Shown: piece after piece, positions 1 to 64,000 of the stretch
Position numbering within the stretch: position 1 is the stretch's first letter
Layout of the letters: the number at the start of each line of letters is the position of its first letter
NCBI GenBank assembly: GCA_034620365.1
Contig: JAQGEQ010000195.1
Span: 352,316 to 416,315, forward strand
Reading direction: 5' to 3'
Source of the DNA: Pegea sp. RAD2-039
Taxonomy: Eukaryota; Chordata; Thaliacea; Salpida; Salpidae
Length of the DNA: 64,000 nucleotides
Notes under the pieces: generated by a model
What the model was told of the DNA's origin: nothing
What the model saw: the letters and a program-made list of their open reading frames with translations, nothing else
The model's database searches: none
Made by a program: the position numbers and the translations under genes

Positions 1-1453
1 AATGTAATTTATATGCAATGATTGTTATTTAAATGACAGTATCTTCTACACGATAAATTTGTAGTTAACATTTTCTCAAAAACGATTTGTTAAATCTCTT
101 TTATTTTTTTAATAAATATATAAATTTAGTTTTTAATTGCATTTTTCAAAACTTTCAACAATGTTATAAACCAATATTGGTTTGAAAATATATTCTGTTT
201 ATAAAGAAGTATGATGAAGAAACAAAAGTATGCGATAAATATTTAGTAAAATATCAACTAGAATAAACCGTAAAATAGAATGTTATAATTAAAATGAAAA
301 ATCATAGATCTTCAAACAAACTTTTATCAACTTACTTTTGTTTATCTTAATTTTGAACAACTTAATCGTTCCAAAACCCTTTTCTTCATTTGTAAGACGA
401 TACAGAAAATGTTTACACCAACTATTTATGCTTTGAATAAACAATTTATATAAAAGATAAATTCACCATAAAACCCATTTAAAAAACTTGACTATTACAT
501 TATCTTACACAATTAACTAAATTTAATTTACATAAAGATTATTTCCTATTACATATGAGATGGGTCTTTTGATATAGCAATAAATTTATAAAATATATAT
601 TGTAGAAGTGTTTCGATTTTGCAAATTATATTTTAAAAACAGTTTTATGAATTTGATAAAACATTAAAAGATTTTGAAAATATGAAAAACTTTTTAATGC
701 AAACTACAGAATGTATATTTCTAATGAAGTTTTTGTACCATGTTAGAGATCAGTTGTTAGATGAGATACAAAAAGTTTACATTTGAAACTTATTTTAAGT
801 AAAACCGCTTTTGTTTAATGCTATGAAAGGTTTATAAATTCCAAAGATTTGACTGTTTATTTGATTTAAACATTTTTTTGTTGTTATATGATGACTAATT
901 TCAAATATTTCTACAAATGAATAAGCTTGTTTAATTTTGATTAATTATCTGTTAGATAGCAAACTAATTTTCCAACTCAGAGTAATAACAAAATAAATAT
1001 CAAACAAACTGATTTATTGCCCTCTTGAAAGTTCCAAGCTTTCCAAAAAATTGATATTATATGAAACACATGTACATAGTGTATCTTGAAATGGCTAGTT
1101 ATTAACACCATGGCGATATTATAATATAATTGTACGTTCAAAACGAAAAATTATGCCAATAATAACGACATGTAACATAAGACAAATTACTTCTAGTTTA
1201 CACATATACATTCCAAAATCTACTAAAATAAAGCTGAAAACTGCTACAAAAAGTTGGGAGGAAGACATACGTGCAATAAATATTCATCAGACCATCAGGA
1301 ATTAGTTAAGAATGTAAAAGTACAGTGTTAAACTGATTTTAGTAGTAACTAATAAAAAGCAAATACAAAATGTAAATGTAAAGATAGAGCAACTCAAAAA
1401 CACAGAATGATTGAATTTTTATATTTTTAATTTAGTCAGATGATTAGAGTTGT
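1..1453. other. AT-rich intergenic sequence, no gene seen
   Basis: This stretch is strongly AT-rich. I see no reading frame, RNA gene or repeat that I can support on either strand. It lies downstream of the minus-strand helicase, so its right edge should contain that gene's 3' untranslated region. A TTTAAT (ATTAAA on the minus strand) near 1428 and a TTTATT (AATAAA on the minus strand) near 1011 are possible but unproven polyadenylation signals. Confidence 0.5.
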
Positions 1454-3220
1454 TTACATTAGTACGGGTCCTCCAGGCATCATCACAAACTTCTGTTCCT
1501 CATTCCCATTAGTTGGGTAATCAGGAAATCGAGTACCATATGAATATGAAGGACGGCGGCTGTATCTGGACCCCTTCGCGCCCCATTTAGACATTGCCTC
1601 CAATTCAGGGCTGACATATTGCTTAGACTCTCGAAGAACCTTGATTAAATTATTAGCATTTCGTGAATCATCTTTAGTAACAAAACTGTAAGAGGTTCCA
1701 GTTTGCCCAGCACGAGCAGTTCGACCAATGCGTTGTACATAATTTTCAATTTCTCCAGGAAAGTCAAAGTTTATGACAAATCTGACGTCATAAACATCAA
1801 GACCTCTTGACGCAACATCAGTGGCCACAAGGATAGGTAATTTACCAGAACGGAATTGAGAAATGGCATAATTTCTTTCCTGCTGAGATTTATCTCCATG
1901 AATGACGACAACAGGGAAGTTTTGATGATACAACTGGTCACCGATTCGATCACATTTCTTTTTCGTTTCCACAAAAATGATGGTTTTGTTGTCAGCCAAT
2001 GAAGCAATACTATTCATCAAATCGATCAATTTATAGTACTTTTCGGTTTCTTCACAAATTTCAATATTCTGCAGAATATCAGTGTTAGCAGATAGGCTAG
2101 TGGAGCCAACTTGCAGATGGATTGGCTTGTTGAGAAAGTCTTGAGCCAAACGGCGGATTTTTTCCGGCCAGGTAGCACTCCACATCAATGTCTGACGGTC
2201 AGGGCGTACATAATCGACTATCTGACGGATTTGTGGTTCAAATCCCATGTCAAGCATCCGATCAGCTTCATCGAGAACCAAGAAGGTACATAATTTCAAA
2301 GAAACAATCCCACTTTGCAAGTAATCAATCAATCTTCCAGGAGTTGCAACCAGTAGATCACAACCACTTTTCAAACTACTAATTTGAGGGTACTTAGCCG
2401 AACCTCCATAAATACACGTGTAACGTAAACTATTACGATTAACAAACTTCTGAATTACACTCTGGACTTGCTGAGCTAATTCTCTAGTTGGCAGTATAAT
2501 CACAGCGATTGGCGAGTGCGTGCTTTTGATTTGCAGTTGAGCTTCAACATGAACAAAGGCAGGTAATAGAAAAGCTAGAGTTTTACCAGAACCAGTTTGA
2601 GCAATTCCAATAATATCTTTACCACTAAGAGCATTGGGCCAGCTAACAGACTGAATTGAAGTTGGTTCTTCAAAGCCTTGACTTTGTAGTTTCTCAGCAT
2701 ACTCAATAGGAAAGTTTGGTTCATGGAAATCAATCACGGGGTTTTTACAGTCGCTTCCAGATACAATCGTGATATTTTTCCGTTCATAAAACTTCGAGTT
2801 GAAGTCTGATGTTCGTTCAGCAACTTTGGGCATCTCATTGTACAGCTGAAAAACTGCTGGCTCCTGCTTTTCACTTTCCCAGTTGATCTCTGCTGGTTGG
2901 CTATCATAAAAACTGTTTGCTGGTCGGTTGTAACTATCTCGTCGTTGACCATTAGATTGGTAGCTTCCACCTCGAAAAGATTGGTTGTTATTTCGAGGGC
3001 GATAATAACCACCAGTACTCCAATTAGAAGACGGGCGTCTAAAATTAGAAGAACTTTGAGAGTAATTGCTGCTACCATCATAAGCAGCTTTGTCGTTGAA
3101 TGAGTCTTTATCAGATCGTGAACGCCAGTTGTTATCTGATCTAGCGCCACGGCTTCCACCACTTCGCCATTGACGAGAGTTGTCCTCTACATGCTTAAAG
3201 TTTTGACGATTATTATGCAT
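1454..3220 (-). CDS. DEAD-box RNA helicase, DDX5/DDX17 type
   Basis: ATP-dependent RNA helicase of the p68/p72 group, which works in nuclear pre-mRNA splicing, microRNA processing and transcription (family knowledge). All core motifs are visible in order: Q motif GFEEPTSIQ, motif I AQTGSGKT, Ia PTRELAQQ, GG, TPGRL, motif II DEAD, motif III SAT, IV IIFVET, V ATDVASRGLD and VI QRIGRTAR. The stretches FPIEYAEKLQSQGFEEPTSI and HGDKSQQER match DDX5/17 better than other DEAD-box groups. The N-terminus (about 130 residues) is low-complexity, rich in Ser, Asn, Arg, Gly and Tyr; the C-terminal tail is only about 50 residues. The open frame reaches 3250, but I prefer the second Met (MHNNRQN, 3220) because the first adds only hydrophobic residues. 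The gene has no intron, unlike most neighbours. Motif VI has Gln where the family usually has His. Confidence 0.93.
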   Translation of the reverse strand: MHNNRQNFKHVEDNSRQWRSGGSRGARSDNNWRSRSDKDSFNDKAAYDGSSNYSQSSSNFRRPSSNWSTGGYYRPRNNNQSFRGGSYQSNGQRRDSYNRPANSFYDSQPAEINWESEKQEPAVFQLYNEMPKVAERTSDFNSKFYERKNITIVSGSDCKNPVIDFHEPNFPIEYAEKLQSQGFEEPTSIQSVSWPNALSGKDIIGIAQTGSGKTLAFLLPAFVHVEAQLQIKSTHSPIAVIILPTRELAQQVQSVIQKFVNRNSLRYTCIYGGSAKYPQISSLKSGCDLLVATPGRLIDYLQSGIVSLKLCTFLVLDEADRMLDMGFEPQIRQIVDYVRPDRQTLMWSATWPEKIRRLAQDFLNKPIHLQVGSTSLSANTDILQNIEICEETEKYYKLIDLMNSIASLADNKTIIFVETKKKCDRIGDQLYHQNFPVVVIHGDKSQQERNYAISQFRSGKLPILVATDVASRGLDVYDVRFVINFDFPGEIENYVQRIGRTARAGQTGTSYSFVTKDDSRNANNLIKVLRESKQYVSPELEAMSKWGAKGSRYSRRPSYSYGTRFPDYPTNGNEEQKFVMMPGGPVLM

Positions 3221-6200
3221 AATTAAACAAAAACTACTTTCTAAAAACACACTTGTAAATTGAAAGAATATTTGCCAATACTAATATGTAATTAAGTAAA
3301 TAAGATAATAGATACAATTGCTAGTTATAAAGTAATATTGATTAAAGTTTTAAGATCATATCTAAGCAAAAAAAATTATTTATAACAAATTTTAATAGAT
3401 GGGTTTAGATTATTTATAAAAATTGTAATCAATTATATTTTATCTGAATCACAAATCAACTATTCTTTATCTCATAATCTCAATTTGAGCTGTTTGAATC
3501 AGATCATGATTGAATTTATAGAACATTTAAACTGATTTTATAAAACTGAACTTTTAAAAAGATCCACCAACTTAAGATTAAGTTGAATTACAACAGAAAA
3601 ATGTTAATCATATATTTAAAATATAAATTAAAAAATAATATTCAAAATAATCAAGATACATAGAAATTACTAAATAATTGAAAGTATAATTTGAACATTT
3701 TTTTAAAGCACAAAATTTAAACCAAAGCAAACAATTATGAATAATTATATATAAGACTGAAATAAGAACATAAAACTTATGATTTATACCATAAGCTGCC
3801 TGATTTTAAGAAAATAAATTTTTATAAATAAATAAATCATTTTACCAGTAACTATAACAATGAAAACTTAAATATATACAAAATAACAATAAAAATATTG
3901 GTCAAAATCAAGAAGTTCAATAATAAACAGAAAAATTAAAGAAATATTTTTATGAAAATTAACCAAAAACAATTTTATAAATATATATTATCTTAAATGA
4001 AAACACACAAATGAAGACATTTATTATTCTTATGCTGATAATACAAAACAAACATATTCAGAGTAATATAAAGGATCATTAAACAAGTTTCCAAGAATCA
4101 AAAATGGCATACTAAATAGATAAAATGTTAAACACTTTTAATTTGGATTAAAATTTAATGAATAGATAAGCTAAATTGTAAAAATATAATAGAAAGCAGA
4201 TAAATAATAATAACCTTATCAAATCTTATAGCAAAAAATAAACTGATTTCTGTGTTGTTTTAGGATTCAATACCAATTCAAACTCTAAGATGAAAAAAAC
4301 AAAATAGAATAAACTAAAAAAATATATAATTATAGTTTCAGAATTATTTCCATATAGCATTTTTATAAGTTCAAAATATTAAGATTAGAAAATATTTATA
4401 AGAAATAAGCCATGTGCAACTCAAAAGAAGTTTGATAAACTTCAAGCTTTTAAAAAAGTAAAATGTAAGAAACAAAATAAAGAAACAAATAAAGCTGAAT
4501 ATACTAAATTTCTTTAAAAAAATGTATATACCTCTTAATATTCATAACAAGTTTAATGTGGGTATAAATATAAGAAAACACAGATGTATAACACAAAAGC
4601 ATGATGATAAATAACTTTGATCTTAGATTTGGAAACGACAGACAAATTATATAAAAGTTATACACAAGTCAATGAATGAGTACCAAAAATAGAACAAATG
4701 TTAAATTAAAAATGTATCTTAAACCAAACTATTTTCATAAAAATAAAAAAATCACACAAACGTTTAGATCATTTCTAAACTTGAAACTACACAAAAAAAG
4801 TAATATAATATTTTTATAAGCAAATGTTAAAGACAAGTAAAGATATATCAAGTTTGCTTTTTGAAAAAGATAGCTGAAAATACTAAAAGAAATTCAATTA
4901 TATTATAAAAGAATGGTTTATCTAAATTGGTTACCTAAAGAATGAAAAGTATGATAAAAATTGATACTTAACCATTTTGAAATAAAATAAATTCTAACCG
5001 TCAAACAATTAATGCAGAAAATCATACAAAGAATAAAATATAAAATCTTTTAATTATTAAGCTTTATAATTTGAATATTTATTGATATATGGAGTTTTCA
5101 ATAAATACTAATCATTATATAAGCAAGAAAATCATAGTTATAAATTTTAAATATTATAATTATCTAATCAGGCTAAAGAAGTAAGCAAACAACTTTATGC
5201 TGTTAAATAAGTTAAACTATCTGTAATATATATTATTTACGTCTAAATATGTCATATATTATATTACTTTATTAGCAAATGTATTAGCTACATAATTTAT
5301 TATTAGCTGAAAAATAAAAATGACAATATGAAAGCGACAGAAACAAAAGTATAAGTGATAAATTTACCTAAACATTTTATTTATGTAGAAAATACACAAA
5401 AAATAAGTTCACAATTATGAGAAAAGTTTGAATTTGGAGAAAAACTTTTTTAAAAGCAAAAAAATGTTCATGGTAAATTTATCGCAAAAATGTTCTAGAA
5501 ACATCTTCAAAACATCAGGTAAATAGTGGCAACCTCAATCAACTACCCTAAAAAGAACTTGGTGGTGCACATGGACGGGCAAATATTGAAAAAAACAGCT
5601 GAGTAGGTATTAACGTAAGCTGTATATGAAGTTTTTATTAACGCACAAAAAATTATTTTTGCAGAAATATAAATTAAAAAGTTAGTTTAAATTTCAAAAC
5701 TTTGTTTAATAATTTCTATTTTATTAAAAAGAAATATTTAATTTATGTTATATGTTCTATAAGAAGATTATAGAAGTTTTTTATTCTATGTCATAATTTT
5801 TTTAATTGTAAGTTTTTAAATAGAAAAAGCTACTCTAAAAAGTTGTGTATGATAAAGCATTTTGATTCATTGTTTTTAAATCAAAATATTACAATTAAAT
5901 AAGACTATTCTTGATTAAACAGAGCTCTAAACAATTTACACTGATTTATTTATAACTTATAACAATTTAAAATTAAGTCAGTCATTTTAAAGTCCATTGC
6001 AAATCTTTTATCAAAATTAATAATGCAGCCAAGGTTGAGTATTTTTGTATAACCAAATATAAAGAGTTTTTACTCTAAACTGTAAAATCAAATGATAACT
6101 ACTTTTGAAAACTATACATCAACAGACAAAAACAAACGAAGAATCTGATAGTCTATTTTCTATGAGTAGACTTAAGTAAGAAATCATCGCAATTAATTCG

Positions 6201-6590
6201 TTTTTATTGATAAAATATACTCTAACAAAATGAAATCAATTTACATCAATACCCATTTCGTTGCTCAAGTACTCTACATTTTCCTTTCTGCTTAGTTACT
6301 ATAACATAGCTTTTTCTTTTTAATTATTACGATATAGATATTGATTCTCAAATTTTTAATAAATATTATAATCATATTAGGTTCTCATAAAAAAGACACA
6401 AAGTAATTTTTAAGAGATCTGATAATTAAACATTTTTCACAGTAATTTTTTAAGCTATAATTAGATAGCCACAAGAAAATTATCGACTTGTACTTCAATA
6501 TTCAATTAATAGCATTTTGATATAATAAAATAAGATAGAAAGCTTTTCAATATTAAAAGATAACAAAATTGTCATCAAAATAAACTTGAT
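3221..6590. other. AT-rich intergenic sequence, no gene seen
   Basis: About 3.4 kb of very AT-rich DNA between two minus-strand genes. It should contain the helicase promoter (near 3250) and the 3' untranslated region of the protocadherin-like gene (just below 6590). I see no conserved coding exon, no RNA gene and no clear repeat. Short A and T runs dominate. Confidence 0.5.
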
Positions 6591-9500
6591 TTACAATAAA
6601 AGGTTTTCACGATTTTTCACTTGGTTCATACTTTTCTCAATCCTTTTTCGATGCTGACAAAAAATCAAACGAGTAAATTATAAACTACATTCTAGGAATA
6701 AAATTACAAAGCTTTCAACAAAGTTAATTCATTTAAAAGGTTTCTGTGAAAACAAAAAAGTAAAAACTCTAATGTTTTAGTCTTACTTTGATGATTAGGT
6801 TAGTGCGAGCAAATGCTAGTAGCAAGACAAAAACAGCCAAGATTACAATTACAGCAATCAACCATCTTTTGTCCTTTACCTTTTTCTCAAAAACACCAAT
6901 CCTTAAGTTTAGAACTTTACAAACTTGATTCATGTAACATGCCTAAATTATGATTAAAAAATTTAGCTGCTAACTTAATCATGATTATAAATTGGAAAAT
7001 CTAAGCACAAAAAATAAAACTACGAACCTGAACAGTAAGTATACGACTAGTCGGAGGTTTGTTGTGACGAATTAAAAATATAGTTCCATTAAAAGAATCA
7101 ATTTTAAAAAAAGGTTTTTCATTTGAAGAGTTTTTAGAAGGTTCAATTATTGAATATCTTATGTTACTACTTTTATGGTTCCAAGTAGCCTTTCAAACAA
7201 ATAATTTCATGGGGTAATTAGCCTCACCTTAAAATTCAACTAAACGCTTATGATTGAAACCAATCATTCATTTTAATGCTTGAAATAAGTAAATAAAAAA
7301 TTTTGACTTTAAAACATTGTTGAAATAAGTATAAAACCTTAATTGTGGTAATTGGTTCAGTTTGATAGAGTTTTACTTCAACCAAATGAGGAGGGTTTCT
7401 AAATTGAAAAACTTCTGGTTGTTTTATATGAAGAATTATGTAGAAATAACAGCTTTCATGTTTAATTTTTTCGTGTTGAACCACCAGTAATTGCAACTAA
7501 AAATTGTAAACTAGTTTATTGCTTGTGTGAGTAACTTACAGATTATCCTCAAAGTAAAATCATTTTATTAGCTAGAAATTAAAGTGGTAATTACCTTAAA
7601 AATATTCACTGGGAGAATTTCTTTTTCTAAAGTTATTGATTTTGTATTTTGATCAAATGAAAATTCAGTGCTTAAACTGTAGAACGAATAATTACTACAG
7701 AGAAACTGTAAGATAAATAAATCATTGAACATAAACTATTTTGTACGTTTGGATTAAAATCTTACTTCTTTTATTTGATGATTTATGTTTTCACTTGGGC
7801 TTATTAAATTTCCAGATTGATTGGTTAAATAAAAACGTGCCCCCTTTTCAAGACCTGATTTAATTGCAATAATTGTAGGATCTCTGTTGCAGCTCGGAAT
7901 ATTTTCATTCAGCTCTTTTATTCTTAATTCTTTGTATGAACATCTGTAAATCAAACTATTAATAAGTAAATTGTTATTTTTACAGTAATTTGAACAATTT
8001 AGAAAACTGTAACAACCTTTTACTTCTTTCAGCAATACAAACTTTGACATAAAAATTTAAGACTTTTTGATGTATAATTTTCAGTGAGTTGAAACTTATA
8101 AACAGTTCAGTATTTGAAACTTTGGTGATCTTTAAATATTTTGATGAAATACTAATTGCAATATCTTTCAGTTTTATTTCACTCAATGGTATTATTTTCA
8201 CTTTACAAATATTGATTTTTTCTCTAAGATTTTTTGTTACAAATACTGCAACAAACAAATAATAATTGTTTAAATCAATTTTAAGTTTTCTATCAACTAA
8301 CTTGTATTGCCTTTTTCATTGAAAATGGAATATTTTGAAACAGCAGAAACTTGGAATGCAAATGATGAATTATGGATATAAAGATGAACGTTTTTAATGA
8401 AGCTCCCAACATCTCCAAGACCCTTTAGGTTTGATTCACCGATAATTTGTATTCTTACCAAACGCAATTTATTTTTCAATTAATTTTTTGACAAAATACT
8501 TTGTTTAAAATATTTTTTCTTACCCGCTTTCATTAACAGATTTAATTTTTCTTCTTAAGATTATTCTACCATCATCTTTTTCAATTTTAATAAGATTAAA
8601 AATTGATGGGTCATTTAGATTTGAAAGGAAATAGGTTCTGACAAATTTGAAAATTTCGTTTCTATTAAAAGAGATAGAACCAATTTCTTCATTAGCAGGC
8701 GTACCCACAGAAATGTCTATTCTATAATTCTGTAGTATAATCTTAGTTATTATTGAGAAATATTCAATTCTTTTATATCTGCCTAATATGTTTATTAGAA
8801 TTTAAACGTTTAATTACATCTTCAATTATTATTTATACAGCTTAGAGTGATTACTAATTTCAAAGTAAAATTATCTTACTTTCTTGTTTTTTGGAAAACT
8901 TTTGTTGTTGTAGAGATAAACCTTAAAATGTAATGGCCACAAAAAGCTTTCATGAATTGAATCAGAAACATAAATTGTAAATTGATAATCAGTGAACTGA
9001 TCTAGTAATAAAACAAACTGTTTGATTAAAAAGCTGCTAAATTAATTGTAGTTAAAATAATTTGTCAATGAATTACAATTGAGATATTTGAAAAAGAGTT
9101 TTTCTAATAAACTATTGAATTAATTTTTGATATAGTTAGGTATAAAAACCAGATCCTCACTTAAATATTTTCCAATTTTTAACTGTAAGCCATTTCCGTT
9201 TAGCTTATTCCTGACTAGTGAAAATTTTTGAGAACCTAGGTATTTGTAATTGTAGGAACGGCTTGAACCTATTATAGTAATAAATTTAAACTACTATAAA
9301 AATTTAAATGTTTTTATTATAAATAATTAAACTTAAAGAAGAATTAATATTTATTTAATTAAAAGATTAATGTTTAAAAAAATTAATTTTAGTTTCAAAT
9401 ATCAAAAAGACTCAGAATTGTAGAAAACTTTATTTTCAGCAACAACTAGACCAACCTGAATTATCTAGCCAATCAAAGTCTAAATTTATAAGTCTTTCTT

Positions 9501-10178
9501 TCAAAGATATTGATTGGTTGATATAGAAAGGTATTACACAGAAAATATGTCGATCACAAAATGATAATGACGGAAAAACTTCTTTTTGTGAAATAATTTC
9601 AAATGTTATTTCAAATATTTCGTTTTGGATATTTATGATCTAAATTATTAAATTAATTTAGATTATTAAAGTTAAACTTACAGATTAGATTGTAATCTTT
9701 TAACGTTTTAAAAATAGTTAGAATAGTTTGTAGTTAGAATTAAATATTTAAATTTTATTATCACACATTTATTTTAGTAAATGTTTCAAAAACTTACTTT
9801 TAAAACAAGATTACACTTTAAAGAATTGTCACAGAGTTGTTTTCTGCTTATTTTTCGGTAGAGAAAAACTTGGTTTTCGATGATATTAAATTTAAAAATT
9901 CTTTCTGAAGGTTTTATTTCATATTCACTGTTCGTTAAAATAACTTTCTCTTTTATTTGTTTTGGAACACCAATTACATAATCATTTCTTTTTATCGTGT
10001 ATAAAAGTTTGCCTGAAATGTTAAATTTTGAATTTAATTAATTCTTTTCACTTTTAGAACAGTAAATAAATGTTCTCAAACCTGCTTCGAGGCTATCATC
10101 GATTTTTAGGGGTTGTGTTTGCAATGTATTGGATATAAAAGATGAAATTACAAAGAAATAAGAAATGTAGAAATACAT
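6591..10178 (-). CDS. Divergent protocadherin-like single-pass membrane protein (14 exons)
   Basis: Assembled by hand from GT-AG exons: 10178-10082, 10012-9798, 9639-9456, 9268-9161, 9001-8880, 8729-8524, 8453-8302, 8245-8017, 7943-7766, 7705-7595, 7496-7338, 7189-7028, 6942-6787 and 6653-6591. They total 2142 bases, in frame, giving 713 residues. Residues 1-20 form a signal peptide (MYFYISYFFVISSFI). The ectodomain has the rhythm of about six cadherin repeats: FNIIENQVFLYRKISRKQLC parallels the protocadherin LDREQLC region, and YRIDISVGTPANEEIGSIS and FFKIDSFNGTIFL are typical strands. A transmembrane helix (WLIAVIVILAVFVLLLAFA) follows, then a basic tail of about 30 residues ending NRENLLL. 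The calcium motifs (DxNDN, DRE, DxD) are nearly all lost; ELNENIP is the best remnant. The exon at 8453 has a weak acceptor. Likely role: cell-surface recognition or adhesion, probably calcium-independent (inference). Confidence 0.72.
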
Positions 10179-13100
10179 TTTGGGTGTATTTAAAACCTAA
10201 TAAAAATTATGTTTCGTAAATAAGTCATAATAAAAAATTATAAATATATATTATGCAGATGTAACAAGAATAATCTATACTTATCAACCAAAACTTTTGT
10301 AACAAAATAATTAACTAAATCAAAACTCAGTTTAAAAGATTATGAAATTACTAGTTAGCCTTATTAGTTTATTCAATGTTTGATTTAAATTTGTAAGAAT
10401 TATATATGATAAAATAGATAGAAACCACATTTTACCAAGCAGATAACAACCACCTTAGATTTAGTCTATAGAACTTTAAATTACAACAAACATTTTTTTA
10501 TTGTGGCTATTTTGTATTGATAAATCAAATATCACAAGTTTTAAACTCAAAGAGTTTAAAACAGATATGAATGACTCAAGATTGTTTAAACTTTTCTGCA
10601 AGCTACAATGTTGCAAGTACAACAAATTAAAATTACCTTAAACCTTATTAAGGACTTTTTTATAACTAGAAAAATTTGTCAAACATTAAAGCTGCTCTGA
10701 AAGTTTGTTCCTTATAATTGTTGTTAAAAACTTACTTTTAAACATTAAATACTTTCTGATATAAGCTTGATTTTACAAATAATTATTTATTAGATACAAA
10801 CTAATAACCTCTTATTCTTAACACATAAATAAAAATACTAATCTTCAATGAAAGCTAATATTGTTTTTAGCTATTCTGATGAACAGTTTTTCATGGAACT
10901 AGCTGGCTTCCTATATAAGCCTGTATCGTAAAAATTGTATAGAAATTATCAATCAAGCTTTACTAATTAAATAGTTTATAAATAAAATTTATTTCAATAG
11001 CTACTGATAGAAAAATTGAACCAATCAACTTGACTAATATTACATAAAAACTTTAAATTTAAAATAACATTAGTTAGAAAAATGTGTTTGTCAATATTTT
11101 ATATTTCATTTAGTTAGTTTGTGACTATTTAGAGGTCATTAAAAAGAATACTTAATTAAAAATTATTCAAATACTTTGCTTTTTCTATCAATTTGAATTA
11201 TGTGTCACAAACTTTGATAGTAATATCTCTTCTTTTATAAAAATGATTAAAATTGGTTATAAATATTAAGTAAATAATCTAGTTTATATAAATAACAAAC
11301 AAAATGTGTACAAAATTGACAAAAAGCAAATAATAAAATAAAAAATCTAAGTGAAAACCTGAAGTAAATATATAAAAACTAATATTCACTAAATAACTTG
11401 TCTGACTGCTGCTAAAAAAAACATTTGTCCAATAAAAACAGTTTTATCATTTAAATAATTTTTCAGAGTTTGTTTTAACAGTTTCGAAAAAGAACAGAAA
11501 TTATGAATTATGAGAAGATATTTGTGTAATAAGCTACAAATATTAGAAAATATCTTTCAACTTTTTTGTTGCTTTTTACTATCCATTTAAATCATGAAGT
11601 AAGTACTTTTATCATAATAAGCCAATGATAGGAAATTATAGATTGGTTAGAACTTTAATGCTTCAGAAATTTATTTATTAGTTTAGTTTATTAAACTAGG
11701 AACGTTTATATCATAATAAAAACCAATATTTGTTTTCATAGATCAATTAGCAATGAGTTAAAATAAAATATTAAAGAAAAACTTTTGCATAATATAAACA
11801 AAAATAAATAAATATGTTTTTTATTTATAGCATCATTTAACTATCGATAAAATCTCAACTAATCGTTTATTCTGAAGTTATAAATATATTAACCAACTTA
11901 TTTTCCAACTTACTGTATATTTGCTTTGTTTTTAACATCACTACTCCAGCAAGCACATCCAGCAAGTCATTCGCGGCCAAAGCAGGCCTTATTATTATCA
12001 TTATAAGAGGATCACGTTAAGATTATAAATATAGTTTTATTTAACTAACTTTATATTAAATAAAAAGATATCATCGCGGTGTAGAGGACTCAAACCCTGG
12101 ACCACCTACAGGCAGAATTGTGACAGGTATGGTTTTCCGTCACCACTGTTATAAGACTGTTAAGAGGTATATGCTGGATTACAAACTTAAATAAAATTTG
12201 CAATGTAGACTGTATTTAAATGAAACAACTTTTTTATAAAACTTATTTTTCAATTATTGTCTCTTTACTGACAGTAAGCGGAAAAAAACTTTTGAAAAGT
12301 TTGATAAAATGAAACAAATTTTATAATTAATTCTATAAATAGAGAATATATTTTGTTATAATATTTAAAATGAATTTGAAGTAAGTTAATTAAGTTTAAT
12401 TAATCTTAATTAATAAAAAATCATAGCTACAAAGATAAAAAGTATAAATAAATAAGATTTTATTTATTTGAGATATAAAAAAATTCCACAAAGTTTATTT
12501 CGACTAATATCTTTTTTAAAGGTACAATCAGATTAAAGTTCCAATAAAATCCAAAAATACTTAACTTGTGGATGAAAATTTTGTTGCTTTTTTCTTTGAT
12601 TAGTTGAAAATCTAAAATCATTAACTGAAGACATTTAAAGATTTAAAATTAATAAAACTGCATTCAAAACAAATCCCTAAAACTTATTTGCTTTCTTTAT
12701 AAAGTTTTAATTTATAAACCTTTGTTGAAGCTCTTGGTATTGATTATATTAGAGTTGAAGCAATCAAATCAAAATCAGTTTAAACGATATTTCTATTTTA
12801 AGTTATCAAAAATATGTATTTTCAAATTTCGATGTATATTTTTTTCAAGTGGTTACGGTAGAACCTTTTTTATACTTTGAACAATTTAAGAAATATATAT
12901 TTTAAATAGAATTACAGTAATCACAAAATAGTGAATCAGAAATAAAAGTGACTGAGTTAAAAAAAGGTTAAAACATATTAAATCAAATGTTTTATTTTTT
13001 AAGAGGTTTTCTGCTTACTTATCAGCATATTTATGTTTAAGTAGTGTTAATGAGTAACATAACAGCTTGGTATACTGAAAAAACATGCTTAATTGAGTTT

Positions 13101-13288
13101 TAATTTTAAGGTAATCGTTAGTTTTACCAAGAAGCAAAATTGTTTACAATTTATTAAACTTTTTTTAAAAACTTCAATTTATATTTTTATTCTTAATAAG
13201 AAAGTTTAAAAATCAGCAATAATTAGAGAAAGCGGCTTCTTGAAAAAAAGTGTTTACACGAAATCTGATTTTTATTTTTAGACCAAAA
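10179..13288. other. Divergent intergenic region, possible shared promoters
   Basis: About 3.1 kb between a minus-strand and a plus-strand gene, so it must hold the start regions of both. Most is plain AT-rich sequence. The only stretch with different composition is at about 11940-12170, listed separately as a repeat candidate. No convincing exon or RNA gene was seen. Confidence 0.45.
11940..12170 (-). repeat. Possible SINE-like insertion with a B-box-like sequence
   Basis: A locally GC-richer island inside AT-rich DNA. On the minus strand, 12098-12087 reads GGGTTTGAGTCC, close to the tRNA gene B box (GGTTCGANTCC), followed by CTCTACACCGCGATG. I could not find a convincing A box at the right distance or a second copy in the window, so a tRNA-derived SINE is only a possibility. 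Confidence 0.22.
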
Positions 13289-15388
13289 ATGTCCATTTTA
13301 ATTCGAATATTTATTTTGTTGCTTATAAACAAACTGTCTGTTGAAAAAGTGATTAATGTAAATAATAGCAAGTTAGAAAACAACCTAAAAACTTTTTGGC
13401 ATGTGACTGACATGCATTTTGATCTATATTATGACTCTTTAAGTGAAGTTTCAGAAGTTTGTCCCTCATCAAATGGGTTTGCAGCAATTAATCCAGGTAC
13501 TTATGGAGATTACAGGTATAAAAATCATTCATAAATTTTTGTAACTTGAAAATAATCTGAAATCTGAAATTTTGATTTAATGAATAAAAAATGTTGTCTT
13601 TGGAAAAAGATTATTATTATATGCTTAGAAACTTATTGACATTATTTTAAACCAGCTAGTAAGCGAATCTTTCTATTATTTTCTTGTTTTAGATGTGATG
13701 CACCTTGGAAACTGATCTTATCAGCAGTAAATGAAATGAAAAGACGTTCCAAAGATCTAGACTTTATAATATGGACTGGGTATTTGAGTTTTATGTTTTA
13801 AGTTTTTGAAAATTCAAGTTTACTAAAAAGCTCTTACGTATATATAATAAACTGACAATTTTTAAATCACAAAATATTAAAGAATTTTAATAATATTTTC
13901 CATTTTAATAAATGATAGAAACTTACATCTACACAATTATAATGTAAATTGTTCTTAGTCAAAACAATTGGATTTTTCAGAGATGACACTCTGCATACAG
14001 ATGATGAGGATAAATATTTAAGTGAAGATTTAGTGATTGAAATAATTGCAAATCAAACTGAGCTTTTGAGAAATAAATTTCCTGGAGTTCCAATCTTTCC
14101 TTCAATCGGAAACCACGACTATCATAAAAAGAATCAGATGCCAGTCGGTGAAAGTTACATTTTGAGTGGTTTAAGTGAAATTTGGTGTCCATTATTACCG
14201 GATGATCAATGTGAACATTTTACAAGAAGTAATTTGATTTCAAAGAAGTTCTTTTTGGTATCTAATATCTAAATTATGTAGCTGGTAGCTATAAAGCAAA
14301 ACTTCCAAATGGAAATGATTTATTGATTTCACTTAATACTGTTATCTGGTATAAAAGTAACCATCTCATAAATGGTTCTGGAGACCCAAATAACCAATTT
14401 AAATGGTTGAATCAAACTTTACACGAAGCAAGAACGTTAAAAGTTAAAGTAAGTTGGTAATAACTAAACCAGCATTATCTGAATTGAAATGAATTTTGTA
14501 GGCTTATATAATTGGACATATACCCCCAGGATATTTTGAGCTAGTCGATGATGTGTATTGGTTATACCCGAAATACAACCAGCAATATATAGATATGATC
14601 GCAGAATACTCTGATGTAGTGAATGGTCAGTTTTTTGGTCATCATCACACGGATTCTTATCGAATGATGTATGATCAAAATCACAAAGCTGTTAGAAATT
14701 ATTAAACTTTTGAAATTGGATTTCAATTGTTTGATATCTTTAGATTGGAACAATATGGATTGCTCCTGGAGTAACTCCTTGGATGACAAATCTTCCAGGA
14801 GTAGTGGATGGAGCAAATAATCCTGGAATTCGACTGTTTACTCATGATGTCACCACTTTACAGCCAAAAGTAAAAAGATTTTTATTACAAATTATTGACT
14901 CAAAATAATAAAATTTATTTGATTTATATTTAAAGTAATTTACAATTTATTAAATCCAGAAGATATTTTTCAAATCTTTATCAGATAATTTTGATTATTT
15001 TTAGGATTATATTCAGTACTATCTTGACTTAGAAGAAGCAAATATAAAAAACGAAGCCTCTTGGCAAGTTGAATATCAGGCAAGTACTTCATTTAATCTG
15101 ATTGATATTAGTTTAAACTCGATGGAGTCACTCACATCACAGCTTCAAGCTGATGTCACTTCTAACTCTGAATTGATTCAAATGTTTGCTCGATTTAATT
15201 CAGTATCTTATGTTACAACTGAATGTGATTTGAAATGTAGAAGGCAACATATCTGTGCAATTGTAAACGTCAATTCTGATTCTTATCAAAAATGTATTTC
15301 TGCAGCAAATTTTTCGATTTATCGAAGTTTTAAAACCTTTTTCACTTTTGGGGTTTCATCTTTAGTCTTTTTTATACTTCATAAATAA
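13289..15388 (+). CDS. Acid sphingomyelinase-like phosphodiesterase (SMPDL3 type)
   Basis: Secreted or surface-anchored calcineurin-like metallophosphoesterase; relatives hydrolyse nucleotide or lipid phosphoesters in lysosomes or outside the cell. Exons 13289-13515, 13693-13779, 13981-14228, 14282-14448, 14502-14690, 14744-14869 and 15005-15388 total 1428 bases in frame (475 residues), normal for the family. The start gives a signal peptide (MSILIRIFILLLINK). Metal-site motifs are all present: HVTDMHFD, TGDD (formed across a splice), GNHD, GHIPPG and GHHHTD; IAPGVTPW and the Cys-rich C-terminal part (ECDLKCRRQHICAI) also fit. The extreme C-terminus is hydrophobic (FFTFGVSSLVFFILHK), which suggests a GPI-anchor signal or membrane tail, as in SMPDL3B. 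One intron is only 53 bases (14229-14281). An AATAAA overlaps the stop codon. Confidence 0.9.
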
Positions 15389-18034
15389 ATACGTTGATTA
15401 AAAATAGTTAGATTGAATTAAATATAAAGAAACAATAACATCTTGATAACATTGTAATATATTCTTGTATCTTATATGATAATAATACTGCTTTCACTTT
15501 TGCATCTCAAAATTTCTAAATTATTAAATAAACTTCTCAACTTATTAAGTTTTTTGAAATCATTTTATAAAATGTTAGTAATTTATAATTATAACATTAA
15601 AGGATAAATCTTTATGAGACTTTTATTATTGAATATAAGTCTAAATAAAATATCCAAATCAAATATAAAACTTTATTGCTTATCGATTAGTCACATATAC
15701 ATAACAGTCAAAAATATTTTGATAAAAATTGTTATCTTAAAGGAACAGAGAAATGTATTTTTCAAGCAATTATTTGTAAGAAATAGTTTTTAAAATTTAT
15801 CCATTTACTAAATATATAAATGAATGTTTCTATTCAATCAAAAATATTCCAATTTTAAAATAGGTTTTGATAACAGGAACTTTATTCAAATAAATAAAAC
15901 ATTACTATAAATATGTCAATAATAAACTAAAAAGCTAATAAGAAAATAAATGATCAAAATCAGTGGAAAACTCTATTGAGCTTAGATAAATTGTTCAAGT
16001 CTTTAATAATGTTGTAACTAATATCGAACTACATTTAAGAATAAGAAACTATAATTAGTTTGTCTCAAATAAATATTTGTTTAAAAATTTGTTCTAAAGT
16101 AAAATTAAAATAGTGTATTTATAAGTTTTTATAAAAGTGCCACACAGACGTATATGGTCAATTAAATAAATTTGGATTTCATAATTATATTTCATTTTCT
16201 TTAAATGTTTAACTAAAATTTAACAAATATTTCTTACAAAATTTAAAAATAAAAGTGTTACCGAAGTATAAAACTTTTCTAAACTTTTAAACAAACTTAA
16301 ATATATTTGTATGTTACGACGATTAGAATAAAAACTTTAATAACACCCAGTAGATTAACAACCTTTTTTTAATCGGGTAATTACAGCTTGAAACCTTTTT
16401 AAAACAAATTCTTTGTAGATATCTTTAAAAATTGAATTAAAAGATACGATGTTGACAAGTCATATACTAGATTTTTATTTTCTTTAACTCACTTTATTGC
16501 ATTTTTTATAATTCTAAACTGTTTTATACCAATGCCCTGTTATGTTTCGATTTTTGCACATTTATTATGTTGATATTTGAGATATTTTTTACAGTGACTT
16601 TGTGATGGTTTGCTTTAAGAGTTGTATGATGAGCAGCCGCGGGCGAAATAAATAAGTTATTAGAAAATTTTAACAGTCCTTGAAATAAATTCTAGTAGTT
16701 AATAAGTATTAATAAAAGCTCTATTTCCTATTTAATATCAAAGCTTGATATTGTAAAAGTAAAATCTTTTTTTTACAAAAATTATTTTATTTTGTAAGAT
16801 TTCTATGTCAGAAATAGTTAAGAATTACTGAATAGGAGGCTAGTAATTAAATCACCAACAAACAGACTCCTAAATCTTTAAGTACAAGTCTTATTTAAAA
16901 ATCTATATGAAAAAATATATGAAAAAAATGTTGGGTATCAATAATTGCTTTTGTATTTTGTAATTGTATCAAGTTACCAAACTGACTAATACTTATCATT
17001 CCCTTCAGCTTCATTATCGTAAACAGAATTTAAATTAGTTTAATTACAACTACAGCTGAACAAAACGAACAAAATTATGTTTTAAACAAACTTAAATAGT
17101 ACAAAGATTTCTATTGTGAAACCTTATAGTATTAAAGTATTTTTATTGAAAGTTGTTATACAAACTTTGTTGTTCTAATGCTATTATAAGAGTTTTTTTA
17201 ACTAAAATAATTATACATGATGATTTTTTAACTTTAAAGTTCTTAAGTGATATGATTTGAAAGTAAATCTATATATAAATAAAATCATTTAAACTTTTCA
17301 TAGGTTCAAGAAATTATATATTGGTAAACAAACTAGCTATCTTATTGGTATATAAAATTATCTTGTAAATTCAAAATTAGTTAACTAGATTTTAATTAAA
17401 ACTATTATTTCATAATACTTATAAAAGATACATTTTCATTGAAGTTGTTTTATTTAATATTTTTTAATTAAGATTTTAGAATTAGGATTAATAATTAAAA
17501 AAAGATATTTATTGTATTTACTATCAGCATAAAATTTGTACATTTTTCTACTGATTTCTAAAGATTTTTTTCTATAATGAATTATTAAGTTTAATAAATT
17601 AAATTTATTTCAAAGATGTAGAAGCAACAAATACCTTCAATCTTTTCTTAGCATTAATTTGTTTAAGGAAGCTGGTAATATAACAACTTATAAATTAAAT
17701 TTGATAACTATTTAATGCTTTTATTATCTTGTTTCAAAACTAAGTTAAGTTTTATTTAATTATTCGAGTTTATTGTAAAAAATTAAAACATTTGTAAGAA
17801 AAGATTAAATAATTGAACCACTCTCAAATGACAATAAAAGTTTTTTTTTGTTTACAGAACCCGTAAGTTTGGATATGTAGATAGTAAAAACGATATCTTT
17901 AATACAAAATTAATAAAAGATTTAGTAATTTTTATTAAGCCTTAAACAGGAAATTGTTAAGTAGGTAAAACACAATTTTGAAAAGCTAACTTATTGTGCA
18001 GCTAAAATTCACGAAAAAAGCAACACGGTAATCG
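15389..18034. other. AT-rich intergenic sequence, no gene seen
   Basis: About 2.6 kb with no supportable reading frame, RNA gene or repeat. It separates the phosphodiesterase gene from the U1 snRNA cluster. Confidence 0.5.
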
Positions 18035-18105
18035 TGACGTCACTTGGACCCGCAAATACAAAACTTAAAAGAGTTTATAAATAACAGCAAATCGCTGTGA
18101 AAAGC
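18035..18105 (+). promoter_or_regulatory. U1 snRNA promoter, copy 1
   Basis: The block from -71 to -1 is almost identical to the one before copy 3. It holds TGACGTCACTTGGACCCGC at -71, probably serving as or overlapping the proximal sequence element, and TATAAATA at -30 (18076-18083). The preserved spacing is direct sequence evidence; the promoter role is inference. Confidence 0.7.
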
Positions 18106-18270
18106 ATACTTACCTGACGGAGGTCGAACGGTGATCAGGAAGACCGTTGGCCCAGGGCGAGGTCTGTTCATTGCACTGCGATCAGATTGACCCTTGCGAT
18201 TGTTCCAAATGTGAATAACTCGGCCGTGCAATTTCTTACATGGGGCTATGCGTTCGCGCAGGCCCCTCTC
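18106..18270 (+). ncRNA. U1 spliceosomal snRNA, copy 1 (divergent type)
   Basis: 165 nt. The RNA begins with the canonical 5' splice-site pairing sequence ATACTTACCTG. Stem-loop I is kept (AACGGT pairs with ACCGTT), with loop GATCAGGAAG. The U1A-type loop ATTGCACTGC, the segment CCCAGGGCGAGG and a 3' hairpin GCGTTCGCGC are recognisable. Two spots depart from family consensus: the U1-70K loop normally reads GATCA(C/T)GAAG, and the Sm site AATTTGTGG is replaced by AATTTCTTACA. It could be a working species-specific variant or a divergent paralogue. A reading frame on the opposite strand here is only a shadow. Confidence 0.92.
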
Positions 18271-18994
18271 TTTTACTCCATCAAAAAGCCTCCCAAAACT
18301 ATTCAAGTTTGACGAGCAGCTAGAAATTTAATATCTTGTCCGATATTGTCGATATCTTTAAACTGAATTTTGCTGAGTTTTATTTTGTAACTAGTTTCTT
18401 ATAAAATTGCTTAATAAAAAGTTCCGCTTTATTATGTTTATAAAGAAACCCTTCTAACAATATCCACAAGAATACTTTGTATATGTGATGTCATACTTAT
18501 AGAAAGACGCCTTATTTTTGTTGATGTTTCAAAACAAAATAAAGGTATACAATTTTTTGACTAGTTTTAATTATCAAACCAACCTGAAAGTTACTTATAT
18601 ATGTGTAAGGTTAGTTTGAATCTATCATAAGTTATTTAAATGTAACATCAACTGTAATGAAAGATTAAATCAAATTTTTCTTTGATTTGAATAAATTCTG
18701 AAACCCAAACTTAATTAAAATCAAAGAAATATTCAAACAATTTTTGCTAAACAATTTATAAGCTAAGAATTTTTTCCGATTTGTTGAAGCTTTTAAAAAA
18801 TTAGCTAATAATTAATTAACTTATAGCCTAATGACAAATTTTGTTAAATAATAATTTAAATTCGTTGGTTTACAATCGATTGTAAAAAAAAGAAAATTCT
18901 AGAAAGTGTATGATAAAAATTTTCAAATTTCCCGTGTCACCACAAACACTAAAACTTAACTTAATTAATATAAACGCGCAGCAACAGCATGAGT

Positions 18995-19157
18995 AAACTT
19001 ACTTGGCAGTGACTACACCATGATCATGAAGGTGGTGGGTCCGGGGAGTGGTTTCTTTCATTGCACTTCGATTGAAACTACCTCCGCGATTGACTCAAAT
19101 GTAGTCAACTCGGCTGTGCAATTTGTGGGGGTGGGACTGCGTACGCGCTTTCCCCTT
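18995..19157 (+). ncRNA. U1 spliceosomal snRNA, copy 2 (variant 5' end)
   Basis: About 163 nt. This copy keeps a consensus U1-70K loop (GATCATGAAG), a U1A loop (ATTGCACTTC), the classical Sm site AATTTGTGG and a UNCG-type 3' hairpin (GCGTACGCGC). Its 5' end is altered: AAACTTACTTG instead of ATACTTACCTG, so the base facing the last exon nucleotide is T rather than C and the RNA should favour exons ending in A. TATAAA lies at -26 (18969-18974), and the upstream GTCACC...CACAAACACTAAAACTTAA resembles the promoters of the other two copies. Confidence 0.9.
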
Positions 19158-19410
19158 CTTTATAAAAGCTAATGCTGCGGCGTCCATAGAGCACGAAATG
19201 TTCGAAATAAAAGTTTATTTCTGTTGTTGCTTTTGGATGTACTCAATAAAAAAATTGCATTGAATGTATCTAAATTTGAACATGTTAAGATTAATATTAA
19301 ATCAGGCAATTTTAAATGATTTAGAGACCAACCTTTCTTAAAACAAATGTCGAAACGTAGATAATACTATAAAAAAAGGTATTCATCATAAAAAACTTTA
19401 CAAAATATAG

Positions 19411-19481
19411 TGACGTCACTTGGACCCGCAAACACAAAACTTAAAAAAGTTTATAAATAACAGCAAATCGCTGTGAAAAGC
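19411..19481 (+). promoter_or_regulatory. U1 snRNA promoter, copy 3
   Basis: Matches the copy 1 promoter with the same element order and spacing: TGACGTCACTTGGACCCGC from -71 and TATAAATA at -30 (19452-19459). Similarity begins abruptly near this TGACGTCA, which suggests the duplicated unit is promoter plus gene. Confidence 0.7.
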
Positions 19482-19646
19482 ATACTTACCTGACGAAGGT
19501 TAAACGGTGATCAAGAAGACCGTTGGCCCAGGGCGAGGTCTGTTCATTGCACTGCGATCAGATTGACCCTTGCGATTATTCCAAATGTGAATAACTCGGT
19601 CGTGCAATTTCTTACATGGGGCTATGCGTTCGCGCAGGCCCCTCTC
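19482..19646 (+). ncRNA. U1 spliceosomal snRNA, copy 3 (divergent type)
   Basis: 165 nt, nearly identical to copy 1, with a canonical ATACTTACCTG 5' end and the same unusual Sm region AATTTCTTACA. Differences from copy 1 respect structure: in stem I a C becomes T, which still pairs with G, while the loop changes to GATCAAGAAG. That pattern suggests selection on the fold rather than free decay. It probably arose by a recent tandem duplication. Confidence 0.91.
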
Positions 19647-22076
19647 CTTTAACCAATTAAAATCTTTGATGTGTAATCATATTACAATGAGCATTCCCAT
19701 GCTCTTGGTGACAACTTCCCTATTGGGAATAGCTCACTAAAGTAGGAGATTTGGAGGCTTATATCTCACTTATTAATAACTTCTAATAAGGTTACCGCCA
19801 ACATTTTTTCATCACTCACAAATGTAGAGTGTGAAAAGTAGAATTTAGTTTAATATTCACAATTAAATATTTTTAATGAGGCTAAATATTAATTTTTTTG
19901 CTTTTATTAACGTTCATTTGAACTTGAAATCTAATAAATTATTAGAATCCTCTCAAAAAAATCAGTTTGTAACTTCAAGATATTTTATAATTTGAAGAAT
20001 TTGTTATTTGAATTTTAAGAAATTAATTTTAGCATTTTGTTAATAGCTTAGAATCAAAAGATGACATTAATAAGACAGAAAATAAAATAAAAAAATACTT
20101 TTAAAATGAATAAAAAACTTTAAAAAAAAAGTTTGGGGGTTAAAATCATTTAAAAAATAAAATCAGTTTTTGTTTGAAAATGCCAAAAAATGTTTTATGA
20201 AAGGAAAAATCTTTAGTAACAAATTTTGTCACTCTATTATTATTTATTTATATGTGATATATAAAATGTTATATATATACATTATAATTACTTCTAGCTA
20301 CTTCTTTTAACTATTATAGTTTATTTGCAGCAGTTATTTTTGATAACTCACTTGAGAATTTATTATTAAAAAATTTAATTCTTCAATTTCCTGAACTTTT
20401 AAAAGATTAGCCATTGTTTTTTAATTAAAAAAAATAGTTAAGTCGCAAATTGCTTTTGCTTCTGAAATTTTGATTGTGATTTATAAAGGTTTATTCAAAA
20501 AAACGATTTCGGTTGTCATCTTTTTCATTCTGTTTATTTTTACTTAAAAACAAAAAAACTTATATTATTTAGTAAACTATATTTTTTTGTTTACCAACTA
20601 TTTTTGTAGATTTATATTTCAGTGGACTCAGAACAAGCAATTTTTAAAACACATCCGGCTTATCCTTCATGCACAATGGATACTTCAGTGATTGATTATC
20701 ATTTGATCCGTCTTTTCAAGTAATTTTGATGATTTTAGAATTTACTTTCAGCATTTGTGATTTTAGTTTCATTTTTAACAATAATATTGAAATAATTTTT
20801 TTTCAAATTTATTTTATATTTTTCAGTGGTTATATTTTGTGACATTAGCCAAAGATCTTGGAAATGATCATTTAAGAGTTGGAGAAACTAAACAAGATTA
20901 TATCCTGTTTAAAAAGTAGAGTAAATCAGTTTTAAACTATGATAGATTTTAAAGCTTTAGCTTTATATTGTCGCAGTTTAAATTGACTTAAATGCTTCCT
21001 TAATGAATAAATAGAAATTCTATATTTTATTGAAATATATTTTTAGGTTATCAGTACTATATAAATTATAATCAGCTTGATTAGTCATTAATCATTTAGT
21101 TATATCATTAAGATGGTTATTATGAAATACACTATACTAATTGCAAACATATTAAGAAATTATCACATATAAATTTAGACATCGATTTAGATTTCAAATT
21201 TTATATAATGAAAACTATGGTCAAAATTTGTAGATAAAATAAGATTTTTGTAATCACAATCTATTTGTTTTCTAATTTTGCTCGCTTCTGTTATTCTTTG
21301 AGAGTTAAAAAACGTATTTTTTACTTTTTTGGAAACAATTTTAAGTTATTTATCCTAATACATCGAATAAGAAAGTTTACTCATTTAAAAAATGTTTGTT
21401 TAAGTTACAAAAAATGATTAAGTTTTTTTTTCAATCTAGTAATTTATTTAAACTGTAATAATTTTAAAAGACAACAAAATTTCCATAAACAAAACAAAAA
21501 AACAAAAAAACTGTAAAAAGCCATTTTAGGTTTATTTACTTCGTAGTTGATTCTCAACTTTTTAATCTAAAGTTTTCGTTTTTAATGTTTTTATTGAATA
21601 ATTTTTTATCATGATTAAAAGAAATTTATTTGAACTCCCCAGAAAATTTTAAATATTTCTTTTAAGATATAAAAATATTCATAGTATTTCAGTTTTTACT
21701 TTAAATACTATTTTAGTATCAAATTGATGTATTTTGAATGAAGTTGATATTTAATGTTTTATAAAATATAAAAAATTATAATTATAATAAATTGAAATTT
21801 ACATTTTAAAGATATTAAAATAATTACAGAGAAGTTTGGTTGAATTATTTCATATGGAATGTCTTCATCAACTTTATCATTTTTAATTTGATCTGTTTAT
21901 TTTTTTCCAATTCTTTTTGTTGTTTATAGTTTTGTTTACCATTTTTTTATTTTTGGAAATATTTTATTTCATTTTAATATTTCTAAGTTTTCAGTTTGAA
22001 TTATTTTTTACTACAAATTTGAAAATATTTTAGTTGATTTTTAATTTTTAGCATGATCTTTTAACACTATCATCAA
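19647..22076. other. Intergenic region before the kinesin gene
   Basis: Mostly AT-rich. 19700-19850 is somewhat less AT-rich, but I recognise no RNA in it. A pair of possible exons at 20623-20919 is listed separately. An acceptor-like TTTTTAG just before 22050 suggests the kinesin start codon may sit in a second exon after a 5' untranslated exon upstream. Confidence 0.4.
20623..20919 (+). other. Two possible exons of an unknown gene
   Basis: A segment 20623-20719 is bounded by TTTCAG and GTAATT, and a second starts after TTTTTCAG at 20827. Joined in one frame they read DSEQAIFKTHPAYPSC ... HLIRLFNGYIL and stop; the second segment alone, in another frame, is open as WLYFVTLAKDLGNDHLRVGE to TAG at 20917. 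I do not recognise either and found no upstream partner exons. They may be chance open segments or part of a kinesin leader. Confidence 0.2.
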
Positions 22077-25000
22077 ATGGATGAAGATTTCTCAAATGTA
22101 AGAGTTGCAGTTAGGATAAGACCTCAAGTTGCTCGTGAAAGAATCCAACAAAGTAGAATTTGTACATTCGTCACAGATGGTGAACCTCAAATCACATTAG
22201 GGAAAGATAAAGCATTTACATATGATCATGTGTTTGATATGACAACAAACCAAACGACTTTTTACTCAACTTGTGTTCATCATTTGATTCAAAGCAGTTT
22301 TAGTGGTTATAATGCGACTATTTTGGCTTATGGACAAACTGGTGCTGGCAAAACTTATACAATGGGCACAACTTTTGATAATTCAACTCCAGAGCAACTA
22401 GGAATTATTCCAAGAGCTGTAAATCATCTCTTCGATGAGATTGCATCGCGAAGTGATGACGTCACTTTCTCTGTGTCCGTTCAGTTTATGGAGCTGTACA
22501 ATGATGACGTCATCGATTTGCTTGACTCGTCACGCGTCAGTGGTCAGCGAGCAAAATTGAAAATTCACGAAGACGCGAACGGTGATATTCAAATTGCTGG
22601 GATTACTAATCGCAGCATCAAAGAGGCGCGAGAAGCTCTAGAATTTCTTCGGGAAGGTGCCCTCAATCGAAGTACAGCTGCAACTGCAATGAACGCTGAA
22701 AGCTCGCGATCTCACGCGATTTTTTCGCTACACGTCATTCAACAGTCGATGACGTCACAACTTTCCGCTAAACTTCATTTCACTGATTTAGCCGGAAGTG
22801 AAAGATTGAAACGGACGCAAGCGACCGGAAGTCGGCTTCGCGAAGGGGTTTCAATCAACTGTGGACTCCTAGCCCTTGGCAACGTCATAAGCGCGCTTGG
22901 TGACGTCACAAAACGCAGTACTCACGTTCCTTATCGGGATTCGAAGTTGACACGAGTTTTACAAGACTCTTTGGGTGGGAACAGCCGGACTCTGATGGTG
23001 GCTTGTATCTCTCCTTCTGACGTGGATTTTATGGAGACACTAAGCACCTTGAAATACGCGAATCGCGCTCGCAACATCCGGAACAAAATCGTCGTTAATC
23101 AAGACTCGAACAGCAAACAAATCGAACAATTGCGCCAACAAGTGGCCAGCTTGCAACTTCAGCTCACTCATTGTCGATCTGTAGAAGGCGTAGGTGATTA
23201 TGACGTCATTCGAGAACGCGAGATGCTAGCAGATGAGAGTAGAGAGCTGAGATTAAAGTTAAAAGTGTTACAAGAGACAAATGCAGCTTTGAAGAAGCAA
23301 GTTGTGGTTGCTAGGTTACAAGAGAGTGAAATAGGAGGCTCAATTGATGAAATGGTGAAAGGATACATCGAAGAAATAGAAGATTTGAGAAGTAAGTTAA
23401 TCGAGAGTGAATCGATGTGTTCCGTCTTGAAGTCCAAGACAACAACTACTCTGGAATCGATGGGGAAGCCTCAGACCCCTTTGATGAATGTTTTGTTGCA
23501 AGCCAAGAAAGATATTGAAACGATTGAATATAAAAAACAGAATTCTCATAAAAAATGTGATGTTGTCATTACTGATGACGTCACAGATGATGATGTATTA
23601 GATGATGTGGAAGATGATATAGTTTATGATGAGGTCTTGGATGATAAAGATGAAGAAGAGCTTGCTAAATTATCAGAAGAAGTTAACATCAAGCAGAAGT
23701 TGGTTGATCAGTTAGAGTCGTTGCAGAAGAGGCTGGCTGGGATGCAGATACAATATGAAGAGAAGCTGAAGTTGATGTCAGATAAGATCAAGATCACTGA
23801 AAGTGAAAGAGATAAGATCTTAGAGAGTTTGGATTCAAAAAAAGAAGCGGAGAAAATTGATAAAGTTAGAGAGAGTTACAGTAAAAAGCTTGGCTTGATG
23901 AAAAGCGAGTTGAAAAAATTAAAAGAGGCTGAAAGAAATCATCAGAAAGTTCTTCAAGAGCGGAGCAAGAATGTTGTTCAGTTGAAGACACTGAAGTCAG
24001 AGTTGGCTAGGTTGAAGCAGTCTAAGGAGCAACTAGATAAGAAGATGAGAGAAGGAGAAAAGAGGAGTCGCGTCCAATCGATGAAGACATCGAAAGAGAT
24101 GATGATGTTGAAGACGAGTCATGTAAAGAAGATCTATGAGATTAAAAGATTGGAAAATACGAATAAGCAAAAAGATTTCCTGATGTCAAAAAAAATAAAG
24201 GAAATTGAACATCTTAGGAGTAGTCTGAAGAGGATTCAGAAAGAGCAAAATAAGATCAGAGGAAGACATTCTTTTAGTGGTGGAAATCGAAAAGAAGATT
24301 TCGAAATTGGAGCAAAGAATGTTTGGAGCTTGATCGAGAAGCAACTAAGAGAGGTAGAAGTGAAGAATGCAACAGTTGCTTCAATCGAACGGAGGATGAA
24401 GACTCTGTTAGACTCCAGGGATGATTTAAATAATCAGAAGAAGAGTTTAGAAGATACTTGTGCTGAAGATGAAGAAGCAATTGAAGCAAATTTAGATTTT
24501 GTTGAAAGTCAGCTTCAACAAAGCCAGATGGAGGTGATGCAGTTAGAAAAAAGTTGCTCAAATACTGATCAGATCTTGCAAATAATCAGTTCTTGTTCAT
24601 CAATTCCAGTTTCTAATTACATTTCAGTCAATTTGATGACAAAATTAGTTGAGAAGTTTACATCAGAAGCAATCAATTGTGAAAGAATTAAAGATTTTGA
24701 ATCAAAATTGAAATCAAGTGAAGAATCTTTTCAAAAAGCTCAACAATTAATTGAATGTTTACTTGAAACAAAACCCAAAACTTTTGATCATTCCTCTGAG
24801 ACTTCAAGTGAAACATCTCCAGATGATCCTCCTCTACATCTCTTCACAAAGACTGATCATCAAGATCACATGACAGCTAGTAGGTCTCGCCTAAAGATGT
24901 CCAAAACATCCACCAAAGATCTTCTTAATATTAAAGATGATCACTTCAAACGAAGAGGATCAATGAGACTTCGAATTGATAAAACTCTCGACCAACAAAG

Positions 25001-26114
25001 TGGACCACAACAGCAGGTGGTTTCCCCGTCCCTGAAACAACCTGAAGTTTTTTATCGTCTCATGACTAAACCTCAACAAACCAATATTCCAAATAAAGGG
25101 AAGATGTCACTGAACCATAACAAACTGTGTATGACGTCATCAGGTCTTATTTGCACCCACGTGGCAGAAGGACACAAAAAAGCGGTCCTTTGTGTCCAAG
25201 CTTCGGACCATCTGTTATTTTCAGGATCGAAAGATCGGACTGCAAAAGTCTGGAACATGGTGACCGGGCAAGAAATTTTAACCTTAAGTGGACATCCGAA
25301 TAACGTCAATGTGGTTCAACACTGTCCAACCACTGGTCTCGTCTACACTGTATCACTTTGTTACATGAAAGTTTGGGACATTCGAAGCAAAGCGTCTTGT
25401 ATTCAAGTTCTCAGTACATCGGGAACTCGATATTCATCGGCCGACTTTTGTAGCTCTATTTACCGCACGAATGTGATGGGAGACCACGATCAAGCCATCA
25501 ACGATCTGAAACTTTCACCTCGATCAAATCACGTCTTCTGTGCTTCGGGTACATCTGTTCTCGTGTGGGACTTGAACAATTATGAGGTGGTCACCAAGTT
25601 GACTGGGCATACTGGCAATGTCATGGCAATTGATGTTTTATCGCATGACAACGTGTCCATAGCAACCGGATCGAAAGATCATTATGTAAATGTGTACAAA
25701 TATGAAGATGTTCTTCAGTCGACCACCTGTCCCCCAAATATCACTTTTTGTCCACCACATATGGATGGAATCGAATCTCTGACCCATCTTCCACATCAAA
25801 ACATTCTGTTTTCAGCTTCACGAGATAAATCGATTCGTAAATGGGATATAGAATCCGAAAGACGTCTTCAGTCTATTTATCCAGCTCATAATAATTGGGT
25901 TTGTTCATTAGAAGTTGTTCAGAGCTGTAAGTTAGGTCTGGTCCTTTTATCAGGCGGTCGTAATGGTTTGTTAAAGTGTTGGGGTGTGGACCAGTTAGAT
26001 AGCTTAGGTGAGCTTCAAGCACATCAATCCACTATTAATTCGATGGCGTCCAATCGCGCTAATCGACTCTTTACCGCTTCTAGTGACGCGACTGTCAAAG
26101 TCTGGAAAATTTGA
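22077..26114 (+). CDS. KIF21-type kinesin with C-terminal WD40 repeats
   Basis: Kinesin-4 family plus-end motor; KIF21 proteins limit microtubule growth and work in axons and cilia (family knowledge). 1345 residues. The motor domain covers about 1-345: P-loop GQTGAGKT near residue 86, switch I NAESSRSH, switch II DLAGSE, then the neck region after YRDSKLTRVLQDSLGG. Long coiled coils run from about 345 to 900, broken by an Asp-rich stretch near 495-525 (TDDVTDDDVLDDVEDD), as in KIF21 relatives. From about residue 1020 there are WD40 repeats (GSKDRTAKVWNM, ASRDKSIRKWDI, ASSDATVKVWKI). Somewhat shorter than vertebrate KIF21. The whole protein is one uninterrupted exon, odd for this intron-rich region. 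AATAAA occurs at 26429, about 315 bases past the stop. Confidence 0.95.
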   Translation: MDEDFSNVRVAVRIRPQVARERIQQSRICTFVTDGEPQITLGKDKAFTYDHVFDMTTNQTTFYSTCVHHLIQSSFSGYNATILAYGQTGAGKTYTMGTTFDNSTPEQLGIIPRAVNHLFDEIASRSDDVTFSVSVQFMELYNDDVIDLLDSSRVSGQRAKLKIHEDANGDIQIAGITNRSIKEAREALEFLREGALNRSTAATAMNAESSRSHAIFSLHVIQQSMTSQLSAKLHFTDLAGSERLKRTQATGSRLREGVSINCGLLALGNVISALGDVTKRSTHVPYRDSKLTRVLQDSLGGNSRTLMVACISPSDVDFMETLSTLKYANRARNIRNKIVVNQDSNSKQIEQLRQQVASLQLQLTHCRSVEGVGDYDVIREREMLADESRELRLKLKVLQETNAALKKQVVVARLQESEIGGSIDEMVKGYIEEIEDLRSKLIESESMCSVLKSKTTTTLESMGKPQTPLMNVLLQAKKDIETIEYKKQNSHKKCDVVITDDVTDDDVLDDVEDDIVYDEVLDDKDEEELAKLSEEVNIKQKLVDQLESLQKRLAGMQIQYEEKLKLMSDKIKITESERDKILESLDSKKEAEKIDKVRESYSKKLGLMKSELKKLKEAERNHQKVLQERSKNVVQLKTLKSELARLKQSKEQLDKKMREGEKRSRVQSMKTSKEMMMLKTSHVKKIYEIKRLENTNKQKDFLMSKKIKEIEHLRSSLKRIQKEQNKIRGRHSFSGGNRKEDFEIGAKNVWSLIEKQLREVEVKNATVASIERRMKTLLDSRDDLNNQKKSLEDTCAEDEEAIEANLDFVESQLQQSQMEVMQLEKSCSNTDQILQIISSCSSIPVSNYISVNLMTKLVEKFTSEAINCERIKDFESKLKSSEESFQKAQQLIECLLETKPKTFDHSSETSSETSPDDPPLHLFTKTDHQDHMTASRSRLKMSKTSTKDLLNIKDDHFKRRGSMRLRIDKTLDQQSGPQQQVVSPSLKQPEVFYRLMTKPQQTNIPNKGKMSLNHNKLCMTSSGLICTHVAEGHKKAVLCVQASDHLLFSGSKDRTAKVWNMVTGQEILTLSGHPNNVNVVQHCPTTGLVYTVSLCYMKVWDIRSKASCIQVLSTSGTRYSSADFCSSIYRTNVMGDHDQAINDLKLSPRSNHVFCASGTSVLVWDLNNYEVVTKLTGHTGNVMAIDVLSHDNVSIATGSKDHYVNVYKYEDVLQSTTCPPNITFCPPHMDGIESLTHLPHQNILFSASRDKSIRKWDIESERRLQSIYPAHNNWVCSLEVVQSCKLGLVLLSGGRNGLLKCWGVDQLDSLGELQAHQSTINSMASNRANRLFTASSDATVKVWKI

Positions 26115-26845
26115 TCTCTTTCATTGTGTTTCCTTGTGACGTCATTGTGTTTGTATCTTATGCTGGTGATTTATTTACTCCATTTATTTACTGCCGACTA
26201 TTTTGGCTTTTTACTATTCTGGTTCCTTATTATTTTGGCTTTAAAGTATATAAACTTTTATGTCTCTTTTGTTTTATTATATTAGGACCAAACATTAGCA
26301 TTTTAAATCTGCACAGGCCATCATCATACATGACGTCATCCATTTATTTTATGACGTCATTTGCAATCAGCAAACCTATTTTTTTACGCCATGTATCTTT
26401 CATAATCATTTCCTCAAAATTTGATTTGAATAAAATTTCATTTTTTAGCTTTTGTGGTGAAACTTTTTGTTTTTTAAAATGTTTTTAGAAGAACTTTAAA
26501 GTTTTTATAGAAATAATTTTGATATAAAATTCACCATAAAAAACTTGTTGAAAAGAAAAACTAAAAATTTTAATATTGAAATTTTACAACAATTTTTTAA
26601 GCAAATAAAAAAACAGAAATTTAACACCTCCATAAAAGCTAAAAGTTGAAAAGTAAACAAGAAATTTGAGAAGATTTTTTCACATTTTATTTTTGACATT
26701 AAAACCAACAAAATTTTTACTGAAAATTCTTTTTTTGAAGTTTTACAAAAAATATAAATTAACAAAAAGTTTTTTTTAAAAACACTAAAATCCACCAACA
26801 TGCAACATGCTGCTGGTTGCTAGGAAACATGCGTCGATGACGTCA

Positions 26846-28685
26846 TCACGCCTTCTGCTCTTCCTCCTTCGGTTTGATGACGTCAGCCTGCTCAATTACA
26901 ATCGGAATCGTTTTTTCGACTTCCAAATCAATGACGTCATCAGCTGGATGGCCGTTAGGCACATGACCATTTACCCAAGCAACCTTCGTCTCAACACCGT
27001 TGCTAGGATATGGAGATGGTGACCGCGTAGCGTTTTTAGTCCATGCATCAGTACTTAAGCTAGTCGGCGGAACATAACTAAAAGGAAAAAGATCCTGAAG
27101 CTAATTTTAACAAGTGCGGATGAATATACCCCTTTCCTTGCGTTACAAGTGACTCATCAAAATAATTGTCGGTGAATCGAAGCATTTGTTGAAGCGCGCT
27201 TAAGGCCAAAATATCGACACAAGTATCAAGTTCTATTTCATGAGTATAGTTCTTGATGGGTAGTATATGACAAACAGGAACTCCAACCTTTGCGCTCGCC
27301 TGATAAACAATTTATTAACATCTCAACTTCCAGCTCATTTGCATATTTACCTTTGCAATTAATCGCTGGACGATGTAGCTTCTGTAAACCAATGAGATTT
27401 CTTTCATCGTATACGAACAAACTTGATCAATTTTACTGATCAAAACCAGCAGTGGAATTCCTAAAATCCGAAATATTTAATTATTGATAACTATTTACAG
27501 AAACTTTTTGCTGATAACTTTGAACTTTTTACTTGGAAATTAAAAATTAAAAAATCAAAAGAACCTCTGGCAGTAATCTTCTTTCTCATCTCTGATAACT
27601 TCTTCTTTAGTTCAGGTTCCATATTTTCAATAGTTGTGGAATCTAACACAAATACACAGCAATGCACCTTGTCGGTGAGTGTTGGATTCTTCTTGAATCC
27701 GTGCATATCAGCTGAGATGTTCCCTTTTGTGTCAAACTGTTTAAGAAAATTAGAAATAGTTTCACATCTGAGAGACCTTCAACTACCTGATGATTGTCAG
27801 GGACATGTCCATCAAGGATGTAAGGGAGCTCGGCTGGATCGAATCCTTCACCAAATCCTTCTTCAATCCCCATCGTGTCTACAATCTCAAAGTTTAAAAC
27901 TTTTCCTTCTCTTCCGTCTCTGATTTGATAACTCCTCATCTTGATATCAAATGATAAAGATCAAAAAGTGATGAAGATCAAAAAGTGATAAAGAACAGGA
28001 AGTGATAAAGAACAAGAAGTAAGAATATCAGGAGGTGATGAAGATTAGGAAGTGTTAAGGATCATTAAAAGATTAATAATCAGAAACTTTTACTTTTGTT
28101 GTCACGGTTCGTTGATCATCAGGACTTCCAACAACTGCTTGAGCAGTCACGTGATTACGAAAGATTGAATTAATGGTGTTGAAGAAAGAAGATTTGCCAA
28201 CATTTGTGTGTCCTAGCAACAAGATTCGTGCGCTTCGAACTCCAACTTGCTCTAAAGGACGGTACTGTCGGATTGTTTCAATCAAATCAAATCTCGTTCT
28301 GAAACAACAAACTTGTGACGTCATGATTGATGACGTAGTGATGACCTTACTGATCTTTCCATTCCATAGGCCTCCATTGATGCTTTACAAGTGCAGATGC
28401 TGTTCCGCCTGATTTCAAATGTCGTTAAATTCAAAATTTAAGAATTTTATAGTTTAGAAATTAGAAATTAGAAATTCAGAAGTGAATTTTAAATTTTAGT
28501 CTAAAGCTAATTATTTTTAGAAATCTTTAAAATAAATCTACTTCTTTTTCAACAAACTTGTAAGTTTTGAAATTAAACATTCATAAACATAAAATTTTCT
28601 TCATTATTTATTCATAAGCAAATTAGCACTTGAGCAGTAATTTGGTCACGTTCAAACTCAACTTACTTTGAATAATGTTCCCCAT
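26846..28685 (-). CDS. IFI44-like dynamin-type GTPase (8 exons)
   Basis: Assembled exons 28685-28667, 28408-28351, 28298-28094, 27939-27787, 27736-27565, 27460-27351, 27287-27112 and 27077-26846 total 1125 bases in frame (374 residues). The family match is to interferon-induced protein 44: Walker A GHTNVGKSSFFNTI, then YQIRDGREGK, DTMG (G3), HCCVFVLD, and SKID at the G4 position, followed by the alpha-helical end LALSALQQML. Vertebrate relatives are antiviral and interferon-induced; the role here is unknown. The protein starts MGNIIQSG, which resembles an N-myristoylation signal. The last exon adds an unusual tail (STDAWTKNATRSPSPYPSNG ... KPKEEEQKA) not known to me from IFI44; two TGACGTCA palindromes there are read as codons. 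AATAAA on the minus strand lies about 155 bases past the stop. It converges on the kinesin gene. Confidence 0.87.
27945..28090 (-). repeat. Intronic CACTTCCTGATCTTCATC-type repeats
   Basis: In the third intron of the GTPase gene, several imperfect units related to CACTTCCTGATCTTCATC follow each other, read on the transcribed (minus) strand. The same unit type fills an intron of the CELSR gene at 46985-47344. Confidence 0.7.
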
Positions 28686-31600
28686 GATAGAAAATTACGA
28701 CCTACAAAATCCGTCAATTTTAATATTAAAAAAGATTTTTTAGCAAAAAAAGATCTTAGCAAATGAAATAACGAGTTATTAAGTATAGATTAAATTAAAT
28801 TTAGTATCAAAAACTTTTTTATGATCATTGTAAAACTATTCTAAACAAAAGCAAACCAATGTAATTCAAAATTTAGACATTTTTGATATTGTAACCTAAA
28901 ATAAAATCTGTAAATCAAACTTTATTAAAAACAAAATCTGAAGTTTTATGAAATAAACTAAGCAAAACTAAAGAAGGATTTTGCTGTTTACAGAACTTCT
29001 GTAAGTTAGTAGCTGCAAAACAAGAAACTTCTAACTTGCATTATTCATTATTTAAAAGTTGACTACAACTGATAAAAATTACTGACAAGAAGATGTTATT
29101 CTATAATTCATCAATACTCTTTTCAAACTTATCTTTCACTTTATCACCAGGTTTAATTGAACGATCTGTATTTTTTTATTTATTCCCTGTTTTATTTTCT
29201 TTAAATCGTTTTCTAGTTTCCTAATTCTGATAATTAATTTAAAAACGAACAATAAAATTATTAAAAATCTTTAATTACAACACCTAACTTCATGAAGAAA
29301 ATTATTCTTGAAAAAGCTTTCAGTAAATTTGGATCTTGTACATAAATTTTCAATGATAATTAATGAAAAAATTACGAGAAGTTTTTGATCTAATTCTTTT
29401 ATTTAAAATGCATTTTCTCCAATGAAATAAAAATTTTTGAAGAACTTCAATGTTGAAGTCATATTTACAATTGAGAACAAGCTCACAAAATTAAAAAGTA
29501 TTTTTACTACTAATAAAAACTAACTTTTGATTTTATTATTTTCCTGTAAAAAAGTCTAAAAAATACCAATTCATCCAACAGTACTTACTACCATTTTTCT
29601 ACTCCTATATTTAAAACTTAAAGTGAACAATTGGAAGTTTTCTAGAACCCCTTTTTATACCTATTAGGCCTCGAAAAAAAGTTTGAAGTACTTTAAATTT
29701 TTGTTTCGGATAAATTTTTAATCAGAGCTTTTTTGAGGCAATTCTAGAAGTAAAACTTTAATTTTTAATACTCAGTTTTTAAGTAGCATAAATAAAGATA
29801 ATATTTGCCAGAAAGCTTTAAAAACCTATTTGATTATACCCCTTCTTGATTACAATACATTTAAATATATAATATTTGTTAGCTCTAATTTTAATTATAG
29901 GCAAAAATATTTCAATATGTTTTATAACATTTTAAAATAAAGCAAATGTGTACTTAGTCATATAATTAAAAGTTTTTTTTTTTAATTTAACGTTTATTTA
30001 TAATGTTTTGTTTCATAACAAAACCTTAAAATAAACCCACAGCTGTATCATGTGGTTAAATGTAGACTAAAAGCTCAAATACTTGAATCGAAACACCATA
30101 ATTGTCCCAGGAAAGAGTAATTCAATTTAACTGTTTGTTAATTTGCTAAACTTCATAGTTTTAAAGCCATAAATACTTAAAAAAAGTTCTTTAACGAGGT
30201 AATTCAAAAATTTAATCTTTCCGTTGAATTGTTAATCAAGGAAACGATTGATGATTTTAAATATGTATAATGCGCCTACTTCTAGTTACCATAATACTTT
30301 CAAAGTATTTCCTAAATTAATCGCAAAAGTTCCAAGAAAATTGTTATTAATGAAGACTCTCAGTGGCATTTTAAAATGTCACCTTGTAAATATCTTTAAA
30401 CTATATTTTAATTTTAATATATTAATATTTAGAAGATTGTCTTGAATAAAGCATTTTTCGAAAATATTTAAATTTTTAGAAATAGTAATATATTAAACAC
30501 TTAATTACACTATTATGACTTCCTTATACTTTTAAAAATCGCATTTAAATTTCCTCAAGAATTAAGGTTGTTAAAATAATTTAAAAAGTATATTTTTACT
30601 AAATTAAACTTTCATCGTGATTATGACCCATTTTCTTATTTAGATTCTTTTCATAATTAGATATTCAAACATATACTTTAATTCAAGATTTATAAATAGA
30701 ACAAACTTTCTCTTAAATTAAAAATGAGTACAATAAACGTGAACGTTTAATTCAACTGAACTTTTCAATTAAAGTTCGTAATAAATAAAAGAAACTACTT
30801 CAAAAAAGTTATATTTTTTTACTAAATAATGTTTTAAGCTTATTTTTATTTAATTCTAATGAACAATCTTATTGTTTTTATAATATTTGTATTTTGCGGC
30901 AAGAAAATTTATATTACTTTTTCTGCGCATGCGCGTCAATTACAATTCTACATTAATTTTTCTGTTCCGTTTTAAGGTTGGATTTTTTTTGTTAGAAATG
31001 TTTACTTAATGAATGGGTGTGGTGTTTTATTTGAAATTATTCTAACATTTTGTTTTAGAATTCATTTTTAAGTTCTTTTTACTGTTAGAATTTAGTTTTA
31101 GATTTTTAATGATTTTATTTTTGATATTTTAACTTTTTAAGCTGGCGACGTATCAAAACCTTAGAGAGTTTTTTTTCGTATTTTCAAAAATTATTTCAGT
31201 TTCAAAACTTCTAAATAATATTTACTTCTACTGATCTCCACTTAAAAAAAATCAAGTTTTAAGCTACTTGTTTTTAAAAAAAAAAATTATTGAGTGTAAT
31301 TTGATAGAAAGTTGCATATTTTGAAGAAATTGGATAAGTATTTATTTTTTTCTCAATTTCAAATTTTGTTCTTTGAGTTGGAATTGTTTTTTTTTGTACT
31401 TTAGTTCTCATTTGTTTCTTTATTTCAGTTATTTTCTTTTAGATTGCTTCTTTTGAGATTAATTGCTTATAATTTAAATTTTTCAGAGTTGCTTAATATT
31501 TCTTCAAATGAAATTTTAATGATTTATTTAATAACTTTTACTTTGTAGTACTTCTTTAGTTTTTCAGTTTTATTTTTCTCTGATGCTTTTTAAAAATATG

Positions 31601-32221
31601 CACTATAATGTTTTTGTAACTTTTTTGTTTTTATTTATTTTTATTATAAATAGTAAAAATTGTTTTGTAAAAACTTTCCTACTTTCAATAATTTGGTTTC
31701 ATAATTCAATAAAAATGATGAAATTAAAAGTAGTTTTATAAAAATAGAAATAATATAAATAAAAGAATTGTTATTACGAATGATAATAATAGGAAATCGT
31801 TTAAAAGCTTTAAGGTGTCAAGTTTTATTTGTGTTTATTTAGATACTTCAGACAAATGTTTATAAACAATAACAAAGCTATTGTGATTATGTTAAACTGT
31901 TTTCAAAACACTTTATATGATTAAAAAAGTTTATTTTTTTCTGTTTTCAAGTTTTAGATATGAGCTTCTCAGTTTTGCTTTATCAGTTTTTTATTTATAG
32001 AATACTACTCAAGTTTAATTAATTTTATTTGAATTATGATAAAGTGAAGCTTCCCAGAAATATGGTATTTTATATATTGATGTAAACTTATTTTATATTT
32101 ATCATGTTTTATTTTGATATTTCAAAACTTTATGAGGTGTTATTTAATACCATATATGGTAATATAATTTATTGGGAGTTTTTTAGGAAATAGAAAATGT
32201 TTATATTTGAATAGAAGGTAG
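28686..32221. other. Intergenic region between divergent genes
   Basis: About 3.5 kb, mostly AT-rich, holding the start regions of the GTPase gene (minus) and the delta-catenin gene (plus). A perfect TGCGCATGCGC at 30924-30934 is an NRF-1-type palindrome and could belong to a delta-catenin promoter with an untranslated first exon. A 65-codon open frame near 30248 shows no protein-like features. Nothing else seen. Confidence 0.4.
30924..30934. promoter_or_regulatory. NRF-1-like palindrome TGCGCATGCGC
   Basis: A consensus NRF-1-type site standing alone in AT-rich DNA about 1.3 kb upstream of the delta-catenin start codon. Such sites mark CpG-type promoters in animals. The assignment to this gene is inference. 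Confidence 0.35.
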
Positions 32222-35200
32222 ATGGCATCATCTTTTGAATCAAGATTACATCATCAAGTTCAAACAACAGAAATTTCAACTTCTAACGAATCAATTGCTT
32301 CTTCAGCAAATTTATTAGAATCTGTTCAAGAGCAACAGCTTCAATTCTCAAAACTCACTCAAGAAATTGAAGAAGAGAAACGGGCAGTTCAAAGACAACT
32401 GGAGATGGAAAGCTATGCGCAAGTAATCAAAACCACTGCCTACAAAGTCAACACAACTTTGAAAATGTTCTGATTATAGGATCAAGCTCTCTACCATCAG
32501 GATGTTTATACTCATCAAGAAACTGATGAACCAGTAGAAGAGACATCCGTGCTAATAGATGAAGATGGCAACCAGAAGACGATTAAGACAAAAACCGTCA
32601 CCAAAACCATCACCGAACAACGATTCCATCATATTAACAACCACGGGTAAGTTGTGACGTCATTACCGGCTTCACTAATCTCTTGTGACGTCATTACCGG
32701 CTTCGCTAATCTCTCGTAACGTCATTTGTTGTAGTGAACCAACGTATGCAAAAGTAAATAAAAATCGTCGTTCTGACGATGAAGAGGTTTTGTTACGTGA
32801 TGAGTAAGTTACGCGAGGTTTGATGACGTCATCATACAACTAATCACGTGTGTAGTTCTTCAAGTGTGAGGAGTGACGTCATGTATGCTACTACGCCCAG
32901 CGCTTCACGCTATGATGACGTCAGACGACAAACACCTGAGAAGTTCCAACAAGAAGGATATGGACTTGAAGATGATAAGTAAGTGATGACGTCACAATCT
33001 TGTTACTTGTGGATGACGTCACGATTTGTTTGGTAGTGTGAGTTATTGTGATGAGGATGGTGTTGATCAATATGGTCTTGACGCGCGACAAACCGCGCTC
33101 AAAGTCACTGGAAGTGATACGTCATCACAAAGCGACGTTTCGCGTCGGTGAGTTTACTCGTATGAGACATTACTGGTTTAGTGTCATCGGGTGTTTGTAG
33201 ATATGATGGCGGGGATGTAGGCGATGAAATGCCGCTAGCTGCACCAAGAGGAGTCGAAGGTGATGGTGACGGTCGTGCGCCGCTTGCAATGCAAGAATCG
33301 GGCAGTAGAGCGAGTTTGGACGGGTTAGTAACGAATGATGACGTAATAGATGATGTAAATGATGACGTTATGGTGTAGGTTAGGTAATGGTTGGCATAAA
33401 CCGACATTAGAAGAAGTTGTGAAGATGTTAAGATACAACATGAAGATAGTTCAAGAGAATGCTGCAGCTTATATCCAACATTTGTGTTTTAACAATGATC
33501 AAATTAAAACTGAAGTTCGATTACTTGGTTAGTTTCCACCTCATCTTGCTTCGATCTTATCACATCTCTTGCAGGTGGAATTCCTCTTCTTGTTCGTCTT
33601 CTTGATCATTCAGATCCGAATATTCAATTAAATGCTTGCGGTGCTTTGAGAAATTTAAGTTTTGGCTCGAAAAATGATGCCAATAAGATCGCCATCAAAG
33701 AATGTGAAGGTGTTCCCGCTGTTGCTCGATTAGTTCGATCTACTGATAATCAGCTGATCAAGGAACAAGCTACAGGTACTCCTCCATCACCTCCCACCCA
33801 CATACTCTTCTCACTTCCTACTCATCTAGGGACACTTTGGAATCTTTCTGCTCATCCTCAGTTAAAAGGACAACTTCTTGAACTAGGATTGGAGCCTTTG
33901 GTTAATCAGATTATTGTTCCTCACGCTGAAGCTTTATCGAAAGGCGGAAAAGCTGACAACTTGCGAATGGTCGACCTTTTCACTAACGCGGTTGGCGTCA
34001 TCAGGTCTGTGTTACCTGCTCGTGACGTCAAACACTGATGACGTCATCGTTTTACAGGAATCTCAGTTCAACTGAAAGTTCTGAAAGCCGTAGGAAGCTC
34101 CGCGAGTGTCGAAGACTCGTATCTTCTTTGGTTACCATTTTACAGAGTAACCTTGACAACGGAATGATTTCTAACAAGGTCAGTTGGTCACCTAGCAACG
34201 CGTCATCCCCTCTTAACGTTACGTGTTGTCAGGGTAACGAGAACTCGGCTTGTGTGCTTCGAAACTTGACATTCCGCCTACAAGAAGAAACTCCTGATTA
34301 TCAACAACTGTATATGCTAGAAGGGACTTCCCCAGCCGCTCAATCGCGCGATTCTAACACTTCGGGAATCTTCTGTTTCGGATCCAAACCTAAAAGTAGC
34401 GTGGTCATTAGCGGGGAATCGTGTGGTGTCATGGAAACTGTTTATTTGTAGGCCAAACGCCAGATTACAGCGACCAGATACCAGAATCGTTAGCAGACGC
34501 CGAAGGTGCTGAGTTGTTATGGCAACCGATGGTGACGCAATTATATTGCGAATTATTGTTGAAAAGTGCCGATAATGCGGAAATCACCGAAGCGATGCTT
34601 GGGGCAATTCAAAACTTGACTTGCGGGCTTTGGAAGGTTCGATTCCGGCCAAATTTTATTTGTTCTCGGATGACAACTTTCTTTTTTAGTGGGCAGTTTA
34701 CGCTCGCGCTGTTGTTCGAAAAGAGAAAGTGCTGCCGACGATAATCGATCGAATGCGGACAGATCACGATCGAACGGTTCGCGCTGGAACTATCGCTCTT
34801 ACTAACTTGTCACAAGATCACAAGAACAAGGAGTTGATCGGGAAGTTTGCGATGAAAGATCTTGTTTATAAACTTCCCGGAGGTTCAGATCCTTCAGTTC
34901 ATCATTCAGATACAACAATCATCGCTGTACTCAATACAATTCGCGCCCTTGTCGATGGTAACCCTGACAACGGGCGCCATTTGCGCGATTCAGCCGGTAT
35001 CGAACGAATCACTACAATAAATCGCAAGTAAGTTGATGACGTCAGTAATTGTACATCGATGACGTCACTAATTGTACAGAGAGAACAGTCCTTATCACGC
35101 GCGCGTCATCAAAGCAGCTGGACAAGTGTTGAAAGCGGTTTGGATGAATAAATCACTTCATCAAATGCTGAAAAAAGATGGGTGGAAAAAAGGTCATTTT

Positions 35201-35420
35201 CAACCAACTGTTACTATAGAAACGTTGCCAAGACGCCGTCCAGTGGCAGCTAACTCGACATCACCCAGTGTGACGTCATCACTGAGTCGGAGGAAGGAGG
35301 TAAGATCGCGGTGATGACGTCACAATCGCGTTTAAATTGCTTTTTCTACAGCTATCGACTGCTTCAATGCCAGTCAGCGGAAACCAACAGCCCTCAAACA
35401 CCGCCGATTCCTGGGTGTAA
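32222..35420 (+). CDS. Delta-catenin family armadillo protein (p120/ARVCF/p0071 type)
   Basis: Cytoplasmic partner of classical cadherin tails that stabilises junctions and controls Rho GTPases (family knowledge). Over ten exons; first at 32222-32422, second 32480-32646, last from about 35352. The N-terminus has a short coiled coil (LQFSKLTQEIEEEKRAVQRQ) and the family signature TKTVTKTIT. Exons from about 33380 encode the armadillo repeats: WHKPTLEEVVKML, NAAAYIQHLCFNND, GIPLLVRLLDHSD, NACGALRNLSFGS, GTLWNLSAHP, RRKLREC, IGKFAMKDLVYKLPGG and KDGWKKGHFQ, all in the order known for p120 relatives. The protein ends ADSWV after a final splice; DSWV is the PDZ-binding end of ARVCF, delta-catenin and p0071 rather than p120 itself. 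Many short introns contain TGACGTCA. AATAAA lies at 35814, about 395 bases past the stop. The next gene, in the same orientation, is a cadherin receptor. Confidence 0.92.
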
Positions 35421-37674
35421 CTCGATCTTCTTTCTCCATCTTGAATAGTGCCTGACTCCTTTTTTATCGTCATAACAATTAGCCTTTGAACCATGTGATG
35501 TCACGCGGCGATGACGTCACAACCGGTTACACGCGTCTATTTCATTGTGCGCTCATTTCTAGCTCCAAGAAATCTTTGGTGTTTTTCACTTTTGCAACTT
35601 TTTTGGCATCGAACGCAGTGATGACGTCACTAGCTTCGTGATGCCTTTGATATAAGCGATTACTCATGACGTCATCACGTCTTTTTTCGCCTTTTACCCA
35701 TGGACACCATCAAGCAAAACAAACTAACCACATAAGCAAAAAACTTAAACAATTCCTCATGTTAATTTTGTCGTTTTCTTCTTTGTAGCTTTTAATCATT
35801 CTTTAATCGAATTAATAAAAATCAAATTTCAATTTGACAAAAAGCTCATCGAGAAGTTTTGACGTCATAAGCAACTTGCTCGGGAATGGTTCACGATATG
35901 CAGATGACCAGATACAGTAGCTGAGATCAATTAATGATTTTGTTCTTATTTTGCAAATAAAAACTTTTGTTTTTAAGAATCAAAAAATATAATTTAAAAA
36001 AATAATTTGTTGAGAAAGTCAAATATGATTGAAAAAAACATTTAGAAATTTTCAGAAATTTTATATTTAAATATAAAATGTTTCAGAAAATAAGAGAATA
36101 TCTACCCACAAAAAAGTTTTTTTAAAAATGTCAAAAATTTGTTTGAAATTTGTGGTTTTGTTGTCAACTCACTAAAAATCAAAAATAGAAAGTTATGAAA
36201 TTTATTCAAAAATTCAATTATTCAAAACGAAAGACTTTTTGTGACACATTTGAAACAATTTACGAAATAATTTCTTTCAAATTGATCCATAATAATAATT
36301 TACAGATTTGTTTATGGAAAAATTCAACAGAACATTAAAAACAACTTCTACAGTAAAACTTAGATATAAGATAAAGAAAAGTTTTTGCTAATCTGTTATA
36401 AGGATCTAAGATTTTTCTATTTTTAATTTCAAAATTATCTTATACAAACAAAAAACTATTATTTATAATAGCAAAGTCACCACAAAAGAAAAACTAATTT
36501 AATAGATTTATTGGAGGCTATTAGATTTTAAAATAAAACGGAGGTTAAAATTATTTTGTAAACAGTTTGAAAAAGAAAAATGTTTTTAAAATCAAATGCA
36601 AATTTTAAATTCCAACAAGTTTTGTCTTCTAGAAGATAATTTGGCCTTTTTTTATTTTGGATTGAGAAAGCAACATAACAAATAGATAAAAAGGATTTTG
36701 GTTTTAAAATGTCTAGGTAACTGGTTAAGCTATTTACGTTCAAATATTTAAAAAAGTTTTTTAATTAGTTTGAATTTAAAGCTTTTTATGTTATTGCAGT
36801 CAGTTAGCAATTAATTAATTTTTAGTTTATAGCTACAAAACTTGAATAAAGTTGTATTAATTCAAAAATATATGCTTCAAAAATGTATTTATCGAATATT
36901 TTTATCAAAACTGGCGATCTATTTTTGTATAGTTCTATCTTTTATTACAAGAACTGATTTGTGACAAAAAATATATTTAAAATTATTTGATTTTATAACA
37001 AGATAAAGAAAAAATAAATTAGTAAATTAAAATTTGATCGATAATCATTTTTCTTCAAATGACAAATTTCAATAGAATAAGAAATTGAAAAATTTTATTC
37101 AAAATAATAATTTAAATTAAACGTTTCAAATTTTAAACTGATTAGGTATTCAGCTAGGTTTAATGTTTCAATTGATTTATTGATCTAATTATCAAATAAT
37201 TTATTGCCACTCGTTAAATCATTTAACCGCAGAATAAATTTATTATATTTCTATTTTTTAATTCCCCCGAATTTAACGAAGTTTTTACTTTTTAATTACT
37301 CTAAACTCATCTAACATATTTATTTGTATAACTAATTAAGATAAATAATTTTATTTTTAATAGGTTAATTTTGTAAAAAATTTACAGATATTTCAATATT
37401 AGATACCACATTTTTTAAATATATATTTTTTAATTCTATATTTATATTTTATAAATATGAACATGTCAAAAATATGAAATATATCGACAAATTATTATTT
37501 AAATCGTAAAATGTTAAATTGATTTTTAATATCGAATTATTTTTTGAGAAAACTTTTTATATATTAAACTTTCGAAAAAAACTACAACAAAATCTCAATG
37601 GTTCTAAAATTTTATTTTTTTGGCAGAAAAATGAATTTTTTCCAAATGTTATTTCCAGTAAATATTTGATAAAA
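35421..37674. other. Intergenic region, delta-catenin 3' end to CELSR start
   Basis: The first 450 bases carry several TGACGTCA palindromes and the delta-catenin 3' untranslated region. The rest is very AT-rich with no supportable exon. The CELSR promoter should lie just before 37675, but I see no clear TATA box. Confidence 0.45.
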
Positions 37675-40600
37675 ATGAAATTTTTCTTTCTCTTTTTTAT
37701 TTTTTGTTTCACTCACAATGAAGGTCTAGAAATTGAAATGAGGCATTCACGAAAACAAATCCCTGTAGTAACATTTAATTCACAAACATCATTTCAACAT
37801 CGCTCTGACTGTCAACATATTTTCACCTCAAATTTTTCAACACTTTTTTACAAATCGAAGAAAGCTTTCAAGAAAAACAAATTTTGCTACTTTATAGTCG
37901 AAACAGGAAACTCAAGATTTGATTTGAGTGTTGGCATCATTAGAAGAACAGCAAAAATTCTAAAGAGAAGATATTCTTCTATTGCTCATCATCTTCTTCC
38001 ATTTGATTCACGTGATTATATCTATCAGCAAATTGCTGGAAATCCTTGTGATGACGTCACGCCTACGTCATGCCAATGCCGTAACGTCACGTATTCAGAT
38101 AGAGAGATCCAATTGTATATTGGTGATTGTAACAACTCACGGCACGTGTTTATTCCAAATCAAACCATGCTAGCTATTTTGTTGCCATGGAAGCATCGCC
38201 ATAAACGTTCACTACCATCGTTACGTCATAAACGTCATGGCAACCAGCAACCACGCTGTCAACATGACCGGTATGACGTCACGATTCAGGAGAATCTACC
38301 AATCGCATCACCAGTAGCAACCATCAACGTAAATGACCAATCGAGTGATGACCTCATCAGTTTTAGGATGGCGGCAATGACTAATGTGAAAAGTGACGCG
38401 ATGTTCGCCATCGATCCAACTTCCGGTCACGTGGTCACTACACAAGTGCTCGATCGTGAAGTGATGACGTCACACTCATTCAACGTTTACGTCACAAAAG
38501 CGGGTGCTGTTGGACGTTGTGTCATCACCATTGACGTCATCGATGTCAATGACAACAAACCACAGTTCACTCAATCGCGTTATGACGTCACAATCTTGGA
38601 AAATCTTGACAATGGAACTTATGTGTTACAAGTACATGCTGATGATGCAGATGCAGGTGCTAATGGTGACGTCATATATTCGATTTGGAGCGCGCTTCCA
38701 GACACAGATACTTTCAAGATCACACCACAAGAGGGCGCTATCTACGTAAACACTGCAGTAGATCGAGAACAGCAGTCACGTCATCAACTTGTAGTTTGTG
38801 CTCGTGATAGGGGGATCCCCGCTCGCTCAAATACTGTCAACGTGACGATTCGCGTTGATGACGTCAACGACAACGAACCACGATTCACACAAGCTCATTA
38901 CGTCACAAACATCGGTGAAGATGCAGATTTAGGTAGTGATGTCATCACTGTGACAGCAGTCGATGATGATTCAGGTGCGAATGGTGAGGTCAAGTATAGT
39001 TTGTTGCGTGGCAACCGACACCGGAAGTTTCGAATTGATCCAAGAAGTGGAAAGATATCTTTGAACGCCGCAATTGACTTCGAAAGTGATCATGAAGGTT
39101 TCGAACTATTTGTTCGAGCTTATGATGGGGGAAGTCCCCCTCGTACCAGTGTCAGTGGCCCCATAAAGATTCGTGTTGATGACGTCAACGACAATGCGCC
39201 TCGATTTGTTGGTCTTCCTTACCACCAGGCGGTAGCAGAGAACACGAGAGTAGGTGCCGAAGTCCTTCGCGTTCAGGCGGTCGATGACGATTACGGAGAG
39301 GCTTCTCGCGTTTCCTACTTCATCGATGACGTCACACTTCCGTTTCGCATCACTGATTCTGGCCGCGTGATGTTGACGCGCGCACTTGACTTTGAAACTC
39401 AAAACAAATTTCAATTTAAAGTTCGCGCAACTGATGGCGATGACGTCATCGCAAAATCGACTCGTACTGACGTCATCATTGACGTCACCGATGTCAATGA
39501 CAACGCCCCAAAATTTGAAAAGTTGCGATACAAGACCCACATTGCAGAGAACTCGCCTCTAGATACCGAAGTGCTCCGTGTTCGCGCTTTCGATGCAGAC
39601 AGTGACGTCATAACTGGTCTCAACTACGCCATTGTGGGCGGGAACAAGGATGGGTCGTTTGATGTGGTTACCAGGGGTGATGAAGGAGTCGTGCTGCTGG
39701 TCAAGCAGTTGGACTTTAATCGAAGGAAATATTTCGAGCTACAAATCGCGGCAAGCGATGGAAAGTTGAGTGGAAACGCGGTTGTCGCGATTGACGTCAC
39801 AGACACCAACAGCTACTCACCTGTCTTCAACACCTCACATTACGAAACAACTCTTCGCGAAGATGTCGCGATCGGTAGTGACGTCATCAAGGTGCATGCT
39901 AGTGACCTTGACAACGGTGAAAACGCACGCGTCACATACTGCATAGTAACCGGTGATTGTGAAGATTGTTGTTCGTTGTCAAGCAAGTATGTCATGTGAC
40001 GTCATCATCTTCATCTTCTTCATCTATATCTTTTGCAGAGGATTTAAGATTGATCCTGACAGCGGTTTGATCGTGACGTCACAGCTGTTGGATTATGAAA
40101 AGTCCTCTTATTCGATGATTGATGTGCGAGCAGAAGATCATGGTGATCCTCAGATGCAGGATCATGCATTGGTGATGATCTATTTAGAAGATGTAAATGA
40201 TAATCCTCCAGTATTTAGTCAGAAAATTTACAGAGGTGAAGATGAGGAAGATTAGGAGCGAGATTTTTGATGATTTTGTTTCAGGAAGCATTTTGGAAAA
40301 TATTCGAAAAAAGAAAGTTGTTTTGGAGGTGAAAGCAGAAGATGAAGATTCGAAGAAGAATTCTCAGATCTCTTACAGATTGTTGAAAGATTTTGATGGT
40401 GATGGAGATTTCGAGATTGATATCAGAAACGGAAAGTTATCGGCGACAAAAATGTCAGATTTGATCTTCATCTGATCCTAATCTTTAAGATTAAACTGAT
40501 TTAGGTTGGATCGAGAAAATATCGACAAATACGAACTTGTGGTTGTTGCTACTGATAGCGGGAAACCCCAACTGACGTCATCAGCAACAATTATCATCGA

Positions 40601-43600
40601 TGTCTTGGATGTAGATGATAATCAACCGATCTTTGAAAGTGATCATCTGATATATGACGTCCCTGAAGATCTTCCTCCTAATAGCGAAATTGCTCAAGTA
40701 CAAACTCTCACAACAGGGAAATCCTTTAACATGATCTTCCACAGATTCAAGCTCATGATCCAGATGTATCATCAAATAATCTCACTTATGAGATCGGTGA
40801 TGACCCCTATGCTGTGAGTATGTTCAGTTTGGATCGCGTCTCGGGAAGATTAGTTCTCATTCGTCAACTGGACTTTGAAAAAACTCAAAATTATTCGTTT
40901 ATTGTCAAAGCAATTTCGGGCGATTTCATTGGCCAGGTAAATATCACATGTCTGGATGACCTTTCAACCTTTGAGTAGCTGTTCTTCCTTACTTTTTACT
41001 TCCAACACGCCCCATAAACACTTCAACTTGTCCCAGGTCGAGGTAAACATCCGGGTCACCGACTGCAACGACAATCGTCCAATCTTCGCCGACTTTGAGA
41101 TCCATTTCAATAACTATCGAACGAATCAGCTTCGTTCATTCTACTCCGAGCTGATTGGTCGTGTTCCAGCACACGATCCTGACGTTACAGATCGATTGAG
41201 ATACAAGTGAGAAGAAGAAGACTAACTAGAAAAGAGATTTAATCTTGGATGTTGCAGATTCATCTCCGGAAATGATGAGAGACTTCTGTTGATGGATGGA
41301 GACGGAAGATTGAAATTGAATAACTCAATTGATAGCGATCGACAATTTACAGTTCCAATCACAATTCTTGTCTCAGGTACTTTCCCTTGCCACATGCAAG
41401 TGTGTTTCCATGGCAACCGACCTTACAGATGGCTTACATGACGTCAACGCTACATGCTTGCTGCACGTGATCGGAATCAGTGACGTCATGTTAAGTCACA
41501 GCATCACAGTTCGCGTGCTGAAGATGAACGCAAATCGCTTTCTATCTGAACTGATGTACAAATTCACTTCCGCTCTTGCTCTTATTCTTCAAACTGATCA
41601 GCAGGTCAGTTGATGACGTCATCATCGATCTTCTGAACCTCCGAGACACTTCACCTGACATCATTTGGGATCCAAGATTATTTGGAGACTGATTTAATTT
41701 TAAGATTTTGTTCACAATATCTTTTTGACTTTGATCTCATTCCTATCACCTTCACCTAAAATCTGAGTCTTCTTGAGATCCTCTATCTTTGATCCTTCAT
41801 CTGATCATCTTCTCGCAGAACATTTTCATCTTCAACATCCAAAATGACACAGATGTGGATCGGGAAGTTCTAAACGTCAGTTTTTCAGCTCTCCAAAACA
41901 ATTCCAACAATTTCTTCAGCTCCAAGCATCTTCAAGATCAGGTAGAGTCTTAAGATGTTTGAAACAGCTCATAATCTTCTCATCTTCAGGTATATCTGAA
42001 TCGTAGTAAGCTCACTTCACTTACAAAGATGAATGTACTTCCTTTTGATGACAACATCTGTCTGCGGGAACCTTGCCAAAACTACAAGAGATGCGTCTCC
42101 ATCTTATCTTTCAACAGCTCTGCTCCCTTCATATCTTCTTCCAACATGTTCTTTCGACCCATATACCCTGTTCACACTCTAAAGTAGGTCTTTGTAGCAT
42201 CCTCATGATCATCTTCATCAACTGATCTTTATCAGATGTGAGTGTCCCATTGGATTCACAAATGAAGCAAGCTGTACAGATGAGATTAATCTCTGCTATT
42301 CCAAGCCTTGTTTAAACGGAGGAACATGTCAACCACTAGAGGGCGACTTTTATTGTGAGTGCTCCGAAGGATTTACAGGTGAGATCAGCATCCAGAAAGT
42401 CCTGAATCTTCATCAAGAATCTTTCAGGAAAGGATTGCAACGTTGATTTGAAGAGAGGAAGCTGTACTGATCACCCAGGGATTTGTAAAAATGATGGAGA
42501 ATGTGTTGATTTAAGTGGAGGAGGATTTGAATGTAGATGTGGATCTGTAGGAGTGTCTAGGAAGAACGAGTTTACTTCTCTTTGTGAATTGAGGAGTCGG
42601 CAATTTAAGGCTGGCGATTTCTTAATCTTACCTGGAATTATCAACCAATGGCATTTCGAGTTATCAATTAGGTAGCTAAGTCACCTGATCTTCATTTGCT
42701 CTTTTTTCATCTTCTGATATTGTTCTAAAATTTTTTTGATCCTCATCTGATGCTCATCTGATCTTCATTTAATCTTTATTTGGTCTTTATCTCCTCTTCA
42801 TATAAATTTTATCTGATCTTCATTTGATTTTCATCTTTAGCTTCTCAACAATCGAAGCAAATGGTTTGATCTTTTACAATGGACGTCTCAACCAACAAAA
42901 CGATTTTCTGGCCCTTGAACTGGTCAACGGACAGATCCACCTCAACTTTTCAACTGGTCAGCAAACATCTCTGGCGGACCCTCACTCAGAGATCCTACTC
43001 AACGACGGCGATTGGCACACAGTTCATCTTCAGTACTTCAACGAGGTAGTCCTCATCTCATTTCTAATCATCTCATGATGACGTCATAGAGAAAAGCGGG
43101 TGATCTTCGGTATGGAGTCCTCAGTCACTACGGACCATCTCAAAACAAGGTTGTCATAGTAACTATCGACCCTCATCGTTGTGAAGAGCCAATCAAAACA
43201 TCTAATTGTTCGCGTCGCGTTCAGCAAACAGGAGTGAAAAAGTTGGTGACGTCATCACCTCTTCATCACATGCTCATCTTTTTACCTGACAGATCGCTCG
43301 ATCTGACGTCACCGCTTCTATTGGGGGGAGTCCCTGACTTGCCAGAGGAGTTCCAAGTTCGTTCAAAACATTTCACCGGATGTCTTCGTGATTTGGTGAT
43401 TGATGGGCGTCGAAGCGATTTGTCGCGTTTCATCGCAAATCGCGGCTCCAAACCCGGATGTGATCCAATGCGTGATCATTGTGACGTCAGTAGTTGTTAT
43501 AATGGAGGCCAATGTCGGAATCGATTCAATGGGTTCAGCTGCGCATGCGCAGAAGGAACTACAGGCAGAAAGTAAGTGACGTAATGAGTGATGACGTCAT

Positions 43601-46600
43601 CTGATCGGTTTGTGACAGCTGTGAACGAAGAAGCGCGTTCATTCGTCGATTGTTTGGGAAAGGGTTGCTAAGATTTCTCGATATCGGGGAAGTCCCGGAG
43701 TTTGATGGAAGTTGGAATCAGGAAATCTCGTTTCGAACTTTCCAGAAGAATTCCATCATCAATGAGTTCCGTTTCCAGGGTGACCAGATGCTGACGACCC
43801 GGATTGAGGTCTTTGAACTTCTTCATCTTAAGGATCATTTCTAAATCCTTTTTTTAGATTTATGAAGGTTTTTTGAAATATTCAATTCGCATTTTGAAAC
43901 GCGATCACTTCCGGATCTTCAACATCTCAAAAGTCTCTGATGGTGATTGGCATCATCTACAAGCTAATTGGCTGCGAGATGATGACGTCATCAATATACG
44001 ACTTGAAATAGATTTCGGTCTTCAAATAGTACGTCAACACTGATGACTTCATTAGCACTAAATTGTCCATTTGCAGCTTGATCTTCAACTTCCGGTTGAC
44101 GATTCGCGTTTAATGATGACGTCACTAACAATAGGAGGATCGATGGGCGATGATGAAGCGATTTCATCTTTTGACGGCTGCATTCAGGTCGGTTGTGACG
44201 TCATTTGTTTCCGGTTTTGACGTCATCGATGCTTTGTATAGAACGCGGAATTTGGTAACTTCCATTTGACGTCACAAGGACTTCATGCGGAATTTGGGGC
44301 TACACCGCTTACCACGTGCTCCACCGATGATGTATGCGCATCGAGTCGTTGCCCTGACAACAGCGACTGCGTTGCTAAGTGGACCAGATACGAATGCCGC
44401 TGTCACCCAGGTAACCACTATCCTCTTAGCCTAGCAAGATGCATTATTTTTGGTTGCTAGGTTACGTGGGAGTCAATTGTCGGTCAATTTGTGAGCTAGA
44501 ACCTTGTCCGCTGAACGCGCGATGTTTGTTGGATAGTAACGTTGTTCAGGGCTACATATGTCGCTGTAATCATAATTACATCGGTCCACAATGCCAATTT
44601 CGCCTTGAAGGTGCTTGTCCACCCGGTTGGCATGGTAACGATGGATTATGTGCCCCATGTAATTGCTCATCACTTCTAAACTTCGATTTGATTTGTGATT
44701 CAAGAAGCGGGGCGTGTAAATGTGCCCCAGATTATTATTATCATTCACCTAGCAGCCAATGTTTACCTTGTAATTGTTACCCGCCTGGTTCCTTGTCTTC
44801 CGGTTGTCAAGATGAGACCGGAAGTTGTAGTTGTCGACAAAATGTTTATGGACCGCGATGTGATCTATGTTCGTACGAATTTTCTGAGGTTTGACGCTAT
44901 TTGTGACGTCATTAAGCGCTTAATCGATTCACTGACGTCATAGGCGGGTCGAGATGGTTGCCAAGTGATGAAAGATAAGTCTCAGTGTCCAAAATCACGC
45001 GTGGACCACATTGTGTGGCCAAGGACACCTACAGGTGGTCAAGATATACAGAAGTGTCCAATTGGTGCTACTGGCTTCGCAATGCGTCTATGTCGCGTCG
45101 AAACCGGATGGCAGGCGCCCGTCCTCACTAATTGCACCTCAGACCACTTCATCCAGTTCTTCAATTTTCTTCGTGACTTCAAACGTCACAAAATCGCGTT
45201 GACGCGTCCAATGTCGGTCACGACGTCATTAAAATCAAATATACTTTTCTGATTGTGACGTCATCAGGTTAATTCGCGTCGCTGAGAATTTACGCGAAGC
45301 AGCTGAAGCCTTAAAAAAGTTTTATGGAAATGACGTCGAAATCGGAAGTGACGTCATCAAATTGTTGTTGAACTACGAAAACTCTCGATCTGGCTTCGAA
45401 CTGATTACGTCACGTGACAACACATTCACAGGTAACTACAGTGATGACGTCAGAATGAGTTTTGTGACGTCATCAACTCAGAAAACTTGGTTCGGGCGAC
45501 TTCAGCATTGATGAATAACGTCACCAACCAATTCTGGTACAAAGGCGTCGGTAAACGTGTTCCGGGTCTTTCTTTGCCGCTATTACTGATGACGTGGGAA
45601 GATTACGTCACTACTTTGCTCCTCAATCTCGATCGAATCCATCTGAATCGTGATGTTGACGTCATTGCTCCCAACTTCCATTTTCATCTGAAAACGCTTC
45701 AGTCATCACATGATGACGTCATGGGCTTGAAAAGAAGCGATTCGCCGGAAGTAGCGATTCGATTTCCGGCAGACATATTTGCTAAGAAGTCAAAGAGGTT
45801 GAAGCGTTCAATTTCACCAGTAGAAGGCGCTATCGCTGTTGGAATCGCGGTGTATCGCGGCCTGGAAGAACTTTTGCCGGTTTCTATGCAAGTGGCGCGA
45901 AAATATGTAAAAACGAAACTGTAAGAAACAATTTTTAAGAAATCTCATCACTAAAATATATTTGGCTTTCAGTCCAGCTGTTAACAGTCACGTGATGACT
46001 TTTGTGGTCAGTAGACGTGGTCCACAACCCCCCAGTGGTTCAATGTACTTCGACAAAAATGGCATTTTATTTGGAGAGGCCAAATTTGAAATTACTTTCA
46101 AACTACTTCAACTTGATCACATTGTAGCTCCAACTTGTGTCTTCTGGAACTACTCTTCCACCAGGTAACTGCCGATGACGTCACAACCACGATGACGTCA
46201 TCATCATCTTGTAGAACCTCACTGGCGACTTTTGGGTCATGGTCACCAGAGCCTTGTAAGAAATCACATTCAAATCGGAGTCACGTGACTTGCAGATGCT
46301 CAAAGAACGGAACAGTCGCTGTAATTACAGAAACACAAGTGATCAGGTGATGTAGATGACGTCATTACAGCGTTAGTGATGTCATCATGTGTTGTTGAAC
46401 AGTGTGATGTCACAAGCCTCAGTTTATTCAATCTTAATCGTTGCTGTCGCTGTGTCCGCGTTGCTACTAGCAACTTTGGTTATCTCACAAATTTGCTTAT
46501 CTTCTGTGACGTCAGTGCGATCGGTTGTCAACCGAAACATCGCGCTTTCATTCGCATTCGCCATACTCTGTTTCCTTACTGGTGTCCAGGTAAATATCAT

Positions 46601-48716
46601 TTTATCTACTCATACGTCACTGATGACGTCATCAACAGCAAACTAGTGACGTGTACTGGTGTATGGCGTTCGCGGTCGCCTTACACTTTTTGGTGCTCAG
46701 CAACTTTTCCTGGATGGTTGTCGATGTCCTACATATCTATCGAACTCTTGTTGAACGTCGAAACGTGAACAACGGACAATCGCGGTTCGTTGATGACGTC
46801 ATCGTGTAGTTGTGATGACGTCATCGAGTTGTTGTACAGGGTTTATTACTTGATTGGTTGGATTTTGCCGTCTGTTATAACAGCTTTATCACTTGGGTTA
46901 GAAGCAAACGGATTTGGGAATCACGAATTCTGCTGGTTGTCATTCAATGATCTTCTTATTTGGAGTTTTATCGGTTAGTGTCTGGTCCTCATCACTTTCT
47001 GATCTTTATCACTTCCTGATCTTCATCATTTCCTGATCCTCGTCACTTTTAGATCTTCATTACTTTCTGATCCTTATCACTTCCTTATCTTCAACACTTC
47101 CTGATCTTCATCACTTCTTGATCTTCATCACTTCCTGATCCTCATCACTTCCTGATCCTCATCACTTCCTGATCTTCAGCACTTCCTGATCCTTATCACT
47201 TCCTGATCTTCAACACTTCCTGATCTTCATCAATTCCTGATCCCAATCACTTCTTGATCTTCATCACTTCCTGATCCTCATCACTTCTTGATCTTTAACA
47301 CTTCCTGATCTTCATCACTTCCTGGTTCTCATCACTTCTTGATCTCTTGCAGCTCCCACTCTCATCTCACTCCTTGTCTACCTCTTTCTCTTTGGGATGT
47401 CTCTGAACTTCTATTTGGTATCGAAACGTGCGGACATGCAACGTGACGTCATCAAATACGAAATGAAGACGTCATTCATCATCTGTATCGGCTGTGTGTT
47501 GTCATGGTTACTAGCATCGTGCGCAGTGAATTTCAATTCGTCGATTTATTTCTATTTGTTTGCCTTCGTCATCCTTACACAAGTAAACAACTTTCTGCTT
47601 GTTTTTCTGCCTGTTTTTATCTTGTTTCCTTCACTTAGAGCACTTTTATGTTTCTGTTGAACCTTTGGAAGAATGTAGAAATGAGAGAAGGCTACAAAAC
47701 GTTTAAAAAGAAACGAATTCACAAAAAGCAACGTTTCAATCAAACATTTGAACATCTTCTGTCACCGGTTAGTGCTGATGACGTCATCGTCATCATTTGT
47801 GACATCATCGCTCTTTCAGGCGGGGCGTACCCCTGATACGTCATTAGCGATGAATAGTCACATGATGAGATTTGGAGATCCTTCCAGCAAACCATTCAAC
47901 ACAACCATGATGGTATGATTACATAGTTGATGACGTAATAGTTTTATGACGTCATTAACGCTTTTCAGCTGCCAGACTTTAATGACGATTTAAGCGATAG
48001 TTACGATGAGAGCGATGATTCGATGCAATCTTCGAGAAGCTCAATGTCTTTGGATTCATCTTCATACTCAGATGCAGATGATGAAGATGATGAAGAAGAA
48101 ATCACTCAGAGGAACACTCTGCGGAATATTCGCAACTGTCGCGTCATACCTCCATCTCCTCCTAATAAGAAAATCAAATCAAATAGTCTGCATCCACGAT
48201 TTAGTGAAGAAGAAACGCCTACAAGTTGGTTGTAGATAGTTTGAGATGGTTGTAAATGGTTTGAGATGGTTGTAAATGGTTTAATATGGTTGTAAATGGT
48301 TTAATATGGTTGTAAATGGTTTAAGATGGTTGTAAATGGTTTGAGATGGTTGTAAATGGTTTGAGATGGTTGTAAATGGTTGTAAATGGTTTAAGATGGT
48401 TGTAAATGGTTTGAGATGGTTTAAAATGGTTGTAAATGGTTTAAGATGGTTATAAATAGTTGTAAATGGTTTGAGATGGTTTGCAATGGTTGTAAATGGT
48501 TTGTAATGGTTGCAAATGGTTTGAGAAGCATTAAAAAATTGTATTTTCAGTGAATGGAGTTTTTCAAAATGGAGATTTAGAGATGACTACTGCTTCTGTA
48601 GATGATAAGAAGATTCCCGATCACGATGAAGACGAGTAACAAACAAATAAATCTTCTCACCCGACTTTTAGTGTTGACAATTTTGTTTCAGAAATAGTGA
48701 TGAAACTTCATTGTAG
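37675..48716 (+). CDS. CELSR/Flamingo seven-pass cadherin (adhesion GPCR)
   Basis: Core planar-cell-polarity receptor. Chosen start at 37675 gives signal peptide MKFFFLFFIFCFT; the frame is open further upstream but AT-rich. The first large exon (to about 39988) holds cadherin repeats with DVNDN ends; nine repeats are recognisable up to about 41.4 kb (several DxNDN, DRE-like LDRE, LDFE). Then EGF-like (CYSKPCLNGGTCQ), laminin G (42.6-43.5 kb), EGF (CYNGGQCRN), laminin G (43.6-44.3 kb), EGF, laminin-type EGF (CNCYPPGSLSSGC), hormone-receptor motif (44.97-45.15 kb), GAIN domain, GPS (CVFWNYS ... HVTCRCSKNGT, 46.12-46.34 kb) and seven membrane helices (46.41-47.64 kb). The cytoplasmic tail is short and acidic-serine-rich. 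Splicing at 48225 joins exons 48551-48635 and 48692-48716 and ends DETSL; without it the tail ends TPTSWL. AATAAA at 48831. Confidence 0.93.
41700..41815 (+). repeat. Low-complexity GATCTTCATC-like intron repeat
   Basis: Loose repetitions of TGATC plus a pyrimidine tract within a CELSR intron. A weaker relative of the array at 46985-47344. Confidence 0.5.
42675..42838 (+). repeat. CTGATCTTCATTTGATC-type intron repeat
   Basis: An intron of the CELSR gene, between the two parts of the first laminin G domain, is built largely of degenerate units such as CATCTGATCTTCATTTGATC. It ends at the acceptor before SFSTIEANGLIFYNG. Confidence 0.65.
46985..47344 (+). repeat. Tandem array, 18-bp unit CTTCATCACTTCCTGATC
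   Basis: About 360 bases made of roughly twenty imperfect copies of an 18-base unit, filling the CELSR intron between membrane helices 5 and 6 coding segments. The sense strand is pyrimidine-rich and the array runs up to the 3' splice site. Confidence 0.9.
48228..48530 (+). repeat. Tandem array, unit ATGGTTGTAA / ATGGTTTGAG
   Basis: About 300 bases of alternating ten-base units (ATGGTTGTAA and ATGGTTTRAG) fill the penultimate CELSR intron. The array begins right at the potential donor GTTGGTTGTAG and contains in-frame stops, so retention of this intron would shorten the protein tail. Confidence 0.92.
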
Positions 48717-51700
48717 AAAAATGCCAAAATTACCGGATAATGACGTCATCTGTACTTCGCGGTCTGCTGCTTTCTCTTTCATTGTGATAAATTAAAATTA
48801 AGTGACGTCATTGTCTCTTATTTCAACACAAATAAAATTTGTAGTGAAAAAAAGAGTTTCTAATGAAAAAATTCAAATCATCGACGTTGTAAAAATCATT
48901 TTTCTGTTTTTTTATTTTTTTCTATGTTCGTTTACTGGTCGAAATAAAATGAATTTTTTTGAAATAAAAATTTCTGAAAATGTTCTTTTTTAAATAATTG
49001 ATAATGTGAAAATGAAGAAATTTGTTTTTAGATTGCTTCATATGATTTATTTATCTATTTGTCATCCTTAAAACATTTTCTATTTTCAAATTTTAATATT
49101 GGTCAGAAATAATTTGCTATTGGCTAAATATTTTTAGATTTAAATAAATGTTTTGTTTCCAATAAAATTAATTTTTTTATTTGTGAAGTACACTAAAAGG
49201 TTCTTTTCAAACTTTATAAATTTGAAATGAAAAATAAGATTTAAATTTAGAATAATTTGATGTAAAACATGAAGTCAAAACATAATATTTCTGATTTAAT
49301 TTCTAGTTTGTTTTAATTTACAAAATATTCTGAAAAAAACAAATTTATTTAAAAGTTTTTATCAAATCTTTAAAAATATTTTTATTTTACAATTTTACAA
49401 TTGGATTTTTAATAAAGTTAACCTTTCAAAAATATTCCATCAAAAATTTCTTTTCATAAAGTTGTTGTTTTCTTTGATTTATTTTTTAACAATAAAAGTT
49501 TTTGAATAATAACAGCAGAAAATCTGCAGGAAAATTAATTGGTTCAACTTGGTTAGAAGTCAATTCATTGAGAAGCTCGCGAGTTAGTGGTTACCATGAC
49601 AACCAACAATTGTGAAGTCTCTTCTTATTCATTATGTCACGTCACCACATGTGACGTCATCACATTAAGCTCTCTACTCCACAGCACTTTTGGTGGTCGA
49701 TTTTATGGTTTTCAAACAGAAAAAAACACAGAAATTTGAATCTAATAAAAAGTTGAGAAAGTTTCACAAAAAATTTAACAAATTTTGATTGGCTAAAAAA
49801 TCTCTTTCAATTTTCAAGGCTTTCTTAATTAAAAATTTTTAAGATTTTTAAATTTAATTTTTTTTAACTTCCAACATTAATTGTCGATGATGCCATCGTG
49901 GAAAAGCTTATCGACCGACCAATTAAAATGAGCTGAATTTTCAGCATTTTAATCTTACCTATTCGTTAATCTATTTGAAACATTTATTTTTACTTAATCT
50001 TTAATAAAAAAGAAACATATTCTAAACTAATCACAGATCTAGAAAGATGGTTTGAAGAATTGACAAACTTTTATTTTGCAATATTCAGATGTTTGTTGGA
50101 AATATCTTCAACAGCACATCGAGATATTGCTAATAAAAATTCGTGCGACCAGTCAGCAAATATCCAGTAAACAGTGGCCCTCTGATAACTAAAAATCATT
50201 TAACAACCAGTAAACATCTAATGACTAGCAACTAGTAGATAACCAACAACCATCCAATAACACAAAAAAGTTCAACTAAATCTTTAGCTTTCAAAAGAAC
50301 TTAATTATATATTGTTGGCGCTTTTTTTTCTCTAACGGATTTCATTAATTAAAAACAAAATAATTTTCAAACTGTAACTTTGGGTGGAGCAAAGATAAGC
50401 TAACTCACACAAGGCAAACAAACTGTTTACTGAGCAACATTTTATGTTAATTATTACTCATCCTCATCTCAATAGTTGCTTCAACTAAACTCAAAGTCCA
50501 AGGCTAATTGTCTTCAGACTGAAATTGAAGATTAAAAATTAACTAAAACATCTTTGATAAGAGTCAACTTTTATTGGCTCAATTGCAGAAAACAGTTTGT
50601 AAAAAATGATTTAAATGAAATGGATTTTATTTTTGATAAGTTAATAAAAATTGAATGACAATGTCAACTTATGTTTAATGGAGAATCAACTTTCATCAGT
50701 TATTTATTAAAATTCAAATCAAATATTTAATAAAACGACCATTTAATAGCATCATCAATGTTTACTTCCACTTATAACTTTTCTATCTCCTAAATTTGTT
50801 CAAACAAATATTGTTGAACAAATTATTCATCTTCAAAAAAACAAATATGTCAAAGAACAAGTTACAAACAGATTGCAAAATTAAAAGTTGGTCTTTGTCA
50901 GTTATTCTTCGTTAACTACAAAAAAGCTTTAAAATTAAATGTTAGCCTGAAACACTTTTGTGATCTCTAATTCATTATTTCGTATCGGAATAGAAAATCC
51001 CTTTCAATAAATGATAACTACATAAAATATTAAAACAAAACCAAAATAAGAAGTGAGTAGTGAGAAAAATAATTTAAAAGTAGAAATTTGACAAACTGCT
51101 GCTAATCTTATATAATAATTCAATTTTCATCATAAGAAACATCATAAAACTTTCAAAAAACTTCTTTTAAACTTTTTAAGTTTTTTAAATAAATAGCTTA
51201 AATACAATCGATAAGAGCACCATGTCTTAGTTGGTTATAGCGTCATTTTAGTAAACAGAAATCTTAGTTTGACTTTGAGGGTGTCGTTTTATGATTTACA
51301 AAATTCTTTAATAAGAAAGATTTAATTTAATTACAATAAATCTAGTTTTATGATTTTTTTCCTCTAAAACTAAAGATAAATATTTTGTTGGTAATTTTCA
51401 AGTATTTTTGAGACAGACATTGTATCAATTTTTCGAATTTTTCAGTGAATGATGACGTCACTATAATATACAAATGAAAATGTTCAATCTTGAAGAAAAA
51501 GGGAAATATTCATAAAACCATTTTTGTTTTGTGACCACAATTTTTCTTGTGGTCTTTAGTGGTGTTCCCAAGGCAACTATTGCTACTCTAATCTTTTTGA
51601 TATATTTGAATAGTATATCAGTAGAGTATTTTACCGCTTATGTAAATGTGTTGTCAAGCTCCTATGGTGCCTGAAATACAAGTCTGTAGTCGTTTATTCA

Positions 51701-51840
51701 GTCGTTGCTTATCGTTGTTATTAGCCGTCTTTTACAATTGAACAAAACTCTCTTAAAAATTATTTTCTGTAGAGTCTTCAACATTTAACATTATATCAAT
51801 GATGTTACAGATTCTTCTTCATCTTTAAATGATTTAGAAA
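48717..51840. other. AT-rich region after the CELSR gene
   Basis: Contains the CELSR 3' untranslated region with AATAAA at 48831. A few TGACGTCA copies occur up to about 49.66 kb, and one more near 51.46 kb. No gene was seen. Confidence 0.5.
48831..48836 (+). terminator. Polyadenylation signal AATAAA for CELSR
   Basis: Canonical hexamer 115 bases after the spliced-form stop codon. It is the first one downstream. Confidence 0.6.
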
Positions 51841-51844
51841 CCTA

Positions 51845-51955
51845 ATGCTCTTTGCCGACGATCCCAAACGTTTAATTACTGAATCTATTTATCTTCAAGC
51901 TTCTTTAGAGTCTACTAACCAATGGCTTCAATCTAGGAAACTAAAGCTAGTATGA
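51845..51955 (+). mobile_element. Reverse transcriptase fragment of a LINE
   Basis: The plus strand reads LMLFADDPKRLITESIYL, then a Trp and a C-terminal LKL, matching the catalytic (F/Y)ADD segment and following helix of non-LTR reverse transcriptases. Only this short part is intact, and a stop follows. It uses FADD, so it may come from a different family than the LINE at 53.85-56.70 kb. Confidence 0.65.
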
Positions 51956-52250
51956 CCTGCTTCGACCGAGAACGGCGATGCTATAAGACAGGGAAATAAT
52001 AATGGAGATCCAGTTGTTACCCATGCAGTAGGATTCCACTCTCCACGCCAACAAGGTTACCCAGCGGAATAAAAGGACTGATGCAGCTGCGCCCGGCTGG
52101 CGTCGCAAGAGTTATCAGAACGACACTTCGTACAGCGAAGAACTGCCTACAAGACTCTAACTTTAAATTCGGAGTTTCGCGTTTCCTAGAAGTATTGCCA
52201 TTATCGAGACTCACAGGGCCCTTTTACCCGGACTTTTTATGAACTTTTCT
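51956..52250. other. GC-richer segment of unknown origin
   Basis: About 300 bases with base use unlike the surroundings (GCTGCGCCCGGCTGGCGTCG near 52088). It lies between a reverse-transcriptase fragment and a retro-pseudogene, so it may be the 3' part of a retroelement or another processed copy. A 65-codon minus-strand frame here has no family I recognise. Confidence 0.35.
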
Positions 52251-52384
52251 AGTTTGGATTTCTTTGTCTATCAGTCTTTAAATTACAAAAAAAATGTTTA
52301 TATATTTTGAAAAACTTAAAAAAAAAATCTTCAAATTTATTAATTTATTCTTCTAAAAACTGCGGTACAAAAAAAGGAGCAACA

Positions 52385-53405
52385 ACATCTCATCCAAAGA
52401 CATCTATGTTGATGTAACTGAAGATATGTTGTATGCGAAGTTTTCTCAAGCTAGCCCAGTTCTTTCTATCGGGGGTTGTCATGATGTAGCCGATCTCTTA
52501 ACTACGATTAGGATAACTTTCAGAAATCAGCGTATACCGAGCGTGCTCTGGAATGAATCGATGAAAGGGTCGCCCAATTCGCGCTATGAGGAATCGGCCA
52601 GGTTCCACTCTTCGTAAATCTGGTTTTGGTAACATGTTTATCGATTATAAAGCCTCTTAGGATACTCTTTCTGCTTTTGGAAGCATCTTTTCTTGTATTA
52701 TATTGAAGGTTTCGTGCATTTTAAAACTGAAGGCTCAGCCTGCAAACAATTGAGAAAGTTAATAGATTGTTGATGATTAAGAAGAAGGTCAGCAAGTTTC
52801 TCAACCGTAGTCTGATTAACCAATAACGTCTACATTAAAAACTTCGCGGATAGACTCGATGAAACCAAGCTAGTCGAAATGTTTAGCCAATACAGAAAAG
52901 GGCTGATGGTACTTCCAAGGTTTTGGTTTTATTGCAATGAACCAATTGAATCAACCCTACTGAAGTACAAGTGGACTCTAATTCCTTGAAATCAAACGGT
53001 GGTAATAACTTGCTAATTAGTTTACTATAATAACGTCACGTGATTACTTTTAAGCGTTGTCTCAATTTTTACAGTTGAGCTTTATGTTGGTCGTGTTCAA
53101 AAGAAATAATAATGAGATGCTGGAATGAGAAGTCAGTTCGAAATGCAGAAGCAAGAACATATTCAAGGAGTTGATCCTTATATTAAGAACTTTGATAACG
53201 CAGTGGACGACGATAAGTTTCGAGAAGCTTTTACTCATCACTAACGCTAAGATTATGTCCAATAAGTCGGAAGGTTTTGGCTTCGTGTGTTTTAGTTTAC
53301 CTGAAGAAGCGACTGAAGCTGACTTGATGAATTGTTGGTAGCATTTGCACAGAGACGTGATCAACGTAAACTCGTTTTACTATTCGTTATATGAAGCTCA
53401 ATATA
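52385..53405 (+). pseudogene. Poly(A)-binding protein (PABPC) processed pseudogene
   Basis: Intronless remnant with the RNA-recognition motifs of cytoplasmic poly(A)-binding protein in order: VTEDMLYAKFSQASPVLSI (RRM1), KSGFGNMFI ... TLSAFGSIFSC (RRM2), NVYIKNFADRLDETKLVEMF (RRM3), ELYVGRVQKK, and VDPYIKNFDNAVDDDKFREA plus SEGFGFVCFSLPEEATEAD (RRM4). The pieces lie in different frames with several stops and frameshifts, so it cannot make a protein. The parent gene binds mRNA tails in translation; this copy probably came through LINE machinery. No clear poly(A) tail or target duplication remains. Similarity ends near YSLYEAQ, so the linker and C-terminal MLLE domain are missing. Confidence 0.85.
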
Positions 53406-53849
53406 GTATCGATTTTTGAGGTAATAATGAACAGATTAATTCAGAAATTTCTTTCTGATCCATTTGAACAATATTCTAAAAATAGTTTTTCAGATACAAA
53501 TTCATTGATGTAATTAAAAGATTTAAAAGAAACTCAAGACCTAAAAAGTACCCCAATGTAACCCACAACTAGAAAATTTAATTATATTTTTATACAGAAC
53601 TTTTCTAGAATGAGAAAATCTATTAGCCACAAAACTAAAAACCACATGATTCGATTTTATTCCAGTTTAATTCACAGACACAAACTGATAGTTTGAAGCT
53701 TTTGATTAAAATATACTTAATAAAGTAATTTTAGTTCGAATCTGTTGGATATCTTTCTATTTAAATAACTAAAAAAATTTAGAAATTAAAATTTATTTTG
53801 TTCTCATTTTTTAAGGTATAATTTTTAAATTTAAATTGCAAGGTTAAAA

Positions 53850-56710
53850 AACGGAAGTGGTAAACAACCACTGGTCCCACATCTTCCTTTTTCAAATCCT
53901 CACCGCACACAATTGTGAATACCATCCTTTCAGCCGAACATATCAATTCACAGAAGCCCATCATCAAATCTCACAAGCGTCAAAAAGACAATTCTTCTAC
54001 ATCATTAGATATGTTCTTCAACGCGCGGTCGATTATCAACAAAATTTCCAATAGGAAGCTCTTTTGCATTCCCAAGATTTCACATTTGTTTTTATTACTG
54101 AAACTTGGTTGAAACCGTTTTATCCTGATTCTTTTCTGATTGACTTAATCGTGTTTTGCGTTGTGACATACTGTTATAGAAGGCGATGGTGTTTATGTAA
54201 TTTACAAAACATCGCTTGCACCCATGATCTCAAGAATTCAGATCGATTCCAATTGTCCAGGATTTGAGATTATCGCTTTCGATTTTCATTACTCAAACTC
54301 CACATTTTCTCGATGTATATGTAATTACCTCTAAAATTAATGATGAGGTTACTATTAAGGTCTTATTGAAGATTTTGAAAAGTGTTGTGTGTCCTGAGTT
54401 ATCTATTTTGAGAGATTTAAATTTCAGTAAAATTGATTGGAATAACCCGAATTTAGCATTTATTGGAAAATCGCTTAACTTGGATAGCGATAATACTAAT
54501 TCACCCTTTCCAAGTCATGCCTTTGTAAGCTTCCTCAATGCCAATAATCTATCTCAGATGGTTACTTTTCTAACTCAAGTTAGTGGTAATACTTCGGATC
54601 TTTTTATCATATCAAAACCCGAGAAAATTATCTACGTTGATCAAAAAGAACCTTTTACTCCGACATGCGATCACAACATAATTGAATTCAAGCTCCATCA
54701 AAATGAATAAACGTTAAAACTTCAAGCAAACGGAATTTTATCGGAAATTTAATAATTAATTTATTAATAATAATTAATCATTAATGAATTTCTATCAGGT
54801 ATTGACTGAATTTCTGTTTTCAACTCTTCCGAAGACATCAATACTATTTACTCACGGTTTACTAACACCTTTAAAGAGTCAATTGAAAAATTCATGCCTT
54901 TTTATAGAGACAACATTTGACCAAATATTTAAGAAATCTACAACATTTAAAAAAAGCTTTCCTGCAAACAAACTAAAGCAGACTCATCCATCAAATCTCT
55001 ATACAAAGATCTTTGCATAGTTTACAATAAATCTATTTTTAATTTATATTTAGGAAGAGAAAGTGCAGTTTTATCTTCATCTAGCAAAAAAACTCTCTCG
55101 GACTTCATAAATCACAAGCTTAAGGCGAGATATCATTTAGCTCGCTTGCTTGATAACAACAACCAGCTTGTAATGGAACCAGAGAATAAAGCTGAGTTGC
55201 TAAACAATCAATTTAATAGCGTTTTTAGAACCGATGATGGTAATACTCCTTCTCTCTCCTACTCCAACATTCTTACAAATGTCTCTGATATGGTAGGACT
55301 TGACATAACGGTCAATATGGTATCTTAAACCATTTCCTCTATAAAATCATCAGTTTCCAACACCCCAGTTCAGATTCCAATTTTGTTTTTAAGAAAAACT
55401 ACTTTCTCTTTATCACTACTTTTATTGCTTTTCTTTAACATGACTCTGAGGCGAGGAAGAAAGCTATTATCACTCCAATTCATAAAAAGGGTCCCAGAAA
55501 CATCGCACTTAACTACTGGCCAGTTTCGCTGACTTCAGTTATTTGCAGAACTCCAGAACATATCATTCACAAACATATGACCAGTCATTTGATTGAGCAT
55601 CATCTAATATCTGATGTCCAACATGGCTTTGTGACGCGGAGATCTTTCCTGACTCAACATCTCACTTTTCTTAATGAGCTTACAGCTCATTCTGAAGGTA
55701 ATACTCCTTGTGACATCATATACTTCGATTTTGCTAAAGCGTTTGATTCTGTCCCACACAACAAGTTCATTATTGTATTGGAAAACTTAAAAATCAACAG
55801 CTTTATCTTACAGTTAATTGAAGATTACTTATCAGGTAGAACCCAACAAACTCGTGTAGAAAGATCTTTATCTACTTCTAGTCAAATCACTAGTGGTGTT
55901 CCTCATGGTTCTGTTCCGGGTCCCCTTCTCTTTCTAATTTTCATTGAAGACCTCATCAGAAGACTAGTAGCAGTAGATGATGTCAGAGTGTTTGTGTATT
56001 AAGATGATATCAAGTTATTATCTTGTAATCCTTCAAAACTTCAAACTGCACTAAATATTATATAAAACTGGTCTACAAATTGGCTGCTCAGAATCCAGCC
56101 AACAAAGTCTGAACTTTTAAATTTTTCTTGTAAACCAACTGCAAATTCCTTGAAACAATACTCCATCAATAGATTTGTTTAACGAGTATCTTAGACCTTG
56201 GCATTACTCTTTCATCTGACTTTAAATGGCACAATTATGTTTCCAAAATCTTTGGAAGATCAATCAACCTTGTCTACCTTTTTATAAAGACCTTTAATTC
56301 TAAGAATCCATGCTTTTTTATCAATCTTTTCGAATTGTACGTACGCCCAATTCTTGAATACAATGTCAGTGCATGGATGCCATATCAAGCTAGTGATATC
56401 AAAAAAATCGAATCTGTTCAGGCGACATTTACAAGATTTGTATCCAGGAAACTTAATATTAAATACGATAGTTGTAATAATCGTCTTAGCTTTTTAAATT
56501 TACATACTCTGGAAATTTGACGGATTAAATACGACTTAGTTCTTATTTTTTAAATTATCCACAATTAAATTGACCTTCAGTTTGATGATTTCTTTTCTAT
56601 TAGTTCTTTCTTCAAGTTATATCAACTCAAACGACACACCTTACATCTTAATAAGCCCATATCATCTGGTACATTTCAGGCACCCTCCTTCGCATTTATT
56701 GTAATAAATA
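53850..56710 (+). mobile_element. Decayed LINE (CR1/L2-like) with endonuclease and reverse transcriptase
   Basis: Non-LTR retrotransposon in broken frames. Endonuclease parts: FNARSI, VFITETWLKP (54.07 kb) and DLNFSKIDWNNP (54.41 kb). Reverse transcriptase parts: HLISDVQHGF, IIYFDFAKAFDSVPHN, GRTQQTRVE, SGVPHGSVPGPLLFLIFI, then DDIKLLS after a stop where YADD is expected, and LGITLSSDFKWHNYV. A thumb-like end follows (YVRPILEYNVSAWMPYQ). Stops and frameshifts fall throughout, so it is inactive. The 3' end near 56700 carries ATTGTAATAAATAGATAAATAA, a short-repeat tail as in CR1-type elements rather than a long poly(A). Confidence 0.88.
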
Positions 56711-57723
56711 GATAAATAACAAAATCTACTCAAGCATTCAATTAACTATACACATTTCTAAACGACCACAAAATTATACAAAGTAAAAAAATTACACTAA
56801 ACAACTTTTGTAATAAGGTTTCAATAGTAATAAATCAAACTTTCAACTTTGATCCTTAGAAGCTTGTGCTACTTTGTTACAAAGGAGATCTTGTAGCAAA
56901 TTTAAGGTTTGATTGACAAGTTTTGGACATTTTCACAAATATAGGAAATTTGATTTTTCAAAGTTATCCCAAAATAATTCATTGAGATCTATAATTGCTC
57001 AAATTTATTTCGCATAACTTAGGTAAACAATAGTGCAAAGTAATGTTGAATGTAATGGTCTTAATTTGACAAATATCAGTTTAAAATAAAACATTTTAAT
57101 CATCTTAGATAAAATATTGAAGTTTTATATCACAAAACGAATTTACCAAACAATTTTCGCTAAATAAAATTAGTTTTCAGAATTTTCTATTGATTTTGAT
57201 ATTTTATCTAAAATTTAGGAATTAAAAAATTGTCGTGAAGTAAATTATTCTTATCTAAATTAAAGATATTAAAAATTCTATCTAAAATCTATAAATATTA
57301 TTTGTAATATTGAACTTTTATAAGACTTAGCTGTTTTAACTTCCTCATATATTGCAATAGATTGACTTAGTTGCAAAACAAATCAATTAAACAAATAAAA
57401 GAAATCAGAAAAACAAATATTTAAATACAAAACATTTAGTTTGCTATACTTGAAACTCTGTTTTGTTTTTGAAAGTTATAGATCATCAGGCCACTACAAC
57501 TCAAGTTTAACAGGTGATTAAACTCTCCACTTGTACATCAATGATAGATAAGACTCTTACTATTGATGATGGCACAACTCAATCACGGATGCAAATAACG
57601 TGTCAGAAACAGTGAAAGTGAAAGCAAATTGCAACACGTTGACGTAAAAATACTGTGTTTTGCCGAGGTGGCAATTCTTACCAAGTACTTCAAATTGTTT
57701 TAGTCTTCCCACTTGAAAATCAG
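56711..57723. other. Intergenic region before the VWD gene
   Basis: AT-rich, with no gene seen. The last 250 bases are less AT-rich and presumably contain the upstream control region of the following gene. Confidence 0.45.
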
Positions 57724-57730
57724 TATATAA
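57724..57730 (+). promoter_or_regulatory. TATA box (TATATAA) of the sushi/VWD gene
   Basis: TATATAA about 165 bases before the chosen start codon, leaving room for a start of transcription near 57755 and a short leader. A clear TATA box suggests a strongly or tissue-specifically expressed secreted product (inference). Confidence 0.6.
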
Positions 57731-57888
57731 GGTAGATGCTGGTGACTATCAAACTATCAAAGGCGCTTCGTATTCGCCTCTTCTACTTATCAGTTTACTT
57801 CTGATTGAAATATATTTATCTGTTTGCTTGAGAAACAAAAATCAAGCCAACATACTACTTCAAAACGTTTTTTTTTACGAACTTTCGT

Positions 57889-60800
57889 ATGTTTTCAAAC
57901 TTTCTCTTCTTAACTGCTTTTTTGCTTCCATTATGGTGAGTTCATTGTTAAACTTGTATCTTTTTGTAAAGTTTTTGATAGAAAATATTTCTACATTTAA
58001 CGTAGAACTAGTGACACTGTAAGATAATCTATATTGTTGTAATATCAATTGTAGATCTTAAATTATGATTAATATTTAAAAAATTGTGTTTATTCTTTTT
58101 GCAGTGTGGTTGCAACTGTTGGTAAGTTAGAAAATGTTTTCTTAATCTTGATTAATGTATTGTAAAGTGTTTTTAAATGATTATTTTGTAATTTAGACGA
58201 CCGTGGCTTTTGTGCTGACTTTTCACAGCTTTCAAATGGAGATATCACTTATGAACAACAAGGCAATGAAATGTAATATTTAATTTTTTAAATTTATGAG
58301 CATCAATCTAAATCTTGAAAACTGTTTTTTAGAACTGCCACAGCAGTTTGTGATGTTGGTTATAAGTTTGAAGGATGTACGATCGGTGAAGAACTGACTT
58401 CAAAATGCCGCCCGCAAGATGGTACGTGGAGCCAAAGCGTTTTCCCTCAATGTATTGGTAAGTGTGAGGACTTTGTGAGATTCATGAGAAATAAATAAAA
58501 TGAGTTACATGGTAAACAGAGGCAAGATGTGAAGCCATGGATCCTGAAAACGCCGAAGATCTTGATTGTCAGGATGTAGGGTCGATGGTCCTTTGCAACA
58601 TTCGTTGTCGTAATGGATACCGCCCTAGTTCTGCTAATCTCTTTGTGTGTACGAAGGCAACTGGTGAATGGAATCCTCCTCTACCGGAAAAGAATCGATT
58701 TCCTTCTTGTATTCAAGGACATAAAAAGTAAATTTTTTGGACTTTTTTGAAACAACTTAATTACTTTTACTTTCAAAGATGTCGCTCTCTAGCACCACCT
58801 GTCAACGGATTTGTTGCATGTAATGTAACAGATGACGAGCAGCGATGCTTTCCTTCCTGTCCACAAGGTAATGTGTCAATTTCTTTTCCACAAATACCTT
58901 CAATGTTTGATATCTTGTTATTTGATATCTTCAAGGTTTCATGTTCTCGGCAAATATTCCTCGAAGTGGCTTTTACTACTGTGACGTAAATGGATACTGG
59001 AAGCCAGATAATATTCTTCCACAGTGTATTGAAGATCAAAACACTGTAGGTTTTTCTGCAAATTGAAAATCATTGTTGAAAATCAATTTCAATTAAACCT
59101 TTGGTTTTATAGGTCAATATGATTGGTTCTGGGCATTACACCGGTATTTACACTAATATCAAAGCACCAGCTAGTCAAGCAGGAACTTGTTACACCTGGG
59201 GTCAACATCATTACCGAACGTTTGATGGCACAGTCTTTAGATTCAATGGAGCTTGCAGCTACATCTTGGCTAAGGACCAGTTTGGAGGACGATTTACAGT
59301 TCATGTTCAAAACGATGAGAACTGTGATGGCTCTCAAGCTTCTTGCAAAAGGTTTGTTTGTTTCACAACACAAATGTGTTTACATATATTTTATATGATC
59401 AGTTTCAATCTTTTAACATTTAAATACCTATTTTCAGAAGCTTAGTTATTACTTATGGTGACGATCAGTTGACCTTAAAGAATGACCCAGTGACTGGTGA
59501 ACCAACTGCTTATGGCGAGGGTATGTCTAAGCTTTTCCTTCCTGAATATATCTATGGATTGTCTGTTGAGAAAATTGCTACATATATTGTTGTCAAGGTA
59601 AAGTTGGTTGTTTTAGAGAATAAAGTTTGGTTACAACAAGTAAAAGTATAAAAATAAGTTTTTTAAATGCCAAATTTTAATCCTTAGAGTGATGATAATT
59701 TGTTGAGTGTCAAATGGGATGGTGCTGAACAAATTTGGGTTCATGTAGCTGAAATAATGTTATATAAGACCTCTGGCTTATGTGGAACTTTCAACAGGTA
59801 AATTGTGATTTCCTTAGATATCAATGTCAAAGCTTGTTAAACAAACCGAAAAATAATTTTAGGGACAACTTGGATGATCTTACAATCTATGAAGGAAGCC
59901 AAGCTCGTACTGTCAATGATGTTGACATATTTGCAAACAACTGGAAATCTACATTAAGCTGTCGAAACGTAGCTAGCGAGCCCTACTGCAAATTTGGTGA
60001 AGGAGAACCAATTCAAAGTCGACTTCTAACTGGTTTGTTTAAAAAGTTAACTTAATTTTAAGTAGATATCTAACCAAACGTTTATTTCTTATAGGACGCG
60101 CTCTTGTTATGTGTTCAGCTATTATGTCTTCTATTTGCCAAGATGTTGTTGATCCTGTACCCTTCTTTGAAGCTTGCAAAGAAGATGTTTGCTTTTATGG
60201 AGGAGATGAAAGTTCAGTTTGTGCCTCAATGTCAGCTTACTTCAGGGAATGCTCAAGACGTGGTGTTCATGTAGATTGGAGAGGACCGGACTTATGTCCC
60301 GCTTCATGCCCAGTTGGTCAGTGAGCCTTATTAAGTACATGAAAATAGAAATAACTCATTCAAATTTTTGATTACGGTAGGAATGGTGTTTGATCAATGT
60401 GGTAGCTCTTGTCCACTTACTTGTTCTGGCCGAGAATACAATTGTGAAGACAAACATTGTATTGACGGCTGCCATTGTCCTCAAGGAACGTATTTGTACG
60501 ATGGCCAATGTGTCGAAAAAACCTCTTGTCCTTGTCAATTCGGAGAAAAGGTAAACTTTTGTATCCGAATATCAAATTTTTGATTTTGACTTGTTATTAA
60601 TAATCATTATGAAACTTCAGTCATATCAGCCAAAAAGCAAGATTCGTCGTGATTGTAACCAATGTGTATGTGCTCGAGGAAAATGGGTTTGCACTAAAAA
60701 CATTTGTGACGGAATCTGTAGAACATTTGGAGACAGGTGAGATATTAACTTATATCATAATGCTGATAGCTTTAACATTGAAACAAACTTCTTTGCCTCG

Positions 60801-63800
60801 TAGTCATTATCAGACATTTGATGGAACCGATTACAATATGAAAGTTGATCAAGATTGTTCTTACGTTTTGGCACGATCTAGTGGAAATCAAGAAATTTCT
60901 TTTGAAATTGTAATTCAAAGTGAAAAATGCTTGTAAGTTGTTGCTGTTTAATTTTAAAGTGAATAATAAAGCTTTATCTGAACAAAATATTAATGTCTTT
61001 TCTTGTTATGGAAACAGAGAACCAGATCAAACCACTGGACAACCTGCAACTCAATGTACACGAAATCTAATTATTACAGTGAATGGACAAACAGTTCAAC
61101 TGATGTCTGGTGGCCTTGTTATACATAATGACAAAGAAATGAGACTACCGCATGTTTTAGACAGCTTCAGTGTTGAAAAAGTCACTTCAGAGTTTCAAAA
61201 GGTTCATACAAACTTTTGAAACTGTGTTTTTTTGCTAAAATGTTTCTAAAAATACACATTTTTCGTTCAGGTTACAATCTGGAATGGTATGACTGTTTTA
61301 TGGGATACCAAATCCCGTTGCTTTATTCGAGCCAAAGACAATATGTGCGGAAGAATGATGGGATTGTGCGGCAACTTCAACTCAATTCAAGAAGATGACA
61401 AATGGGCTTCTGATGGCATTACTCACGAAGATGTTTATGAGTTTGCAAGTCTTTGGCAGGTGAATATTTATATGTCAATGATGCAGTTGTTAAACTACTT
61501 TAAATTTGGCATAGACTGAAGTTTGTGAAGGAGCTCCAAGGTACGATCCAATGAAAGAAAATCCCTGTAAGGTTTACTCAATCAACAAGCCTCGTGCTAA
61601 AGAATTCTGTGGTCGCTTGAAAAATCCTCCATTTTTGCAATGTCATGATATTGTTGAATATCAAGTAAGTTTCAGTTGACTGACATCAGTTTTTGCTGTG
61701 AATTTCATTTTTATTATGACTTTTTGTGCAGCCTTACTACGATGCTTGTATGTACGAGTTCTGCACTCTTCCCAGAAGCCAGTCAGGTTGTGATATTTTT
61801 GCCACTTATGCAATGGCTTGTAACAAACAAGGAGTTGTGTTTGATTGGAGAGATGACTCAGAATGCGAGGTATAAAACTATTTTCTTTATTAACAGTTTC
61901 TAACAATTGCTTAAATGACTCGAGTTTATTTCTCTAGGTTACCTGCTCACCTGGAAGTGAATGGTCTGAATGCGCTAATTCATGTGAAGCTTCCTGTGGA
62001 GCAATTCATGATGAAATTCCCTGTACTGAGCAATGTGTGCCTGGTTGTACATGCCCAGTGGGTTTCGTTTTTGATTATTCTGGCATATGTGTTGATGTAA
62101 GAGACTGTCCATGTTGGTTTGAGAATCAGAAATATTTGCCAGGAGAGTCACATATGCAGGTGAAGCGACTATCTAAAAGAGACTATTTGATTAACATTAT
62201 TTTTTTAACTGAAAATTATTTGTACTAAAAGGATTGTAATGTTTGTGAATGTAATACTGGAAAGTGGCATTGTACAGATAACGTCTGTCCACCAAATGAA
62301 TCATGTGGACCAAACCAGGTATAGTTCTTTATAATGGCTTCAAATCTGTAAATAACTATTTTGGTTGTTCGTAACTTGATTAGGAATTTGTCAAATGCAA
62401 ATGGGAGAGACCAACTACTTGCTTCAGCATGCATTTGCCAATTGAACAGCACAAGAAACCTGATCAATGTAGATCTGGATGCCAGTGTCTTGAAGGTAAT
62501 TACAAATATTAAAAATTTGCTTTAATCTGTTTGGAAACATTAAACTTGAATCATAAGTTGTAAACTACAATTTCTTACATACTCCAGAAAATTTCAACTC
62601 TGCTGTCTAAAGTGCTCTTACAACTTAGCAAAATTTGAAACTGCGAAATTCTAACCAGAGTTTTAATAAGTAATAATATACGTAGGATTTGTTTTGGATG
62701 AAACATGTGGTCAATGTGTTACAAAGAATCAATGCCCTTGTATTTATGGAGGAAGAAGCTACCAAGAAGGTGAAATTATGAGAAAAGATTGCAATAACTG
62801 TCAATGTAGTGGTGGTCGATGGACTTGTACCGACAAAATCTGTCGTGGTGCTTGTCATGCTTATGGAGCTAACCATATTACAACATTTGATCATCATTCG
62901 TATAAGTTTGGACAAGTAAGATAATGAGACTCTAAAACTAAAATTGCATATTGAAAATAAAGTTAAAGTATTTACCTAAAGAATTTGAGCTTAATTTATT
63001 ACAATGGTCGGGCAAAAAAGCTGGTATTTGTTTTTTTAGAGCTGTGAGTATGTATTAGCACGAAGTAGTAGTGGTAGTCCTTACAACTTCCAAATTGCTA
63101 TAACAAACATACCTTGTGGGACATATGGAACAATTTGCAGGTAAATAATAGATCCTTAAACAATAATTAAACTTTTTCAAGTTATTATATCAAAACTGAT
63201 GTTACTTTCAGTAAAAAGATCACAATGACGATAATAAATGGAACAGAAGAAAGCACAGTTCAATTAGTTCGTGGAATGGATGTTGAGATTGAAAGAGCAT
63301 CTGGGTTTGAGCTAAGAGAAGTTGGATTATCAGTGTTCATCGATACTGATATTGGCGTAACACTTCAATGGGATAAAGCAACTCACATTGTTGTCAAGTT
63401 GTCTGAAGAGCATGCAGGTAAAGTAGAAGGTTTATGTGGAAACTACGATCAGAATTCAAGGAATGACTTCAGAACCAGCGGTAAGTAAAATAATCTAAGA
63501 CATTTATAAATAGACCACAGTTCTATAAAAGCCTTATTGTACTTAGATGGACTTGAAACAAGTGACAAACTAGATATGGCAAAATCTTGGCAGCTAGGAA
63601 CCTGCCGAACGCCAACTAGTGTTGATGAAGTTGATGGTTGTTCAAATAATCCTGGGCGAAGATCATGGGCTGAAGCAAGATGTAGCGTGATCAAAACAAC
63701 ATTTGCTGAGTGTCATAAATACGTTAATTACGAACCTTTCTACGAACGCTGTATATTCGACACGTGTGCTTGCAACAGTGGTGGAGAATGCGAATGCTTC

Positions 63801-64000
63801 TGTACAGCAGTTGCTGCTTATGCCCAAGAATGTAATAGACATGGTGCCAATATTTACTGGCGAACTCAAGAGATGTGCCCAATACAGTGTGATGGGTATC
63901 GAGTATACAGTCCATGTGTTTCAGCATGTCCAGTCACATGCGATAATTATGCTAAGCGTGCACAGGTGACTAGACTTAATAACCTTTTATAATTTAGAAA
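57889..64000 (+). CDS. Secreted sushi + VWD-C8-TIL multidomain protein (5' part, runs off the window)
   Basis: Large extracellular protein related to VWF, SCO-spondin, hemolectin and gel-forming mucins. Start at 57889 gives signal peptide MFSNFLFLTAFLLPLCVVA across the first splice. Three sushi/CCP modules follow (58.2-59.04 kb; RCEAMDPE, RCRSLAPPVNGF). Then come repeated units of VWD, C8 and TIL: unit 1 59.1-60.54 kb (TCYTWGQHHYRTFDGTVFRF, GLCGTFN, CCP-free TIL SSCPLTCSGREYNC), unit 2 60.6-62.3 kb (HYQTFDGTDYNM, GLCGNFN, CTEQCVPGCTCP), unit 3 62.7 kb onward (FDHHSYKFG, GLCGNYDQN, CACNSGGECEC). VWC-like Cys segments (CNQCVCARGKWVC) sit between. The many even cysteines and the order match disulfide-linked polymers. 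The neighbouring exons are short with GT-AG introns. The C-terminal part lies beyond 64000, so the true relative cannot be fixed. Confidence 0.88.

What the first reader, a model, noticed from the sequence alone, without database searches (positions are those of the whole stretch)
22440..49660. Dense, sharply bounded field of TGACGTCA palindromes
The CREB/ATF-type palindrome TGACGTCA, often extended to TGATGACGTCAT, recurs dozens of times in exons, introns and flanks of the kinesin, GTPase, delta-catenin and CELSR genes. It is nearly absent from 1-18000 and from 52000-64000, although those parts also contain genes. Even AT-rich introns and 3' regions inside the field carry it. Base composition alone would not expect an eight-base CG-containing palindrome at such density. 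It may be a spreading short sequence, a mutational or repair bias, a chromatin or binding-site domain, or a replication-related signal.
Basis: seen in the sequence. Interest (0 to 1): 0.75.

Follow-up and report, generated by a model that had tools for sequence, protein, structure and literature searches.

The report
Tunicate genes saturated with CRE palindromes
In a sea-squirt-like animal's genome, one eight-letter palindrome that gene-control proteins of the ATF/CREB kind bind is repeated tens of thousands of times, crowded into the exons and tiny introns of certain genes that, judging by their CpG content, escape DNA methylation, for reasons not yet clear.

Summary
The window has 87 TGACGTCA (0.64 expected); 83 lie in 22440-49660, against 0.3-11 expected from local Markov models. 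It is not one local domain: the 105.7-Mb genome holds 27,792 copies against 969 of the reversed control, and 67% of TGACGT hexamers are full palindromes, against 5.6% for the control. The genome is a tunicate's, by its cellulose synthase-GH6 gene. The consensus is TGATGACGTCATCA with nothing beyond, the ATF/CREB type; AP-1 and TTACGTAA sites are not enriched. Enrichment follows CpG content: 16-, 36- and 205-fold in CpG-poor, middle and CpG-rich blocks of 16 motif-blind loci. Sites crowd 52-bp introns and also exons, where they exceed synonymous codon shuffles (6 v 0.29, 3 v 0.06, 18 v 1.40). Decay products are few, and sites have no GC peak of their own. Best reading: a genome-wide iterated palindrome, comparable to cyanobacterial HIP1, kept in unmethylated genes through binding by a methylation-sensitive bZIP dimer. 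Whether selection or biased conversion multiplies it is open. A Ciona paper hints that it is shared among tunicates.

The parts
22440..49660 (.). Field of 83 TGACGTCA sites (3.05 per kb), extended consensus TGATGACGTCATCA
22065..26111 (+). KIF21-like kinesin, open over 1349 codons; 6 sites in 22068-23700, none in 23701-25127, one at 25132
   Evidence: Pfam kinesin, KIF21A domains and WD40; sites and CpG
26137..28323 (.). Seven further sites in the 3' end of the kinesin region and downstream DNA (26137 to 28316)
   Evidence: no gene confirmed here
28401..32600 (.). AT-rich spacer without a site
32480..35299 (+). Delta-catenin-like gene: 13 predicted exons (2112 bp, 3 sites) and 13 introns of 50-88 bp (760 bp, 10 sites)
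   Evidence: Arm repeat; own exon model; counts
32979..33036 (+). Example of a 58-bp intron carrying two sites
35028..35079 (+). Example of a 52-bp intron carrying two sites (a 23-bp tandem duplication)
35901..38000 (.). AT-rich spacer without a site
38099..41604 (+). Cadherin-repeat exons of a CELSR/Flamingo-like gene: 18 sites in 3104 bp of exon; 15 of 27 Asp-Val pairs are written T-GAC-GTC-A
   Evidence: Pfam cadherin and CELSR
41605..48224 (+). Rest of the CELSR-like gene (laminin G, EGF and GAIN matches), dense with sites except 42001-43000; exon model unreliable here
48741..49659 (.). Last three sites of the field, in AT-rich DNA 3' of the CELSR-like gene

Best explanation
The field is one patch of a genome-wide, iterated palindrome: about 28,000 copies of the canonical CRE/ATF site in a tunicate genome, concentrated in genes whose DNA has kept its CpGs. 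Shown: the enrichment, its specificity, its presence in exons as well as introns, and its tie to CpG content. Inferred: (1) an ATF/CREB-type bZIP dimer that binds the unmethylated site occupies these genes in the germ line; (2) occupied sites keep chromatin open and DNMT1 away, so the gene stays unmethylated and both CpGs and sites persist, which feeds back on itself and gives bounded patches; (3) each site adds a little, so weak selection in a very large population keeps nearly perfect copies wherever the protein code allows. Step 3 could be replaced by biased gene conversion (first rival).
For: Genome counts 27,792 v 969 control; 27,792 of 41,551 TGACGT are full sites v 969 of 17,369 for the control. 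Consensus (A/G)TGACGTCA(T/C) with outer TGA/TCA and nothing further. In CpG-rich blocks AP-1 sites are at 0.6x and TTACGTAA at 0.9x, TGACGTCA at 252x; ETS words 17-23x and RFX half-sites about 4x. O/E by CpG class 24, 65, 252 in all sampled DNA (7, 36 and 176 sites) and 16, 36, 205 in the 16 motif-blind loci (3, 9 and 48 sites; 93 instead of 205 without the densest locus). At equal GC 0.33-0.38 the density rises 0.12, 0.36, 1.47, 5.14 per kb with CpG o/e. Perfect sites outnumber one-mismatch forms 270 to 122 in dense DNA. Excess over synonymous shuffles in all 3 gene models. DNMT1 present. Ciona has no promoter bias of the CRE (PMC1796609 passages).
Against: No methylation, chromatin or binding data exist here; CpG o/e is only a proxy. 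Three sites per kb through exons and 52-bp introns is far more than known regulation needs. Stretches with normal CpG but no site exist: 30001-31000, 37001-38000 and 52001-55000. The E-box TCACGTGA is enriched in CpG-poor blocks too (5 v 0.2 below 0.6), so enrichment of a factor word need not follow CpG. In five tandem arrays the motif columns are not clearly better conserved than others (8 of 272 v 30 of 748 mismatches). In the Ciona study two CREB-like sites were dispensable and the motif lay mostly outside the minimal enhancers (PMC11001920 passages). Only 12 bZIP matches were found (a lower bound, no comparison genome), so nothing points to an expanded factor family. Only 16 motif-blind loci (160 kb) were sampled.
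Confidence: 0.4

Rival explanations
1. Molecular drive without function: heteroduplex repair or gene conversion favours the allele that carries the palindrome, for example because a bound dimer shields its own spot from meiotic breaks, so that alleles without it are converted. Sites then pile up wherever germ-line DNA is open, in exons and introns alike.
For: Presence in exons and introns alike and few half-made sites. In fission yeast the related ATGACGT bound by Atf1-Pcr1 makes a recombination hotspot, and the site itself lies in about 70 bp free of visible breaks (PMC9775316 passages). Tandem arrays in dense DNA contain the motif in 13 of 38 cases v 3.65 expected, as if breaks or slippage occur beside it. 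DNA uptake sequences are argued to fill genomes by such drive (PMC1939737 abstract).
Against: No GC peak around sites compared with matched control words in the same domains (0.396 v 0.413), so no local GC-biased conversion is seen. Ordinary hotspots tend to lose their motif (recalled). The same yeast review says that the full octamer TGACGTCA inside ade6 is not bound by Atf1-Pcr1 and does not raise recombination, and that few breaks occur at a CRE of fbp1. The array expectation ignores that delta-catenin introns are richer in sites than its exons.
Confidence: 0.25
2. Ordinary transcription control: homotypic CRE clusters that act as enhancers of cAMP- or stress-responsive genes.
For: The word is the canonical CRE with the expected flanks, and ETS, E-box and RFX words accompany it. 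In one Ciona enhancer (Cnot11) the motif encompasses a core that is necessary for activity (PMC11001920).
Against: About 28,000 copies, 18 of them in 3.1 kb of CELSR coding exon. In Ciona two CREB-like sites were dispensable and the motif lay mostly outside the minimal enhancers.
Confidence: 0.15
3. Survivorship: the palindrome arises everywhere but is lost by deamination where CpG is methylated.
For: The strong tie to CpG content.
Against: The decay products TGATGTCA (8 v 3.9) and TGATATCA (11 v 5.0) are only about 2-fold enriched in blocks with CpG below 0.6, and TGATGTCA is more enriched (16 v 3.5) in the CpG-rich blocks; survival cannot raise a word some 200-fold above its own trinucleotide content. 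It may still sharpen the patch borders.
Confidence: 0.07
4. A dispersed repeat: a transposon end, a minisatellite seed or tandem duplication carries the word.
For: 52 of 291 sampled sites lie in tandem arrays, with units of 17-46 bp that contain the word.
Against: No conserved sequence beyond 3 bp on either side of 87 sites; the delta-catenin part found only itself in the genome; 239 sites remain after array masking.
Confidence: 0.05
5. An architectural or replication signal: loop anchors, origins or homologue pairing marks, in the manner of the lineage-specific loop motifs of ctenophores and placozoans.
For: Non-bilaterians have their own loop motifs, and binding to the ctenophore one is inhibited by methylation (PMC12221973 passages).
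Against: Sites fill whole gene bodies rather than points; no clear helical or nucleosomal period in their spacing.
Confidence: 0.08

Closest known systems
Canonical cAMP response element / ATF-CREB site (TGACGTCA)
   Same: Same octamer and the recalled flank preference; CpG-centred. Methylation of that CpG can inhibit CREB binding (PMC1796609 abstract).
   Different: In mammals CREs are most frequent within 150 bp upstream of the start site (same source); here they fill exons and introns, at about 28,000 copies in 106 Mb.
HIP1, highly iterated palindrome of cyanobacteria (GCGATCGC)
   Same: One palindromic octamer over-represented genome-wide; a tie to DNA methylation is proposed there too (PMC4390886 abstract and section list).
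   Different: A bacterial chromosome with orphan methyltransferases specific for the word. Here an animal, strong clustering in patches, and the general CpG enzyme DNMT1.
DNA uptake sequences of Haemophilus and Neisseria
   Same: Short word far above expectation, explained by molecular drive (PMC1939737 abstract).
   Different: The drive there is uptake in transformation; I know of no such process in animals.
TRTGACGTCA motif of Ciona notochord regulatory regions
   Same: Same core; 10 occurrences in one 1.8-kb region of another tunicate (PMC11001920 passages).
   Different: Reported there as a shared motif of enhancer regions; no genome-wide or coding enrichment in the passages I read.
ade6-M26 hotspot of fission yeast (ATGACGT, Atf1-Pcr1)
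   Same: Overlapping bZIP half-site; 48 of 87 window sites have A at -1 on the + strand.
   Different: Known for recombination, not for genome-wide accumulation; the full CRE octamer in ade6 is reported inactive (PMC9775316 passages); recombination is untested here.

Membership tests
ATF/CREB binding site (CRE) | Octamer TGACGTCA flanked by purine on the left and pyrimidine on the right (flanks recalled) | tested here: met
   75 of 87 have A or G at -1 and 77 of 87 have T or C at +1
ATF/CREB binding site (CRE) | 8-bp ATF/CREB spacing rather than the AP-1 7-bp or PAR/C-EBP palindromes | tested here: met
   In CpG-rich blocks TGASTCA 0.6x, TTACGTAA 0.9x, TTGCGCAA none (1.3 expected), TGACGTCA 252x
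ATF/CREB binding site (CRE) | Bound by a bZIP factor in vivo | not testable with these tools
   bZIP genes are present (12 matches); no binding data
ATF/CREB binding site (CRE) | Concentration just upstream of transcription starts, as in vertebrates | tested here: inconclusive
   Sites fill exons and introns of three gene models, but starts were not mapped. Ciona lacks the bias (PMC1796609 passages)
HIP-type iterated palindrome | One palindromic word in large genome-wide excess, coding DNA included | tested here: met
HIP-type iterated palindrome | A DNA methyltransferase specific for the word | tested here: inconclusive
   DNMT1 and further methylase matches; their specificity cannot be read from sequence
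HIP-type iterated palindrome | Cyanobacterial genome | tested here: not met
   Tunicate
CpG island | CpG o/e above 0.6 against a depleted background | tested here: inconclusive
   Motif masked: 0.83, 1.18 and 1.02 in the three site-dense parts; 0.70 and 0.69 outside the field, 0.71 and 0.89 in the spacers: above 0.6, but so is the background
CpG island | G+C above 50% at a promoter | tested here: not met
   GC 0.38-0.43 in the three dense parts, across gene bodies
M26-type recombination hotspot | Raises meiotic recombination | not testable with these tools
   No local GC peak at sites, weak evidence against
Transposon-borne repeat | Homology of copies beyond the core | tested here: not met

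The most novel reading that the evidence does not exclude
An animal genome contains a self-propagating short palindrome. Germ-line binding of a methylation-sensitive bZIP dimer biases repair or conversion in favour of alleles that carry the site, so that CRE octamers spread through unmethylated genes, rewriting synonymous codons and filling 50-bp introns. This would be a eukaryotic counterpart of HIP1 and DNA uptake sequences, the first that I know of.
Probability: 0.2. Interest if true: 0.92.

Novelty: new variant of a known kind. Interest (0 to 1): 0.72.

Why it matters
A transcription-factor site at 29 times its reversed control genome-wide, and present inside coding exons, means that some force acts on DNA words strongly enough to shape codon choice in an animal's genes. 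If it is selection, methylation-sensitive factor binding may help to set which genes stay unmethylated in mosaic-methylated animals, a long-open question. If it is drive, it is a new mode of genome evolution in animals. In either case, counting CRE sites in tunicate regulatory DNA may say little about function, which bears on enhancer studies in Ciona.

Tried and rejected
Strand-biased domains: the place list looked one-stranded beyond 2.04 Mb of contig 1. Locus L009 from that part has the word on both strands (8 and 4), and the whole-genome counts are balanced (4739 v 4890), so this is a listing effect.

Site-centred GC-biased conversion: GC rises towards sites, but matched control words in the same domains show the same level; not supported. 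Isolated sites were too few to judge (12).

Decay graveyard in CpG-poor DNA: only about 2-fold excess. Helical, nucleosomal or codon periodicity of spacings: none convincing (33 of 273 neighbouring pairs were dropped as tandem-like). Allelic or paralogous copies of the field for gain/loss counts: the query 32400-36000 found only itself. For the L010 query 68 places matched, one of them itself and nearly all others in a part without sites. Nematode SL1 RNA (its control rang nowhere, so no evidence of absence) and mitochondrial cox1 gave nothing for naming the organism.

Literature: ten searches were made; those that bear on this enrichment are, and their listings showed no paper that reports it genome-wide (lists were capped at 15-30 rows; most papers seen only as titles and abstract openings). 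sought the species (nothing), HIP1, M26.

Exon and intron classes rest on a home-made splice model. Its kinesin 3' part and the CELSR part beyond 41604 are unreliable and were left out of exon counts. Six of the 26 own sequences used (L009-L011, L027-L029) were chosen because or where sites are dense, and L012-L013 with the site list in view; one search repeats the CpG test on the 16 others that were picked blind.
Full report
WHAT WAS CLAIMED AND WHAT IS THERE. There are 87 in the window against 0.64 expected from dinucleotide shuffles, and 83 of them in the named field. Local Markov models of order 1, 2 and 3 trained on the field with the sites left in expect 0.55, 0.94 and 11.4; with sites masked, 0.43, 0.31 and 1.1. 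Outside the field 4 are seen against 0.16-0.26 expected. The field is patchy: two AT-rich spacers (28401-32600 and 35901-38000) have none, and the dense parts follow the kinesin, delta-catenin and CELSR genes. In 295 kb of this genome with tandem arrays masked (a sample that includes loci chosen for density), TGACGTCA has 239 copies against 1.47 expected; ranked by O/E, the next palindromic octamer with more than two copies is the E-box TCACGTGA, 18 against 1.42.

GENOME-WIDE. The window is the end of contig 40 of a 105.7-Mb assembly in 387 pieces. That genome holds 27,792 TGACGTCA, while the same word read backwards occurs 969 times. Extrapolating the trinucleotide expectation of 16 motif-blind loci gives about 446 for the genome, an excess of about 62-fold. 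TGATGACGTCAT occurs 4739 and 4890 times on the two strands against 37 and 27. Of 41,551 TGACGT hexamers on one strand, 27,792 (67%) are completed to the full palindrome; for the reversed control it is 969 of 17,369 (5.6%). The 16 blind 10-kb loci held 0 to 62 sites each, 90 in all, variance-to-mean ratio 42, or 5.9 without the densest one.

WHICH ORGANISM. On contig 14 a cellulose synthase-type glycosyltransferase exon is followed on the same strand by glycosyl hydrolase family 6 exons (one GH6 piece above and one below its cut-off). As I recall, this fusion is known among animals only in tunicates. Introns of 50-58 bp make up 11 of 13 in the delta-catenin model. DNMT1 is present. I could not name the species.

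ANATOMY OF THE SITE. Across the 87 window sites the consensus is TGATGACGTCATCA, with signal only 3 bp either side of the octamer; 75 of 87 have A or G at -1 and 77 of 87 have T or C at +1. This is the recalled preference of ATF/CREB-type bZIP dimers. In CpG-rich blocks AP-1 sites (TGACTCA, TGAGTCA) are at 0.6 of expectation, TTACGTAA at 0.9 and TTGCGCAA absent (1.3 expected), whereas TGACGTCA is at 252; the half-changed TTACGTCA is at 10 and TGACGCAA at 3. Of the other 15 ACGT-centred palindromes there, only TCACGTGA (11 v 0.8) is raised on more than two copies; CCACGTGG, CGACGTCG and GCACGTGC have O/E 8-10 on one copy each. Also raised in the same DNA are ETS words (CCGGAAGT 10 v 0.4) and RFX half-sites (GTTGCTA 20 v 5.0). 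Genome-wide, TCACGTGA occurs 4614 times against 237 for its reversed control, and it is raised in CpG-poor blocks as well (5 v 0.2).

EXONS AND INTRONS. In the delta-catenin model, 13 introns (760 bp) hold 10 sites and the exons (2112 bp) 3; single introns of 52, 53 and 58 bp hold two sites each. In the cadherin part of the CELSR gene the exons (3104 bp) hold 18 and the introns (453 bp) 2. Of 27 Asp-Val pairs there, 15 are written T-GAC-GTC-A; in the kinesin 5' part it is 5 of 9, in delta-catenin 2 of 5. Shuffling synonymous codons within each gene, which keeps protein and codon usage, gives 0.29, 0.06 and 1.40 sites on average, where 6, 3 and 18 are observed in kinesin, delta-catenin and CELSR; none of 2000 shuffles reached the observed number in any of the three. 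In the kinesin motor domain, by my reading of the alignments to solved kinesins, sites lie mostly in variable loops; one lies in a conserved stretch that already reads Asp-Asp-Val in its best match. So in exons the word looks made by substitutions that the protein tolerates, not by insertions (inference).

WHERE SITES LIVE. Density follows CpG observed/expected (motif masked) more than GC. At GC 0.33-0.38 it is 0.12, 0.36, 1.47 and 5.14 per kb as CpG o/e passes 0.5, 0.75 and 1.0, and even bins under 24% GC reach 2.5 per kb where CpG is above 1 (6 to 15 bins per cell). Enrichment over each class's own trinucleotide content is 24-fold below CpG 0.6 (7 sites), 65-fold at 0.6-0.85 (36) and 252-fold above (176) in all sampled DNA. 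In the 16 blind loci alone it is 16, 36 and 205 (3, 9 and 48 sites), with 93 in place of 205 if the densest locus is left out. Along the kinesin reading frame CpG runs 1.21, 0.83, 0.50 and 0.85 per kb bin while sites run 4, 2, 0 and 1. CpG depletion is a usual sign of germ-line methylation and tunicates have mosaic methylation (recalled; PMC1796609 calls the Ciona genome fractionally methylated), so I infer that sites live in unmethylated genes. Site-free stretches with normal CpG (30001-31000, 37001-38000 and 52001-55000) show that CpG is not the whole story.

TESTS OF MECHANISM. (a) Decay: if sites arose everywhere and died by deamination in methylated DNA, TGATGTCA and TGATATCA should abound in CpG-poor blocks; they are only about twofold up (8 v 3.9 and 11 v 5.0). 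(b) Freshness: in 102 kb of dense DNA (arrays not masked) there are 270 perfect sites and 122 one-mismatch forms, 32 of which chance would give, so sites are well kept or newly made. (c) Local GC-biased conversion: GC next to sites (0.396) is not above that next to matched control words in the same domains (0.413). (d) Duplication: 52 of 291 sampled sites are in tandem arrays. In dense DNA, 13 of 38 arrays with periods of 14-70 contain the motif against 3.65 expected by random placement, an expectation that does not allow for differences between introns and exons. (e) In five such arrays the motif columns are not clearly more conserved than the rest (8 of 272 v 30 of 748 mismatches). (f) Spacing shows no convincing helical or nucleosomal period.

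INTERPRETATION. The common denominator is a methylation-sensitive bZIP dimer. The model I rate highest (0.4, of which the descriptive half is nearly certain and the causal half is inference) is that germ-line binding keeps these genes open and unmethylated, which keeps CpGs and sites, and that weak selection in a large population holds nearly perfect copies. The closest rival (0.25) is biased conversion without function. It is suggested by the fission yeast M26 element ATGACGT, where Atf1-Pcr1 binding makes a recombination hotspot while the site itself stays free of visible breaks, although the same review reports that the full octamer in ade6 is inactive (PMC9775316 passages), and by the molecular drive argued for bacterial uptake sequences (PMC1939737 abstract).

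WHAT IS KNOWN. The octamer is the canonical CRE. A nine-species survey found no promoter bias of the CRE in Ciona, unlike vertebrates (PMC1796609 passages). A 2024 Ciona study found TRTGACGTCA as the one significant motif shared by its regulatory regions, 10 times in one 1.8-kb region but mostly outside the minimal enhancers, and two CREB-like sites there were dispensable, while in one enhancer (Cnot11) the motif covers a necessary core (PMC11001920 passages). So another tunicate may show the same thing, read there as an enhancer motif. Cyanobacterial HIP1 is the nearest phenomenon (PMC4390886 abstract). My searches of the paper library listed no report of this enrichment (capped lists). I class it as a new variant of a known kind: a known binding word in a HIP-like mode of occurrence.

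Noticed in passing
window 18106-18268, 18995-19157, 19482-19644 (+): Three U1 snRNA genes; a TGACGTCA begins exactly 71 bp upstream of the first and the third (18035, 19411) but not of the middle one.
   Followed up: partly
genome C57:819728-821071, C57:825001-826344, C249:1740707-1742050, C32 (three places), C52:9209-10639: Seven DNA methylase matches in uninterrupted frames of 832-873 codons, three of them strong; part of one (L155) matches DNMT1. Multi-copy uninterrupted frames of this kind look odd for an animal and may be retrocopies or carried by mobile elements; not tested.
   Followed up: partly
whole genome and sampled loci: The palindromic E-box TCACGTGA is also about 19 times more frequent than its reversed control (4614 v 237), and the ETS word CCGGAAGT is 23-fold up in CpG-rich blocks (10 v 0.4).
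   Followed up: partly
L026 3427-3848, 4933-5074, 6019-6252; L028 8139-8312; L009 5076-5337: Minisatellites whose unit contains TGACGTCA; the first 10 kb of contig 200 has 62 sites.
   Followed up: partly
window 54228-55999 (+): Two ORFs matching an endonuclease (below its cut-off) and a reverse transcriptase, probably a non-LTR retrotransposon; site-free.
   Followed up: no
window 58319-63989 (+): Cysteine-rich frames that look like a large secreted VWD/C8-type protein; only the C8 domain at 63510-63989 was tested. Site-free.
   Followed up: no
window 46989-47345 and 48227-48521: Two tandem arrays (17-bp unit, 21 copies; 30-bp unit, about 10 copies) inside the field without the motif.
   Followed up: no
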